Shown here: one piece after another, positions 1-64,000 of the stretch
Numbering within the stretch: the first letter of the stretch is position 1
Layout: the number at the start of each line of letters is the position of its first letter
Assembly: GCA_025738555.1 (NCBI GenBank)
Contig: JAOVFP010000010.1
Location: 3,731,501-3,795,500 of the forward strand
Source of the DNA: Cyathus striatus
Lineage: Eukaryota; Basidiomycota; Agaricomycetes; Agaricales; Nidulariaceae
Direction: 5' to 3'
DNA: 64,000 bases
Made by a program: the position numbers and the translations under genes
Notes under the pieces: generated by a model
Told to the model about the DNA's origin: nothing
What the model saw: only the letters and a program-made list of their open reading frames with translations
Databases searched by the model: none

Positions 1-1518
1 TTATTATTTTCAACTAACCATACAGGAAGACAATGGAGAGATATTGATCTTTCTGATTCTGAGTCATCTGATTATGACTCAGACTATGAATGGAAAAGAA
101 TTCAGAGAAAGATTAGGGCTCAAAGGCATAAGAAGGATAGGAAGCATAAGAAAGATAGAGAAAGGAAAGATACTAAAAATCGTACAGTATCTTTACCTGC
201 ACCAATTCCACCTGCACCAATTCCACCAGTTGCACCTAGACCAGGTGAGACAAATAATGGTGTAGCACGTTACCAGGGTAGTTCTGAAGAAATAGAAGAA
301 TTAATTCACCAGTTAAATGCAATGTCACTCAATGACAAGCGCTATGCAGGATTGTACTACAGAGTTTTGACATTAGATAAGACAGGATTTGCTGCCAAAT
401 GTATTCGAGAACCTCCTAAGGGTAACATAGTTCAAAGAACATACAGAATCCCAGCAGAACAACCTTCAAAGTCACCTGCTACCTTTCCAAACAACATAAA
501 TATGTCAAACCCACCCTTTCAATCTGGAATGTCAGCTGAATCTGGAATGTGTTATGGGTGTGGGAAAAGTGGACATATGATGAGAGATTGTCCAAAGTTA
601 GCAGACTTCATACAGAAGGGTATCATTAAATGGGATAGCTATGGATGTAAATATACATTAGGAGATGGAACCAGAATCTATCGTAAACCTGGGGAATCCT
701 TATACCAAGCTGTCACACATTACTTAACACCTTCAAGTAACTTTATATCAATTTCATCTGATGTAGAGTCATACTATGACAACCTGCAATCACATCATTA
801 CACTATCAATGAATCAGATGTAGACCATTCTGATTGGGATGATGAGTCACAACACATGTTCAATTCACAATATGGTTCTTACCTCATTGATTCTAATTCA
901 GACACAGATGATGAAGATGAACCTATGTATGTGTTTGCTGCACCAGAGGATTGTCAACCTGGACAAGTTGTGCCATTAGTATGTGTATTTCCGGCTGAAA
1001 GAACAATGAAGTCAAACAAGAATCCACGGAAATTAATATTTGATGGAGTTGAAGTACCACGTAAACCCTATGGAAAACCAAACCAAGATCCTGATAGGAA
1101 ACCATCAGCTAAGCCATTGAGTAAGCAAGATCGATGGGAAGCCCAACCTCTTGGACAGAAACCAATAACTCAAGCTCCATTTGCCACTCAAGATCGCTTG
1201 GATCAGAAACCAAAAGTGAGATTTGAGCCTCATAAAGCGAACCCGCATTTCGGAACCATCCCCAACAACATAATGGTGTTCAGTCCAAGGGAAAAGAAAC
1301 AACTGCGCATGACATTGAAATGGCATCTCCAGAGGAAACTCCAGGGGAAGGAAAATATATCCCAGTTGATGCAAGGAAGACTAGTTGGAAAGAAAGAATT
1401 GTGGAGAACAGTAAGAAAACAATTCACCCAGCTCCTCTTAAAGAAGAAGCTAAGCCTGCCAAAAATGTTGAATGTCAAAGTGAGCTGTCATCACAAACAG
1501 ACCCCAGATCAGTTGTAG
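1..1518 (+). CDS. Retroelement Gag with CCHC zinc knuckle (5' end outside window)
   Basis: The frame is open from the first base of the window, so the true start lies upstream. The first ~100 residues are acidic (SDSESSDYDSDYEW) and then strongly basic (RHKKDRKHKKDRERKD), followed by a proline-rich linker. A retroviral-type zinc knuckle C-x2-C-x4-H-x4-C (CYGCGKSGHMMRDC) sits at 550-591, which in Gag proteins binds the element's RNA. An acidic stretch and a PxQDR-type basic linker follow. The reading frame ends at 1518, but from about 1265-1290 the protein-like signal passes to the -1 frame, which continues as the protease. This could be programmed -1 frameshifting between gag and pro, as known in retroelements, or a small indel. 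The gag assignment is secure; the frame change is an inference. Confidence 0.8.
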   Translation, partial: LLFSTNHTGRQWRDIDLSDSESSDYDSDYEWKRIQRKIRAQRHKKDRKHKKDRERKDTKNRTVSLPAPIPPAPIPPVAPRPGETNNGVARYQGSSEEIEELIHQLNAMSLNDKRYAGLYYRVLTLDKTGFAAKCIREPPKGNIVQRTYRIPAEQPSKSPATFPNNINMSNPPFQSGMSAESGMCYGCGKSGHMMRDCPKLADFIQKGIIKWDSYGCKYTLGDGTRIYRKPGESLYQAVTHYLTPSSNFISISSDVESYYDNLQSHHYTINESDVDHSDWDDESQHMFNSQYGSYLIDSNSDTDDEDEPMYVFAAPEDCQPGQVVPLVCVFPAERTMKSNKNPRKLIFDGVEVPRKPYGKPNQDPDRKPSAKPLSKQDRWEAQPLGQKPITQAPFATQDRLDQKPKVRFEPHKANPHFGTIPNNIMVFSPREKKQLRMTLKWHLQRKLQGKENISQLMQGRLVGKKELWRTVRKQFTQLLLKKKLSLPKMLNVKVSCHHKQTPDQL

Positions 1519-3722
1519 AATCGATTCTAAACACGGATGTGGTATTACCACTTAAAACCATATTAGGTACTTCCAAAGAAGTAGCCTATAATTTACAAGA
1601 ATGTCTTAAGGTTAAAAATGCCACTGCACCCACATACACAAATAAAGTATCTCATTACATACATGAACGATCTTACCCCTATTCCATGATAGCTACTACT
1701 GATTTGAGAAGTGAAGGCCCTTTAATCAAAATTAAACTTTACCATGGTGGAAAAGAAGTTAAAGCTGTAATTGATACTGGATCTCAATTAAATATTATCA
1801 ATGAACAGCTAGCAAATGAACTTGTTCGTATGCCAATGGATGTTACTCAGTCCATCACCATGACAGATGCAAATGGTGGTGAAGGAAGATTAAATGGACT
1901 TATAGAGAATGTAGAATTATCTAGTGGAGGATTAACCACTAGAGCAAATCTATATGTCAAAGAAGGAACACCCTTTGAAGTATTACTAGGAAGACCATGG
2001 CAAAGAGATTATAGAGTGTCAATTGAAGAATGTAATGAAGGCACTTACATACATATTACTGACCCCAGTCCTGGTGGTAAACAATATAAACTATGTGCCT
2101 TACAAGAAGAAGATTATTCAAGAAAAATAAATAGAAAGATTTTTTATACCTCTATAACCCAAGAAACAGCTGCACAGTCAGTCATAGGCTTGAATAGCCT
2201 ATTACTAAGCAGTATTACATCAGCTGATGATGTCAGAAATAATAATTTCGGAAATAATCATGATTTTACTAATATTTCTGAAAGCGGACAAGCTTTACAC
2301 AGCAGTAGTACTAATCCAAACAATTCTCAGAATTGGAACAATGCAGAAAGTAATACAAACATGGATAGAAGCACTAATACAAATAATTATATGTACTGGC
2401 AAAATAGAAATAATAATCAAGATATTTTAAACTTCAATGGAAACAATGGAAACATCTCTGAATACTGTGATTTTTCGGTGTCATTGAAGGACAATGGGTA
2501 CAATGGAAATTACCCAATGCATTCCCACCCCATTGTTGAAATTAATCAGGATTTAAATCGCTTTTCCCAGGGAAATAACGAAATTAATGCGGAATTAAAG
2601 AGTAATTCCCATGGGACAATCAAAATTAACTCATCTATTGATTCCAGACAAAGGTATTCAAGTAAAGAAAAGGAAATTACATTGTCTAGCACTTCGCAGA
2701 ATTTTGTAGTTGAAAGTGAGGAAGGGAAAGAATATAAAAGACTTCAAAAATGCGCACCAAACTATACAGAAATCTATTGCACAGCACTTGATCTACACTC
2801 TGCAGACATCACTTTCCTCCCACCCACTATGCCGGTCATTTTGATCGATGATGACCCCATGCTTCTTGGAAATGGAAGTGCTACCAAAGCATTTGGTCCT
2901 ATTGATGGAGTTGTCGGAGCGCAAACACCTAAGGAATTGGTTCATGCGAGTGTCTCGGCTATTAAAGATCGATTAGATAAGGGAGAACCCAAATTTCTTC
3001 GGCCTGGAACACTCACTACAGGCTCTACAGTTTATTTAGGTCGCAGACTTGATTTATCCTCACACCCTATTGAGGAACTTGTAGCACTGGATGCTACTCT
3101 AGTTGTTCATAATAGTCATACTGGTTTGTTAGGAGGATTGCGAGGACATGCTCATATCACTTTCTATCCTGATGCAGAATTCGAAGGACAAGCCGGACCG
3201 TGGGAACTTCGGCTTCCCTGCGATCGAGATAAGCAGTTTGCCGCAATCGCTCATTATTATGGGCAGCAAGATGAATGCCACCCTTTTGACGATCCTTCTT
3301 TCCATCCCTCTCTAGTTCCTACTTGCTTCGATGCCAACCGCTCAGTTTTAATTCCTGATTTTCTGGACAACCATGTTGCATCAAGTAACAGGAAACTAGA
3401 CAGTGAGATCATCCATTCTGATCCTGCTAATATTTTTGCGGATCACTTAGCTACACTGCTCGATCATGATCGTAATGGAGTAGTGCCTATACTCAGCAAG
3501 ATCGCTTCAAGAGATATTCAGTATTTATCTCACATCGAGTTCGAATTTTTACAACAAATCGGAGATGTTGTCTTGAAAAAGACCGAAATGTGGGACACAG
3601 ATGGAATCCCTTTACCTGAAGACTTAGTTTGGAGAAATGGGACTCATACTGACTGTTATGGTACGTCTCATACAGTGTATCCAGACATTGAACATATTTT
3701 TGCGCTGGCACAAAAGACTTAG
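1263..3722 (+). CDS. Retropepsin-like protease polyprotein without reverse transcriptase
   Basis: An ~800-residue open frame starts with a linker typical of basidiomycete gag-protease proteins. It then shows a retropepsin-like domain: catalytic VIDTGSQLNII with the Asp codon at 1773-1775, followed ~75 residues later by VLLGRPWQRDY. Retropepsins of this group dimerise and process Gag. After the protease comes an Asn-rich linker (NNNFGNNHDF, NNYMYWQNRNNN) and a ~300-residue C-terminal region that I do not recognise and that shows no RT motif (YxDD absent). The frame stops at TAG 3720-3722, but the same frame is open again to about 3868, where unrelated repeat sequence begins, so the stop may be secondary. 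A frame this long and uninterrupted is notable among broken neighbours. Confidence 0.75.
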   Translation, partial: QQHNGVQSKGKETTAHDIEMASPEETPGEGKYIPVDARKTSWKERIVENSKKTIHPAPLKEEAKPAKNVECQSELSSQTDPRSVVESILNTDVVLPLKTILGTSKEVAYNLQECLKVKNATAPTYTNKVSHYIHERSYPYSMIATTDLRSEGPLIKIKLYHGGKEVKAVIDTGSQLNIINEQLANELVRMPMDVTQSITMTDANGGEGRLNGLIENVELSSGGLTTRANLYVKEGTPFEVLLGRPWQRDYRVSIEECNEGTYIHITDPSPGGKQYKLCALQEEDYSRKINRKIFYTSITQETAAQSVIGLNSLLLSSITSADDVRNNNFGNNHDFTNISESGQALHSSSTNPNNSQNWNNAESNTNMDRSTNTNNYMYWQNRNNNQDILNFNGNNGNISEYCDFSVSLKDNGYNGNYPMHSHPIVEINQDLNRFSQGNNEINAELKSNSHGTIKINSSIDSRQRYSSKEKEITLSSTSQNFVVESEEGKEYKRLQKCAPNYTEIYCTALDLHSADITFLPPTMPVILIDDDPMLLGNGSATKAFGPIDGVVGAQTPKELVHASVSAIKDRLDKGEPKFLRPGTLTTGSTVYLGRRLDLSSHPIEELVALDATLVVHNSHTGLLGGLRGHAHITFYPDAEFEGQAGPWELRLPCDRDKQFAAIAHYYGQQDECHPFDDPSFHPSLVPTCFDANRSVLIPDFLDNHVASSNRKLDSEIIHSDPANIFADHLATLLDHDRNGVVPILSKIASRDIQYLSHIEFEFLQQIGDVVLKKTEMWDTDGIPLPEDLVWRNGTHTDCYGTSHTVYPDIEHIFALAQKT

Positions 3723-3867
3723 CCCAAGGAAATGGAAGGAGTTTCACAGCCTTCCATAACCCCTGCACACCCTGCTACGATGTTTTTCGACCTCCCTTTT
3801 AATTTTGACAAGGTAGAAATTGTCTCCACCCCTCCTTATTCACCTATTACCGACCTCTCATATACCA
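3723..3867 (+). other. In-frame continuation after the protease ORF stop
   Basis: Directly after the TAG at 3720-3722 the same frame stays open (PKEMEGVSQPSITPAHPATM...) for about 45 codons. It is then cut by a repeat whose coding sense runs the other way. The element may originally have been longer, with its 3' part replaced. This rests on open frame only. Confidence 0.35.
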
Positions 3868-4066
3868 CTGGCTCCATTATACTTGACATTATATACAGCC
3901 TTTGCTGTACATTATCCTTCATACCAAGTTTCATACAATTCATACAGCTTTTGCTGTACAAGATCACCTATTAAATTTCCAAGAATATCCTCGCTAAATA
4001 TTTCCTGACACTCAGGTGTTGTAACACGAACAAAGTTGATTCCTGTTAGCACCTTAGATTAACTTA
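3868..4066 (-). pseudogene. Antisense exon fragment, copy 1 (LTGINFVRVTTPECQEIF)
   Basis: On the minus strand an exon-like block starts after an acceptor-like ...TCTAAG and reads VLTGINFVRVTTPECQEI..., then LVQQKLYELYE and TAKAVYNVKYN. It contains a TAA stop between YEG and CTAKAV. A second copy with the same frame and no stop lies at 61047-61250. The family is not recognised. Because both copies keep the same frame and acceptor, this was probably an exon of a gene carried by, or captured in, a repeat. Here it is a broken fragment. Confidence 0.5.
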
Positions 4067-4081
4067 ATCTTAAACGACAGC

Positions 4082-6029
4082 GCATAACATTGTCACGCAT
4101 CCACACACATCACAATTGTCACATCATTTCTGCGCATCACATATTTCCCACGCATCATATTTGTCACACATTTCTCATGCATCCTGTACATAACCTATTT
4201 CCCATACTATGCATATGTTACTTTTCTCGTGTGTCACACATCTGTCACGCTTTCATGTGTTTGTTATGCTTTGGAAGCACATCATATGTCACATTTGTCA
4301 CATTTTGTAAGAGCGTCACGCATGTCACATGTGTCACATTTATGAGAAGTGTCATACATTTCAAGCATGTCATGCTTGCATGTATGTCATGATTGTGACA
4401 TGTTGATGTGATTCCAACAGGTCTGTAATGAAAATGTTTCTACACTTTTCACAATCAATGAATCAGAAAACCCTGAGCCCATTGCTTAGTAATGTAATTC
4501 AACCTCTTGCATTGATGACTCTGCATTGATGATTCTGTGATGGCTGTCAGTCATTGATTCTGACCCTTTTGACAGATGGGGTCTGATGCTGTCAATAACA
4601 ATACTGCACATGACTATGGAGAAATAATAGTAAGTTTTACTAGGAAAGAAAGAAGAAAAGGCAAAGTAGCCTTCAGTGAATACTAAACTAAAGAATAGAA
4701 AAGTAAGTAAGTAATGACTACTGCACAAGAAAATGTAGAGAAGTACAGGAGGTAGTTTTCATATGTATGAATAGATACTGATACTAAAAGAGCTATATCA
4801 CATATGTCAGAGAAGTGAAGCACATGTGACAGTGTAGGAGTGTCATGTAATCATATAGAGTAAGCATATATATAACTCAATAATGTGTGTTGAAGATATG
4901 AGAATAATCAATAGTTGACACAAGAATCATGACCATCTAATAACTGAGACATGTGAATTTGATGTGATGTGGAATCACATAGATTCACCATTCTTTCTTA
5001 TTTGTTATTCATGTGTAGTTCTTTGATAACCTCATTATCTCTCATATCCAGACAAACCATTATAGTTTTTACTTTGTCATTTCATTACATCTCTAGAAGT
5101 GATTATAAAACATCTCATACCATCCCATTCTCAAATATCTCATGCTCTGTCAATAGTGCTAAGATTCCAACTACATATGCACTCTACATCTTTCACTCTA
5201 GTTTCTTATTACTACCACAATTCCATAACTCTCTGATTGTCATTTTCCATGTTAAGTCTTCCAATTTTACAAGTACACTTTGTTTCCTCTGCATTTATAA
5301 TTTACTCTGTACCAATAGATACCTATTCCACTTCCATGACAATTTGAATAGTTGTAGAGATAGATAAATTGCATATGATTGAAAAGTGTGATATTTGCAA
5401 AAAAGTTGCAATGTGCATGAAAAACAAATGATAGTACCACTAACAAGAAATGTATATTTTAAGTTAGCTATATTTAGTATGAAGGGTGTGTAGGTTTTCA
5501 GTATTTAAAATAGAATAAGTCAATGATTGCAAGTTACTTTCAAAGCCTAGTTCACAAGACTTCAATTGCAGTTCTAGTCAAAAACTCGGATAGTTAATAT
5601 TCAATTCAAGCTACTAGTACTTGGTACTTCAAATACTATTCAAGAACTTCAAATACAATTTCAAAATGTTACTCTACTTTGAGAACAGAAGGACACCTCC
5701 TGCAGTACTTGCCTTCCCTACAGCTAATCTGAACTACCTATATACTATAATGATGCCTAGGGATATTGTGTAATGTAGTTTGAAATGTATGACACTCCTC
5801 ATAAATGTGACACATGTGACATGTATGACACTCTTACAAAATGTGACAAATGTGACATATGATGTGCTTCCAAGTGTGATGCACAGGAAAAGTAACATAT
5901 GTGTAGTGTGGGAAATAGGTTATGTACAGGATGCATGAGAAATGTGTGACAAATGTGACGCATGTGAAAGCGTGACAAATATGATGTGTGGGAAATATGT
6001 GATGCGCGTGGATGCGTGACAATGTTATG
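4082..6029. repeat. Fold-back element with ~250-300 bp inverted arms
   Basis: The left arm (about 4082-4380) begins GCATAACATTGTCACGCATC. Its reverse complement ends the right arm (about 5778-6029). Both arms share ordered blocks: CATCCTGTACATAACCTATT, GGAAGCACATCATATGTCAC, and a terminal TGTCATACATTTCAA. They differ by small indels. The ~1.4 kb between the arms is AT-rich and has no convincing gene. This fits a non-autonomous fold-back or MITE-like DNA element. I could not fix a target duplication. The long ORFs read across the arms are translations of the repeat, not genes. Confidence 0.6.
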
Positions 6030-6295
6030 CATGGGAAATATGTGGAGCATGAGAATGATGTGACAATTGTGACACGCATGAAGGCGTGACAAATGTAATG
6101 TGCGGGAAATACATGGAGCGCGGGAATGATGTGACAATTGTGATGCGTGTGAAGGCGTGACAAATGTAATGCGTGGGAAATATGTGGAGCGCGGGAATGA
6201 TGTGACAATTGTGACGCGCATGAAGGTGTGACAATGTAATGCGCGGGAAATATATGGAGCGTGGGAATGATGCGACAATTGTGATGTGCACCACA
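6029..6295. repeat. 71-bp tandem repeat, nearly four copies
   Basis: Units start at 6029, 6100, 6171 and 6241 (periods 71, 71, 70). Each contains GGGAAATATGTGGAGC, then GGGAATGATGTGACAATTGTG and GAAGGCGTGACAAATGTAAT-like blocks. The array abuts the right arm of the inverted element, and diverged relatives of its TGTGACAAATGTGATG core occur near 21.0, 28.7, 29.3 and 55.4 kb. Confidence 0.75.
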
Positions 6296-6349
6296 ATTGT
6301 CACAAAGAGCATACATTTGAGTGCCATATCATTTTAAAAGTAATATAGT

Positions 6350-6905
6350 TAGTATTGAAATGAGTGCAAATGATCACCATCTAATATTCTTAAAATGATC
6401 ACTTTTGAGTGCCCCCATATTCAACTAATACAATAGCCTAGTAGTCACAAGTAATGCATAAATGAGTGCCAATGATTGCCTCATAATATTCCTGAAATGA
6501 TCACTTTTGAGTGCCTCCATATTATAGTAATATAATAGCCTAGTAATCACAAGTAATATATAAATGAGTGCCAATGATTGCCTCCTAATATTCCTGAAAT
6601 GATCACTTTTGAGTGCCCCCATATTCAACTAATACAATAGCCTGGTAATCAAGTATAACAATTAAATGAGTGTCAATGATTGCCACCTAATATTCTCCAA
6701 ATGATCACTTTTGAGTGCCCCCATATTCAGCTAACACAATAGCCTAGTTATCAGGTATAATAATAAAATGAGTGCCAATGATTACCACTTAATATTCTTC
6801 AAATGATCACTTTTGAGTGCCCTCATATTCAATAATATTACAGTCTAATAATGAAGTATAATAACTAAATGAGTGCCAATGATCACTATTACATTACATT
6901 CACTC
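6350..6905. repeat. ~105-bp tandem repeat, about five copies
   Basis: The unit runs AATGAGTGCCAATGATTGCC, then ...ATTCCTGAAATGATCACTTT, TGAGTGCCCCCATATTCA and AATACAATAGCCTAGTAATC. Copies begin near 6463, 6573, 6666, 6768 and 6868 with a degenerate one before. No coding content is visible. Confidence 0.7.
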
Positions 6906-7680
6906 AATATGCCTTATAAAAACGGCACTCAATTTTGCCTTGAAAATATGATTGTGGCACTCATTTTTTCAAGCTAATTTGTGAATAAATTGACTGACAC
7001 TTATGTGGAGGACCACACAGGAATCCTAGGTGCTGTAGTTTTGCATAAATTTTTGACAATAAGTAGTTGAATAGTCAATAGAAAAGTAATAGAGTAGTAT
7101 AGAAGTAGTGGGTTATATATTTTATACAAGTGGCAGACCATAACTAAACATCTATAGAATGGTCTGATTATGTAATACAGGTGGTTGACAATAGAGTGTA
7201 TTCATAATGAAGTGAAAGCAGACCATAAGTAAGCAAGTACAGGCATTGGTATGAAGATATAGTAATAGTAATAAAGCAGAGTATAGTATTAGTATTGTAA
7301 TAGGACTAGTAATAGAGCGGAGTACAAGTATTAGTATAGTAATAGTAATAGTAATAGTAATAAACCAGAGTACAAGTATTAGTAGTATTGAAGTGTATAG
7401 TAATAACACTAGTACTTAGTATGGTCAGCCACTTCATTAGTGTAGTATACTAATAAAGCAGACTACAAGTATTAGTATTGAAGTATAGTAATAGTACTAT
7501 GGTGCAGATCGCTTAGTCACCACCTGTTTTGTATAACGGCAAAATTGATCCGGGAAAATTTTTGAAATTAAATTAACTATTTTTTGTTGTTTTTTTAATC
7601 ATTTTGCCACCATATCAACATAGTTACCAGTGTTGTTATGAGTGCTGATTCCTGAACTCAAACCACCACAGCACTCCACC
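6906..7680. other. Non-coding AT-rich stretch with AGTAAT microsatellite
   Basis: From about 7240 to 7500 the sequence is a loose microsatellite of AGTAATAGTAATA and ACAAGTATTAGTAT blocks. Around 7530, AACGGCAAAATTGATCCGGG may be a terminal repeat of the following transposon: a related motif in inverted orientation (CCGAATTTTGCCAAACAAAA) lies at about 10311-10330. No gene is seen. Confidence 0.4.
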
Positions 7681-10025
7681 ATGGGCCATTCAAGCAAATC
7701 TCAAAAAGCAAAACAAGAGGCTGCTGCTTGAGCAAGGGAGGGTTGAGCACATCAAACCCAGGTGCATCAAATCCAAGGGCAGCAACAGCAAATCAAAAAA
7801 TGCTCTGTTGCTAACACTTCAAATTCAACATCAGCCAACACTTCACATGCCACCCAAATAATCACATGTCCTGAATCTAATGATAACACTGCAATTTTAG
7901 CACCATTAACTGATCTTGAAATTGAAGAGGAGGACTGCACTTCTTGGACAGGAGGTATTAGCCATGAGATATCAGACTCAGAAGATGATATGTCTGCATG
8001 GGAGGACAAAGAGGAAACCACAGTGGATGAGAATGAATGCCCAGATCCGGAGGAACTTGCACCACATGAGGTTTTGGAAAGTCTGAGGCGTGAATGTCAA
8101 TTCCGTGCAGATCTGGATGTTTTGAGTAAACCAACAGCTTATGAGAAGATACTTGCAAATAAACCCACATCATCTTGGAAGAAAGCAGAGGCACAACACT
8201 GCCATGGATATAATGGTAGGTCAGACAGAACCAAGCATCACAATAATAAAAAACTTTGGGACAAAGAAAAGAAGGATGCAGTGACAAGGGAAAGGTATGC
8301 TATTAATTTGGTAATATGTAAATATGTGCTTACAGTGTACCTTATTGATTAATAGTAATACTGCAAAAACATTCAGAGATTTCTTTACAGTCCACCAAAC
8401 TCCACATGTGGATACTGATGAGGAAGTGAATGATTCATTTCATGGATATCTCTCTGATCTCAGTGATGATGAATGTGAGATAGAGAGCTGGCAGTCAGAT
8501 AATGAAGAAGAGTCTGAACCTGAACAGATACTTACCAGTTCATCCAATGTTATTCCTCCTCCTCCTTCAAAAAGACGAAAGCTTTCTGTTTCAGTCAAAG
8601 AAGCCAGAATAAGAGGGAATGCTCATAAGAAAAAATTACTCAATGATGGACTAACTGACATTGAGAAGCTGATAGCCTCAAAAAGAACTATTTTTGATGC
8701 AGGACACAATGGTCTGCAAGCATATCATGCACATGCAATACAGAGCTGCCTTCATATAATGGTAAAGAGAACTCGTAAATTTGTTGAGGCATCAAAGATG
8801 GCTGCAGAAAGTCATGGATTTGCCAGGGAACATGGAGGTCGACTTGTGAGGTCATGGGTTAATGCATGGATTCAATCATGAAGCCTTCCAGTGTCAAAGA
8901 GAGGAGCTCATGCAAAAGTTTACTCACTTCTTGATGACCCTGAAATTTGCACAGAATTACGTGCATATCTTTGAACAAATAAGTGGGCAATGGACCCAAA
9001 GAAGCTTTCTTTATTCACACAAAACAAACTCCTACCAGATGAATCAAAGAAGTACCTCACTAATGTTGTTCAAACTGAGATGCCAAGAGGTTTGCTGCAG
9101 TATCTTGAGTTGGAACTCATTCCACATGTTCATATGAAAGTTACAAAGGGAATTTCTTTGGTAACTGCAAGACAATGGTTAAAAAAAGAAGGCTTTCGTT
9201 TTGCAGCACACAATAAGGCATTATATTATGATGGCTATGAGAGGCCTGATGTAATAATTGTCCGTCAGAAGAAATTCATACCATATTACAGAAAAAATGA
9301 ACCTCGACTTATTAAATTTGAAATAGGAAATGTCTTAAAGGAAATTCAACCAAAACTTAATCCTGGGGAGAGACCTCTTGTTTTTGTTGCACAGGATGAA
9401 ATGACAGCACAGGCAAATGATGGACAAAAAATGTCATGGATTTGGAGAGGTGAGCAACCACTAAAGAAGAAGGGAGTTGGTAGAGGTCTGCATCAATCAG
9501 ATGTTATCTGCTCAACAGTTGGCTGGTTAAAAGAAGCCAGCCAGACTATTGAATATGGAAAGAATTATGATGGATATTGGAATGGTGAGATGTTTGTAAA
9601 CCAGGTAATTAATATTTGTTCAATATTATTATTACATATTAAATCAGAGTATTCAGATAAAGGAAAAAATTATACCAGCATTTGAAAAGGCTCATCCACC
9701 AGGTTACCAAATGCTTATGATGGTGGATAACTCACAAGGGCATTCAGCATATGCAACAGATGCTTTACTTGTCAATCATATGAATATGAACCCAGGAGGA
9801 AAACAGTCCATAATGCATGATGGGTGGTTTATCAGGGATGGAATTAAGATTTCTCAGCCAATGGTGTTCCCTCATGATCACCCTCAGTTCCCAGGTGAAG
9901 CAAAAGGAATGAAGCAAGTACTCCATGAGCGTGGACTATTCAAAAATGGTCTCGAAAATGCTTATATCTCTGCACGCAGTGGTGGTCATTCTACGGTCTA
10001 TACACCATTAGAATCATCGCAATAA
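7681..10025 (+). pseudogene. IS630-like DDE transposase, truncated and with four TGA stops
   Basis: ATG at 7681 opens a protein with three segments joined by introns at 8295-8376 and about 9604-9659. N-terminal acidic and basic regions precede a DDE core with VAQDEMTAQANDGQKMSWIW (first Asp) and MMVDNSQGHSAYATDALLV (second Asp), then NPGGKQ and GMKQVLHERGL. This pattern matches the fungal DDE family related to IS630/Tc1-mariner, which cuts and pastes DNA. The part that would hold the third acidic residue (normally in an HCELNxIE-type motif) is replaced by unrelated sequence after ERGLFKN, so the enzyme is truncated. In-frame TGA codons at 7729-7731, 7744-7746, 8879-8881 and 8972-8974 all fall where CGA (Arg) fits. 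It is inactive. Confidence 0.85.
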
Positions 10026-13000
10026 GAGCTTTTAAATGAGCTATAGATCATGCGGAACGGATGCCTGCTCGCTATACAATTGCCCAAAGACTATGACAGA
10101 AGTAGGATGAAAACAGAGAACCATTAATATCTCCGCAAGGAATGATGCTAGCGAGCTGATTGTTTTACCATCTGAAAGGTCTCTATTAGAGCTTTAAAAC
10201 AAGCTATTGAACGTATTTTTTGAACCGTTAGAATGATTACTATTGCAGGGTTTGTTGGTTTCTGAAATCCATGTCAAATTTTATTTCGCATTTTTCACCC
10301 CCTTCCTGACCGAATTTTGCCAAACAAAATACAGAGTCCTACTGGTGTATATGTTCCCTTGGTTAGTTCACTTCGAGTTTTGCATGTGGGTGATAAAAAT
10401 TGAAAAAGTGTGGCCACTGGTCTCAATTGGGGGCCATTCCTCATGCCTTAAGAAGGGAGTGTCACAATAGGACCAAACAAAGGGGTTTGCCTACTACATG
10501 GGAAGAAAGTGTGAACTAGTACCAAACAAACATTGTTTAATGGGTGCTATAGTAGCTTAGTATGACCATAATTCCACAGAGGGGTGAACACGGGGACCTA
10601 GTCTCATGTTTAGTAGTCCTTTACTGGTGGATGTGGGGTCGCTGGCTTACCTTGGACTGAGTTATTGATGAAACTGTCTACAGTGTGTACTGACTTGGAA
10701 TGGGTGTGAGCTTGGTAGTAGTGTTTGTTCTTGGACAAATGCAATGCCAATTAATGTCATGTACTACTATTATTGTAGTGCATGCATTGAGTGAGGGGTG
10801 CAGATTGCTTGCTAATAGTTATGTATTGATGTACTTAGCGCGCGAGTTTAGAACACTTTAATTATACTTAGAATAGTTTTAATTATTCCGATAATTTATA
10901 TTCTAAGTTTCCCATGCACAAAGATTTTGTAAGTTCGAGGGCGTGTGGATTTCAATTCTTTCAAAGTCAAACTAAATTTAGAATATGATCATTCTATTTT
11001 TAAAACACGGTGGGACTTCGACGATTTAATTATGGCTGTCAGGCTTTAATTCAGATCGAGTATAATTCAACAGTTCAGGTGCAATTCAATTCAGTACGTC
11101 AAAACTATATACTATTTCTGGTACTTCTGTCTGATACACTGCCCTGTCTGTGGGGGGGAAGAATGCCCGTGCAGTTCCTGCTGTTTCTTTCCCCCCTCGC
11201 TCCTCTATATACAATTACTCACGCGCTTATTTACAGTTCTCTATCTACAGGATTTTCTAACCATATGGCATCTTTATTCTAGGTCTGTGGTGAATCAGCA
11301 TGGAGCATCGGCCCATGCATATGCAGCCAATCATACGGCACTCACACAGTCCTTATCTATTGTGTTATTGCAACAGCGCGCGCTCACGCGGGCGCTTCCA
11401 TCAGTGCCTTCCTAATTCGGAAACCGTGGCGTTGATGCGTGATGCGTCTCCGCTTCTCTTTGACAACGCTTCATCGCTGCACTCGTTCTAGTCTTTCTCT
11501 CATTCTGTTTACACAAGCGGTACTCGCTCAATCATACATGCCTTTATCGTCAAATAGTCTGTTATTATAGGTGTACCAGCAAGTCATCATATTCCGGCTT
11601 TTTCATCGATGTACTAAGTTCTTTCAGTCTCTTTGTAAAGGGTTTTATTAATTCAACCCAGGCTATTGTATCGTAAAGTAAAATAGAAATGAAAAGGTAG
11701 GTGTTTATTAAGAGCTTTAAGTTTGAGACTGAGGCAGAGTAATATGTTTTTTAGTTTTATGTCATTAATTCTATCCCTTGTTTATTTTTAGGAGTCCACC
11801 CAGGATCTCGGCTCCCCCTCTTGTGTGCCCACTCTGATGCACTCAGCCTGAAGTTCCATTAATGAGGAATGCGAAATTTAAATGGTACGTTACAATAAAA
11901 TAGCCTGCGTATCAGTATGAAGCCACTAATACATTGGGAATTTGCCGCGACTGTGCAGGCACTATTCATTAGTGAAGCTGGTTGTTGGTAGTTCTCTCTG
12001 AAGGTGCTTTCATCTGGTTGATGATTTTCATTGACTGGGTAAAATGCGACACAATGACAATATATTTGGGCGATTGGCTACTACATAAATTACAAAGTAC
12101 TAAGTAGCTATACAATAAGAAAAATACCCAATGATAATACTCTGGAATGTATTAGTACTTCTCCATACCCAGAATAATGCTCCCAGTACTAAACTAGACA
12201 ATCACATACCTTCAGGGAAATACTTCAGACTAGAAGGCTCTTTGTGTCACTGATCCCACCAGATACTGTAACACATAGCTATTGTGCAGTCTCTCGAATA
12301 AACTGGAATGTCCATATGTCTCTCCTGTGTAATACTGCTACCATGTGGGAAACCACATGCCCCTAGGACTTTGAAACACATGCCAAACACTACCCGTGGC
12401 ACATTGAGTGGTGCCATCAGACATGCCAGTACCAGAAACACCGGTATCCATTATATCCAAGTACTTGACCAAGAATAGCACATGTAATGGCACATGTCCT
12501 GATACGTTTCTAATAATAGCATGACACAGCACTTGATGCATATCAGAAACAGAGTGCATCCTCATGGATTCTTGTATGGAGGGTCAACCATACCTCTTTA
12601 ACTGTGTGGTTCCACTAGGACTTTATGATGTATTATTTACTATACCTATCCCATTGTGCATGAGACTGCTGCCATGTACTTAAATATATAAGTAGTTACA
12701 CATACCTTTAGAATACCTTAAGCACCACACTGACTGTACTTCTATTCTTGCAGTAGAGTACATTCTGAATCTGATATTGACATTCTGAGTACAATTCTGA
12801 AGTCTGAAATCTGAATCCAAGAGTACCTGAAAGCAATCACATTTAATTACTATTAAAATACCTTGTTCATTTTACTACTACTTGAAACTCTTATGCCCTC
12901 AAACTATATATAATCTAACTAGAACTTTATGTTTCTTGTTGGTGGTGTTAAAACTATGTAAATAAACATAATCTAAAAGTTAGTCTTATCAATTATAATA

Positions 13001-14858
13001 GTGACTTTCCTCTTTCCAAAGATGTGAATATGCTGACATGTTAGATCAGATCAAGATAGTTCTTTCAAAATTTCAAAATTCAGTGTATTAGGAATTCAAA
13101 TACACATGTAATCAAACTGTGTTTGTGCTAAAGAAATTATATTATTGTGATACTGTAGAGCAAGCAAATGTGATATCTTGCATATCTGAAGAAGTTCCAA
13201 TTACAATTATGTCATCATGCATCATACTGGAATAATGCATCCATATGTGTTCCACCTGTCTCGATCTATCCTCACCTCTCCACTTGCCCTGTTCTTCACC
13301 TTCCTCAAAAAGTACATTTTTGTGCACCACTCCGACATCACACCCAGTCCAGGGATTGTTTTGACATGTCTGGACCTCTCTGCCACCACGTGCACAGCCA
13401 GACCCTGAAGTTTGACAGTACATGAAGACTATCCCTCAACACCAAGTTCCCCAATTTATTTCTCAATTCTCCCTTCATGTTTAAGCTATTTTTCCTATTT
13501 ATTTTCCATTGCTTTAGTCTGAGATAAGTTGTTTACCAGTATCTGTAGTTGTTATATCTGTGTCCGGATACATCGCACCAATGTTCCCATGTGACTGTTG
13601 AACATACCCAGTCCATTCCCAGAACATACTCGCTATAGGTTTACATTTCCTGACGTTCCCACCCAGGAACATACCTGGAATCTGTCGGGTTTTCTATCAG
13701 GTATCTCAGATACATAGTTTCTTTTATGACAACCTCACTGCATTATTATTATATTACTCCTCTCTTCCATTTCTACCTATATGTTTCATTATGGCCTTTG
13801 TAGTTTAGTTTCTTATTCTTCATTCTGAACATGTCATTTGTGCCCCTACTCCACTTTGCCCAGCCTTTATATTCTACTTATCCCTTTGACTCCTACTTAG
13901 TATTATACTTCTACATTCATACCTACAGGTTCCTACTTAGTATATATAGTCTTCCAGATGTACTAGATAGTCTTCAGTATTCATATAAACCTCATACACT
14001 TCTTCCTATGCTTAAGTTCTGAAACCTGCTCCAGGTTTTCCTTTGGGTTTCTCTCCCACTACCTAGTGTAGTGGCAAAGCCACATCTCATACTCTGGAAT
14101 ATTTCCTTTGTCTTATATCATATTCCGTGAAATACAAATCATTCCCTGGGAATATCCAAGCAGCACAGCACATAAGCTGAAGCCACAGTTCTTTCTGCAC
14201 TCCTGTTCTACATTTATGTACCTGTACTCACTTCAGGTTTCCATTACAGTTCTCCCACACCCTCCAGGTGTCTTTGCATCATCTCCCAGTAGGAAGATAA
14301 TTGGTACATAACAGTAGTAACTTACACATTTTAGGATTAGTTGGTTTTATTCAGTGCACAAGTCTCCGTATTTTCTACAGCTCATTGAATCAAGTTTTTC
14401 ACCACTACAAAATCATACTTTAAGTTTAACTTCCTGTCCCTATGCTCTCACCATTGACTTTATTGGTTTACACACTCCCGCTTTTCGTTTTCACACTGGA
14501 ACTCTGTATTGAAGTTCTTTCTCTCTCATAACATTCCAAGACTCTTATTTCATCAATCTCACTCCCTCCCTCTCACCTTAGAACACCCATGTTGGACAGA
14601 CATCTCGACATACTCACATATCGTCTTCATTTAGGTATGCCCAGCAGACTTACCACCTCTTCAATACACTGAGAATACAGGCTGTACATTTGTGTGTAAA
14701 CATCATTTAGTTGGACACACACCAAGTCACCACATAGTTGAATTTTGATGTAAGCATGCTCCACATCCCTCTGTTCACTGTAACCCCTCTGTTATTTACC
14801 ATAATCTCTCTCGAAATCCTCAGCAATTTATTGACTGAACTGTGCTTCATCATTAACC
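10026..14858. other. Long region without a convincing gene
   Basis: Just after the transposase, two similar blocks (AGAGCTTTTAAATGAGCTAT near 10026 and AGAGCTTTAAAACAAGCTAT near 10188) form a short direct repeat. About 10.8-11.6 kb is richer in GC and CpG, has a TATA-like CTCTATATACAA near 11202, and could be a retroelement promoter or LTR, unproven. 11.8-14.85 kb is AT-rich with no frame longer than about 90 codons and no recognisable motif. Confidence 0.4.
11774..11840 (+). repeat. ~65-bp direct repeat, copy A
   Basis: TTTTAGGAGTCCACCCAGGA and CTCGGCTCCCCCTCTTGTG recur in diverged form at about 19827-19892 in the same orientation. The TTTTTAG before GAGTCC looks like a splice acceptor, so this may be a shared exon boundary of a dispersed gene or element. 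Confidence 0.45.
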
Positions 14859-17083
14859 ATGACCAGGGAATCATGGACAATGCCAGAACAGTGGATATGG
14901 CTTGAATCAAGAATACCAGCATTTCTTCATGTGAAAAAAGTCTGCAATACAACCGCATGGCTTGCAAATATGTATGTGGAATGGACGCACATATGGGGAT
15001 TGCCTATATCTACCAAGGAAGACAAAGCTAGGCTAGGAAAGAATGTGGATAAGAAACTTTGGACAGAGAAATTTAGAGTATGTACAATCAAGTATTTCAT
15101 ATTTATAAACTGATATATTATTGCTATCATAGCAACTAAGCAGCTGGTTCAGAAACATTATTCATGACTCCATAGCAAGTTCTCAAAGCCTTGAATCCAG
15201 AGAAGATAAAGATCAGACACTTCATGAGTGGCAGGTGTACCATACACTCTACAGTGAATATCTGGAGCCATTCATTGAAGACAGCTGGGAAGAATATTAT
15301 TCTTCAATTCCTCAGGGAATGGAGCCAGAGAAGACACATCATGATATTGAAAGGGAAGTTGCTGAATACTTCTATGAAAGAGAGGAAAAGAAAGCTAAGG
15401 TTGAGGTCATTGCTTACCTTGAGAAGCTGGGAGAAACTCACTTCAAGAGCAAAGGTGCATGGAACAGGGAATATGAGAAGTAAGTGAACAATATTTTCCC
15501 AATCCAAGTACTCATGGGGGGGTGTAACATTTAGAAACATCAAGAAACTTTCAGCCTTCATTAAATCTAAAATCTCCAAGCTTTTGAAGAAGTGTGGGTG
15601 GAATTTCACCCTCTTTGCAGGAGGACCATGCCCATGTAGTGGCAGAGAGATAGAAACTTTAGTGTTAGTGAACTTGCATGATCTCGAGCTGAGAATGCTA
15701 ACATACCAACACAGCTTCCACTTTGGCTTGGGAGGCAATAAAGGCCAGGATGGCTGGGAACACTGGATGGGTACAGATATGTTTGCAGATATTTTCAATA
15801 AATTTGACGACTATCTTCTGTATTGCTTCTGTAAGTGCACCACCACTTTCTGTGGCCTATTTTTAATACTAATGATGAACTTACTGAAGCTGAAGAAGAC
15901 TGCAAGTCACATAGCCTGGAAGAAATTGACAAAGGTGCTGATGACTTGGGTGATGAAGAGGGGGGAGGGGTGCAGGGAGCTGGTGAGAGTGGGAAGGAGG
16001 GGCATGCCAGGCCTTACCCTTCCTCCTGTCAAGTATGTTACAACATCTGATGGAAAACACATGCCAAGATATGAAGCCAATAGAAGTGCGAACATTGCCA
16101 AAAATAACAGATTCCTTGCAGAGTTACTGGGAGATCCTAGCCAACCTCCAAGTCTTACCAACAATAACTATCAGAAATGGCCACAGAAGACAAAGAAATC
16201 ATGCAAGAAGTCAAGTAGAACAGTGAGTCAATGCAGATCTAGTAAATGCAAAGTAAACAAGTAAGTATATTTAAATTCATTATTGCTATTAGCTAATCTT
16301 CATATCACAATTTCATTCAAGAAATATTCCACAGTTGTCAAGCACTGACACCAGTACCTGTGATACGTCAAGAAGCACAGGCGACATGGCTGCCAGCTAT
16401 GCAGCCCCCATAACAGAAAGCAATGGTGTTGTCACCAAAGCAGGTGTTGTAACAGCAGATGAACTGGGTGCCAAAGCTGATCACATACAGAGACATGAGG
16501 GGACATAAGTCTTCATTTAATTTAATATAAATATATGATTCATAGCCTTATCTTCATAGAGCCACTACTTCAGTTGTCACTGAAGCAAGAAGCACTGGTG
16601 ATGTAGCTGCCATGTAAGTCCTCATATAGTTAATTATATATATAAATAAATAATGGCCTTATCTCCACAGAGTGGCTGCTTCAGCTGTTGATGATGCAGG
16701 TGACATTAGTGAAGGTGGCAGACCTGTTAGCAAGTAAGTGTTTGTGTTAATTCATTTATATATAATTTATTGATATCTAGTAGCAGCCCAGATATGACTA
16801 GTTCACTACCTGAATTTGCACAGTTATACATCAAATACCTACAAGCAGTTACATCAGACCCACGCTGGGGGACACTGGTAGTTGAATGGATGAAATTCGA
16901 GCTTAAAAAGCCAGATATACTTGTAAGTAATTTTCCAGACTTATAATGCAAAAGCTTACATGTAATATTAGCTATTTCCTACTGCCAACTGCCCTGCAGA
17001 AATCTCGTGGTGGATCCAGCATCATCGAAGTGCCTCAATTGTCCCCAATGTCACTGCAGCAAAATTCAGTTCTGGGTGGATAG
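14859..17083 (+). CDS. Multi-exon protein of an unnamed agaricomycete family, possibly decayed
   Basis: ATG at 14859 opens MTRESWTMPEQWIWLESRIP, followed by a strong donor (AGA|GTATGT) near 15079. Later exon-like blocks read EWQVYHTLYSEYLEPFIEDS, then KLLKKCGWNFTLFAGGPCP, FHFGLGGNK and MFADIFNKFDDYL. A lysine-rich block (RYEANRSANIAKNNRFL) follows, then several short exons with STGDVAA-like repeats and SSLPEFAQLYIKYLQAV..WGTLVVEWMKFE, ending at TAG 17081-17083. The order of a WxxxQxxWLxxxIPxF start, a GWxFTxxxGGPxP block and a WxxLVxxWxxFE block resembles uncharacterised agaricomycete proteins often found near transposons; I recall this only as a pattern. The junction around 15180 does not splice cleanly in frame, so the gene may be broken. 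Confidence 0.5.
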
Positions 17084-19970
17084 CCTGGTGGACTGCAATT
17101 CAACCAAAATAGTGTGTTACCAAGAATGAATTGCTTACTAGATCTGTTCCTTTGGAAGGTGCTGAATAGGAATCACTATTTTGAGGTGGTGCATTAGGAC
17201 TGTGTTGTGTTATTGTGTTGTTATCATGGTGGGTTTCTGTGCTTCATAAGGCACAAGACAACTCTGCAGAGAAGCTTTGGTCTGCTGCTGAGGATATAAC
17301 TTGGGTGTTCCAGCAAGTCAATACACTTCCGATACTTGTAGGAGTGAAGAGAATCAACAGTGGTAGTATGGAGTCTGGGAAGGTAAAGAAGTAGTATGTA
17401 TTGAGTACTTGTTATATTAACATAAAGGTACTTACATTATATAATTGAACAGTGCTAAGAAGTAAATCAAATGAATTTCAATGTGCACCCTGGCTATATC
17501 TAGTGCCAGTGTGCTAGATTCCTTCCCATGTCATTGGCTTGTGTTATATTGGTTTAATATTTGTTTCCAATCTTTCTACTTTACTCGAATCAATTAATAG
17601 CTTCAGTTTTTTTACTCAACATTAATTCACAATCAATTTCATTTGTCATTGCTTTCAAATATCTTCTTATACAATCTACACTTATTTCACTTTAATTCTC
17701 ATCACCACAACATATATTTACTGAGCACATAACCCAGAAATTTACTTATATTCAGTTTAAATACTTTTCATTTAAAGTAGCCATTATATTGAAGTTTGTA
17801 TTGTACAATACAATATCATGAATATGTTTCTTCAGACTCAGAAGGCAGCTATTGCAATACAGTATGTGTTATGGTATGACTTCTTAGAACACTATACCTT
17901 TGTATATCTACTGGTATTCAACTATCTTACCTGTCTTTTCATGTAGAATATGAAAGGATCCCAGCTAACATAGTATGCACAAGATACTTCCAGTTACCAC
18001 TGTAGTACATTGAGATATTGTACTATGAATGATAATCCCTTTTAACTCCATTTCTTAACACTAATGCTTACACTAGTACACTATAAGCTACTAGCTGCTT
18101 ACTGTACCCTTAAGCTCAAGAATCTGCTCTGAGCTAAGTGTATACTGTTGTCTCAGGACTTTCAAGACTTTGCTCTGATGATCATGTTTATAACTTGCTT
18201 AGAGCTATATTCAGCAACCTCACTGATCATTTGGCTGCCAGGGTTTGATTAGATTGTTATCACTCAGCTTTACTCAATTTGGACACTTCCTAAATGATAA
18301 TTACTGGTCATTGACTGCACATCAGAATGTTGGGTCAAAGGTATTGTATCTAGAGAGGGGGGGCCTTGTCAGATATTTGTATCTGGTGCAATCTGGCAGT
18401 GCTTGGAAGTTTGGGTTCAACTTCATTTTGGCAACTCAGTGCACCTGTGCCAGATTAATAATTACATGTGCTTACCAATAGTGATGGTAAACACATGAAA
18501 TTCCCACACAAAATGAGAATAGTTTGCATGTTGTCTGAAGTGTAGCACATTGAATACTGATCAGAATCCCTTGAAAATTTGTGAGTAAATCTTGTATATT
18601 GTATTGAAATACGTGTTAAAATTAGGGCTCACTAGAATATTTTGGTGATGTGTTATAAGGTATTTTTCTTTGAAGCTGCATTTTCATCAAGGAAATAATT
18701 CATTTATCAATAGAACTCTTTGCTGGAGATGAACTAGTTTAATATTTCCATGGGATATAAGATGTATATGTTAGTATTTGATACAAAAGTTATAAATAAG
18801 TTACTTCACTTTCTGACCAAAAATTAGAGCAATAATTTTAACTACACATAATTAGTTTATGTGTTTCATGCTCTAATAGTGAATATAGCTTTCTATCAGT
18901 TCCAATAGCATATATTTTGCATAGTAATCATTAGAAGTAAATATTAGACACATTTTTATGAGGTACTGTAATGTTGTAGCAGTATATCACATAATAATAT
19001 GTAATTTCTCTTTCACTCAAGTCTGACAGGTGGGAGGGCTCATGAAAATGTTATTATATTTCAGTACACAGAGACATTTAGCCTTTCATATTTTACTGTG
19101 ATGTATTTCATGTATATCACATTATATATCTGAAATATCAAGAGAATACACAAACAATCATGACTTCTGTAAACTATTTCATACATTGCATATACAAAAA
19201 TAGTTGATGAATTAAATTGTGTATACCATGTCATAAAATGAATTAAATATTTTTTACATTTATAGTCCTCTATATTGCACCAATAATAATACATATACAG
19301 AATATGATAATATTCTGTGCAGTGAATAGTGCACTACATTCCAATTAATTTAAGGACATGTCTCATTCTGTGTGGGAAAAATGTATTTTTACCATCACTT
19401 TTGGTAAGCATGTGTATGTATTATAAGTATTATATTTGCACAATAATATATAAACTTTGAGGCTGAGCCTCCAAAGAATCAGTAGAAAATAAGTTTACTG
19501 GCCTTCTATATCTCCTTATATCTATATTTTAGATTGCCTATATCACTGTTAGGTTGCTGTCTGTCCAAAATTCACTGTGCTGTTCTTACATGGTTTTTAT
19601 GGAAAATTTTAACACATGCATCACACTTACATCCTGGTGTACTGCAAGTGATATGAGTGATGTGTGAATATTGAATTTGAATACTAATGCTTCATTAACC
19701 TTTTATTAACCAAATGTGCAATGTGATATTGATATTTTACACCTCTTTGAAGGACTTATATTGAATTTAAATGTGTATCTGCATACAAGCCAGGACAGTG
19801 TCTAAAATCATCATATAACAGCATTTTTCCCTTGTATATTTTAGGAGTCCATATGGTATCTTGGCTCCCCCTTTTGAGCACTCACTCTGACTGCATCTTA
19901 TATACATTGAGTTTTCTTTAAGCTCACAAACATGCAGAAACATAATGCAAATACCTACAGTAGTAATATG
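17084..19970. other. AT-rich region, no gene seen
   Basis: One block at 17265-17394 (KAQDNSAEKLWSAAEDITWV) is coding-like and may be another exon of the gene before it. The rest has only short frames and almost no CpG. The second copy of the ~65-bp direct repeat lies at 19827-19892. Confidence 0.4.
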
Positions 19971-19974
19971 TAAT

Positions 19975-20335
19975 TGAAATAATAAGTCAATGATCACATA
20001 TGATCACCACATTACAATATAGTAATATTTTATTCACTTCAAAATAGCCAATGATCACATATGATCACCATATTGCAATAGACCTACAGTAGTAATATTC
20101 ACTTTAAAATAGTCAATGATCACATATGATCACTATATTACAATAGACCTGCAGTAGTAATATTCACTTCAAAATAGCCAATGATCACATATGATCACCA
20201 CATTACAATATAGTAATATTCTATTCACTTCAAATAGTCAATGATCACATATGATCACCATATTACAATAGACCTACAGTAATAATATTCAATTCAAAAT
20301 AACCAATAATCACATATGATCACCATTAGATTTAG
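19975..20335. repeat. Tandem array built on CAATGATCACATATGATCACC
   Basis: At least five copies of a CAATGATCACATATGATCAC core are spaced by AATATAGTAATATTC, CACTTCAAAATAG and AGACCTACAGTAG blocks. The core is itself a near-palindrome (TGATCACATATGATCA). No coding content. Confidence 0.7.
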
Positions 20336-20419
20336 TATTAATAGGTGAATAAGCTCTCAAAGTGTATAATGATAAAGATGATCATTATTTAGAGGTCATT
20401 ACACTCCTCCATGAAATCA

Positions 20420-20765
20420 TGTAGACTTCATGTAGATTCCACCTGGACTCCAGGACTCTACCTGGACTTCACTTGGACTCTACTTGGACTCTACTTGGAC
20501 TTCACTTGGACTTTATATATAGAAAATAATAGACTCTACATAGACTTCAGATGGACTCCAGGTGTGAGCTGGACTGCACCTGGAGTCCACTGGACTCAAG
20601 CAACTGGACTCCATCTGGACTTCACCTGGATTCTACCTGAACTCTACCTGGACTCTACCTGGACTTAAGTAAATTCAAGCACCTAGACTGAACCTGGACT
20701 CTACCTGGACTCTACCTGGACTCAAGCAATCAGACTCTACCTAGACTCTACATGGACTAAACATA
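20420..20765. repeat. Short-period array of CTGGACTCTACCTGGACTT units
   Basis: Variants of a 10-12 bp unit (CTGGACTYYACY) run for about 340 bp. The same motif appears near 22164-22190 and 28885-28930, always close to TGTGAC arrays, so these three blocks probably belong to one repeat family. The ORF across it is a repeat translation. Confidence 0.7.
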
Positions 20766-21029
20766 ATAAAACACATTGGAGAAGTGAGCACATATGGTGG
20801 TGTAAAGTGAAACTGATAGTGGTGCACTTAAGAATGATAAGTGACTCACTATGAGATGTATACTACAATACTGAGGGGATAGCTCAGTAGGGTGGAAGAA
20901 AAGAAACGAAAGTAATCTATGTATAGTAAGCAATAAGTAATACTAAGAATGTAATCAAAATCTGGAGTAACAAAAGGAAAAGTGGGGTAATAGACAAGAG
21001 GTCTGAAGGTGGGTGATATGGGATATAAC

Positions 21030-21210
21030 AGTAATGCATAGGAAATGTGTGACATGTGTGACAAATGTGATGTGTGTAACATATATGAAGCACAGGAAAT
21101 ATGATGGGGAGATATGTGACATATGTGATGCATGTGAAAAGTATAACATGTGGAATGCACAGGAAGTATCTAATGTGTGACAAATGTGTGACAAATATAA
21201 CACATTAATA
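21030..21210. repeat. TGTGACAAATGTGATG array, copy at 21 kb
   Basis: A diverged relative of the 71-bp family: GCATAGGAAATGTGTGACAT, GTGTGACAAATGTGATGTGT and GCACAGGAAATATGATGGGG occur in tandem. It is followed at 21241-21420 by three ~65-bp AATAGTAATATTCAATTAGA..TCAATGATTG units. Confidence 0.55.
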
Positions 21211-21424
21211 CAAAAATAATATGTTTATGATTACATATTACATTCATACAATAGTAATATTCAATTAGAAATAATCAGTGATTGATTATGATCTCCTAAA
21301 CATCCATACAGTAGTAATATCCAATTAAAAAAAATCAATGATTGTCTATGATCACCCAATATATCCATACAATAGTAGTATTCAATTAGATAAATTAATA
21401 ATTGTCTATGATCACTCAATGAAT

Positions 21425-21839
21425 TGCTGAAGACTCTCAGGCTGCTCCATCAGTGAAATTAACTAATGCTGAACAGAACATCATTGATGATAGAACATCT
21501 GTTGCACCTCCTAAGCAAATCTGTGATGCTGCTATTAGCTCAGTCCCTGCCACCCAGACTCCAAGTGCCACTAGCAGCTATATTTGTCACTCTGAGGTAC
21601 TTGAAAGTGAATCTACTGAAAGTGAATCTACAGAAACTGAGAAGAATATTGAAAACACTATTTCTGCAAATGCTGGTAATGACTTTTCCAATAGTGAGTC
21701 TGGAGAAGAAGATACTACCAACTAAAGCAAAGAGAATACTTTCAATAAGAGTAGTGACAGTAAATTTGAAGAAGATACTGTCAACCAAAGCAAAGAGGAT
21801 AATCACAATGAGAGCAATGCACATGACTATAGAGAAATG
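21425..21839 (+). pseudogene. Acidic Ser/Thr-rich exon fragment
   Basis: A frame reads AEDSQAAPSVKLTNAEQN, ESESTESESTETEKNIENTI and SGEEDTTN, then a stop at 21723-21725 (TAA) and again open acidic sequence (KSSDSKFEEDTVNQSKEDNH). It resembles low-complexity exons rather than a domain. No start, splice partner or family is visible. It sits immediately left of the hAT-like element. Confidence 0.3.
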
Positions 21840-22707
21840 GAGTTCTTTATGCTCCCCCCTCCCTTTCATGTGAATTTCAGGTGAACTTTTGCATTATTTT
21901 TGCTGAATTTCAGTGAGAACACTGCTAATAATTTCACATGAATTTCACATGAATTTCATGTGAAGATGAAGTGAAAATTCACATGAATTTTTCATCTGAC
22001 ATTCATGTCACTCAGTGAAGTTCATGTGAAGCTTATACAAGAGTAGTGAGCTTCAGTTGTATTTCATAGTGTTGCCTACTAGTAATACAAATAAATATAC
22101 ATAATTCATAATGACCCCAGTCATAATTGAACCAACAGCTGCAAAGTGATGACTAATAGTTTTCTCACAGACCTGGACTCTACCTGTACTCTATAAGTAT
22201 GGCACTATATGTTGAGTGTGACAAGTTTGATGACTGTAGAAAACATGTTACAACTGTGATAATAGAGTCTAGGTACAGCTTAGACACTCAGCATGCAGTG
22301 TCACACTTATCATTTGATAAACATTGTTACACCCTGGCATTACACTCAGCACACAGTGTCACACTCAGCATATAGTATCACACTCAGCTCACAATGTCAC
22401 ACTCATCATTTGAAAAATATTGTCACACCCTGGCATATCACACTTAGCACACAGTATTGCCCTCAACATGTGGTGTCACACTTTGTACATGGTGTCACAA
22501 GTGAACTCCATCTGATTCCATAGAGTAGTGTAATGACCTCTAATTTTTCATGTGAATTTCACTATATTTTCACCTAAAATACATGAAAGTTCATGAATCT
22601 ATGCCTTTTGGAAAATATTTAAAATCACATGAAGTTCATGTAATTTATATTAAATAGGTGAATTTCATATGAATTCATGGTGAAAGGGGGGGGAGTGTAA
22701 AGTACTG
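21840..22707. mobile_element. Non-autonomous hAT-like element, copy 1
   Basis: The left end GAGTTCTTTATGCTCCCCCC and right end GGGGGGGAGTGTAAAGTACTG form an imperfect terminal inverted repeat of the same type as the 58.36-61.01 kb element. Subterminal DNA is dense in TTCATGTGAATTTCACATGA-like palindromic motifs. The inside has CAGTGTCACACT..CAGCA repeats (22285-22500) and a block at 22040-22180 shared with 59877-60003. No transposase is present. I see no matching 8-bp duplication, so one flank has probably been rearranged. Confidence 0.6.
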
Positions 22708-23027
22708 CATTGCAGGCTTCCAGAAGTCATTCATATACAGTAATGAATTGTTTAACTTCTTTATAATTGCCTCTAAATATCTTTGGAGCAAACTTGTGTC
22801 TATATAAAGGCATGTTGAGTTTATTGAGCCTTTGGTTTGGAGTGTAATTGAGAGGTAGGTCTGCAGCCATTTAATCATTGGCAAATGTGAATGCTGAAGT
22901 ATCAATATTGAGAGTGGTCTGGAGTGCAACTTCCTGAGTAGTACTTCCTTGAAGAGGGTTGGTCTGTGTTGCTGCTGCTTGCTGAATATTAGCTGCAGCA
23001 CTGCCAGAACTGTTTCCATTGGCAGGC
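22690..23027 (-). pseudogene. Retroelement gag N-terminal fragment cut by the hAT-like element
   Basis: On the minus strand, ATG at 23025-23027 reads MPANGNSSGSAAANIQQAAA, then FTFAND, a TAA stop, MAADLPLNYTPNQRLNKLNM, FAPKIFRGNYKEVKQFITVY, a TGA, and LLEACNAV, where it runs into the hAT-like right end. The FAPxIFxGxxxEVKxFIxxYExLLxAC pattern is typical of fungal LTR-retrotransposon Gag. Two stops and the truncation make it a relic. Confidence 0.55.
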
Positions 23028-23790
23028 ATACTGTGGTGGTGATATAATAAGGATAGGAGTGAAGTTGAAATGTGAATAAATAGAATTGTTACACTTTTTC
23101 CATTTCAACTCTGCCAGATCCCTCTCTTTTCACATAACCACCTATTTATAGACTTTCTTACTCATCTCACCCTATTTATAAGTACTGATACATGTTTCAC
23201 CTTCATCATCCCTTACCTCTTACCCCTACTCCTCACCAATCCCTGCCACTCTGGTTTGTCATACTACTGGCATAGACTTTGCTTACTAATATGTTTCATT
23301 TATTTACATACATGTTTCATCTTTCTTTAGACCTCTGCTGAGTCATGGCAAGTCATGGGCTTTATTTATAGTAGCATATCTTTCTGCAAACAGACCATGC
23401 TTCTTTTGTATAAATAGCTTATGTACTTTGATCAAGCTTCTTCAGCTTGATCTTAGTTTAGCTATCATCCAATATAGCTAGTACCCCTCTCTACTCCCAC
23501 ATCACAGAATACTGCTACTTCTAAAACACTTCTCAAGTGACTACTGTGAGAATGCTGCCAAGTCCATTAATGTGTACAACAAGTACAACTGAATAGACTT
23601 TGACTTCATCATATGACTTACAAGTGTAGTGACAAGTCATGTGATTACAATATCATGAGATCAAGACATCACATTATCAAGATATTACAAGATCAGCTCA
23701 GATCATAACAAGAATAAAGTAGAAGTTTAAGGAATATTACATCAAATATTCCTTGTGGTGGGCTTCACTTTGTCATTCAAGGTAATAGAT
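23028..23790. other. AT-rich region without gene
   Basis: Contains TATTTATAGACTTTC-type blocks repeated near 23145, 23167 and 23364 and a possible promoter for the retroelement relic on the minus strand. No frame or motif supports a gene. Confidence 0.35.
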
Positions 23791-25165
23791 ATCTTGGGTG
23801 TTTGGCAGGAAGTGACTTTTTTCATACTTAGCACCTGAGAGTTAAGGGACCACCTCCACTACCAGAACCTCCTTCTCCTGCTTAGGAGAAGGTTAACTAG
23901 CTAGACAACTTCAATAGCTCTAATTCTATCAAGCTGCTTAGTTTTCTGAAACAACCCTCAGTTTTCCAAAGTCAATTATGCATTGACCTTTCTCCATGAC
24001 TTGACAAGCAACTTGTTTGCCACCCACTTAGATGATGGCATCTATGAGCCATGAATAGATTCTTGGGGCTACTTTGTTCAGCTCCTTCATACTCACTTCA
24101 GCCATACCAACTCTGTTGGTGAGGCTGAAATTCACATATTCTCCCTCCACATGGAGGATAATCAACATCTCATCACCTACAAGATTAAATTCAATGAACA
24201 TGCCACATTTTTGCCTTGGGATGATGTCACCCTGAACTCAGCATACTATCATGGTCTTTGTCCTCATTTGAAGAATGCTCTCTCTCATTGAGAGCAAGGC
24301 TAGCCTAAGTCTCTTGCAGAGACTAAGGCCTCTATCTTTTCTCTCACTTATCAATTCTGGTTCAACCTACTATTTTGCTGACTTGTTGTTTGTGAGGGAG
24401 CACAACCTTCCCACAACTCCAGTCCCTCCTATTACACTGAAACTATTTAATGGTACCTCTAACTCTACTTACAGAAAGTATTTTACTATCTGTAACATTT
24501 CCTACTGGTGAATGCATAGATATTAATTTCTATGTAACTCCACTCAATTCTTCCTGCTCCATGGTATTAAGATTTAACTGGCTCTCCCAACACAATCCAT
24601 TAATTGACTGGACTGAGAGACATATACTTGGCTTCCAAACTCCAGTCCTAGACAAATCTTCTTTGTCTTTGTCAACACCTGCATTGAAGGCATCAGCCCC
24701 TTTGCAAACCTCTCTTTCACCAGCTTCATCTTTTGTTTCTCCATCAGACAATAGTTCACCTCCCAGGATCTCACTCATTAACACTGCAACTTTTCTCCAA
24801 GCTAGTAAGCTTGCTGGCTTACAGATGTTTAGAATACAAGTTGGTGCCATAGTTTCAGCTTCTGCTGCTGCCATAGCTGCAGAAGCCATGAACCTTTCTG
24901 GAATATTATGAGTTTGCTGATGTCTTCAACAAAACACAAGCAGACACACTTGCTCCATATTGCCTTTATGATCTCTGAATCAACTTGGAGGAAAGTATAT
25001 CTCCTCTAGTCAGTACTGTGTATTCACTTTTGCTGCAGTCTGAGTTGGCCTCTCTATGAGAGTTTATCAACAAACATTTCCAGATTAATATGCTTGCCAT
25101 CCAACCAGATGCTGTACTGCTGCCTAAACTCCATGTTTCTTACAAAAACCTCTCCACCTGATACC
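23791..25165 (+). pseudogene. Ty3/Gypsy gag-protease to RT-linker relic
   Basis: Broken frames carry the order of a basidiomycete Ty3/Gypsy polyprotein. A protease-like block near 24350-24500 (LINSGSTYYFADLLFVREH) follows a gag-like region. Then come FYVTPLNSSCSMVLRFNWL and NPLIDWTERHILGF, a Ser/Pro linker, RISLINTATFLQASKL, and YYEFADVFNKTQADTLAPYC, which normally precedes the RT domain. The catalytic DSGS is changed to NSGS here. No RT palm motif follows; the sequence passes into AT-rich DNA at about 25165. Frames shift several times and stops interrupt it. Confidence 0.75.
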
Positions 25166-28100
25166 AGTTCTCACTTGTGATAATCAATGTATTGAATGAG
25201 CTGATCAGGGAACTCAAGACATTAATTCTTGTGATGAATAACATCAAAATATAGAAGTTGGCTTTTTTTAATACAAAACTAGAATGGGTCAGAAATAATT
25301 TTTTAAATAATAACTTTGTAGATATTAAAAAGAATAATGGGAGTGAGCATAGTGATAAGAGCACTGAGGCAAATGAAAGTGAGAAGTGGGGAAACAATCT
25401 AATGAAAGTTAGAAGTTCTTATAATAAAAGAGCCAAATTAGAGTATATGTGATATGGTTCATAAAAGAACAGTAACATATTAAAATATCACCAAAGTACT
25501 GATTGCCAGCTAATTTACCTTTGCTCAATTCAATACCTTTTGATTGAAGTTTACTCAATTCACTCAGAAGAATCCATGAAAAATGGCATATGATTTGATT
25601 TAATTATTTACAAAGATAATAAAGATATTTAAGGATGCTAGAATGTATAAACTAAGTTACAGTATGATAAATGAAAAAGAAAAAAAATATATGAGAATAA
25701 AATTTTCTAGTTGGCTAAAAATAAGTCAGTTATAAAATTATTATGAGAAAAGAAAAAAGACATATGTAATGATTGACAGATTAGATCAAGCCAATACAAG
25801 GGTCCTTCTGACTTATGCTTAGCAGTGAGCTTGTACTTGGTCTGTTCTTGTCTAACCCACAGCGATCCAACATATACAGAGTTCCAAAAGATTCAGAACT
25901 TATTAATGTGATCTCCATCTCTATAAACCACCACAGTCTTGTACATAAGAAACAAAATGGTTCCTCATTCACATGCTATGGGCTTTCTTGTGTAATGAAA
26001 TTTAAATGTGGGGTTGGTTGAGAAAAATGATCAAGGCCAGTGTTGAAAGAGAAAAGTAATGATAGCATCAGAACAAATTACTAAAAAGGGAGTGTGGAAG
26101 CATTGTGAAATAATGTGAATGAGCTTTGTAGTAGGAATGAAATAGTAAGTAGACATTGTAATAAAAGTAAGGAAAGACAATGATGGTGAGGGAATAACTT
26201 AGGACTTCATATAAGCAAGTGCATATTTAAGTGGTTCAGAATTTGAGTTTAACCTTAAATTACTAGTTTAAACTATGACAAATATATTAAGCATAGCCAC
26301 CAATTAAATTAAAGAATAGTTAGGCTATCTTATCAAATAAATGGTGCCACATGGTCTAATTTTGCTGATCTGTCAAGGACTTAGTAATTGTTGCTACTTT
26401 GAGCTAGTGCTAATTTCTGATAGTTCAGCCCTGCTACATTTTAATACCTAGCAGCTAATTCTGTCAAGCACTTTGATATCTAAGTCATTGATATGACACT
26501 TCTGTCATACCAGCACCATAAATGGCTTAATTATTCATTTGAATCCAATCTGTAGCAATAAAATACTTGGTACATGAAAATGACTAAATGAACAAATATT
26601 GTTTTCAAATAACAACTCCATTGTAACTACTAAATACAATTTATTGACAATGAAATATTGTTGTAGTTCAATGCAGACTGTTATTTTGATTTAGAATAAT
26701 TATGAATATATTAAGAAATGACAGAATTGAAGCATTTTTAATATAGTTAAGTCCCCATAACTTGTATAAAATATTTGACAAAGATGTTGACAAGTTAGAT
26801 GTCTGAAAAATCAAATTTTGCATGGGATCTTAACTAAATTCAATAATGTAAATATGATAAATCTTCGAAATTTGTATAAATTAAAATGTATTCTTACCAA
26901 AAATGTAACACATATTATTAAAAATTCACTTCTGAAACTATAATTCAATTTGAAAAATATAGAAGATTAATTTTAAACTACATTTTTGGACTTATAAAGA
27001 TTAAATGGGCAAAAATATATAAAATATAGTAAAGAGTTCATTATATGAGTCACTCAAAAGAATCAATACATGAATATTAATAGAGAGGAAGTACTACTAT
27101 CTAACTACTAATAAGTACTTTAATAAAGTAACTAAGTAGGTGCAAATTTACTTAGTATTGGAACAAGCTTAGAGATAGTGAAGAATATTTTCTATCTGAA
27201 CAAGTAAATTATCATATCATTCTATACCTTAGGTAGCTTTCAAACTAGCTTGCATAGTAGTCTGGAAAACAGAGAGGTGGTGCTCTTCAAAAAATGCATG
27301 GGAGGCTTAATTTAAGAAACTCATGTAGACATCTTTAGCATGCTGAAATTTATCTTCAGTACATTCATTGTTTTATAATGAATGCAAATTCCTCACAATG
27401 TAAAAAGTTTTAAAGAATCACCTGTAACTTTAGACTTTTTATTAGCATGTGCTTTATACACAGCATTCATTGCTTTCTTGTAAGCAGAAGCTATAAAATT
27501 CCTGGAACTTCTACAAAAGGAATAAGATGAGTTTGTCTCTTTCCAGCACTTTACAAAAATTCATGAGTGTGATATTTGAATAAATTTAAAGTAATACCTT
27601 GGAAAGAAGAGCTCTGTTGTTCTTAAGAACTTCTTCAGAAGCAAAGTTTTATAATTTAATTCAAAAATCTCTGAACTTTGATAAAGTATCTTTGTCATTC
27701 CACACTAAATGGGTGTTCACACCCATTAATCAGTTGGAGGGAAGTCCTATGAGATCTTAGCAATATTTGGAAACATTCAGAAGCCTGAATATATTTGAGT
27801 CAGCAGAATAATAATGTAAAAAGGCAGATTTTGTGGAAATTAATGGCACAACTCAGTAAGTCACATGACTTGTACAGGTATTATTTTTTAAGAATTATTT
27901 CTAATTTCTACTCTTCTAAATATAAAATTCAGTACAGATTTCTGTCTTAATCACTACTAGAAAAACAAGCACACTTCATGCTGTACAGGCATTTTTGAGA
28001 TGTAAGCTTATTCATATAACTGACAAGTCTGCTTATAGCCCAAAATTTGTTAGTTACTCCTTGCAAATGAAAGTAGCAGTGAAGTCTTATAGTATTTAAG

Positions 28101-28660
28101 TAGCATATCTTTATACTAAGACTACTTAGTTCAAATATCAATTAAGTTACAGTTTTTTTTGCTTGTCTTTAAGTTCCACTCACCTCTGACTTTATCATTA
28201 CTTCTACAGTAATGACTCCACACTTCACACTTCTGTTTTGCACTTCTATCTCACACTCCTGTCTTACACTTCTGCACTTCAAAATACTTGAACCTTGTTT
28301 CATAAGTACAATCTGTTTCTAATCAATTTTTGCCAGAGGAGCCTGTAGAGTTACAGCCTGATCATTCATCACAGCAATGTCAATAGGTATACCTCCTTTA
28401 TAGTTGGCATTGTCTGACTTTTTTCAGTTAGTATGAAAGCTAAGTCAATAAATGGAAATTCAGCACAGGCATGTTTAACATTCTAGAGTGTAGTCACAAG
28501 TTTACTGTTCTTCAGTTACTAGCTAGTTTAACTATGTAATGCAATACACTTTATTCCTCTTTCCCATACCATGCATCCAGTAAAGCTTGATAGCTTTCCT
28601 ACATGCTCTGTGCAATTCTATCTCTCTTTTCCTTTGCCTGCTGTTTTTCTTCTGCAGTTG
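25166..28660. other. AT-rich, gene-poor region
   Basis: No frame exceeds ~90 codons and CpG is almost absent. A minus-strand frame at 25781-25972 (CTRLWWFIEMEI, LDRCGLDKNRPSTSSLL) looks mildly protein-like but has no partner exon. The base make-up suggests old, mutated repeat DNA. Confidence 0.4.
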
Positions 28661-28661
28661 G

Positions 28662-28870
28662 CCAACTTGGGAAAAGTGTGACATGTTGGACAAAGTGTGG
28701 CAAGTGTGAATGTTGGAAAAGTGTGATAAGTTGGAAAAGCATGACATATGTGACATATCATAGCCACCACACTTGTCACACCTTCGGTGTACTATCACAT
28801 TGTGACAAATGTGACAAGATATGTCACCATCTTGAAAAGTGTAACATGTTGGAAAATGTTGAAAAAGTGC
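28662..28870. repeat. TGTGACA-type array, copy at 28.7 kb
   Basis: GAAAAGTGTGACATGTTGGA, AAGTGTGATAAGTTGGAAAA and CACATTGTGACAAATGTGAC are loosely tandem, with an internal inversion around the CACACCTTCGGTGT hairpin near 28779-28792. It is related to the other TGTGAC arrays. Confidence 0.5.
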
Positions 28871-28925
28871 TATCAGTAGGGTACTTGGACTCTACCTAAG
28901 CTCCACTGAACTCAAGTGCCTAAGC

Positions 28926-29061
28926 TGTACCTAGACAGAAGGAAGATGTGGTTGTAATGGCTGGGGAAGAAGTAGAAGTTGAAACTGAACAACAGGGGGA
29001 GGAACAAGTAAAGGAGGTGAGTTCTGAGATGAAAAAAGTGGTGATTAGAAAGGAGAACAAG
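28926..29061 (+). pseudogene. Acidic exon-like fragment
   Basis: An open frame reads DVVVMAGEEVEVETEQQGEE, then QVKEVSSEMKKVVIRKENK and ends at a good donor-like AAG|TAAGTA. It follows a remnant of the GGACTCTACC array, as the 21.4-kb fragment follows its own array copy. It is probably a low-complexity exon of the same repeat-associated gene. No function can be given. Confidence 0.3.
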
Positions 29062-29239
29062 TAAGTAAAAATGTCTATATAATTTCAGGCCATTACTTTC
29101 TTGCTTTTCAAGAATCAGACACCATATAGAATTAACATTCAATAAGCATTTCACAATGTTCTCATTTATTCTAACTAAACAGTATCAGGAAGTGGTTTAT
29201 GCACCTGCCATTGCTGAATTTCCTTCTTTTAATATAAGG

Positions 29240-29496
29240 AGAATGTGACATATTTGATGAGTGATGTGCATCAAGGACATAATGCATATAAATAGCATGA
29301 TAAATATAACAAATGTGATATGTGAGAAATATGTGAAGCATGTGAATATGTGTGACAAATGATGAAGCATGAGAATATGTGTGATAAATGTGATACATGG
29401 GAAGAACATGACAAATATGATGCATAGGAATATGTGTAACATATGACATACAGGAGGAATGTGACAAATATAAACCACAGGAATATGTGTGATAAA
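29240..29496. repeat. Tandem repeat that is the target of the giant element (left part)
   Basis: Units such as GGAATATGTGTAACATATGA, CATACAGGAGGAATGTGACA and GATGCATAGGAATATGTGTA repeat here, and the same family resumes at 55412-55545 on the far side of the giant element. Joining the two sides at one TAT restores a unit resembling the intact one at about 29436-29470. Confidence 0.75.
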
Positions 29497-29499
29497 TAT
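29497..29499. repeat. Target-site duplication TAT, left
   Basis: The TAT directly before CACCTCAG matches the TAT directly after CTGAGGTG at 55409-55411. A 3-bp duplication is the known hallmark of CACTA (EnSpm) transposition. Confidence 0.75.
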
Positions 29500-29967
29500 C
29501 ACCTCAGACAGGACCAAATCGGATCAGGGTAAATATGGTACAACCCGATGTAGTTAACAATTAGAATATGTACAAAAATATGTCATTTGGCCGATTCATG
29601 TTCATATTTAGAAAATAATTATGAATCGGGCGCGTATCAAATCCATGAGCACTATTGAGAATATAACAATAAGACATATGTAGAATATCGTACAAAAATC
29701 GGTTACCATACCGATGTATGAACAAATCCTGAATCGGGGCGTACATTTGTCCCTAGATCCTATCCAAATACTGATCCTAAGTGTGTCTCGTGTCCCTATC
29801 TTATCACATATTCTGAATTTGCCCTCGAAACAGATCTCGAATTGGATCTTTTATCATATCCTCATTCCGATTTAGAATGTAAACAAAAATATGTCACTCG
29901 CCCCAATTCATGTACAGATTGTAAATATGACAATTAGAAATATTGATTACCCACTCACAGGGCCACT
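29500..29967 (+). repeat. Left terminal inverted repeat of the giant element
   Basis: Matches 54940-55408 in inverted orientation with only a few single-base differences and one indel. It contains oriented subterminal motifs around TGAATCGGGGCG: CCGATTCATG at 29591, ATGAATCGGGCGCG at 29621, TGAATCGGGGCG at 29730 and CGCCCCAATTCATG at 29898. In CACTA elements such motifs are transposase or accessory-protein binding sites; that role here is inferred. Confidence 0.85.
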
Positions 29968-30291
29968 CACGGGCCACTCACATCCGCTCACCGGACCACT
30001 CACTACCACTCACTACCCACTCCATTCCTGCCTGGTTCCCCGCTCCATTCCTACTCCACTTGTTGAAGGCTCTAATAAAATCGTGTGACGGTGTATATTG
30101 TGGGGGTAAACGGACACAGTAAATGACGTAGTGTACAGATTTAAATACAAAATATATAGTACATAAAAGGGATAGCATAGTGGCATAAAATAAAATGGAG
30201 AACATACTTGAAACATATAATGGCGCGAGCGGGGATCATTGAGACATTTGAATATAGATGTCTCTGGTATTCCAACACTACTCCTCGCTAA
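29968..30291. other. Subterminal GC-rich repeats and intergenic DNA
   Basis: CCACTCAC-type short repeats (CACTCACGGGCCACTCAC, CACTCACTACCACTCACTAC) run to about 30060 and are mirrored loosely at 54868-54940. A TCCCCGCTCCATTCC site at about 30038 and GCGAGCGGGGATC at about 30225 carry the GAGCGGGGA motif that recurs between other genes of the element. Confidence 0.5.
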
Positions 30292-30959
30292 TTATCCCAC
30301 TCGAGATCCTGCAAAACGAACAGCCCTAGCTTTCTTCAAGCCGGCGCCAACTTCCTTTGTAGTTATAGTTGACTTTCGGCAACCTTTCCTGTGGTTCTGC
30401 AATATAATCTTGATGATATCGAGTGTGAGCCAGTTACAATCATATTTGAGCAGATCGGGATACTGGTTAGCAGCCTTTAAAATATGTCAATAAATTAGAT
30501 ACAGTTAATGTGATGAACATTAAATACATACTTTCTCGCAAACGGTAGTGAGCTTGCTTTGTTCCTGAGTCGCGTATGTGTGATTGAAGTCCAACACCTC
30601 CTTCGCAATTACTGAGATGCGGGTCTGAAAATCATGCCCACTAAGTAAGAATTTACAATTTAAAAGATTTAAAAGCGATGTATTACCTCCATATCACTAA
30701 GTTGCTCCGGGCTACACTGTACATAGTCGACTAGTTTGTAAGTTTTTCCTGCTTCGCCTTTCGGTTTTGGAATCACTACCACCACGGAGCTGGTCTCAGA
30801 TTCGCCACCTTCATCTAGTGGGTAGCAAGTCCTGAAGGAGCACGGCGGTGGGGTAAGCAAACGTTCTGGAGAGAATCGCATACGAAGCGTCGACGGAGAG
30901 AAACGACGCAAAACACGATAGTTTCTGGATGGAGGCATTTTGAGTCTTCTCCATGCCAA
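30292..30959 (-). CDS. Small cargo protein with shared C-terminal domain (copy 1)
   Basis: Three exons (30687-30959, 30532-30624, 30292-30474) splice in frame into 182 residues. The start is MAWRRLKMPPSRNYRVLRRF, giving a basic N-terminus; a second Met lies seven residues later. The middle is an acidic-to-hydrophobic segment (TSSVVVVIPKPKGEAG). The C-terminal ~90 residues read ISVIAKEVLDFNH, then ANQYPDLLKYDCNWLTLDII and a basic tail (NHRKGCRKS). The YPDLLKYDxNWxxxDII block matches FPVLLDYEKNWAAVDFI in the 151-residue protein at 39054-39609, in the same relative position, so the two are probably paralogues. No known family is recognised. A short basic domain protein could bind nucleic acid, which is a guess. 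Confidence 0.65.
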
Positions 30960-31148
30960 TGCATCATGTACTTATACCTACGAAACAATAAGAAGTTAGT
31001 TATGGGGAAGGAAACGCATACAAATCATACAAAAACAATATCTCTACTGAAAGGTGTTGATGTAGCATGGCAAGACAATAGATGTCGGAATCAGCAAGCG
31101 CTAATCAGTCAAGAAGGAAATAATACATATGTTGAACGCACTAATACA

Positions 31149-32852
31149 CTATACAGTGCTGTAACTAAGGAAGGAAGTTAAAAAGAATAACGACATAAAC
31201 CCAACTACGATAATTGTGAAAAACACTACTACATCTACATACCCTGAAACGTAAAGACAAAGCATACAAATGATCAGGATACCGCCAAGGCCATAACTGA
31301 TTGGAAGCATTTTCAACGGAGTTTTGAAATCTAGCATTGGTTCAGGAGAACAAACTGTGCTAGTGCTCGATGTTTCCGTACTCAAGTCGGTGCTGGTACT
31401 TGAAGTCCATACCTTAATTTCGATATTGCCGTTATCCGACGTTCCAGTCGCAATGACACACTGCTTTTCGGAACTGAATACCTATTATATAGTTAGCATT
31501 AACATCGCTAGTATTTAGAAACTTTGCAAACCTCGGTTATTTGTACTAGCGTTTCAACTAGCAAAGTATTTAGATTTCTTCGTTCTCATGTGTATAACAT
31601 TAATTACTTACCGTAGCCATGGGGTAGTAGTGCAACCAAGGTTCCCAAGCGTTGATCATATACACGTACTACACCATCATCACTACCGACAACTACCAGT
31701 TCACCTTGCAGGGCAGATGAGATGACAAGAGACACATTTGAGCGGATAGCATGCTTTAACGACCTAAGTGGCTGTACAGGCGGAATGGCATATATGTCAA
31801 CGCCATCTTGAAGATTAGAGATCAGTAGAGTACGATTATCTGCGCCAATGATGGCATGTCCACTGTAACAACATATCAGGCGGAGCAGTTAACTATAAGG
31901 CAAGAGAGAGACTGACATTCTGGTACGGATCTCATGAAACCATCGCATTTTCCAAGGAGTCAGCTGATAGCAAAAGCTACAACCACATGTAAAAACTTCA
32001 AGGATAAAAGCATGATGGTGGGGCTTACATCTCACGAGATTCCAAATAGCAGAGAATTAATTCCGCCCCATTCTGCGTAAACATGACACTCCTAGCCGTG
32101 TGGGGGCGAGGGGTAGACTCTATGTACAGAGAAGCTTGACCTAAGAGAGATTCAGTGAGCGCAATATGGAACCTAGAGGACAAATAACATACCTGGGAAA
32201 ACCAAGTTCCACACTTTGAGAGAGCCTGCCCCAAGCGAGGCGAGGCGACTATGAGACGGATCAAATTTCAGGTCTTCCAAAGGGCCATCATGCGCAGATA
32301 TCGCCAACACATGCTCATAACCATCTCCGGTTTTACTTTCCTGATATCCTCGGATTACACCGCTACCTGTTCCGAAATATAGTATCGTGGAACCTGTTTC
32401 TGCGAAATGTGCCCAGCAAAGGGTTGTAACTTCACCAATGACGGACGCTTCCCAAATCTTTTCGCCTGTCGTTAACTCCCATACTACCATAAGTCCATCA
32501 TCACCTAACAATATATTTTAAACATGCGTATAAATATTTCAGAGAACTTGCCGCTCACCACCGCTTGCAAGTTTAGAGCCATCCTGGTTTATCTTTAAGG
32601 CGTTGATCGCTCTCGAATGTTGGTTGAGCGTATATTTTAAGTCAAACTGAAAAAATGCAATTAGCAATAGTTAACCCAAAATGCCAAAGTACGTGCAGTA
32701 AGAGTAGCTGGCTTCATGTTGGAAGGTGATCTGATAGAGCTGGTGTCGGATACGAGTACGGCGTTGATGTATTCTCTGCGTTATTGTTTCGCCGACTAGT
32801 TTCCTCGTATCCCCGCTCATTCCCCGCTCGGCGAAAGCTTACCCGCACCATA
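31149..32852 (-). CDS. WD40-repeat protein with C-terminal membrane segments (copy A)
   Basis: Exons splice into WD40-type repeats: FDLKYTLNQHSRAINALKI..GSKLASGG, DDGLMVVWELTTGEKIWEAS, HDGPLEDLKFDPSHSRLASL then GSLKVWNL, ARSVMFTQNGAELILC, GELVVVGSDDGVVRVYD, and VIATGTSDNGNIEIKVW. A Ser/Thr linker follows, then two hydrophobic spans (LGGILIICMLCLYV and VDVVVFFTIIVVGFMSLFFL), and a stop at 31149-31151. A WD40 propeller with a C-terminal membrane anchor suggests a scaffold on a membrane; the ligand is unknown. Five introns share position and phase with the copy at 44208-45862. The first exon is short, and I placed the ATG at 32850-32852 on a donor just after it; this start is uncertain. No internal stop remains after splicing. 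Confidence 0.75.
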
Positions 32853-33301
32853 GTATTCATAATTTTGTTAGTCTAGTGGAGTTGGAAGCGTCATACAAAT
32901 AAAAGAAAGGAACTTGCCTAACAACTTATTGTACAAAGACTTTTGTTCCGTTGCTACCATCCTACTACGCACACCGGCGCGATCGGGTATAACACAATTG
33001 CAGTGGAGCATTTGACAGGCATTCCATTCCGCCTCCGAACGCCACCATTTTCTGCATCATTTTCAAAATCCGACGAAGAATAACCAGACCAATATACCTC
33101 CGAATTGAACGTACATGAAGAAATATCGACTGAGTAAGAGATTTCAGCTTGTTGTAAATTACAGACGGGATTCAGGTTATTGTAAATTTTATGCCCGTTC
33201 AAAACAGGTACTCAGGCTCTATAAAATGAGACTCGTTTAAGGTCAGTATAATCGCTACATATATCAACTTCAGTTTAACTTCACTATCAACTTTTACGGC
33301 G
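32853..33301. promoter_or_regulatory. Divergent intergenic region between WD40-A and F-box genes
   Basis: Just inside the 5' part of the WD40 gene two TCCCCGCTC sites sit at about 32813-32831 (TATCCCCGCTCATTCCCCGC). TATA-like TATAAAATGAG occurs near 33220 upstream of the F-box start. The layout suggests a shared promoter region; no element is proven. Confidence 0.35.
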
Positions 33302-35113
33302 ATGGCCAATCTCAGAAATGTCATCTCTCTGGGCTGCAACTTGGTGAGCATTAACAATTTTCTTGACTGGAATTATGTTCTAAGCTTTTAATATGTAGGA
33401 ATTGACGTCGGTTGCACGTGTATTTACTCGGGCTTTTGCTAAGAGCCTCAGAGCAACTAGCACCACATGTAAACGTGGTTCCCAAGAAATCGATAATCTT
33501 TTGCCAGAATACGAAGGAATTAGAAAGCGGCGTAAACTAGTACGTTTAACTAAATGGTACTTATGAAATATTGTTACTGAATAGAATTGAAATTGAACAT
33601 AGGCAACCGTCAAAAACCAATGCATGAAGGCTCAGCAGGACTCCTTCCCAATCCTAAAGCTTCCAGCGGAACTAGTAGACCTGATAATTACTCAGGTTGA
33701 TGAGGGCAACATCTTGCAGCTACTCCACGCCAATCGTTACCTGCGCTATGCAGCGTCGGAGGTCTTTCTTAGAATGCAACATATATTACAAACTGATTGC
33801 ATTGGACGTGCCGTGATAGCCTTAACAGGAGACGTCAATCCGGCTGTGATTCATCTCCTAGAACATATATCGACACGCTCTAGACGCTACAGAGTACTAG
33901 TCAGCTTGTATTGTATCAGGGAGTACTGCGAAGGGCTTAGTACGTTCCTGAGCAAGGCTTTAGGAGTACAGGAACTCACTATCACACATCATTGCAAAAA
34001 CAAGGACGACGATACTTTCCCTGCAGAGCCGTCCGTTATTGGTTCTGTTGCTGTCATCCTGGCGAGTCTCCCCCCTTCTTGTACGTGCGTTGGGTTGGAC
34101 GGCACAGGTGCTCCTCAAGTCACCAGCGTAACTGTATCGCCATTGCCATCTCTGCCGGAGATCCCTTATGAAAGGATTAGAGATAACATCGCTGCTAGGC
34201 TTCAGAACCTCCGTATATCGACCCACATCTTTGGTAACGAAAGCATGATCAACTTGCTGTCTATATTGTTAAGTGGGCTGTCTCTAAATTTCTTAAGTAT
34301 CAGGGGGAGGAGTGGAAAGGATATTGAACCAGTCCTACTTTGCGGGTCTATGTCAAACCTTAGGACGCTCCTGATTACATGCGACGAACCATTCACGTTT
34401 GGGTCCCGCTCTACTCCTCCGTTGTCCCAGCTACAACGCTTATGGATATGCTGTACACAGCATGAGAGTCGGTCGGTCAGTAAAGGGTCCATCAAGATAC
34501 CAAAGAATGTTACCGACATAACATGCAGCGAGGACTTCAAGCTGACCAACATCTCGTCCCAACTGAAGGCGGTTCAGCTTCGATTAACAGATGGCTTTCC
34601 AAACCCATATACCCACGAATTCTGCAAGTCAATGGCGAACATCACCTCCCCTCTTCAACACTCTCACCGACTCGGCGCCGATGCCAGCATCAATATCGTA
34701 CTTCCCTACTCACTCGACGAACATATAAAAGCAGACATACCATGCCAATGCTCTATTCCGGACGTGAATGCCATACGTAAATGCCAAAATCTGGAGATCA
34801 ACCATCAGTATTCAGAGCTATTGTATTATGTGCGTTGTCTTACCTTATTACTGCCTTTTTTCTAATGAGTTGCGATCAGGATTACTACATAAAGTTGCTC
34901 GAGGGTGCTTCAAAGCTACGGAAGCTAACCATACACCCTCCTTATGGGAGTGGTACACAGTTCACAGACAGCAAAGAGGGTATGCAAACCTTCATCACAA
35001 CACTTCGTGCATACTGTCCCGACCTTGAATCAGTTAGTTGCTCTCCTGACATATGGAAACGCCAACCGGAAAGGGGAGAGTTCATAAGGCTAACCATTGA
35101 AGATTTATATTAA
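33302..35113 (+). CDS. F-box-like protein, 547 aa
   Basis: Four exons (33302-33343, 33399-33539, 33603-34829, 34880-35113) splice in frame. The N-terminus is MANLRNVISLGCNL then a basic stretch (EYEGIRKRRKL). An F-box-like module, FPILKLPAELVDLIITQVDE followed by LLHANRYLRYAASEVF, lies at about residues 70-115. F-box domains recruit SKP1 and act as substrate receptors of SCF ubiquitin ligases. The remaining ~400 residues have irregular leucine-rich blocks (LNFLSIRGRSGKD, NLRTLLITCDEPF, LLEGASKLRKLTIHPP), as in agaricomycete F-box/LRR-like proteins. It is divergent from the WD40-A gene and convergent with the transposase, 151 bp away. No stops or frameshifts are seen. The substrate is unknown. 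Confidence 0.75.
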
Positions 35114-35264
35114 ACAGCTTGACTATGGCACTCGCAGCTTGTTTTATGTACAGCGAACAATAGTATTTATTACTTTACCAATAGGATCTGCGAATGAAGT
35201 CTCTAAAGAATGTACTAAAAGTCCTATAATAAAATTTCGCAAGTTAGAATAAGTTATCTTTAAG

Positions 35265-38200
35265 CTAACGTACACGTACTTGAATAAACGGCTTCAAGGC
35301 CAGAACTCCATCGCTCCACTTGCGTTTAATAGCAGGGTAAATTTGGGTTTTGTTAGAAATTATGTGAACACGATCGTCCAGTAAATCCTTCCAAAGACCT
35401 ACACCGAACTCTTTGAAGTTGTCGAATGCACTTGCTACATCTGCTCGCCCACTGTAGGGGTGAACTGCGAAATAAACCTGCGGTTGACAAGCTACAACAA
35501 ATATAGTTCGAATCACCGCTGGAATTAGTTGCGAAGAGTCTGGGTCCCTGTAGAATATGATACTATTCCTTGCCGTGTTATGTTTCGACGATAATTGATG
35601 TCCGCTGACTGTGTAACGATCGTGCTGGGTCACTATAGCAGAATTACCTCCCAAACCCGCTGCTTCTGCAACATCAGCGTCAAGCTTGATCCGCTTTCCA
35701 CCTACGGGTTGACGTACGTCGTCCACCAAGAATTGCATATCACTTATTAGAGTCCCCGATTGAACATCAGGAAAGCAGTCTTCGACGATTTTGCTGCTCT
35801 GTTTGAGAATTTCAGGACACCCCGGGCGCTGTAAGAATACCTGAAGTTCTGATGCAGCACAGAAAGCTCTCAACATAGATGCTTCCAGCTCTCCTAGAAG
35901 GGCCTTTAGTATGGATTCTACACAATTGATGATCAGGACAAACCAAATTTGAAGTTAATGTTCTTCTTCTGCAGGTTACCGATTACCCGTTCAAACGGAA
36001 ACATCCACCAGCCATGAATAGGCCCAAACAAGCGCAATTGTTCTGCCAGGTGAACTGCATTATGATGTATAGGATGGAGATCAACGTCAGGCCTCAGCTC
36101 TCGAATTGAGCGAAGATACGCTAACATAAACTTCTTGTATTCCAGGTCGTGATGACCAGGTTTTACTCGGTGAGAGGTAGCATATCTGATAGCGGTAGCA
36201 AGAAGCAACGTGCTTTCCAGTGCCATTTGTTTCTTTCCACCCATTAATGATTCGTCAGTTTCGCTGTCCCACATCTTCGCCAATGAAACAGTCAAGTCGA
36301 AGTCGATACACGTTCGCCATTGATCGGCTTTCAATTTACCATGAGAAGGTGAACCAAAGTTCGCTGGTGGACCTGCCTGCCAACTTGGACGGATGGTGTG
36401 TAAAATGTCTTCTTGGATATGTTTCAAGTCATCGTGATCGAGAAGAGGGATGCTAGGGTGTGCATCAACAGTGGCCAACTCATTGATATCAATCTCAATA
36501 CCAGCCAGATCGCTGATGATTCCATGCGCTACTGGGCGGGCTTCATCACCCCCTCCAGACCTTGAGCTGTCAAGCTTTTGACCAATCAATGATGGTGAAT
36601 CGTTTCAAAAGGAATGACTTACAAGCACATTAACATAATTCTGCTTCTTAACTCGCCGACCCATATGTTTGAGCCTGCCTAAGACACCAAAATGCTGGCA
36701 GAGTGATCGCAATACCGGTATAGACAGTCTACGCAGGTTAGACGATGTCGGCTGGGACAACATCACCTCTAGCCCTTTCTGAATAGCCTTTGCTGTAGGC
36801 TCCTCCACCTCCGGCTTCTCATTAAGTTCCAGGTTTTCATCCCAATTCATACCTATGACGACGCGAAAATGATGTTTTACGAGACCTAGATAAAAGTTGT
36901 GCATCCCATCAACAACCGTGTACTTCATTGGGTCCCAATATTCAAGCCGAAGAAGCTCAGACCAACGAATCCCGTTCTTTTTGAAGAGCTGATCTCTTTG
37001 GGATTTACTAGTGGCATCTCGCCAGGCCATCGCGGCTTTAAGATGTTCTTCATAGGTAACTGGCGTCCAGCCAACTGAAGAACAGTTAATATTGTTGATA
37101 TCCTGCTTCCTGAGATGGCACAATGAACAAAAGATCGTCGCAGAATGGGACGCGCATCCTGTCAGCTTGCGAGAACCCGGTAAATCACATACTGCGGGAA
37201 CAATGGCCTCCCGACCACAAATCCCATTAGGATGTTGATGTGTGCGACTATACCAAGTACCCTTATGATAGCTCTGGTGGAAAACATCTATAAGTGGAGC
37301 AAGATATGGATTCAGGCCATCTAAAGATGGTTGGCGAGGTCCTGGTATCAACCCGGCGAGATATATATTCTCTGGTCGATAACGCATGCTTGCGGGTAAG
37401 CTAAGACATACAAGCGCCAATGACCCCACTGATGCCGACTTTCCTGCGGCTTTGTTGTGATACAGATTGAAGGCATCATAGCTGATGCTCCAGAGTGTAC
37501 GTAGTTCCTCATTAGAGTCAACAAAAACTTTTCCATCCGCATCAGTGAACTGGCGAATTGCTGCTGCCTGATTAATATCTCGAAAGCCATCATGGGTCAA
37601 GGCTTGTCTGGTCCGCCTAATCAATTCCTCGACACCGGGGCGCGTGTACAGTGCGCCCACGAAGGCCGTGAAGTCTTGCATAACATATGGCCGTGCCGGA
37701 ACCACAATGGTCACACCGTTCTGAACAGCGTGTTTCGTTAAGCGCACTCCACACGGCTTTGCATTAGCAAAGCGTTTGAACATACAGCGAAGCGGGTAGG
37801 CATCCTTTACACCCGGGGGATAAATTGAAGCACAAGATGGGCAGGTGGCGTAGGTTGTCGTTTTGGGGTCCAAATCGAACATTTTCCTCGCTGTCCGCAG
37901 GTCGTCCGGTATTGATCTGAGGAGCAGTGTCTGATCAGCCGAGGTAGCGGCACCCAGCAGAAGCTTGGCCATTCGGAGGATGAAGTTGCAAGTAGGGCGT
38001 GCAGCATTCGCAAAAACACTAACGGCGACCGTAAGGAAAAGGCAAACTGCCAGAGCTGGATGGCTGAGGCGTAAGGGATGGTCAAAGTGAACATCTGTTG
38101 AACGAGTTATTTATCGCACTATCCCCAGTACTAAGCTACTTACCAGTGTCATAGGATTTCCCGTAGGGAAAGGCCAAATTACTCCAGCGTTCTACGCGCT

Positions 38201-38735
38201 TTTGAATATCCGCTAGTAGCGAGTCCGCACCCGTATGCACTGAACTTTTGAACAATTCGTTTGCACCATCTCCAGAAGTCGGGACAAGACGAACCCGAGC
38301 TATAAGATCTAGCAGCCAGGACTCTTGGCTCAAGAGATAAGCATGAGCCTGACTCCTAACGGGAAATCTGGCGGCTTCGTCCTGCATAGCTGGATTCCGT
38401 GTTCCGTTTTCAAGCCATTCTTGAAAGACTGCACGAATACTGTCGCGACAAAGCGTTAGACTATTGTCGCACTCCAATAAGCGCTGGAACATCAGTTGCG
38501 CATCTATCTCGTAGGGAGAAGGTTGGGGAATCGAAGGCGGAGGTATGTCCTGGGGAGAACATGGGCCAGCTTCAGCAAGAGTGAGCGAAAACACTCGATC
38601 TTCAATGCCCCGAAGATCGTCTTCAGCCTTATTTTCGCTCACATGCGCGATAAAGTCCAATTCGGTCATCGTGACCCCGTTGCATTTCTTGCAATAGCAG
38701 ATCGCTAGTTTCTTCTCCTTCTTTGAACGGGGCAT
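35265..38735 (-). CDS. Tnp2-type (CACTA) transposase, 1107 aa, apparently intact
   Basis: Four exons (38144-38735, 36623-38094, 35944-36574, 35265-35893) splice to a single open frame with introns of about 48-50 bp. The N-terminus has a Cys cluster, CYCKKCNG. The core shows CPSCASIYPP, FTAFVGALYTRPGVEELIRR, ENIYLAGLIPGPRQPSLDGL, IVPAVCDLPGSRKLTGCASH and LLRLEYWDPMKYTVVDGMHN. The C-terminus holds HLAEQLRLFGPIHGWWMFPF, the FER motif, and FGELEASM. This order matches agaricomycete Tnp2 proteins, which excise and insert CACTA elements. The Asp residues of VCDLP and VVDGMH are likely catalytic, with the third acidic residue probably downstream; that part is inferred. It lies near the middle of the giant element and is its probable mobiliser. 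A different subfamily label (Plavaka/KDZ-like) is possible. Confidence 0.9.
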
Positions 38736-39053
38736 ATTCCTCTTCGAAGAGCGATCAGTATATAGATATAAGCAATAGCTGGGAACGTACCTGAAACTTG
38801 ATATAACACTGGAGATGCAGCAGTGATACAGCTTTTAAAGTCACTGAGACATGATACTTGATATATATAGAATAAAGGACGTACTGACATGACAACTTTT
38901 GGTGTAACCGATTGAATCGGACTAACGAAGGCGCTTATAAAACAAGACCACCGTTGTTCACGATAAGCGGAACAAGGTAGGACACAATTCCGGATGAAGG
39001 AATACCTATAATGTTAATATATAGGTCAGAACACGAAGAACGACGTCACAGCA

Positions 39054-39609
39054 ATGAATTCCATGCCTTCACATCTGAGCTTGCGCCGAACCTTTACACT
39101 AGATACATTACCTGAACCTCGACGCACCCTTACCCTACGCAAAGAGTGGCCACTTGAAATCCAATCCCATCGACAACAGCCACTTCGAGATCAGTCACTT
39201 CACAACAGAAAGTTGGTCTCTAAGCCACGAGGTGAATTGGGTCGACCAGGGAGGGGTGGGTACTCACTACATTCAATTCTGGGCTGGGACAAAAATCAGT
39301 ATAAAAATGTGCAGGTAATAATTATTTACGCTCACCCAAAATGGCTTTAACACTACAACAGCAGTTCGCGAAGGATTGTGTTTCTGAGCACTTGATCAAG
39401 GGTCAGCCATTCAAGAAACAGCCGAAGGAGAAGATCGACCTCGTTATTGACTTGGTAAGGATTTCTGTACTCTTCAGTTTCAGTACTTGTCTAATGTTAA
39501 TACGTAGATGAATCAAAAATTTCCTGTACTACTAGATTATGAAAAGAACTGGGCAGCCGTTGACTTTATATACGGATGTACTAAGAATTGTTCAAGGCAG
39601 CGAAAATGA
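39054..39609 (+). CDS. Small cargo protein with shared C-terminal domain (copy 2)
   Basis: Three exons (39054-39314, 39362-39454, 39508-39609) give 151 residues. The first 85 are very basic and Arg/Leu/Pro-rich (LRRTFTLDTLPEPRRTLTLR). The rest reads FAKDCVSEHLIKGQPFKKQP, KEKIDLVIDLMNQKFPVLLD, YEKNWAAVDFIYGCTKN and a basic end. The FPVLLDYEKNWAAVDFI block corresponds to YPDLLKYDCNWLTLDII of the 30292-30959 gene. The shared block spans the second splice junction here, and the equivalent region is also split by an intron in the other gene. The family is not recognised. The gene is transcribed away from the transposase and ends 160 bp before the end of the convergent proline-rich gene. Confidence 0.6.
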
Positions 39610-39770
39610 CCTCGAGTCCATTATACTAAGACAATGTCCATGTTATAACCACGACGATATCTACAGTCATTACCACTACGTATATACAACAAATTTAGGC
39701 CATAAAGCTGTCCCTATAGGTATATATGAAGTCCTACTGAAGTCCTACTGTATCAACTTTGGATCAGTCA

Positions 39771-42700
39771 TTACTTCTTCAACACAGACTGTAGAAATAA
39801 ACAAACGATCATCAGACTTATAAACACTTAAGTACGAGAGAGTAACATACCGTATCGGGCAGATCTTCGACAGGACCGGCTTCAACGGAAGATCTTTGTC
39901 CCGCACTAAGGGCTTTGTACCAAGTCGTATCATAGTAGTTGAGAGGAAGTCTGCGGACACAAATTTGTTCTGGTGACGGTTCGTTCGTCTTAGGTGGAGG
40001 AGCCTTAGATGAAGGCCCATTGTACTCCCTGACGCAATGAACATTTCCGCCTCCCTTTCTTAGTCCAGTGCCGTATGCCTCCACGTCCCGGAACAACAAA
40101 GAAATACTATCATTAAGCCAAGCTTTCTTCTTTCGACGAACAACTTTGTTTTGGGTACTTGTACCTTCAACTTCAGTTTCGTCTGAGCTCATCCCCATAG
40201 ATCCCAATGCATCGTGGACGCGTTCGACACCCCTCCAAAACTGATGGTTTTCAGCGTTATTGGTCAGGCGAGCCGAAACGACTTTCCCTCTGCGTTTCCA
40301 CGTCTGAAAGTGCATTCAGTATGTGAAAATAATATGAAGTTAAACTATACACGTACCCCTTCCCGACGAGTAAACCTACGATTCCTTGCTTTCTCTTGAG
40401 CTTCAGCGATAGCTAACTCAGACTTCTTTTTGGGATCGATACTTCGCTGTGACCGCCTGTACTCTAGAACACTCCGTCATAGTCTATCACTGATCCTCTT
40501 CGCCAGCTTCGCCATTGTCTCTTCTCCCTTAGGAACACGGAAATTGACTTGACCATTCAGCACAATCTGGTAATCCAAGGCAAGGAGCCGAATCATCTCC
40601 CTGTTCCACTCGGAAGTCAAGGGCGCCATCCAATTCAATTTTGGCGATGCTGCATCTAGAGCCAGCTTGTGGTCCCTGAACTGTTCGAGTTCTTCTGTAG
40701 ATGGACAGACAAATCCCGAAGCGTGAGTGCACCATAGCCCTTTCGTCTCGTTCAGGTAGGTGCGGAGATGTTGCTACGAAAAGGTTAACCTATGTGTCGA
40801 AGGATGGAGACATGAACGTACGTCAAACATCCGATCATGTTCTTCCTTTTTCTTATGCTTTCTTGGGGAAGGGACTAGGACAGCGTTATCGCCTTGAACA
40901 TTGTCCTCGGCTTCATCCCCGAAATCCATGGGGTCATCTACATCCTCTGAAGGAGAGGATGCTCAACCTTTGCCTTTGCCTTTGCCTTGGGGACTTTCAG
41001 TGGAGCGAAATTCCGAAATAATCTCTCGAATGGATACGTCAACCGAAGCCGTTACACATCGCATAACCATTGTTAACTAACAACGTTAGTACGAGGTGCA
41101 CTACTATGTAAGAAGACCTCACCTGTTCGGGAGAAAGATGGACATTGAGAACAGGACCAGCCGGCTGGTGTGGGGCGGGAGGTGGGCCATCTTGCTGGTG
41201 GACGTTGGGAGCAGGACCAGCCGGCTGGTGTGGGGCGGGAGGTGGGCCGTCCTGCTGATGGACGTTGGGAGCAGGACCAGCCGGCTGGTGTGGGGCGGGA
41301 AATGAGCCATCCTGCTGGTGGACGTTGGGAGCAGGGCCAGCTGACTGCTGAGAGTGAGAGGCAGTAGGTGGGTCGTCCTGCTGAGCGTGATTGGGAGCAG
41401 GGTCGGCCGGCTGCTGAAGGGCGGGAGGTAGGCCATCCTGCTGAATGTGGTTGAGAGCAGGGTCGGCTGGTTGCTGAGGTGGACCGTCCATCTGGTGGTG
41501 GGGAGGAGCACCAGCTAGCTGCGGTGGGATGGGAGGCTGACCGTTCTGGTGACGAGCATCGACCTCCATCGTTTCCTCCTGATGAGGGATAGGAGTCGGA
41601 TTGGCCTGTTGTTGTACGATGGAAGGCTGGTTGATCTGCGGGTGGAACTGCGGGTGATGATCTACCGCCAAGCTGGAAGAGGAATCTTGTTGAGGCGTAG
41701 CTTGCTCGTTGGGCATGACGGGCTGTTGAGAGCTGGATGACGAACGGTTGACATTATCAACTTGCATTGAGATAATACGGTCCGGTGGAGGACTCTCACG
41801 AAAGGCTCCTGGGATCGACGGAGGTGACGGTGGAGCAATAGTGCTACCATGCGCCGCCGCTCCAGGTAGCAGCGATGGATGTGCCGCCATTGGTGGAATA
41901 GGTGGGGGTAATGCTGGGGGTGGACGAATAATGCTCCCCAGAGAGGATTGGAAGGGAGCCGACGTTCCAGGCAGCAGAGGTGGATGCGCCACCACTGGTG
42001 GAATAGGTGGGGGTAATGCTGGGGGTGGACGAACAATGCTCCCCAGAGAGCATTGGGGGCGAGCTGACGTTCCAGGGAACAGAGACGGATGTGGGACCAA
42101 TGCCGTTGACGTAGGCGCAGGGGACATTGAATGTCGAAGGGGCGGACCAGATGCAACGAGTACGGGGCCCTACAATTATATTGAGTAAGGGCATGTTGAG
42201 AATATTAAATGATACGTACCAGCGCACCCGCTTCAGATGGCTGGGCAGGATTGTCGCTGAAAAATGCAGCTGAAGTTCCTGGGAGCGGAGATGGTGGAAG
42301 TAAAAATGCTCGCGTCGGCGTGCTCGATGTTATCAAGCTAGGTGCAGGGGATAGCGATTGGCGTGAAGGCGGTCCAGATGCGCCAAGTCCGGGGCCCTAC
42401 AATTGTATTCAGTGATCAATATCAAGACAGTAAGGACGATGTACATGCCTGTGGATTACGGAGCGCGCCTTGCGCAACCTCCGCCTGTCCTGGTGCTAGT
42501 TCATTGGGCGGCGACGGTTCTCGTTCCACTCGAAAGTGAGTATAACGCTGGCTTGTAGTGTTAGTCTAAAAGGCGGGAGTAAGAGTTCGTTTAATTTATA
42601 GCGTATAACTTAGATGTACCTGCTCAACGACCGATTGTGTCCTGCCATGTAGTCTTGGTGGAACAGGCTGATACGGATGGCTGGGATCTATGGGAGGGCC

Positions 42701-42997
42701 TGCACCAGTAATCTAAAAAACTGGGTGTAAGAATACGTATAATAGGAGTGTATGACTGGACGTACTTGCTCACTGGCAAGTCTCGTCTTGCCCTGCAGCC
42801 TTGGTGGAACGGGACGGTACGGATGGCCAGCATCTACGGGAGGACCTGCAGCAGTAATCTGAAGAGCAAATGTAAGAATTCATACAACGGTCGTTTATGA
42901 CCTGACGTACCTGCTCGGCTGCTCTTGTCCTACTCCTGCGCCTTGTTTGAATAGGATCGGGAAGGCTGCCCACGAGAGGGGCTTCATCGTTCGACAT
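39771..42997 (-). pseudogene. Proline-rich agaricomycete family protein with two in-frame TGA codons
   Basis: About ten exons read on the minus strand. Exon 1 is MSNDEAPLVGSLPDPIQTRR. Two near-identical exons follow (ITAAGPPVDAGHPYRPVPPR and ITGAGPPIDPSHPYQPVPPR), then two more related exons (GPGLGASGPPSRQSLSPAPS and GPVLVASGPPLRHSMSPAPT). A long Pro/Gln region with 20-residue repeats (PAPHQPAGPAPNVHQQDGPP) comes next. The C-terminal half has the family signature: HASGFVCPSTEELEQF, NREMIRLLALDYQ, LGSMGMSSDETEV and VRRLPLNYYDTTWYKAL. Such proteins are common near agaricomycete transposons, function unknown. In-frame TGA codons at 40963-40965 and 40477-40479 each sit where CGA would give a smooth reading. 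One intron seems to be GC-AG (donor near 42448). A longer start, MLFNATSAGHAAHSN, is possible at 43042. Confidence 0.65.
41141..41480. repeat. 60-bp coding minisatellite
   Basis: Units of exactly 60 bp start at 41141, 41201, 41261 and 41321, then become degenerate. On the minus strand they encode PAPHQPAGPAPNVHQQDGPP. The 60-bp period keeps the frame. A separate ~114-bp duplication (GGAATAGGTGGGGGTAATGC) lies at 41893-42030 in the same exon. Confidence 0.85.
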
Positions 42998-44207
42998 GTT
43001 TGAATGAGCAGCATGGCCTGCCGATGTCGCATTAAATAACACCTGGTTATTGTGTTAGTATATACTATTACGCCAGTAGAGCAGATTAGCATACCCATAT
43101 AATACCGTATCCAGGGAATACAATAGGACCTAATTATTCTATTAGTATACTAGTACGCCAGTGAGACACAACGACATACTTACATTATAAGAATACCGTA
43201 TCTAGGATACATAATAATAGAGGCGAGCGAGCGGGGGTAATACTAATGGAGGTTAGTACTATCAGGTCGGTGACGATACTCGAGCGGGGAGCGAGCGGGG
43301 AACTGTTCCTTACAATACTAATGGCGCTCATTCATGCTGAAAACGTTGTATTGGTATACATTTTATTCTGTCTACCTATAATACTACGCTATCTACTCTG
43401 AATACTAGTAAACTACTGTAGCTATGGGGAACATGGTGGTACGAAAGAGAGAGAGAAAAAATATTCCCACGGTTCGAGAGTTGCTTTGTGATAGGGCCTA
43501 GCTGGAGGGCAGGTCGTTGTGGATGCGGAGATAGTGCCGGCGTTTAGGGCTGGTCACGGCAACCCACGGCAACCTGCCCTTCAGTTGGGTCGTACCGCAA
43601 AGCAAGTGCCGCATCATGTGGACGCTTTCCCTCTCTCTCTTTCTTACTCCCATGTTCCCGTAGATACAATACATAGATAGTAATTAATATTCATGTAGCA
43701 TGTAGCTATAGTAGATACGCATAAAGTAGGACTTAGTTGGACTGAAAGAAAGAAACAAATAAAAGAAAAAATGGATACGAGGTGGAACAAGAGTATGGAC
43801 TAGGCTTAATGGATTAACTGAGTGGGGACCGAGTGGGGCTGTTCGGATGGGGACTATACGCCGGTAGATATGTTGGAGATTAGAATAATGAAACCAAGTG
43901 CCCCTTGGCACAAATCGTTATTATTCAAGGCCATCGCGAAGAATGGAAACGAAAAAAAACAAGGGTTCACTTACAGGTAAGTATCCTTGTTGTCAACGAC
44001 GAAGAAATAAAGATAACAAAATGTCACTTCAGATGAGTCGATTATTTTATTAGCATATGCCTATCTAACGAACTAATTGTCTATTTATTGTACAGTCTAC
44101 AACTCGACAAATTTTTGTCTATCAAACAATCGAGTACCTCCGCAAGTATGCAACTGCCCTTTCGATAAGAATATCTTCCCTCACTCCGGTGGGAAGTATT
44201 CATAGCC
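42998..44207. promoter_or_regulatory. Intergenic region between divergent cargo genes
   Basis: No gene is seen in 1.2 kb. Several GAGCGGGGA-type sites occur: GAGCGAGCGGGGGTAA near 43215 and GAGCGGGGAGCGAGCGGGGA near 43282. A pair of GGCAACCCACGGCAACCTGC repeats near 43558 is followed by CCTTCAGTTGGG; a similar CCTTAAGTTGGGACCC precedes the Spt5-like gene near 46029. TAGTACGCCAG..GTA blocks repeat near 43065 and 43145. These look like promoter or replication motifs but nothing decisive is present. Confidence 0.35.
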
Positions 44208-45862
44208 ATGTCGATTCAAGCTGATTTACCAAAGGTATGTGTAATCGTAACTTTCGTGTCTCGGAACTAACGAAATGTATAGTTCACCACGATCCATACC
44301 CTTCTTTACCACGAAAAGCCCATCAACGTCCTCAAATTGTGTCCAGATTCATCGAAGTTGTTAAGCGGAGGTAGGATTGTCTCCTTATGTTTTAAACAAA
44401 TATAGACTTAATGATGTACTAGCTGAAGACGGTACATTTGTCATCTGGGATACGTCTAGCGGAGTAATTCTCCAGACTGTTAGCCTAGTATTCCATGGTC
44501 CTGTATCCGCCGCAGTTTGGATGCCGGAACTTGAAGGCATGTGTTCGAGGTTTGCTGTAGGGTTTGCAGACGGCTCCATCATGGTATTTCACTATGAAAC
44601 CACCAAGGTAACTCTGCCTTAGTTTCTTTTTTTCGTTTGTTCATTTTTTTCTTTAGTTTGTCTGCAAAAGTGTTACAGAGGCGCATGAACATCGCGTGGA
44701 GGAGATTACATTTGACAAGAGTGGCCAACGTCTTGCTAGTATTGGAACCGGCTGTTTGGTGGTGTGGTCAGTCAACTCTGAAGGTACGGCATTTGAATAC
44801 CTTTGTTTCTTGACACTTACGAAAACTATAGGCGACCTCGAAGAGTACGCAAGGACACCATCTCATAACCACATCATCCGTAGCGTCTCCTTCCATGACG
44901 ACGGAAAACAGATTTTATTTTCAGTGCTCGAAACGCACGAGCTGTGAGTGTTGCTCCTCGTTTGCAATAATAGCTGATCTCACTCTCATAAGGATTAATT
45001 ACCAAGTTGATCCGTGGACTCCTCAGTGGAATCGTCGTCTGAGGTCTCGCATGTACGTTTCACTTTCTAATTATTCACGACGTTTACTTATATGGGACAA
45101 GTGGTCATGCTGTTGTCTCTAGCAAGAAGGAGATCCATGTTTCGAATCTATTCAATGGCGTCGACACATACTCGCTCCCGCCTTCTAAACCACTCAAAAC
45201 CTACGAACACCCAATTTCCCGCAATTTCCCCCTGCAACTTACTTGCGCACTAGATGGTTCTCTCGTGATTGTTGGTAGCGATGACGGATCTCCTCGTGTA
45301 TTTTCACGTTTCGGGAGTATGCAGTCGTGTTTGCCACACGAAACCAACGCTCTGACCCAGGTTGTTGAGGTAATTCTCCTTCTTTCGGAACTATAGCATT
45401 GGTTAACATCCTTTAACATAATCCAAGGCTGTCTCTATTGGTTCAAGGTGTATTGTAGCCACAGGCTCCTCGGAAAACAACGATCGCAAGTCACCTTATC
45501 CCATTAAACTATGGGATTCAACGCCCGTCGTAAGTACATATCTCGATCTTATATATCCCATCCATCTCATATCCCACAAGAACACTGCTACACCTAAAGA
45601 TCCTTCTGAAAAGGATGTCGTTGCGATTTCGAAATCGAAATCACTTACCTATACACAGGTAATTGTAATAATAGTCGCTGTTCTGTTTTTCCAAGGACTT
45701 CAAGCACTATTGTTAACCAACACGATTGGAGGATGGGTTGAGGTACTCCGTTCTTCCGTAATGGCGTTTACACAGCCAGCTCTCAACACAACCAGCTCTC
45801 AACACAACTCTTCCGTGATAACAACGCTTACACCGCCAGCTCTCAACACATCCAACTCTTGA
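44208..45862 (+). CDS. WD40-repeat protein with C-terminal membrane segment (copy B)
   Basis: ATG at 44208 (MSIQADLPK) is followed by an intron and FTTIHTLLYHEKPINVLKL..SSKLLSGG. Further WD40 blocks are EDGTFVIWDTSSGVILQT, FAVGFADGSIMVFHYETTK, HRVEEITFDKSGQRLASI then CLVVWSV, IIRSVSFHDDGKQILFS, GSLVIVGSDDGSPRVFS and CIVATGSSENND..PIKLWD. One hydrophobic span (VIVIIVAVLFFQGLQALLL) then precedes a Thr/Ser/Asn-rich tail. The gene parallels WD40-A in length, repeat order and five intron positions (after SGG, WS..E/P-G, the ESREI/ETHEL pair, RTRI/RSRI, and ITE/VVE). The two are therefore paralogues duplicated after the introns were gained. Role unknown; a membrane-anchored scaffold is a reasonable inference. 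It is followed 320 bp later by the Spt5-like gene on the same strand. Confidence 0.75.
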
Positions 45863-46181
45863 TTTTCGTAGATGCACACTTACATACTGGACTATGTATA
45901 TACACAGGTTATGTAGCCTATAGTACTATGAACTCTGAGTTCTCTAGCAGCCCTCCCTATTCGAGGGAGCGGGGACTGAGCGGGGAGGGCGGAAATTTCA
46001 CGTGACCGTTGATGCCTTGATGCCTGCCCTTAAGTTGGGACCCATGATAAAAGGAACCATAGACGCGTCGTTGAAGATTCTTTCCTCCTCGTCACGTAGA
46101 TACTGTAGTTACATAGTAGTAGCAATACAATACCTTACTAAATACAATACCCTACAACACCTACCGATACAGATTCGTACA

Positions 46182-49046
46182 ATGTCCCAAGATAACTGTG
46201 CTCAGAATCAGGACGGCTCGCTGAAGGACGCGTCACAAATTCAATGGTTTAACGACGTAGACGATGAAATACCGCTCTCGCAGCCTGGACCATCGAAGAG
46301 CAATTTGAAGGTAAAAATATACGTATTTATTAATTTAACAATACTGAGCACTGTCCGTACAGCCTAGTAAAACGAAAAGAGCAAGATTGGCGGTAAGACC
46401 CTATGCTATTAACACGATGAAACTATATTAACATCTCGCTTCAAAAGTCATTTTTAGATTTAGAAGCTGAAGTAGCCTCTGGCTCGGAGGACGAAGACCC
46501 TATTAATTCAGATGGTATGTAAGGGCTTTAAGAAATAGTTGTTATTACTAACTATACCTCTCCTACAGATGATTTTATTAACGATTTCACGGATGACGAA
46601 GATAATAACATTGATCGTCCCCGTTTGTCGTTAACACAGGTCGTTGAAGCCGAACATGGTTTCATTGACCATTTGACAAACAAATACGTTGAAAAGTCAA
46701 GGCGCGTAGGTAACCATTCGGGGCGCGATGGTGATCCCATGTTTTCGACCCATAAGCACGGTATCGCTCGTAGCGGTATAACACCTCAAGATTGGCCAAT
46801 GTTTGACATCCCGGTTAAGGTCAGTAGTAGGCTGTATAAGAAACCCACGAAACCAGCTCTTACTAGCCTTCTGTAGGAAGGATCCGAGGAAATAATAGTC
46901 CATATGCTCACAACCCAAGCTGGTCCTAAGCACATTCGCAGCGCGTTCGCGTCAGCTATGATTCCAGGTCATGTTTATGTCGAAGGACACAACCTAGAGG
47001 TCGTTAAAAAGTGTGCAGCTATCTATAGCCAAGCTTTCTCCAATAGGATTCGTCAGACGCCTACTACGTGCTGGAATTCTTTCCCAAAACTATCGTCAAC
47101 ATACATTCCTACCCAGTATTCTTGGGTGCGGCTCAAAGGGAATTACCGCTATGATCTCGCATTTGTAACCAATGTTTGTGACCGCTCATTTCGAATCGAC
47201 GTCGTTCACTTGCCTAGAATCCTCTACAAAAAGGCCTCAAAAAAGCGTGCTGCAGGATCTTCAAGGTTGAAGATTGTGCCTCTGCCACCTTGCGACTCAT
47301 TCAACGTCGACCACGCCCGAGAGCTAAGCCCAGGCGAGCTTTTAGTTCAATATGAAGATGCGGAGAAGAAGGTTATCAAAGGATACACCTTTCGGGGTTC
47401 GCAGTATACCACGGAAGGATTTATCATGGGTAGGAAACTCGATACTGATGACTACTACCAGGTCGACGCCATGCCGACAATAGATGAATTAAGATCTTTC
47501 GAGAAATGTAGGCAGGTTCCTGCGCATGTCATGGAACTCTCCCGACGCGCATCACTATCGTTAAATATAAAGATAGGTGATCAAGTAAAGATTACCCTGG
47601 AAGGGGGAAGGGATTACTTGGCATTCGTAGAGGATATTGAAGAAGGAAATGCGTCGCTGAATCTTGTGGAATTTCCGACACAAGTCTTTTCACAATCCCT
47701 GGAACTTCTTCAGAAGTTCTTCAAGGTCGGCGATGGTGTTAGGGTTAAATCTGGGGAGCACAAAGGAAGAGTTGGGATGGTAACAACCGTGGAATGTAAC
47801 GGAAAGATAGGCGACGAGACCATTACCTTTGTCGCCTTTCCATTAGGAGAGGTCAGTATTTTTACTAACGCGGATTCGTTTTATTCTAACAAGTTAAATA
47901 GGCTAATCACCTGCAAATTCGCTCGTCAGACCTAGACCACTGTAGCGAAGTGCAACGAAGTACCACTTTTCGGTGGCCAGACGGAAAAAGTGAATCGCCC
48001 GTAAATAGTGCTGCCTCCTATGGTTCTGAGGCCTACCAGATGCGAGTGGATCCATATCGGTACCAGTATGGGAAATACGCCTGGGTAAGGTGTGGTCCAC
48101 TCAAAGGAACTCGTGGGATCCTGAAGAGCGTTAGCGCGAGCAATGTTGCGCAACTTGAGGTTCCGGAACGCCTAATGTTTTCGAAGGATCTTGTGGAGTG
48201 TCCTATGAAGGGCCTGTATATTCCAGGGTATTTGTACAGTATAATATAACTCTCTTTAAATAACTAACAATATTACAGATACAGCGATAAGTCTATGAAT
48301 GATTTTTTTACAGCTGAAACTACTGGAAAGGACACCGAACCTGCACTGGGCGTTTGTTCGACACCACGCTGGGAACATGATTCTGGGATTGGGTCTCAAA
48401 CACCCGCTTGGAATCCAAGTTCAATGACCCCTCAGGTTGCTTCAGCCTCCTCTGACGCGTCTGCTGAATTATTTGCTTTCGCTCACCACAGTTCGTTTCT
48501 CACCCAATTGTATCATTTATAACTAAAATATATGTAGTTCCAGAGAATACAGCATCGTCGTTCCCCCTGCAACCCTCTGCGACTCTCCCTGCCTCAATGC
48601 GGACGGCTGTCGTCGGTGAAGGCTCTGCTCGACAACCAACTGCATTTGATGGTACGTAGGTGTAGTATCATTACTTTTGCATGAAATATTGATTTATTGC
48701 ATTATATGCAGAACATTGGATAAAGCGTATGATCGATGCCGATGGCGCCGTCTTCAAAGGGAAATTATTAAATGTGATAATTTCAGGTACGCAGCCAACT
48801 GATACAAGCCTTGGTTTCGAAAATGGACGCCTAGAAAATGCGGAGTGTCACTTCGAAGGGTTAGTAAGAGACAAAAAATGTTTCCGGGTGCGGGTTATTG
48901 GCGAGGAGGTCATTCATGAAATACCTCCAGAGTTCGTGCAGCCAAATCACCCGACAAGAATGCCTCAACGTGTGATTGTCTTCAACCCGGCTAACTTCCA
49001 TGAATTCAGAAATACATACCAGGTATATGTTGTTAATGGGAAGTAA
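46182..49046 (+). CDS. Spt5-like transcription elongation factor (NGN + KOW)
   Basis: Nine short-intron exons give about 820 residues without stops. An acidic N-terminus (WFNDVDDEIPLSQPGPS, DLEAEVASGSEDEDP, DDFINDFTDDEDNN) resembles the acidic start of Spt5. An NGN-like block follows (HIRSAFASAMIPGHVYVEGH, NLEVVKKCAAIY). KOW-type segments are YSWVRLKGNYRYDLAFVTNV, IKIGDQVKITLEGGRDYLAF, FKVGDGVRVKSGEHKGRVGM and YAWVRCGPLKGTRGILKSVS. Spt5 binds RNA polymerase II with Spt4 through NGN and keeps it processive. Here the protein is transposon cargo and clearly divergent, so it is probably not the cell's essential copy. It could aid transcription of the element or antagonise silencing; both are hypotheses. 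The start is the first ATG before the acidic region. Confidence 0.75.
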
Positions 49047-49197
49047 CCACCGTGATACCATACAAGGGGCGTACAAAAATAGAACGAAACGTGATATACC
49101 AACTAAGGATCTGTGTATATACTTCGGATGAAATTCTTGGGCTTGTATACCATACAATTTTGCTAGCCACGTAATATTCTAAATATATACGCATTTA

Positions 49198-50066
49198 CTA
49201 CTTTTTACACTGTATTATACATTTGTCCGTGCAAAAAATCGCCCGTAGATATCCTTCAGAGTCCATAAGGTCCTCTAATTCGTCAGTGGTAAGTCTTCCC
49301 AGATTATACTGATAATATGGATGATATCTTTTACAGTCTATGGGCTACAGAGTTTCAGTAATTGACAGTGAGTAAATATACTAATTTCACTTACAAGAAT
49401 CGTCGCTGACGTTTCAAGTTGCTTTTGAATTGTAGAAAGGTGGAGAGTGCCTTCGTCATCGACAGCACAAACTACTTCACGTACGTGTCTCCAGTCCTTC
49501 GCAGATTTGTACACTCGTACAGTAACATACTGAATACGCGTCACCTTCACAGTGGTATGTTTGGATGCTGCAGGATTGGATATATGTCTAACCGTATCCA
49601 TAGGTGCACCCGATCTCTTGTCTACTAAGTGTGGAGTTGATACTGTTCCTGGTAGGTCGCAATTTATGTTCTCATAGGGGAGGAGTTGATACTTAGAATC
49701 AATATCGCTAGCACGTTCGTTTAGTCTGTCAGATTGTCAGTCCGTGTAACGTATAGAAGTCGTAACGGCTTGCCTATTCTTTTTTTTTTTTGGCGACTCT
49801 TCAGGTTCGTCTATGGCTGGTCGTTTCTTAGAGTTTTGTACAACTGACGACACCTTTTGACCGTTCCGAGACGCAATAAGGGCTGCGATGAAGTCCTCTT
49901 TAATCGGTACTCCCGGGTTCCTTCGGCCTGTTGGGTGTACATTCAATTCGTTATCTTTACAAAGTTGCTCCAGTATGTGGTTTGGGAAGGGTCTAAGAGC
50001 TGACTTGCGAACAACCGCCCTTTGAAGAACTTGCTTTGCTTTCTGTACTGACGGGTTAGACATCAC
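49198..50066 (-). pseudogene. Basic SAP-like protein with one in-frame TGA
   Basis: Two exons (49395-50066 and 49198-49344) keep one frame of 272 codons, interrupted by TGA at 49737-49739. The N-terminus reads MMSNPSVQKAKQVLQRAVVR, then LRPFPNHILEQLCKDNELNV, HPTGRRNPGVPIKEDFIAAL, which resembles a SAP-like DNA-binding helix-turn-helix in spacing only. A nuclear-signal-like PKKKKNRQ follows. After the TGA the frame continues with RLNERASDIDSKYQLLPYEN, VRVYKSAKDWRHVREVV and YNLGRLTTDELEDLMDSE. CGA would give Arg at the stop. A 12-base T run (49780-49791) codes for the lysines and is a possible sequencing weak point, but it does not change the frame. It is convergent with the Spt5-like gene, 151 bp apart. 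Confidence 0.55.
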
Positions 50067-51261
50067 GATCTAGCGACTCGAAAGTGAATCACGGTTATAA
50101 GTACATACTGCCGAACACTTGCCGAGCTCAACGTATTATTCTTTTTAGGCGCGCAGACGGTTACTATTGTATTCTATTGTATTCTCCTGTCGCTGGCAAC
50201 TACAATAGGTATACAATAGGGGCTTTGTATGCGACCGACTACGATAAATGGTGTACCACGTCAGGATCATCGGTATGTGCTTCTACTAAATGTCATATTT
50301 GTATCATATCGACGAACAAAAGTCTATCTTTGCATAAAGCTAAACAGGATAACTTGGATAAGATACGACTGTCAGCGAATGATATCGAAGGAGGTAGGTA
50401 GATTTCGAGATTCAAGTGCCCTTCGAATAACTTACTCTTGCTCCATTGGTTCTACAAACTACATACTATACTAATGGATATACTTCGAACTACAGCACGT
50501 TCCCTCTTCCTTCGTCTGCTCATTCTTTTCGACTTTTCCTGTACGCGACAGCTGGGGAAAATGGTACACCGTGTCAGATTCTTCGGTACGTGCTGCTAAA
50601 TACCACCCATTCATCCCTTTAGTTTATCCTTTATTCATTTAATTCCTTTATCTCCCCTTCCCTTTATTCGTCTTACTTCACCAACTGCTCACCATCCAAG
50701 CCAGTCAGAGTTGTCCGCTTAAGGTCCTTGGAACGCTTGGTACGATTTACGGTTGCCCCCTGAAGATATATATTATACAACTACGCATGAAGATACTATC
50801 TACTGCTTTAATTTCCATTGGTATGTCCATTTCGAGAACTGCTGGTTTCGAATGACTTACTCTTTATTGGGTGCGTTGGGGGTAGTGTTGTTGTTATTCG
50901 ACGACGATTCGACGACGTGCACTGTGTCAGAATTATTGGTACTGTTTCTCAAATCAGATTTGTCTACTAATTTATCTCATTTGTCGCGTTTTCATTATTC
51001 GATAGACGTTCACATAGAAAAGCGGGGTGGTAGTGTCAATTGTATTAGTTTGTAAGTTTGTCAAATTCAACCGAACTGAGTGAAGGACTTATTCTCCTTA
51101 AATCCTACACAGTATTCATCTTACACAGTATTTCCTACTTCATCAAAAACCCAACTACATACTTATGGACAACCGGATAACTATTTACACCTTACAATTC
51201 TTCTTTTTCCTTGCGCTGAAAAAGATAAGTACATAGAAGGTAAAACAATTCAAGAGAAAGC
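50067..51261. other. No clear gene; diverged repeats of a donor-like block
   Basis: Three related blocks, GGTGTACCACGTCAGGATCA (50252), GGTACACCGTGTCAGATTCT (50560) and GTGCACTGTGTCAGAATTAT (50917), lie roughly 310-360 bp apart. The first two end in TCGGTAYGTGCT, a donor-like sequence. They may be copies of a duplicated exon in a gene too decayed to read. No frame is convincing. Confidence 0.3.
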
Positions 51262-51691
51262 TTACATGGGGTAACGGATATTATACCAACTCACGACCCG
51301 ACAACTCCGGTACGTTTTGCCGGTACAGATGTAGAAACGGACCGTCTTTACGAATAAAAATAAGTGCTTAATGGCTTGCGAAATATTGGTGACTTACCTC
51401 TTTCACTTTAGATTTACGACCATTGCCCTTCTTCGCGTTCTTTTGCTTGGGCTTCCCTTGACGTTCATCGCGTACCAATTCCGCAGCCTTCCAACATCCT
51501 CTCCAGTACACCATATGTTCAATGCGCACCAATTCTGCAGCCCTCCAACGCCCTCCCCAGCGTACCATCACCCGATCGCCTATCTGCAAATGCATTGTAG
51601 AAGAAATGTAACGAATAAAAGAAGAACTTACCTCATAGAATGTAGCCTGGAGATCATAGGCGATGAATGTAGGCTCGACTACTTTCGGCAT
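51262..51691 (-). CDS. Small Tudor-like protein with duplicated WRAAELVR unit
   Basis: Exon 1 (51632-51691) gives MPKVVEPTFIAYDLQATFYE. After a short intron ending in TTTGCAG, exon 2 reads IGDRVMVRWGGRWRAAELVR, then MVYWRGCWKAAELVRDE, a tandem duplication. A Lys/Gly-rich tail follows (QGKPKQKNAKKGNGRKSKVK). GDxVxVRWGGRWxxAELV is the type of pattern seen in Tudor or Agenet-like chromatin readers, though the match is short. A third exon from the acceptor near 51345 to TAA at 51262-51264 would add 26 residues. The gene has canonical donors and no stops. It may be one of the smallest cargo genes or a fragment of a larger one. Confidence 0.45.
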
Positions 51692-52568
51692 GTTCCTACT
51701 CTCGAGGTCCTAAACTTGTCAATGTAGCTCTACCAAGTGTACTCACCTCAGCAACGTTTGAGAACTTGTATTGGTTCGTTACAGAATACAGGAAGAGGAG
51801 TGAGTGGCTTTTGAACTCATCGAAAGCTTATTTCGAACTCCAGCACAAGCATTCCCGCCTCAACCACTCGTTCCCGCTTCCAACCACGCATATCACCGTC
51901 CACGCATCCATTTCGCCTAACAACGACAACGAATGACGAACACGATAGTTGGATTTGGGGTAAGGGAGAGCGAGTTGCAGCTGCTGTTTGGAGAGGGCTT
52001 GGTTTCACATCCTATTCGTACGTTCGCTGCTTCTTCAGCTTCATCACTCACTCTCCTGCTATATTTCATCGACACGAGACCATCGTTCTTTGCCATACCA
52101 CACGTAAAATCACGCCAACCATTCCACCGAACCCCAAATGACCAAGACGACGACATCAATGCTCGAACGACAACGGCGAAGGCGGCAACGTTCGAACGTC
52201 GAAAGCGATGGCGTCTACGCTCGAACAACGACGGCGAAGGCGATGGCGGCAACGTTCGAACGTCGAAAGCGACGACGCCCACACTCGAACGACGATGGCC
52301 CATGAAGTCTCAGACTCCCACTCCCTCGTCTCGTCTTGCAAGTGACAGGCACCGTCTCACCCCTCCCTATTCCCCTCCCCTTCCTCCCCTGCCTCGTCTC
52401 CTCCTCCCCTTCCCAGCAATTGACGTGCGTAATGTCACGAGTAGGAACGTCAAGCCGACAAGCGCCTCCACCTGCACTCCCTCCCTTCCCTCTTCTCGCA
52501 AGGAACGAGCATCACACTATCGCCATCGCCCTCCCCTCGATTTTCAAGTGACGAGCGGCATTGGGCCT
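51692..52568. repeat. GC-rich non-coding DNA with a ~65-70 bp CGAACG repeat
   Basis: At 52156-52300 two units share GGCGGCAACGTTCGAACGTC followed by GAAAGCGATGGCG, with a third partial copy. The palindromic core AACGTTCGAACGTT-like is prominent. Long frames here come from the compositional bias, not from recognisable domains. Confidence 0.45.
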
Positions 52569-53300
52569 CCCACTCGTGCAAATGGCTCTATTTATCATTC
52601 GACCACGATGTGGACGACGAATATCTGGATTTGGGAGCGATGGCTAGTCGTACGTGTATCCACTCTTCATTCACTCCCCCCTCCCCTCTCCCCCCCAACC
52701 TCCGTGCGTGCTGACTACGCATGATAGATGCCGCCTCCACTTACCCTCCTCCAGATCATCTGTGATGTCAATGTTGCTCACAAGTCCCTGTTCCCCCCCC
52801 CCCTCCCAGCCAACGCCTCCCACTCGTGCAAACGTCCCATTCAACATTCAACGATGACGAATAGCTGGATTTGGGAGCGAGGACTCGTCGTACGTGTATC
52901 CGCTCTTTATTCACCCCCCCCCCCCTCCCCAACCTCCCTGCGTGCTGACAACAATGATAGATACTACCTCCACTTCTCCAGATCATCCGCGATGCCGACG
53001 TTGCCCACAAGTCCCTACTTCCCCAGCCCTGCCACGCCTGCCACTCGTGCAAACGGCCTCGCTCACCAATCGACGACGACGAATAGCTGGATTTGGAAGC
53101 GAGGACTCGACGTACGTGTATCCGCTCTCCATTCGCCCCCCCTCTCCCCCAGTCTCTGTGCGTGCTGACGACGCATGGCAGATACCCCCTCCACTTCCCC
53201 TCCTCTAGATCATCTGCGATGCTGACGTTGCCCGCGAATCCCTGTCCCCCTTCCCCCTCCCCTCAGCCCAGCCAACACCTCCCATTCGTGCAAATGGCCC
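52569..53300. repeat. ~220-245 bp C-rich tandem repeat, three copies plus partials
   Basis: Each unit begins CCACTCGTGCAAA (about 52569, 52818, 53040; partial at 53281). It runs through ATAGCTGGATTTGGGAGCG, CGTACGTGTATCCGCTCT, a poly-C/CCCCTCC tract, GTGCGTGCTGAC..ATG and AGATCATCYGCGATG, and ends near CCCAGCCAACGCC. A diverged copy lies at about 54240-54480. Repeats of this kind close to one end only make the element asymmetric. Confidence 0.75.
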
Positions 53301-54867
53301 CATTCATCCCCCCGATTCGCCAGTCGCCAGTCTCCCCTCTCCTCACCCGTGCTACAGACGTTTCCGTGTTTCCATTGAGCACTCATCTTCATGATCCCGC
53401 CAGCAGCCCCTCCCCTCCGTTCGCTCCGGCGACCCAAGAGCGCTCGCAATGAGACTTGAACATCTACAAGGCAACTCCGGGAATACACGCAGAGCAGAGA
53501 ACTAGCTGCGCAAAACGCATCTGGTAAACCACCCGTCGCAAGAAGGGACACATCGAAGGCGTGGAACGCCGATCGTGCGTAACAGTCGAACCTCTGCAGG
53601 ATAACCCCACGGATACGCAACCAGAGAACAGGGTGCGCGAAACGCCTCCGCAAGCGAACGACACGGCTTAGAACCAACACCCCATCCTCGTCCGACGACG
53701 AGTAACAACACACTCCATGTCTCTGCGCGCCTCCAGCAATCTGCCCCAGTCCCCGCTCGCAGCATGCGTCATAAACAGCCGTACTCCACTGGCCCACACC
53801 CGCACTGTTGTCCCGTCCCCTGCTCGAGCAGGATTCGACAGCAGTCATCACCAACCATCTATCCCGCTGGGAAGACAACCATAAGACGCCGAGCACGCGC
53901 CCACGCATTACTTCCTCATCTGTCCTAGAGCAAGCAACCAGCACTGCCAGCCGCCACGAATACCGCCTCGAGACTCCAAAACAGCCTGAGCCATCGTAGT
54001 TACAGCTGCATGCGAACCCCAAGCATGAACCATGGTTGCAACTGCCCACTGGTACCGCTCAAGCAAAACTTGTAAGACGAGTAAAAACACCATTCCCTCC
54101 ACCTCCCCGGAAACTACCACCAGTACCTTGCAGGGGCTGGCTCCCGCCTCCTGCAAAACTCGAAGCGGGGGAGGGACCACGTCCCATCTTCACCGCCGCT
54201 GTATCATTCATCGACCTCGACACATCGCCTGCACCACCTCAACTCCATGCAAGTCCTGAATTTGCCTTCGTCTTCTTGGTCTACCTCAACAACACCTCTC
54301 GTATCTGTCATCCTCGCAAATGGACCCGTTCTCCCCCCTCCCCAGTGCTCCTTCGTACTGACGATGCGTGATATCACCCACCCCTCCCCCCACCAATGAT
54401 CTGACGTCGCTCGCAAGTCCTGTTGCGTTTTCGACACCTTAATCCAGCCAATGCCCCCCCCCCCCTCATTCGTGAAAACAGTCCTGATCTCTTGTATCCG
54501 CCGGCTACCCACGTCAGTTTCTCCCACCTGCGCTACCAACGTTATTACTGAGCCTCCGTCTCCTTAATCGTGCTAGAGGCTCCGCTCCCACCTCTCATCT
54601 GCGCTGGCGGTCTTTATGGATTTACAGGAAAAGGGAATGTTTTCCCTTTACATTCTCCGTTTTCATGGGCCCATTCATTCCTTTCCCTTCTTTCTTCCTC
54701 ACTTCTAGCGTCACGCTCACTCGCTGGGCTTACCCGTTCAACTCCGAGGTCAACATCTCCTATCCGTTCACTAATCGGTCATTCTCTACCTTGACGTTAA
54801 TAGTGCAGTGTTTATATACGAACGAACATGTATCTACGGTACATTTTATGTGTAAATGGATTGAGTG
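53301..54867. other. GC-rich region without gene
   Basis: Contains a ~125-bp diverged duplication around CAGAGCAGAGAACTAGCTGC (53490) and CAACCAGAGAACAGGGTGCG (53617), and the diverged C-rich repeat copy near 54240-54480. A 279-codon minus-strand frame (53210-54049) is compositionally biased and has no domain; I do not call it. Confidence 0.35.
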
Positions 54868-54939
54868 GGGAACATGGTGGGAATAGAGTGGGTAGCGAGC
54901 GGCTGTGAGCGGCCCTGTGAGCTGATATGAGTGGCCTGA

Positions 54940-55408
54940 GAGTGGCCCTGTGAGTGGGTAATCAATATTTCTAATTGTCATATTTACAATCTGTACATGA
55001 ATCGGGGCGAGCAACATATTTTTGTCTACATTCTAAATCGGAATGAGGATATGATAAAAGACCCAATTCGAGATCTGTTTCAAGGGCAAATTCAGAATAT
55101 GTGATAAGATAGGGACACGAGACACACTTAGGATCAGTATTTGGATAGGATCTAGGGACAAATGTATGCCCCGATTCAGGATTTGTTCATACATCGGTAT
55201 GGTAACCGATTTTTGTACGATATTCTACATATGTCTTATTGTTATATTCTCAATAATGCTCATGGATTTGATACACGCCCGATTCATAATTATTTTCTAA
55301 ATATGAACATGAATCGGCCAAATGACATATTTTTGTACATATTCTAATTGTTAACTACATCGGGTTGTACCATATTTACCCTGATCCGATTTGGTCCTGT
55401 CTGAGGTG
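54940..55408 (-). repeat. Right terminal inverted repeat of the giant element
   Basis: Mirror of 29500-29967, ending ...TTTGGTCCTGTCTGAGGTG. It carries the same subterminal TGAATCGGGGCG-type motifs. The near-identity of the two repeats argues for recent activity or ongoing conversion between the ends. Confidence 0.85.
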
Positions 55409-55411
55409 TAT
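55409..55411. repeat. Target-site duplication TAT, right
   Basis: TAT directly follows CTGAGGTG and equals the triplet at 29497-29499. The sequence after it (GACGTACAGGAAGAGCATGA) continues the interrupted tandem repeat. Confidence 0.75.
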
Positions 55412-55545
55412 GACGTACAGGAAGAGCATGACAAATGTGATGTGTGGAAAGAATGTGACAAGTGTAAAGTGCAGGAATATGTGTGGAATATGTGTGATGA
55501 ATGTGATGTACAGGACAAATGTGAGAATATATATCAGTTGTAAGA
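55412..55545. repeat. Tandem repeat interrupted by the giant element (right part)
   Basis: GACGTACAGGAAGAGCATGA, CAAATGTGATGTGTGGAAAG and AGTGCAGGAATATGTGTGG are units of the same TGTGAC family as 29240-29496. Confidence 0.7.
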
Positions 55546-57590
55546 ATATGGACAATAATGATATTTCAAACAAAAATCATTATTTTAGTGTCTCTCACTA
55601 TTATTGTGTAGAGACAATATGTGCTCCATGTGGTGCAGTATTGCATAGACAAAGTTCATGAAGTCAGAGCCAGCAACCAACATACTTAAGTTCTTAGAAA
55701 ATGTTTTTTCTAATGAAGAATCAAGACCAGATTATATATGTATTAACAAGACATGTAAGCTACTTTAGAACAGCAATTGCAAATAGAAGTTTAGTATATT
55801 TGTTTAAAGAAAGCTACTTTGTAGTGAATGGATATTACAGATAAGTGACATAGAAAATAGTGATTGAATGCAAATATAAAAATAGTAAATAAAAAGAAAT
55901 AAATATTAGCTCCAGTATTGGACAGATTGAAACAACTTCAATACTTTATGTGTAATGTATAAATGTTAATTTGCATGTGCAATACCAATGTGTTTAGCAT
56001 CATATTTTGTACTACCCTCTAAATATTGTTTGCATGCAAATGGCATTCACATTGATGTAGAACAATATTTATTATAAATTTATAAAATTACTATTATGAA
56101 ATACTAGAGTCTGCTTACCTTGGAATCAATTGAAGTCAATGTCAACTTTCTGATTAAGAATCTCCCACAACTCTGCATGGCTATTAATGAGGTGCATAAA
56201 GATCTGAAACCAAGTAGTTATTTATTATAAAGAAATTATGTAAGAACAATTCACTTATATTGATATAAATTCTACCAGTAAAGTATGCAAATATCATATT
56301 GGAATTGGTATCCCTTGAAGAGCAATTCAAACTGAATTATTTACCTTAATTTTTATCATGGGTGATCTATTCAAACTGGATTATTGCCTTGATTTTCATC
56401 ATAAGTGATTTATTCACTTTTAATTTATATGTTGCTATTAATGAAGTGCATAAAGATCATAATATCTGCACACCCCACCAATGCAAGTGAATTGTTCTAA
56501 TATAATTTTTTCATAATAACCAATGTTGTAAGTCTTTAGAGTTTTTCAGTATGACACTATCTAATAAATTCTCTCAGGTGGCCACCACATTAACAGCAGG
56601 ATTGGGGCATATTTTTAAATCCAAAAGCTTCAAGTCTACTACCAATATGTTCTAGATTTTCATTAGTAGTGCTATTTACTATAATCTTTGTTATACTCTA
56701 AGCATGTTCCCTTACAATTTCAGATAGGTCAAAGAAACTCAGAGAGATATGCTCAGCATAATCATAAAGAAGAGCACAGTAGCATGCTACTTAAGTATAA
56801 TTTAGCTGAATATTATTAAAAAGATGGTTCAGAATAGATCAGTTCACATACAGAACTCTCAGACTCAGCTTGTAGATCTTCATGCTAACTGCCCTTGGAA
56901 GAAATTCAATTCCAACAAGAACAGATTTCTGTTAGGATTTCACCCCTTATCTTATCCAATCCACTCATATCTTATCTTATCACCATGTGATCAGTCATGT
57001 GACATAACAATGCAGAGACCATGCATATCAACATGTGACATTCATCAAGACTACAGACACAGTACACAGTTTGGTTATACTTTTTACATACCTTTAATAT
57101 ATATAGTACATGAGTTTGCACAGTAAAAGCACAGTAACATGCATTATAGTGTAGGCAGTAAATACATGCAATTATTTTGAGGACATTACTATTAATACAG
57201 TCATTTTAATTAGCTTTTCTCTATTCTTGTGCTAGTTTATTCCAAACTTACAATAAGATTCACTTCTTCTTCCTTTATTTGAGTGTTTGAGTTCGACTTC
57301 GAGCATTTTGCTTGTCTGTCGCTGTCAGGCATAATTTTTGATTATATATAATGCATGCAAATGCACTGTATACCACAATTAAAGAAATTGCACTGTCATG
57401 TCACATGACTGAATACTTCACACCATCACATGATACAATACACTACTAATCAAATATACCCAATACCATATATGAACAAACCAATACCTTACATGAACAA
57501 ATAACTTTAAATCACCATTAAACATCATACACATATCAATAATTAATCGCTTGCACAAACAATGCACTAACAAAGGATAATATGATACTC
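55546..57590. other. AT-rich region without gene; rearranged repeat
   Basis: 56213-56445 contains TTATAAAGAAATTATGTAAG, TCAAACTGGATTATTGCC and AGTGATTTATTCACTTTTAA blocks. They recur at 62203-62400, part in direct and part in inverted orientation, so a mobile repeat has been rearranged. A frame at 56824-57126 is not convincing. Confidence 0.4.
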
Positions 57591-58048
57591 TTTCATTGTA
57601 TTATTCATCCATTGTATGAAGACAATGAGAGACTATTTATATACAACTCCATTGTTTTCAATCCTATTGTTCATAATAAATAAACTGCATTGTACTATTC
57701 ACCTATTGTTGAAGACAATGAGAAAACTATTTATATACAACTCCATTGTATTCAATCTTATTGTTCATAACTAATGAACTACATTGTACTATTCACTCAT
57801 TGTTTAAGGACAATGCAAAACTATTTATATATGATACTATTGTTCTCTACTCTATTGTTATAAAAATGGATTCCTATTGTTCTTGCCCAGAACAATGTAG
57901 CTCTTTATTTAGAACAATGCAATTCATTACACATTGTTCTAACATAAGCTATTGTTCTCTGCTGACTAACCCTCAAATACCATTGTCCTGTACAGCCTCA
58001 GATCTAAAATCTACATTTGCACGCTACTCGTTTTGAAGAACAATGTAG
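57590..58048. repeat. Cluster of CATTGT/ACAATG motifs with ~115-bp tandem units
   Basis: About 22 ATTGT or ACAAT pentamers occur in ~455 bp. Three tandem units of ~90-115 bp (ACTATTTATATACAACTCCA, TTGT.TTCAATC.TATTGTTCA) carry most of them at 57600-57850, and the rest is irregular. A TATA box-like GGTATATAAGGAGGGCAG follows at 58091-58108, so the cluster may be the upstream part of a promoter or LTR. Confidence 0.6.
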
Positions 58049-58359
58049 AATAGTAGAGTGGGAATTGGATTACTAAGCAGGTTGGGAAAAGGTATATAAG
58101 GAGGGCAGTTTGGCAGTAGATAGATAGCTACCTACCCCCTAGTAGTCTCACCCATTTGTCATTAGTCATTAGTTATTAGTACAGTTTTATTAGCACAGCC
58201 AGTCCAGTCAGAAATAGTATCAGTATCAGCAACAGTAGACAGATCAGTAACAGTTACAGTATTAGTCAGAAGTCATAGTCACAGTCAGAGTAACAGTAAC
58301 AGAATAAGAAGCAGATCATAGGTCAAGTTCTAAGCAAGTTGAACATTGATCTATACAAT
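58049..58359 (+). promoter_or_regulatory. Putative promoter/leader with TATA box, cut by hAT-like element
   Basis: GGTATATAAGGAGGGCAGTT is a good TATA context. A CAGTAxCAG-rich, pyrimidine-poor leader (ACAGTCAGAGTAACAGTAAC) follows until the hAT-like left end at 58360. It could be the U3-R of an LTR or a gene promoter; no paired LTR was found. Confidence 0.35.
58352..58359. repeat. Probable 8-bp target duplication of outer hAT-like element, left
   Basis: TATACAAT here and TATACAAC at 61010-61017 match in 7 of 8 bases, as expected for an older hAT insertion. Confidence 0.55.
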
Positions 58360-58573
58360 GAGCTCTTTACGCTTCCCCCCCCCTTACACGTGAATTTCAC
58401 ATGAAATTCACATGAATTGGTGAAGTTCATGTGAAGTTCATGTGAAATTTAGGTGACTTTTTCACATTATTTTTGCTGAATTTCAGTGAGAACACTGCTA
58501 ATAATTTCACCTGAATTTCACATGAATTTCACATGAACTTCACCAATTCATGTGAATTCAGGTGAATAATTCA

Positions 58574-59771
58574 GAGCTCTTTACACTTAGCCATGTGTTC
58601 TGTACAGATCCACATGGAATCTGTACGGAATTTTCAGAGTCCGTGTGGAATCTGCACAGATTTTTTTCATTTTGGCAGAGGTTTTTTTGGGTCTGTACAG
58701 ATTCTGCACAGATTCCGAAAATTCCATACAGATTATGCAGAATTCCTCGGAATTCCGCATTACAGACTTGAAAATTCTGTACAGAATCTGTAGAGAATTT
58801 TATTATATTTATTTCCTTGCATGTGACACTCTGCATTAAGCATAACACTAGGTGTTGAGTGTGATACTAGGTGTTGAGTGTGACACTATATGTTAAATGT
58901 GACACTATAAGCGTGACACTAGGTGTTGAGTGTGATACTATACATTAAATGTGACACTATAAATGTGACACTAGGTGTTGAGTGTGATACTACATGTTGA
59001 GTGTGATACTATACATTAAATGTGACACTATAAGCGTGACACTAGGTGTTGAGTGTGACACTATACATTAAATGTGACCTGATAAACATTACACTAGGTG
59101 TTGAGTGTAATACTATACATTAAATGTGACACTATAAGCGTGACACTAGGTGTGGAGTGTGACACTATATGTTAAATGTGACACTATAAGCGTGACACTA
59201 TATATTAAATGTGACACAATAAGCGTGACACTAGGTGTTGAGTGTGACTAAGCGTGACACTAAGCGTTGAGTGTGACACTAAGCATTGAGTGTGACACTA
59301 AGTGTTGAGTGTGACACTAAGCGTTGAGTGTGACACTAAGCGTTGAGTGTGACACTAAGTGTTGAGTGTAACTAAGCGTGACACTAAGTGTTGAGTGTCA
59401 CACTATACATTAAACATGACACTATGCATTAAGTATGACACTAGGTGTTGAGTGTGACATTAAGCATTGAGTGTGACACTAAACATTGAGTGTGACATTA
59501 AGCATTGAGTGTGACACTAAGCGTTGAGTGTGACACTAAACATTGAGTGTCACACTATACATTAAACATAACACTATACATTAAGCATGACACTAAGTAT
59601 TGAGTGTGACACTATGCATTAAGCATAATAGCTACTATATAAATTCTGTATGGTATCTATACAGGTCTGTATGGGTCTGTACAGATCTGCACGGATCTGT
59701 ATGGAATTTTCAGATTCCGTGCGGATTCTGTACGGATCCGTACAGACCTCTTGGGGGAGTGTAAATTACTG
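58574..59771. mobile_element. Nested hAT-like MITE, 1198 bp, with 8-bp duplication
   Basis: ATAATTCA at 58566-58573 is repeated exactly at 59772-59779. The ends GAGCTCTTTACACT and AGTGTAAATTACTG are imperfect inverted repeats. Inside both ends are TCTGTACGGATCCGTACAGA-like palindromic arrays and the middle is the 19-bp array. An 8-bp duplication with short ends is the hAT pattern. It has no coding capacity. The element at 63161 onwards is an inverted relative. Confidence 0.75.
58840..59640. repeat. 19-bp tandem array GTGACACTAAGCATTGAGT
   Basis: Dozens of copies of GTGACACTAAGCGTTGAGT-type units run through the nested MITE, with variants (AGGTGTTGAGT, ATACATTAAAT). The reverse-complement array fills 63390-64000. 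Units are contiguous without spacers, so it is not a CRISPR. Confidence 0.85.
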
Positions 59772-59949
59772 ATAATTCACTTGATCTTCACATGAAATTT
59801 TTCACCAAATTTTCATGTCACTTGGTGAAGTTCACGTATATTTCACCAGAAATTCACATGGAGCTTATACAATAGTAATGAGCTTCAATTGTATTCCATA
59901 GTGTTGCTTACTAATAATAAAAATAAATGTACATAGTAAATAATGACTC

Positions 59950-60035
59950 CAGTTAGAATTGAATCAACAGCCTCGAAGTGATGACTAATAGTTTTCCCAC
60001 AGTACAGCAATTAACCACTACACCATAAGAACTTG
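59950..60035 (-). other. tRNA-derived (SINE-like) segment with A and B box motifs
   Basis: On the minus strand, TGGTGTAGTGGTTAATTGC near 60010-60026 fits an A box (TRGYNNAGNGG). About 45 bases on, GATTCAATTCT near 59955-59965 resembles a degenerate B box (GGTTCGANTCC; two or three mismatches). Spacing suits an RNA polymerase III promoter of tRNA origin. The cloverleaf does not close well, so it is not a functional tRNA gene. A related block at 22121-22165 keeps GGTTCAATTATGACTGG but has lost the A box. Confidence 0.4.
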
Positions 60036-60164
60036 TATAGAAAAGTTATTTTCCACACTATATACCCCCATCAACCCTCCACTTTCTAATACGTTGTCAC
60101 ATGATTGACATATCACATGACCAAAACATGTCGCACCATTGTTGATTCTTGCTTCTTGCCACAT

Positions 60165-60660
60165 CACTATCATTCACTCCCTTCTCCCCTCCCTCTCCCC
60201 CCTCCCTCTCCCCTCTTCCTCCTTCCTCCCTTCCACTCTTTTATCCTTCCACCCTCATTCCTCCTCTATTTCACTCCTTCCCTCCTCCTCTTTCTCTATC
60301 AAGAACCAATACAGTAACAACAAGAGCGTGGGAAAGCGGGAGGCGCACAGCAAGCGCGAGGGGCGGGATGGCAGGGTGGGAGGGATGGGATAGCGAGCAC
60401 ATTAGAGTGCACAATGAGCACAGGGAGCGGAATAGCAGGCGGAAGGGCGGGATAACGAGTGGGATGGGGCGCACAGTGAGCGGAAGGGCGGGGTTAGCGA
60501 GTAGGAAGGGGTGTGCAGTGAGCGGAGGGACGGGATAGCGAGTAGGATGGGGTGCACATTGAGCGGAGGGGCGGGATAGCGAGCGGGATGAGGCGCACAG
60601 CAAGCAGAGGGGCGGGAGGCATGGGAAAGCAGGGGGTGGGACATCAAGTGCAAGGGCAGG
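60165..60660. repeat. Pyrimidine tract followed by 41-42 bp GC-rich array
   Basis: CCCTCCCTCTCCCCCCTCCC-type DNA (60180-60290) is followed by units near 60476, 60518 and 60559 of the form GAGCGGAGGGGCGGGATAGC plus GAGTAGGATGGGGTGCACA, with degenerate copies from about 60340. Frames across it are repeat translations. Confidence 0.65.
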
Positions 60661-61009
60661 AAGTTGGGGGATATTATGTAATATTATTATTGCTTTGTAA
60701 TATGTAAATTAGTCACATGATCAATAAATAAATTTATTTTCTCCATATTTTTAAATGAATTTCACTCAATTTTTCATGTGAATTTCACTATATTTTCACT
60801 TTAATTTCACCTAAAATACATGAAAGTTCATGAACCTATGCTTTTTAGAAAATATTTAAAATCACATGAAGTTCATGTAATTTCATGTGAATTTCATGAG
60901 AAATATACTCTAAATTGGTGATATTCATGTGAAGTTCATGTGAATTTCTGCCTTTCATGTGAAATTCATGTGAATTCATGGTGAAGGGGGGGGGGAGTGT
61001 AAAGTACTG

Positions 61010-61017
61010 TATACAAC
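61010..61017. repeat. Probable 8-bp target duplication of outer hAT-like element, right
   Basis: TATACAAC, partner of TATACAAT at 58352-58359. Confidence 0.55.
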
Positions 61018-61046
61018 ATACACATTATAAATAGCATTATGTCTAT

Positions 61047-61250
61047 AGTGTGTACTATACTCCTTTCATTATACTTGACATTGTATACAGCCTTTGCTGT
61101 ACAATATCCTTCACACTCAGTTTCATACAAATCATACAGCTCTTGCTGTACAAGACCATCCACTAAATTCTTAAGAATATCCTTGCTAAATATTTCCTGA
61201 CACTCAGGTGTTGTAACATGAACAAAGTCGATTCCTGTTAGCACCTTAGA
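61047..61250 (-). pseudogene. Antisense exon fragment, copy 2 (LTGIDFVHVTTPECQEIF)
   Basis: After an acceptor-like AATCTAAG, the minus strand reads VLTGIDFVHVTTPECQEIFS, then DILKNLVDGLVQQELYDLYE, TECEGYCTAKAVYNVKYN, with no stop until the hAT-like element. Copy 1 at 3868-4066 matches closely. The Cys residues (PEC, TEC, YC) are conserved except one in copy 1. No family is recognised, and without neighbouring exons it is treated as a fragment. Confidence 0.5.
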
Positions 61251-63160
61251 TTATCTTAATCTTAAATGGTCAATTTTTGTCAATTTTGTGGCTGTCTTGT
61301 CCCTTTGCAAGGTTTAATGTACAAGCTTGATTGGCTTTTGACTGTGGAGGCATTGCGTACCGGAAATTTTGGCTGTTTTACGGGCCTTCTACCTGCTCTC
61401 CCTCTCCTCTGACGCGCTACATAGGTCATGTGATTTGTGACATTGTTATGATTTGTCACGATTGTGACAGGCCAAATCTCAGAGCCCGAAATTCCAACAT
61501 GGTATCAAACACATTGGAATGCATCAATTATATGTTTTCTGCAATAAAAAAAAATTGTGTAATAACTTTTTGAAAATTATGTCTTTTTGTATTTTTATTT
61601 CTGGTAACTACAGTTTACGTTGTCCTAAATACATTCCAGAGATCATAACTGAAAAAGAGTTGCTTGAGGTTGAACAGATGTCGTCAATGTTCAGCAGCAA
61701 GTTTGCTTATGTAAAGGGGTGCTGGATTTTGGTGAGGAGTATCTTATGAAGAATGGGTGAAGCAGGCCAATTGAGTTGAAGAAATCTTCAGCATCATAAT
61801 TTTATTCTTTATGTGCTTCAGGGCTTGCTTCTGTTTTCAATTTAGTCAAATTAGTTCTCATGAAACTTAGAGATGGGAGTGATTTGTTGTAGTATTCTAA
61901 GATTAAAGCAGAGGATTAATTGTGGCATGATCATGACAGGTACCAGCAGCCTCTCCCTCCTTGACATTCACTTCTGGAAATTAGTTTTATTGTGTCTGTT
62001 TTATTGTGTCTGTTTAATTATAAAGGTGCATTGTAGTGTGATGTATTTAATTGTGGAATTGAGCTGATTCTTTGAGGTTGGGTTAATTTTATTGGAGCAT
62101 TATTTTCATGAATACACTGATAAACACAATATTAACAAGACAGTAAAGTGTGATCTATGAAAGTTTATGCAATTGAACTTTATAATGCTCTAATAGTGGT
62201 TATTATAAAGAAATTATGTAAGAACAATTCACTTACATTGATAAGGTATGCAAATATCATAATCTTTATGCACTTCATTAATAACAACATATAAATTAAA
62301 AGTGAATAGATCACCTATGATGAAAATCAAGGCAATAATCCAGTTTGAATAGATCACTCATGATAAAAATCAAGGCAAATAATTCAGTTTGAATTGCTCT
62401 TCAAGGAGATGATAAATGACAGAGTTCATATTATGAAATCACAGCCTATGTACATAAATATATGTGCTATGTTAAGGAGTAGTAGAATGCTTATCATAAT
62501 TCTGCAGTAATATGGTAAGCTTTTAGGAGCTTGAAATTATAAAAGCTATCTTTATCTCATTCATAAAGGATCTTTCATTTCTATGAGACATTGTAAGTGA
62601 CACTTTATTCACAATTGATCATTAGCAAAGTAAATAAAATACTAGTGGCAACAAGTTCATAGAGGAATGTGTTTACTATAAGAAATTTAAATTTAAATTT
62701 AATTACTATTTTAAAAATTTCTTATAGTGAAGTAAATCATGCAAATCACTTTACAGTGTTGTCTTTCATTCTTATTAGTGCTTTCACAATAAGTCTATTT
62801 ACTTATTAGAAATAAAAACTAAAAACAAAGTAATGTATGTATCTAATCAATTGGAAGCCATACATCATGTACCTGTTCTGTCATACCTAAATTTGGTTCA
62901 ATTTATGCACAAATGAAATTTTCAAATAGTTAAAGTATGATATATTTAAATATGAGCATATTTTCAGATTAATAACTAGTTTATAGACATTTTTCCCTTT
63001 TTAAAAGTTATTTCTTGCTAAATTATAGTGTTTTGTACCTTTACAAGTGAAATATATACACCTTTCAACTGTCATTTTCATCAAGTTATAAGAAAGGTGG
63101 AATCCATGTGTACTCCACATGGTTCCATGTGAATTACACATGGAAAATGTGTACTTTTTT
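61251..63160. other. AT-rich region, rearranged repeats and a hairpin
   Basis: 62203-62400 repeats parts of 56213-56445 in mixed orientation. At 62677-62734, TACTATAAGAAATTTAAA and TTTAAAAATTTCTTATAGT form a strong AT-rich hairpin. ORFs here are short and unconvincing. Confidence 0.4.
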
Positions 63161-64000
63161 CAGTAATTTACACTCCCCCAAGAGGTCTGTACGGATCTGT
63201 ACGGATCCGCACGGAATCCGAAAATTCCGTACGGATCCGTACAGACCCGTACAGACCTGTATAGATACCATACAGAATTTATATAGTAGCTATTATTATT
63301 ATTAGAGGTCATTATTCTATATGGATTCCATACATATTCTGCATGGATTCTGTGTGGATTTATGCATTGCTGCCTTGTCACACATGTCAAGTGTAACTCT
63401 AGGTGAAAAGTGTCACACTATACAAAATCCATGATACACTCAATATATAGTATCATTCTCAATGCATAGTATCACACTTAATGCATAGTATTATGCTTAA
63501 TGTATAGTGTGACACTCAACACTTAGTGTCACACTTAATGCAGAGTGTCACACTCAATACTTAGTGTCATGCCTAATGTATAGTGTTATGTTTAATGTAT
63601 AGTGTCACACTTAATGCATAGTGTCATGTTTAATGTATAGTGTGACACTCAACACTTAGTGTCACGCTTAATCACACTCAATGCTTAGTGTCACACTCAA
63701 TGCTTAGTGTCACACTCAATGCTTAGTGTCACACTCAATGCTTAGTGTCACACTCAATGCTTAGTGTCACACTCAATGCTTAGTGTCACACTCAATGCTT
63801 AGTGTCACACTCAATGCTTAGTGTCACACTCAATGCTTAGTGTCACACTCAATGCTTAGTGTCACACTCAACACCTAGTGTCACACTCAATGCCTAGTGT
63901 CACACTAGTGTCACACTCAATGCTTAGTGTCACACTCAACGCTTAGTGTCACACTCAACGCTTAGTGTCACACTCAACGCTTAGTGTCACACTCAACGCT
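63161..64000. mobile_element. hAT-like MITE running off the window, inverted relative of 58574-59771
   Basis: Starts CAGTAATTTACACTCCCCCA, the complement of the right end at 59752-59771. GTACGGATCCGTAC palindromes follow, then from about 63390 the 19-bp array TGTCACACTCAATGCTTAG, including ten or so almost perfect copies at 63672-63870. The other end lies outside the window. Confidence 0.7.

Follow-up and report, generated by a model that had tools for sequence, protein, structure and literature searches.

General features of the locus

Within the analyzed 64,000-nt stretch of the Cyathus striatus genome (hereafter, the window), a 26-kilobase block (positions 29500-55408) was distinguished, which is delimited by long terminal inverted repeats (TIRs) and a 3-bp target-site duplication (TSD). 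It carries a transposase gene and nine further gene-like regions; seven of the latter show clear conservation in a related element of a second subfamily (C14), while g6 and g10 show only short, weak matches there. The preliminary description of this locus had counted nine or more cargo genes; the number of nine was reproduced, but their designation as cargo was not, and two of them (g6 and g10) are the weakly matched ones. The features are summarized in Table 1, where exon limits are approximate, as derived from open frames and tblastn conservation. Copies of the element are labelled C2, C3, C4, C10, C14, etc., C10 being the window copy.

Table 1. Features of the window copy and of its borders (positions within the window)
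Feature	Position	Strand	Basis
Target-site duplication TAT, left	29497..29499	.	reading of both borders
Left TIR, 549 bp	29500..30048	+	ATCGG/CCGAT 8x, CCACTCAC 5x
g1, WD40 beta-propeller gene, exons approximate	31152..32670	-	PF00400
g2, F-box/LRR-like gene	33603..35110	+	F-box likeness by eye only
g3, Tnp2/CACTA transposase with DUF4218, ~4 exons	35268..38834	-	Pfam and conservation
g4, short conserved stretch, possibly gene or 5' exon	39018..39606	+	tblastn, 44-76% to C14 element
g5, protein gene beside transposase	39821..40773	-	48-55% in C14
g6, proline-rich repetitive ORF	41042..42169	-	ORF reading
g7, second WD40-like gene	44283..45859	+	~45% identical to g1 over 82 residues
g8, Spt5-like gene: acidic N-terminus, NGN, KOW1, further KOW	45948..49043	+	Pfam and profile
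g9, gene 53-70% identical in C14 element	49201..50069	-	tblastn
g10, small ORF	51371..51709	-	pN/pS 0.36 among subfamily copies
222-bp tandem repeat array, right part	52613..53233	.	repeat seen in sequence
Right TIR	54860..55408	-	complementary to left arm
Target-site duplication TAT, right	55409..55411	.	reading of both borders

Terminal repeats and transposase

The two TIR arms are 549 nt each and 95% complementary, and their outermost 468 bp are nearly identical, which agrees with the earlier observation of near-identity over this distance but not with the repeat length of ~468 bp given there. The CAC/GTG ends and the TAT duplication reported previously were both read directly at the borders. 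The termini (CACCTCAGACAGG...CCTGTCTGAGGTG) lie within the inverted repeats and are of the 5'-CAC..GTG-3' type of CACTA/EnSpm transposons; the expected CAC(TA) was recovered only in its first three bases, as the terminal hexamer is CACCTC rather than CACTA. Short subterminal repeats belong to the definition of CACTA/EnSpm elements, and such repeats are present here, i.e., the left 549-bp TIR carries CCACTCAC five times and ATCGG/CCGAT eight times (1.5 expected, with none of 2000 first-order Markov shuffles equalling this count). The 3-bp TSD and the Tnp2-type transposase are likewise those of CACTA/EnSpm.

The main exon of g3 (36605-38107, minus strand) matched PF02992 (Tnp2) with 33.6 bits (cut-off 28.6) and the exon next to it matched DUF4218 with 30.1 bits (cut-off 27), whereas in a six-frame scan the respective scores were 29.2 (above the cut-off) and 24.1 (below it). 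The main exon contains no stop codon and is 37% identical at a distant locus; D211 and D308, candidate residues of the DDE catalytic triad, and a CxxC motif are conserved in a three-sequence alignment, and dN/dS between C10 and C14 is 0.08-0.20. The transposase had been called intact-looking, which holds for the stop-free main exon only. The structures predicted for the Tnp2 and Spt5-like exons reached a pLDDT of only 32-33. Relatives of Tnp2 are widespread (143 matches in a protein search, 120 of them listed, given without genomic context). Affiliation with Plavaka elements was considered and rejected: no PF18759 (Plavaka) match was found in the Tnp2 exon of the window copy, and its ends begin with CACCTC, not with the TGT..ACA or CATCA..TGATG ends given in the compared passages of PMC12730594. 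At a distant locus on C4, a Plavaka match below the cut-off accompanies a stronger Tnp2 match.

Accessory genes

The g1 product matched PF00400 with 30.7 bits (cut-off 27; 26.2 bits in the six-frame scan), and the gene is conserved in the C14 element (dN/dS 0.07-0.11 for two exons). As the Pfam WD40 score of g7 (17.5 bits) is below the cut-off of 27, this gene (dN/dS 0.13) is named WD40-like because of its identity to g1. A hydrophobic stretch was noticed by eye at the C-terminus of both proteins. For g2, no Pfam F-box match was found and its C14 homolog, 58% identical (dN/dS 0.21), has one weak LRR match. Genome matches of these genes are strongly associated with the family, since 46 of 46 for g2 and 75 of 79 for the WD40-like gene are located no farther than 25 kb from a family end or a family Tnp2; for g5, which has no Pfam match, it is 41 of 55 that lie near them. 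A second DNA-binding protein, TNPA, is known from plant CACTA elements, and g5, judging by its position, is a candidate counterpart. No match to g6 was found in the C14 element, where the neighboring ORF 42773-43054 has one weak match, and g10 has two short matches elsewhere in that element.

The nearest annotated matches of the element proteins are "hypothetical proteins" of C. striatus. The F-box-like exon matched one annotated protein and the Spt5-like exon six, all of this species, in a search that requires shared 5-residue words and limits length, and absence from other fungi is therefore uninformative.

Spt5-like gene and its linkage to the transposase

The g8 product showed a KOW1_SPT5 match of 25.8 bits (cut-off 22; slightly under the cut-off in two further scans) and an NGN match of 19.5 bits (cut-off 22.4). 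Its profile matched solved SPT5 (7nky, E=2.3e-17) through the acidic N-terminus, NGN and KOW regions, and weakly also plant RDM3 (E=0.077). The host SPT5 is a separate gene, located at C20 and 26% identical to g8.

The analysis of the genomic neighborhoods revealed that 31 of the 34 close Tnp2 loci have an Spt5-like gene nearby, in all 31 cases divergent, with the Spt5-like gene upstream. The same linkage was found at 10 of 35 distant loci, as compared with ~1.3 expected, where the transposases are only 33-38% identical; at the other 25 distant loci, no Spt5-like gene was found within 25 kb, and one group includes twelve Spt5-like genes that lack any Tnp2 match over the same distance. Spt5-like identity is 60% between C10 and C4d vs. 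54% between C10 and C14, while for the same pairs Tnp2 identity is 37% and 80%, respectively. We do not claim that lineages have exchanged this Spt5-like gene, as a four-taxon test favored the congruent tree, though not significantly (p-AU 0.857, 0.195, and 0.076). Among the titles and abstracts of the literature searched, which covers few subscription papers, none describes an Spt5-like gene in a giant CACTA element; this does not imply that such an element is unpublished.

Copies of the element within the genome

All family counts refer to one genome of 107.45 Mb. The 23-bp end motif (up to 3 mismatches) was found in 136 forward and 140 reverse positions, whereas the reversed control gave none in either orientation, and the 471-bp left end has 92-100% identity at the best 40 places of 315 candidates. 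From the left-end match list and the end-motif list, 17 inverted end pairs were put together by hand. They are 6.8-41.5 kb long, so that the inverted pairs anticipated in the preliminary description do exist in this genome, with a wider spacing than the 20-30 kb suggested. An exact 3-bp TSD flanks 15 of the 17 pairs (C6 has one mutated end base and the end of C22b is clipped by 7 bp), and the TSD of the subfamily-2 element C6b is also exact.

Paralogous empty sites were identified for four of the 16 insertion sites queried, i.e., C5 (two places at 95%), C11d (four places at 88-90% and a fifth at 83%), C4 (dozens of places, up to 99%), and C15 (one place, 94%); in the four C5/C11d alignments checked base by base, a single copy of the target is present. 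For the window copy, the joined flanks gave no match among the best 40 of 628 candidates, which were filled by the C4 site, and its 3-kb left flank recurs elsewhere only as repeat fragments (best 40 of 948 candidates). Two further sites were discarded in a search that scored the best 40 of 90 candidates in all: about a dozen places matching C6 carry only the right flank, beginning at the junction, and the left flank of C24 is common to another family end on C23. The paired TIRs, 3-bp TSDs and empty sites at 4/16 sites show that elements of the window copy's family inserted as units. The earlier proposal that the whole block moves as one is thus supported, as far as insertion is concerned, at the family level, the window copy itself not being among the four.

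Among the nine copies read, the fullest are C10, C4, C22a, and C22b, which are collinear at 90-96%, with gaps, over approximately 29500-50700 of the window, while the segment at 50.7-54.8 kb is poorly matched by C4, C22a and C22b (mostly pieces of 65-79%). Uninterrupted elements reach ~27 kb. Three copies above 30 kb (C12a, C15, and C11d) are enlarged by insertions in or beside core genes, the inserted DNA having been read in C12a only, and the 6.8-kb C3 copy has kept both ends and the TSD and lost most of the interior. Besides the window copy, eight copies were retrieved; stops interrupt a Tnp2 or Spt5-like exon in six of them, C4 has split exons, and C3 lacks both exons. The CpG observed/expected ratio equals 0.94 in the window copy, falls to 0.32 among the nine copies, and is 0.23 in the remaining window, which suggests that the window copy is probably young.

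Second subfamily and selective constraint

The second subfamily was read in one element, C14, whose left end was not located. Its gene set is collinear with that of the window copy (two WD40-like genes, F-box/LRR-like, Tnp2, g4, g5, Spt5-like, and g9), and the two differ to an unequal extent in Tnp2 and the Spt5-like protein, as given above. Comparison of C10 with C14 yielded dN/dS of 0.07-0.31 in 12 of 14 exons (0.16-0.31 for g8), 0.51 in one, and one was not computable, with dS near saturation. In the frame control, the true frame had the lowest pN/pS of the six in 13 of 14 exons, the C-terminal exon of g9 being the sole one without clear frame constraint. Within the subfamily, pN/pS by exon was 0.20-0.71 for the F-box-like, g7 and Spt5-like genes and 0.50-0.73 for Tnp2, which is weak evidence because some antisense frames score equally low. 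From these sequence comparisons, the gene content seems to be a fixed assortment, held together by selection, rather than a random load.

Alternative explanations

The block could be a chance or nested composite, i.e., two small TIR elements or solo ends around an ordinary stretch of the genome, and many ends are indeed unpaired (15 of the 47 listed ends of the window-copy type with 0-1 mismatch, and most in a further end listing). Repeats occurring without the interior, which had been named as grounds for abandoning the idea of a single unit, are nevertheless not the general rule, although these 15 ends were left unpaired and C3 has both ends without most of the interior. The duplications are identical and exact at both ends of the window copy and 14 others, the outer flanks are joined in the empty sites of four insertions, and the interior is common to four copies on three contigs, and so the composite reading, highly improbable for the window copy too, is refuted for the family. 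We also regard as improbable that an ancestral element took up the extra genes once and that they have since been carried along inertly; stops in these genes in several copies and the retained TSDs of the deletion copies C3 and C2, which are without some of them, would fit this, but dN/dS between subfamilies is low in nearly all exons tested, the frame control included, and the Spt5-like gene is linked to strongly diverged Tnp2 at 10 loci.

The preliminary description saw in the block a basidiomycete counterpart of Starships, whose interior would consist of host genes picked up, varying by copy and serving the host. The large size, the several genes not obviously needed for transposition, the variable right part (50.7-54.8 kb), and the possibility that genes lie in the DNA inserted into C15 and C11d or inside C11a, C11c and C12b speak for such a carrier. 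It is quite improbable, however, as the genes and their order are identical in the fuller copies read and the C14 element, and the F-box-like and WD40-like genes are almost entirely family-bound. The insertions enlarging C12a, C15 and C11d land in or beside core genes, and cargo varying between copies was not seen among the nine of 17 copies read plus the C14 element. The captain domain of Starships is DUF3435, and when all six frames of 29500-55408 were scanned against Pfam (E 0.05), no tyrosine-recombinase captain was detected. The Starship analogy was therefore not upheld.

The block is, in our opinion, most probably one copy of a multi-copy giant transposon of the CACTA/EnSpm type with a conserved multi-gene core that includes an Spt5 paralog. 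In such an element, Tnp2 would act on the TIR motifs by cut-and-paste, and the remaining genes would serve the element rather than the host. The Spt5-like protein may be a specialized elongation factor aiding RNA polymerase II through silencing chromatin on the element's long genes; we put forward only tentatively that it is the element's own elongation factor, with a role like that of RfaH or LoaP. It could instead be a decoy, a dominant-negative relative of host SPT5 that disturbs transcription-coupled silencing. The low identity to host SPT5, the weak contact of its profile with RDM3, and the CpG decay of older copies, suggestive of silencing pressure, are in line with a decoy, but the alignment to SPT5 through the acidic N-terminus, NGN and KOW, together with the constraint, fits a working factor at least equally, and we consider a decoy rather unlikely.

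Significance and comparison with known systems

In this genome, a CACTA family of ~27 kb has multiplied and kept a constrained gene set, including a paralog of the universal elongation factor Spt5. It is conceivable, though far from assured, that a giant CACTA lineage made host Spt5 its dedicated elongation factor, kept near Tnp2 across ~35%-identical transposases, and later added a selfish core (the two WD40-like genes, the F-box-like gene, g5, and g9). If so, this core would enable DNA transposons of very large size to be expressed and to spread in a genome undergoing CpG decay, and the Spt5-like protein would correspond, in eukaryotes, to the bacterial NusG paralogs that serve foreign operons. 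The family makes it testable what a DNA transposon of such size requires, and whether elements of eukaryotes evade silencing by means of their own elongation factors, as those of bacteria do. Moreover, apparent expansions of fungal gene families (Spt5-like, WD40-like, and F-box-like) may in fact be transposon genes.

The element shares with fungal EnSpm transposons the 5'-CAC..GTG-3' ends, 3-bp TSD and Tnp2-type transposase (Kojima 2025, PMC12730594), but differs from them in its size of ~26-27 kb, seven further conserved gene regions and the Spt5-like gene, unmentioned in the compared passages of that work. The same work reports an accessory TET/JBP gene in EnSpm and Plavaka elements of fungi; no TET/JBP match was found in the window element by the six-frame scan. 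In the red alga Chondrus crispus, enlarged EnSpm elements (16-20 kb, 4-5 ORFs; cited in PMC6431247) are likewise oversized CACTA elements with several ORFs; the window element is larger and fungal, and carries Spt5-like and WD40-like genes. KDZ transposons of Cryptococcus, as outlined in PMC12810828, are also large basidiomycete DNA transposons with TIRs, but of ~9-11 kb, with a KDZ transposase and TSDs of 4-8 bp instead of Tnp2 and 3 bp. Starships (PMC12134995), for which an occurrence in the basidiomycete Tremella fuciformis has been reported as well (PMC13066641), are similarly giant fungal elements with several genes; they are tied to a tyrosine-recombinase captain and variable cargo, whereas the window element has Tnp2, long TIRs and a gene set fixed in the copies read. 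Finally, RfaH and LoaP are presented in PMC7819879 as specialized bacterial NusG paralogs serving few special operons; the likeness of g8 to them would be one of role only, not of membership, as g8 is eukaryotic and has several KOW regions.

Termini, transposase and genomic family of the element

The preliminary description of a CACTA-like element with inverted repeats, a TAT duplication and a Tnp2 transposase was correct. The repeats, first given as about 468 bp long, are real but measure 549 nt (95% complementary); the outermost sequences are CACCTCAGACAGG and CCTGTCTGAGGTG, and TAT stands on either side. By its ends, duplication and transposase, the element belongs to CACTA/EnSpm.

The genome searched comprised 107.45 Mb in 24 contigs, one of which (C10) holds the window. 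The left 471 bp of the element recurs with 92–100% identity at 40 places (the best 40 of 315 candidates), and a 23-bp end motif, with up to 3 mismatches allowed, is present 136 times on the forward and 140 times on the reverse strand, against 0 and 0 for its reversed control. Joining the nearest inward-facing ends from both kinds of matches gave 17 elements (see the table), named here by contig, with a letter where needed. The 47 listed ends with 0–1 mismatch comprise 32 in these pairs and 15 unpaired ones. Inspection of all 17 pairs of borders revealed an exact 3-bp target-site duplication (TSD) in 15; the C6 copy has ATT, provided that the last element base is counted as mutated, and C22b lacks 7 bp of its left end. 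Exact copies of a third end type, CACCTCAGACAGGCCTAAATCGG, number 29 in forward and 40 in reverse orientation in the genome, and hardly any of them pair within 45 kb, as judged by eye.

Features of the window and elements of the family
Feature	Location	Strand	Size	Basis
C10 element	window 29500-55408		25.9 kb	paired ends
Tnp2 (PF02992) + DUF4218 coding	within window 35268-38834	minus		domain matches
Small inverted repeat immediately right of the element	window 56222-56519		41-nt arms, 85%	
Long ORFs in left flank (resembling retroelement and DDE-transposase fragments)	window 1236-3722; 7747-10025			by eye
Other elements	C2; C3; C4; C5; C6		17.9; 6.8; 27.0; 21.0; 24.9 kb	paired ends
Other elements	C11 (four)		39.5, 23.2, 31.1, 40.9 kb	paired ends
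Other elements	C12 (two); C15; C17		41.5 + 30.3; 38.5; 22.8 kb	paired ends
Other elements	C22 (two); C24		27.0 + 27.0; 17.9 kb	paired ends

Insertion as a block

The joined flanks of 16 insertion sites were queried against the same genome, and at least four of them have paralogous copies crossing the junction uninterrupted, i.e., C5 (two places, 95%), C11d (four places at 88–90%, a fifth at 83%), C4 (dozens of places, up to 99%) and C15 (one place, 94%). Four of the C5 and C11d alignments, inspected base by base, each contained a single target copy. Elements of this family are thus inserted as blocks, and the proposal that the whole block moves as one unit is supported, as regards insertion, for the family; for the C10 copy itself, no empty site was found among the matches listed for its joined flanks.

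The 40.9-kb copy (C11:2910639-2951513) sits within a short repeat having its own inverted ends; this repeat supplied the empty sites. Of the C6 copy, only the right flank (C6:4732998) is found at about a dozen other places, where the similarity starts at the junction. For the C24 copy, a 99% match to the left flank stands next to a different family end (C23:311536-311606), which looks like a duplicated chromosome segment.

A conserved gene set, probably not variable cargo

The interiors of nine copies (C10, C2, C3, C4, C5 without its last 1.4 kb, C6, C17, C22a and C22b) were compared. C10, C4, C22a and C22b share long blocks at 90–96% over approximately window positions 29500–50700, the 27-kb C4 element being collinear with C10, with gaps, across the first 21 kb. 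From about 50700 to the right terminal repeat, C4, C22a and C22b match C10 in pieces of 65–79% and one of about 92%, whereas C3 and C6 match it at 93–96% over much of this stretch. The C2, C3, C5, C6 and C17 copies are shortened or interrupted, and six of the eight copies other than C10 have stops in a Tnp2 or Spt5-like exon.

A second end type, ACTGAATCGG, marks another subfamily; its exact ends number 29 in forward and 22 in reverse orientation in the genome. The gene content of this subfamily is taken from one element, on C14, its remaining members being match coordinates only; no left end of the C14 element was detected within the 23 kb examined. The C14 element carries g1 (WD40), g2 (F-box/LRR-like), g3 (Tnp2), g4, g5, g7 (WD40-like), g8 (Spt5-like) and g9 in the order and orientation of C10, at 35–84% amino-acid identity by exon; its g5 and g9 have one stop each.

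Between C10 and C14, dN/dS was 0.07–0.11 (g1), 0.21 (g2), 0.08–0.20 (g3), 0.27 in one g5 exon (the other not computable), 0.13 (g7), 0.16 and 0.31 (g8), and 0.17 and 0.51 (g9), ratios that are rough since pS is near saturation (0.57–0.74 in 13 of 14 exons). In a six-frame control of these alignments, pN/pS was lowest in the true frame, and codon position 3 was most divergent, for the same 13 of 14 exons, the exception to both being the C-terminal exon of g9. Within the C10 subfamily, pN/pS by exon was 0.20–0.71 for g2, g7 and g8 and 0.50–0.73 for Tnp2, with some antisense frames equally low, and this comparison is less telling. The gene set is conserved and constrained.

The preliminary description had also presented the element as a cargo-bearing counterpart of Starships. 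In C12a, the region of the Spt5-like gene is interrupted by about 11 kb, the first 10 kb with two long ORFs, retroelement-like by eye and without a Pfam match, and a further 2.6 kb is inserted near g9; Tnp2 of C15 is split by about 8 kb, and the F-box-like gene of C11d by about 8.5 kb. The C15 and C11d inserts are known by size, and the interiors of C11a, C11b, C11c, C12b and C24 lie outside the comparison. Because this applies to the inserts of most of the large copies, a Starship-like carrier of variable genes keeps some weight; it is nevertheless a quite improbable reading, given the same gene order in C10 and C14. By its ends, TSD and transposase the element is CACTA/EnSpm, not a Starship.

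Element genes and host genes

Every one of the 46 places in the genome that match the F-box-like exon is no more than 25 kb from a family end or a Tnp2 of the family, as are 75 of 79 WD40-like matches; for random positions, about 6% would be expected. Three of the remaining four WD40-like matches are near a distant Tnp2. Of 55 g5 matches, 41 are equally close to a family end or family Tnp2, three further ones are near a distant Tnp2, and the other 11, which are weak or degenerate, occur elsewhere. This distribution indicates that these genes belong to the element, not to the host. C20 carries a separate host SPT5, which matches a solved Spt5 with E 5e-69 and is 26% identical to the Spt5-like protein of the element. 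The closest annotated matches of the Spt5-like and F-box-like exons are C. striatus hypothetical proteins (76% over 99% and 87% over 66%, respectively), which suggests that the host is akin to Cyathus.

After merging, 80 Spt5-like and 69 Tnp2 loci (from the best 86 of 139 Tnp2 candidates) were obtained. An Spt5-like gene lies within 25 kb of 31 of the 34 Tnp2 loci with at least 73% identity, always in the same divergent arrangement, and of 10 of the 35 with less than 60% (about 1.3 expected by a crude uniform estimate; seven same-strand, two divergent, one convergent). At one distant locus (C4:6446001-6462000), Tnp2 (35–37%) accompanies an Spt5-like gene (60% in the main exon) and no match to the remaining C10 element genes was found, so that, of all the partners, the Spt5-like gene may be the most ancient. 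For 25 distant Tnp2 loci no Spt5-like gene was found within 25 kb, and twelve Spt5-like genes (400–403 aa, 46–51% identity; on C2, C3, C4, C6, C8, C9, C10, C11, C14 and C19) lack a Tnp2 match within that distance; both count against a strict linkage rule. These twelve perhaps sit in another kind of element. Weak WD40-like matches (25–27%) lie 6–7 kb from three Tnp2 loci without an Spt5-like gene. On C1, C7 and C9, a distant lineage has Spt5-like and Tnp2 genes on one strand, with a g5 relative (30–31%) 10–20 kb from the Spt5-like gene at several loci, and may represent another giant family.

CpG content and age

CpG observed/expected is 0.94 in the C10 element against 0.23 in the remainder of the window, where the surroundings of the element have undergone almost complete CpG loss (0.00–0.02 at 18–28 kb, 0.09 at 56000–58000). 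Across the nine copies the values are 0.94, 0.92, 0.83, 0.74, 0.73, 0.55, 0.49, 0.44 and 0.32. CpG transitions make up 163 of 237 private changes in C22b, 20 of 41 in C4 and 37 of 72 in C22a; they are minor in C2 (50/1532) and C6 (145/1311), probably in part through misalignment around gaps. This pattern fits CpG decay after insertion, and the C10 copy is therefore probably young; it is not in itself a sign of methylation or of an escape from methylation.

Putative mechanism and known systems

Tnp2 would recognize repeated motifs of the terminal repeats and move the whole block by cut-and-paste, like CACTA transposases; g5 or g9 may assist it, and the Spt5-like protein may sustain the progress of Pol II along the element. 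As far as the consulted part of the source goes, RfaH and LoaP resemble the Spt5-like protein in its putative role, not in membership (PMC7819879). From CACTA/EnSpm elements in print, as partially surveyed, the C10 element differs by its size, multi-gene core and Spt5-like gene; among the nearest precedents seen, judged from portions of the respective reports, are enlarged algal EnSpm elements (PMC6431247) and TET-bearing fungal EnSpm (PMC12730594).
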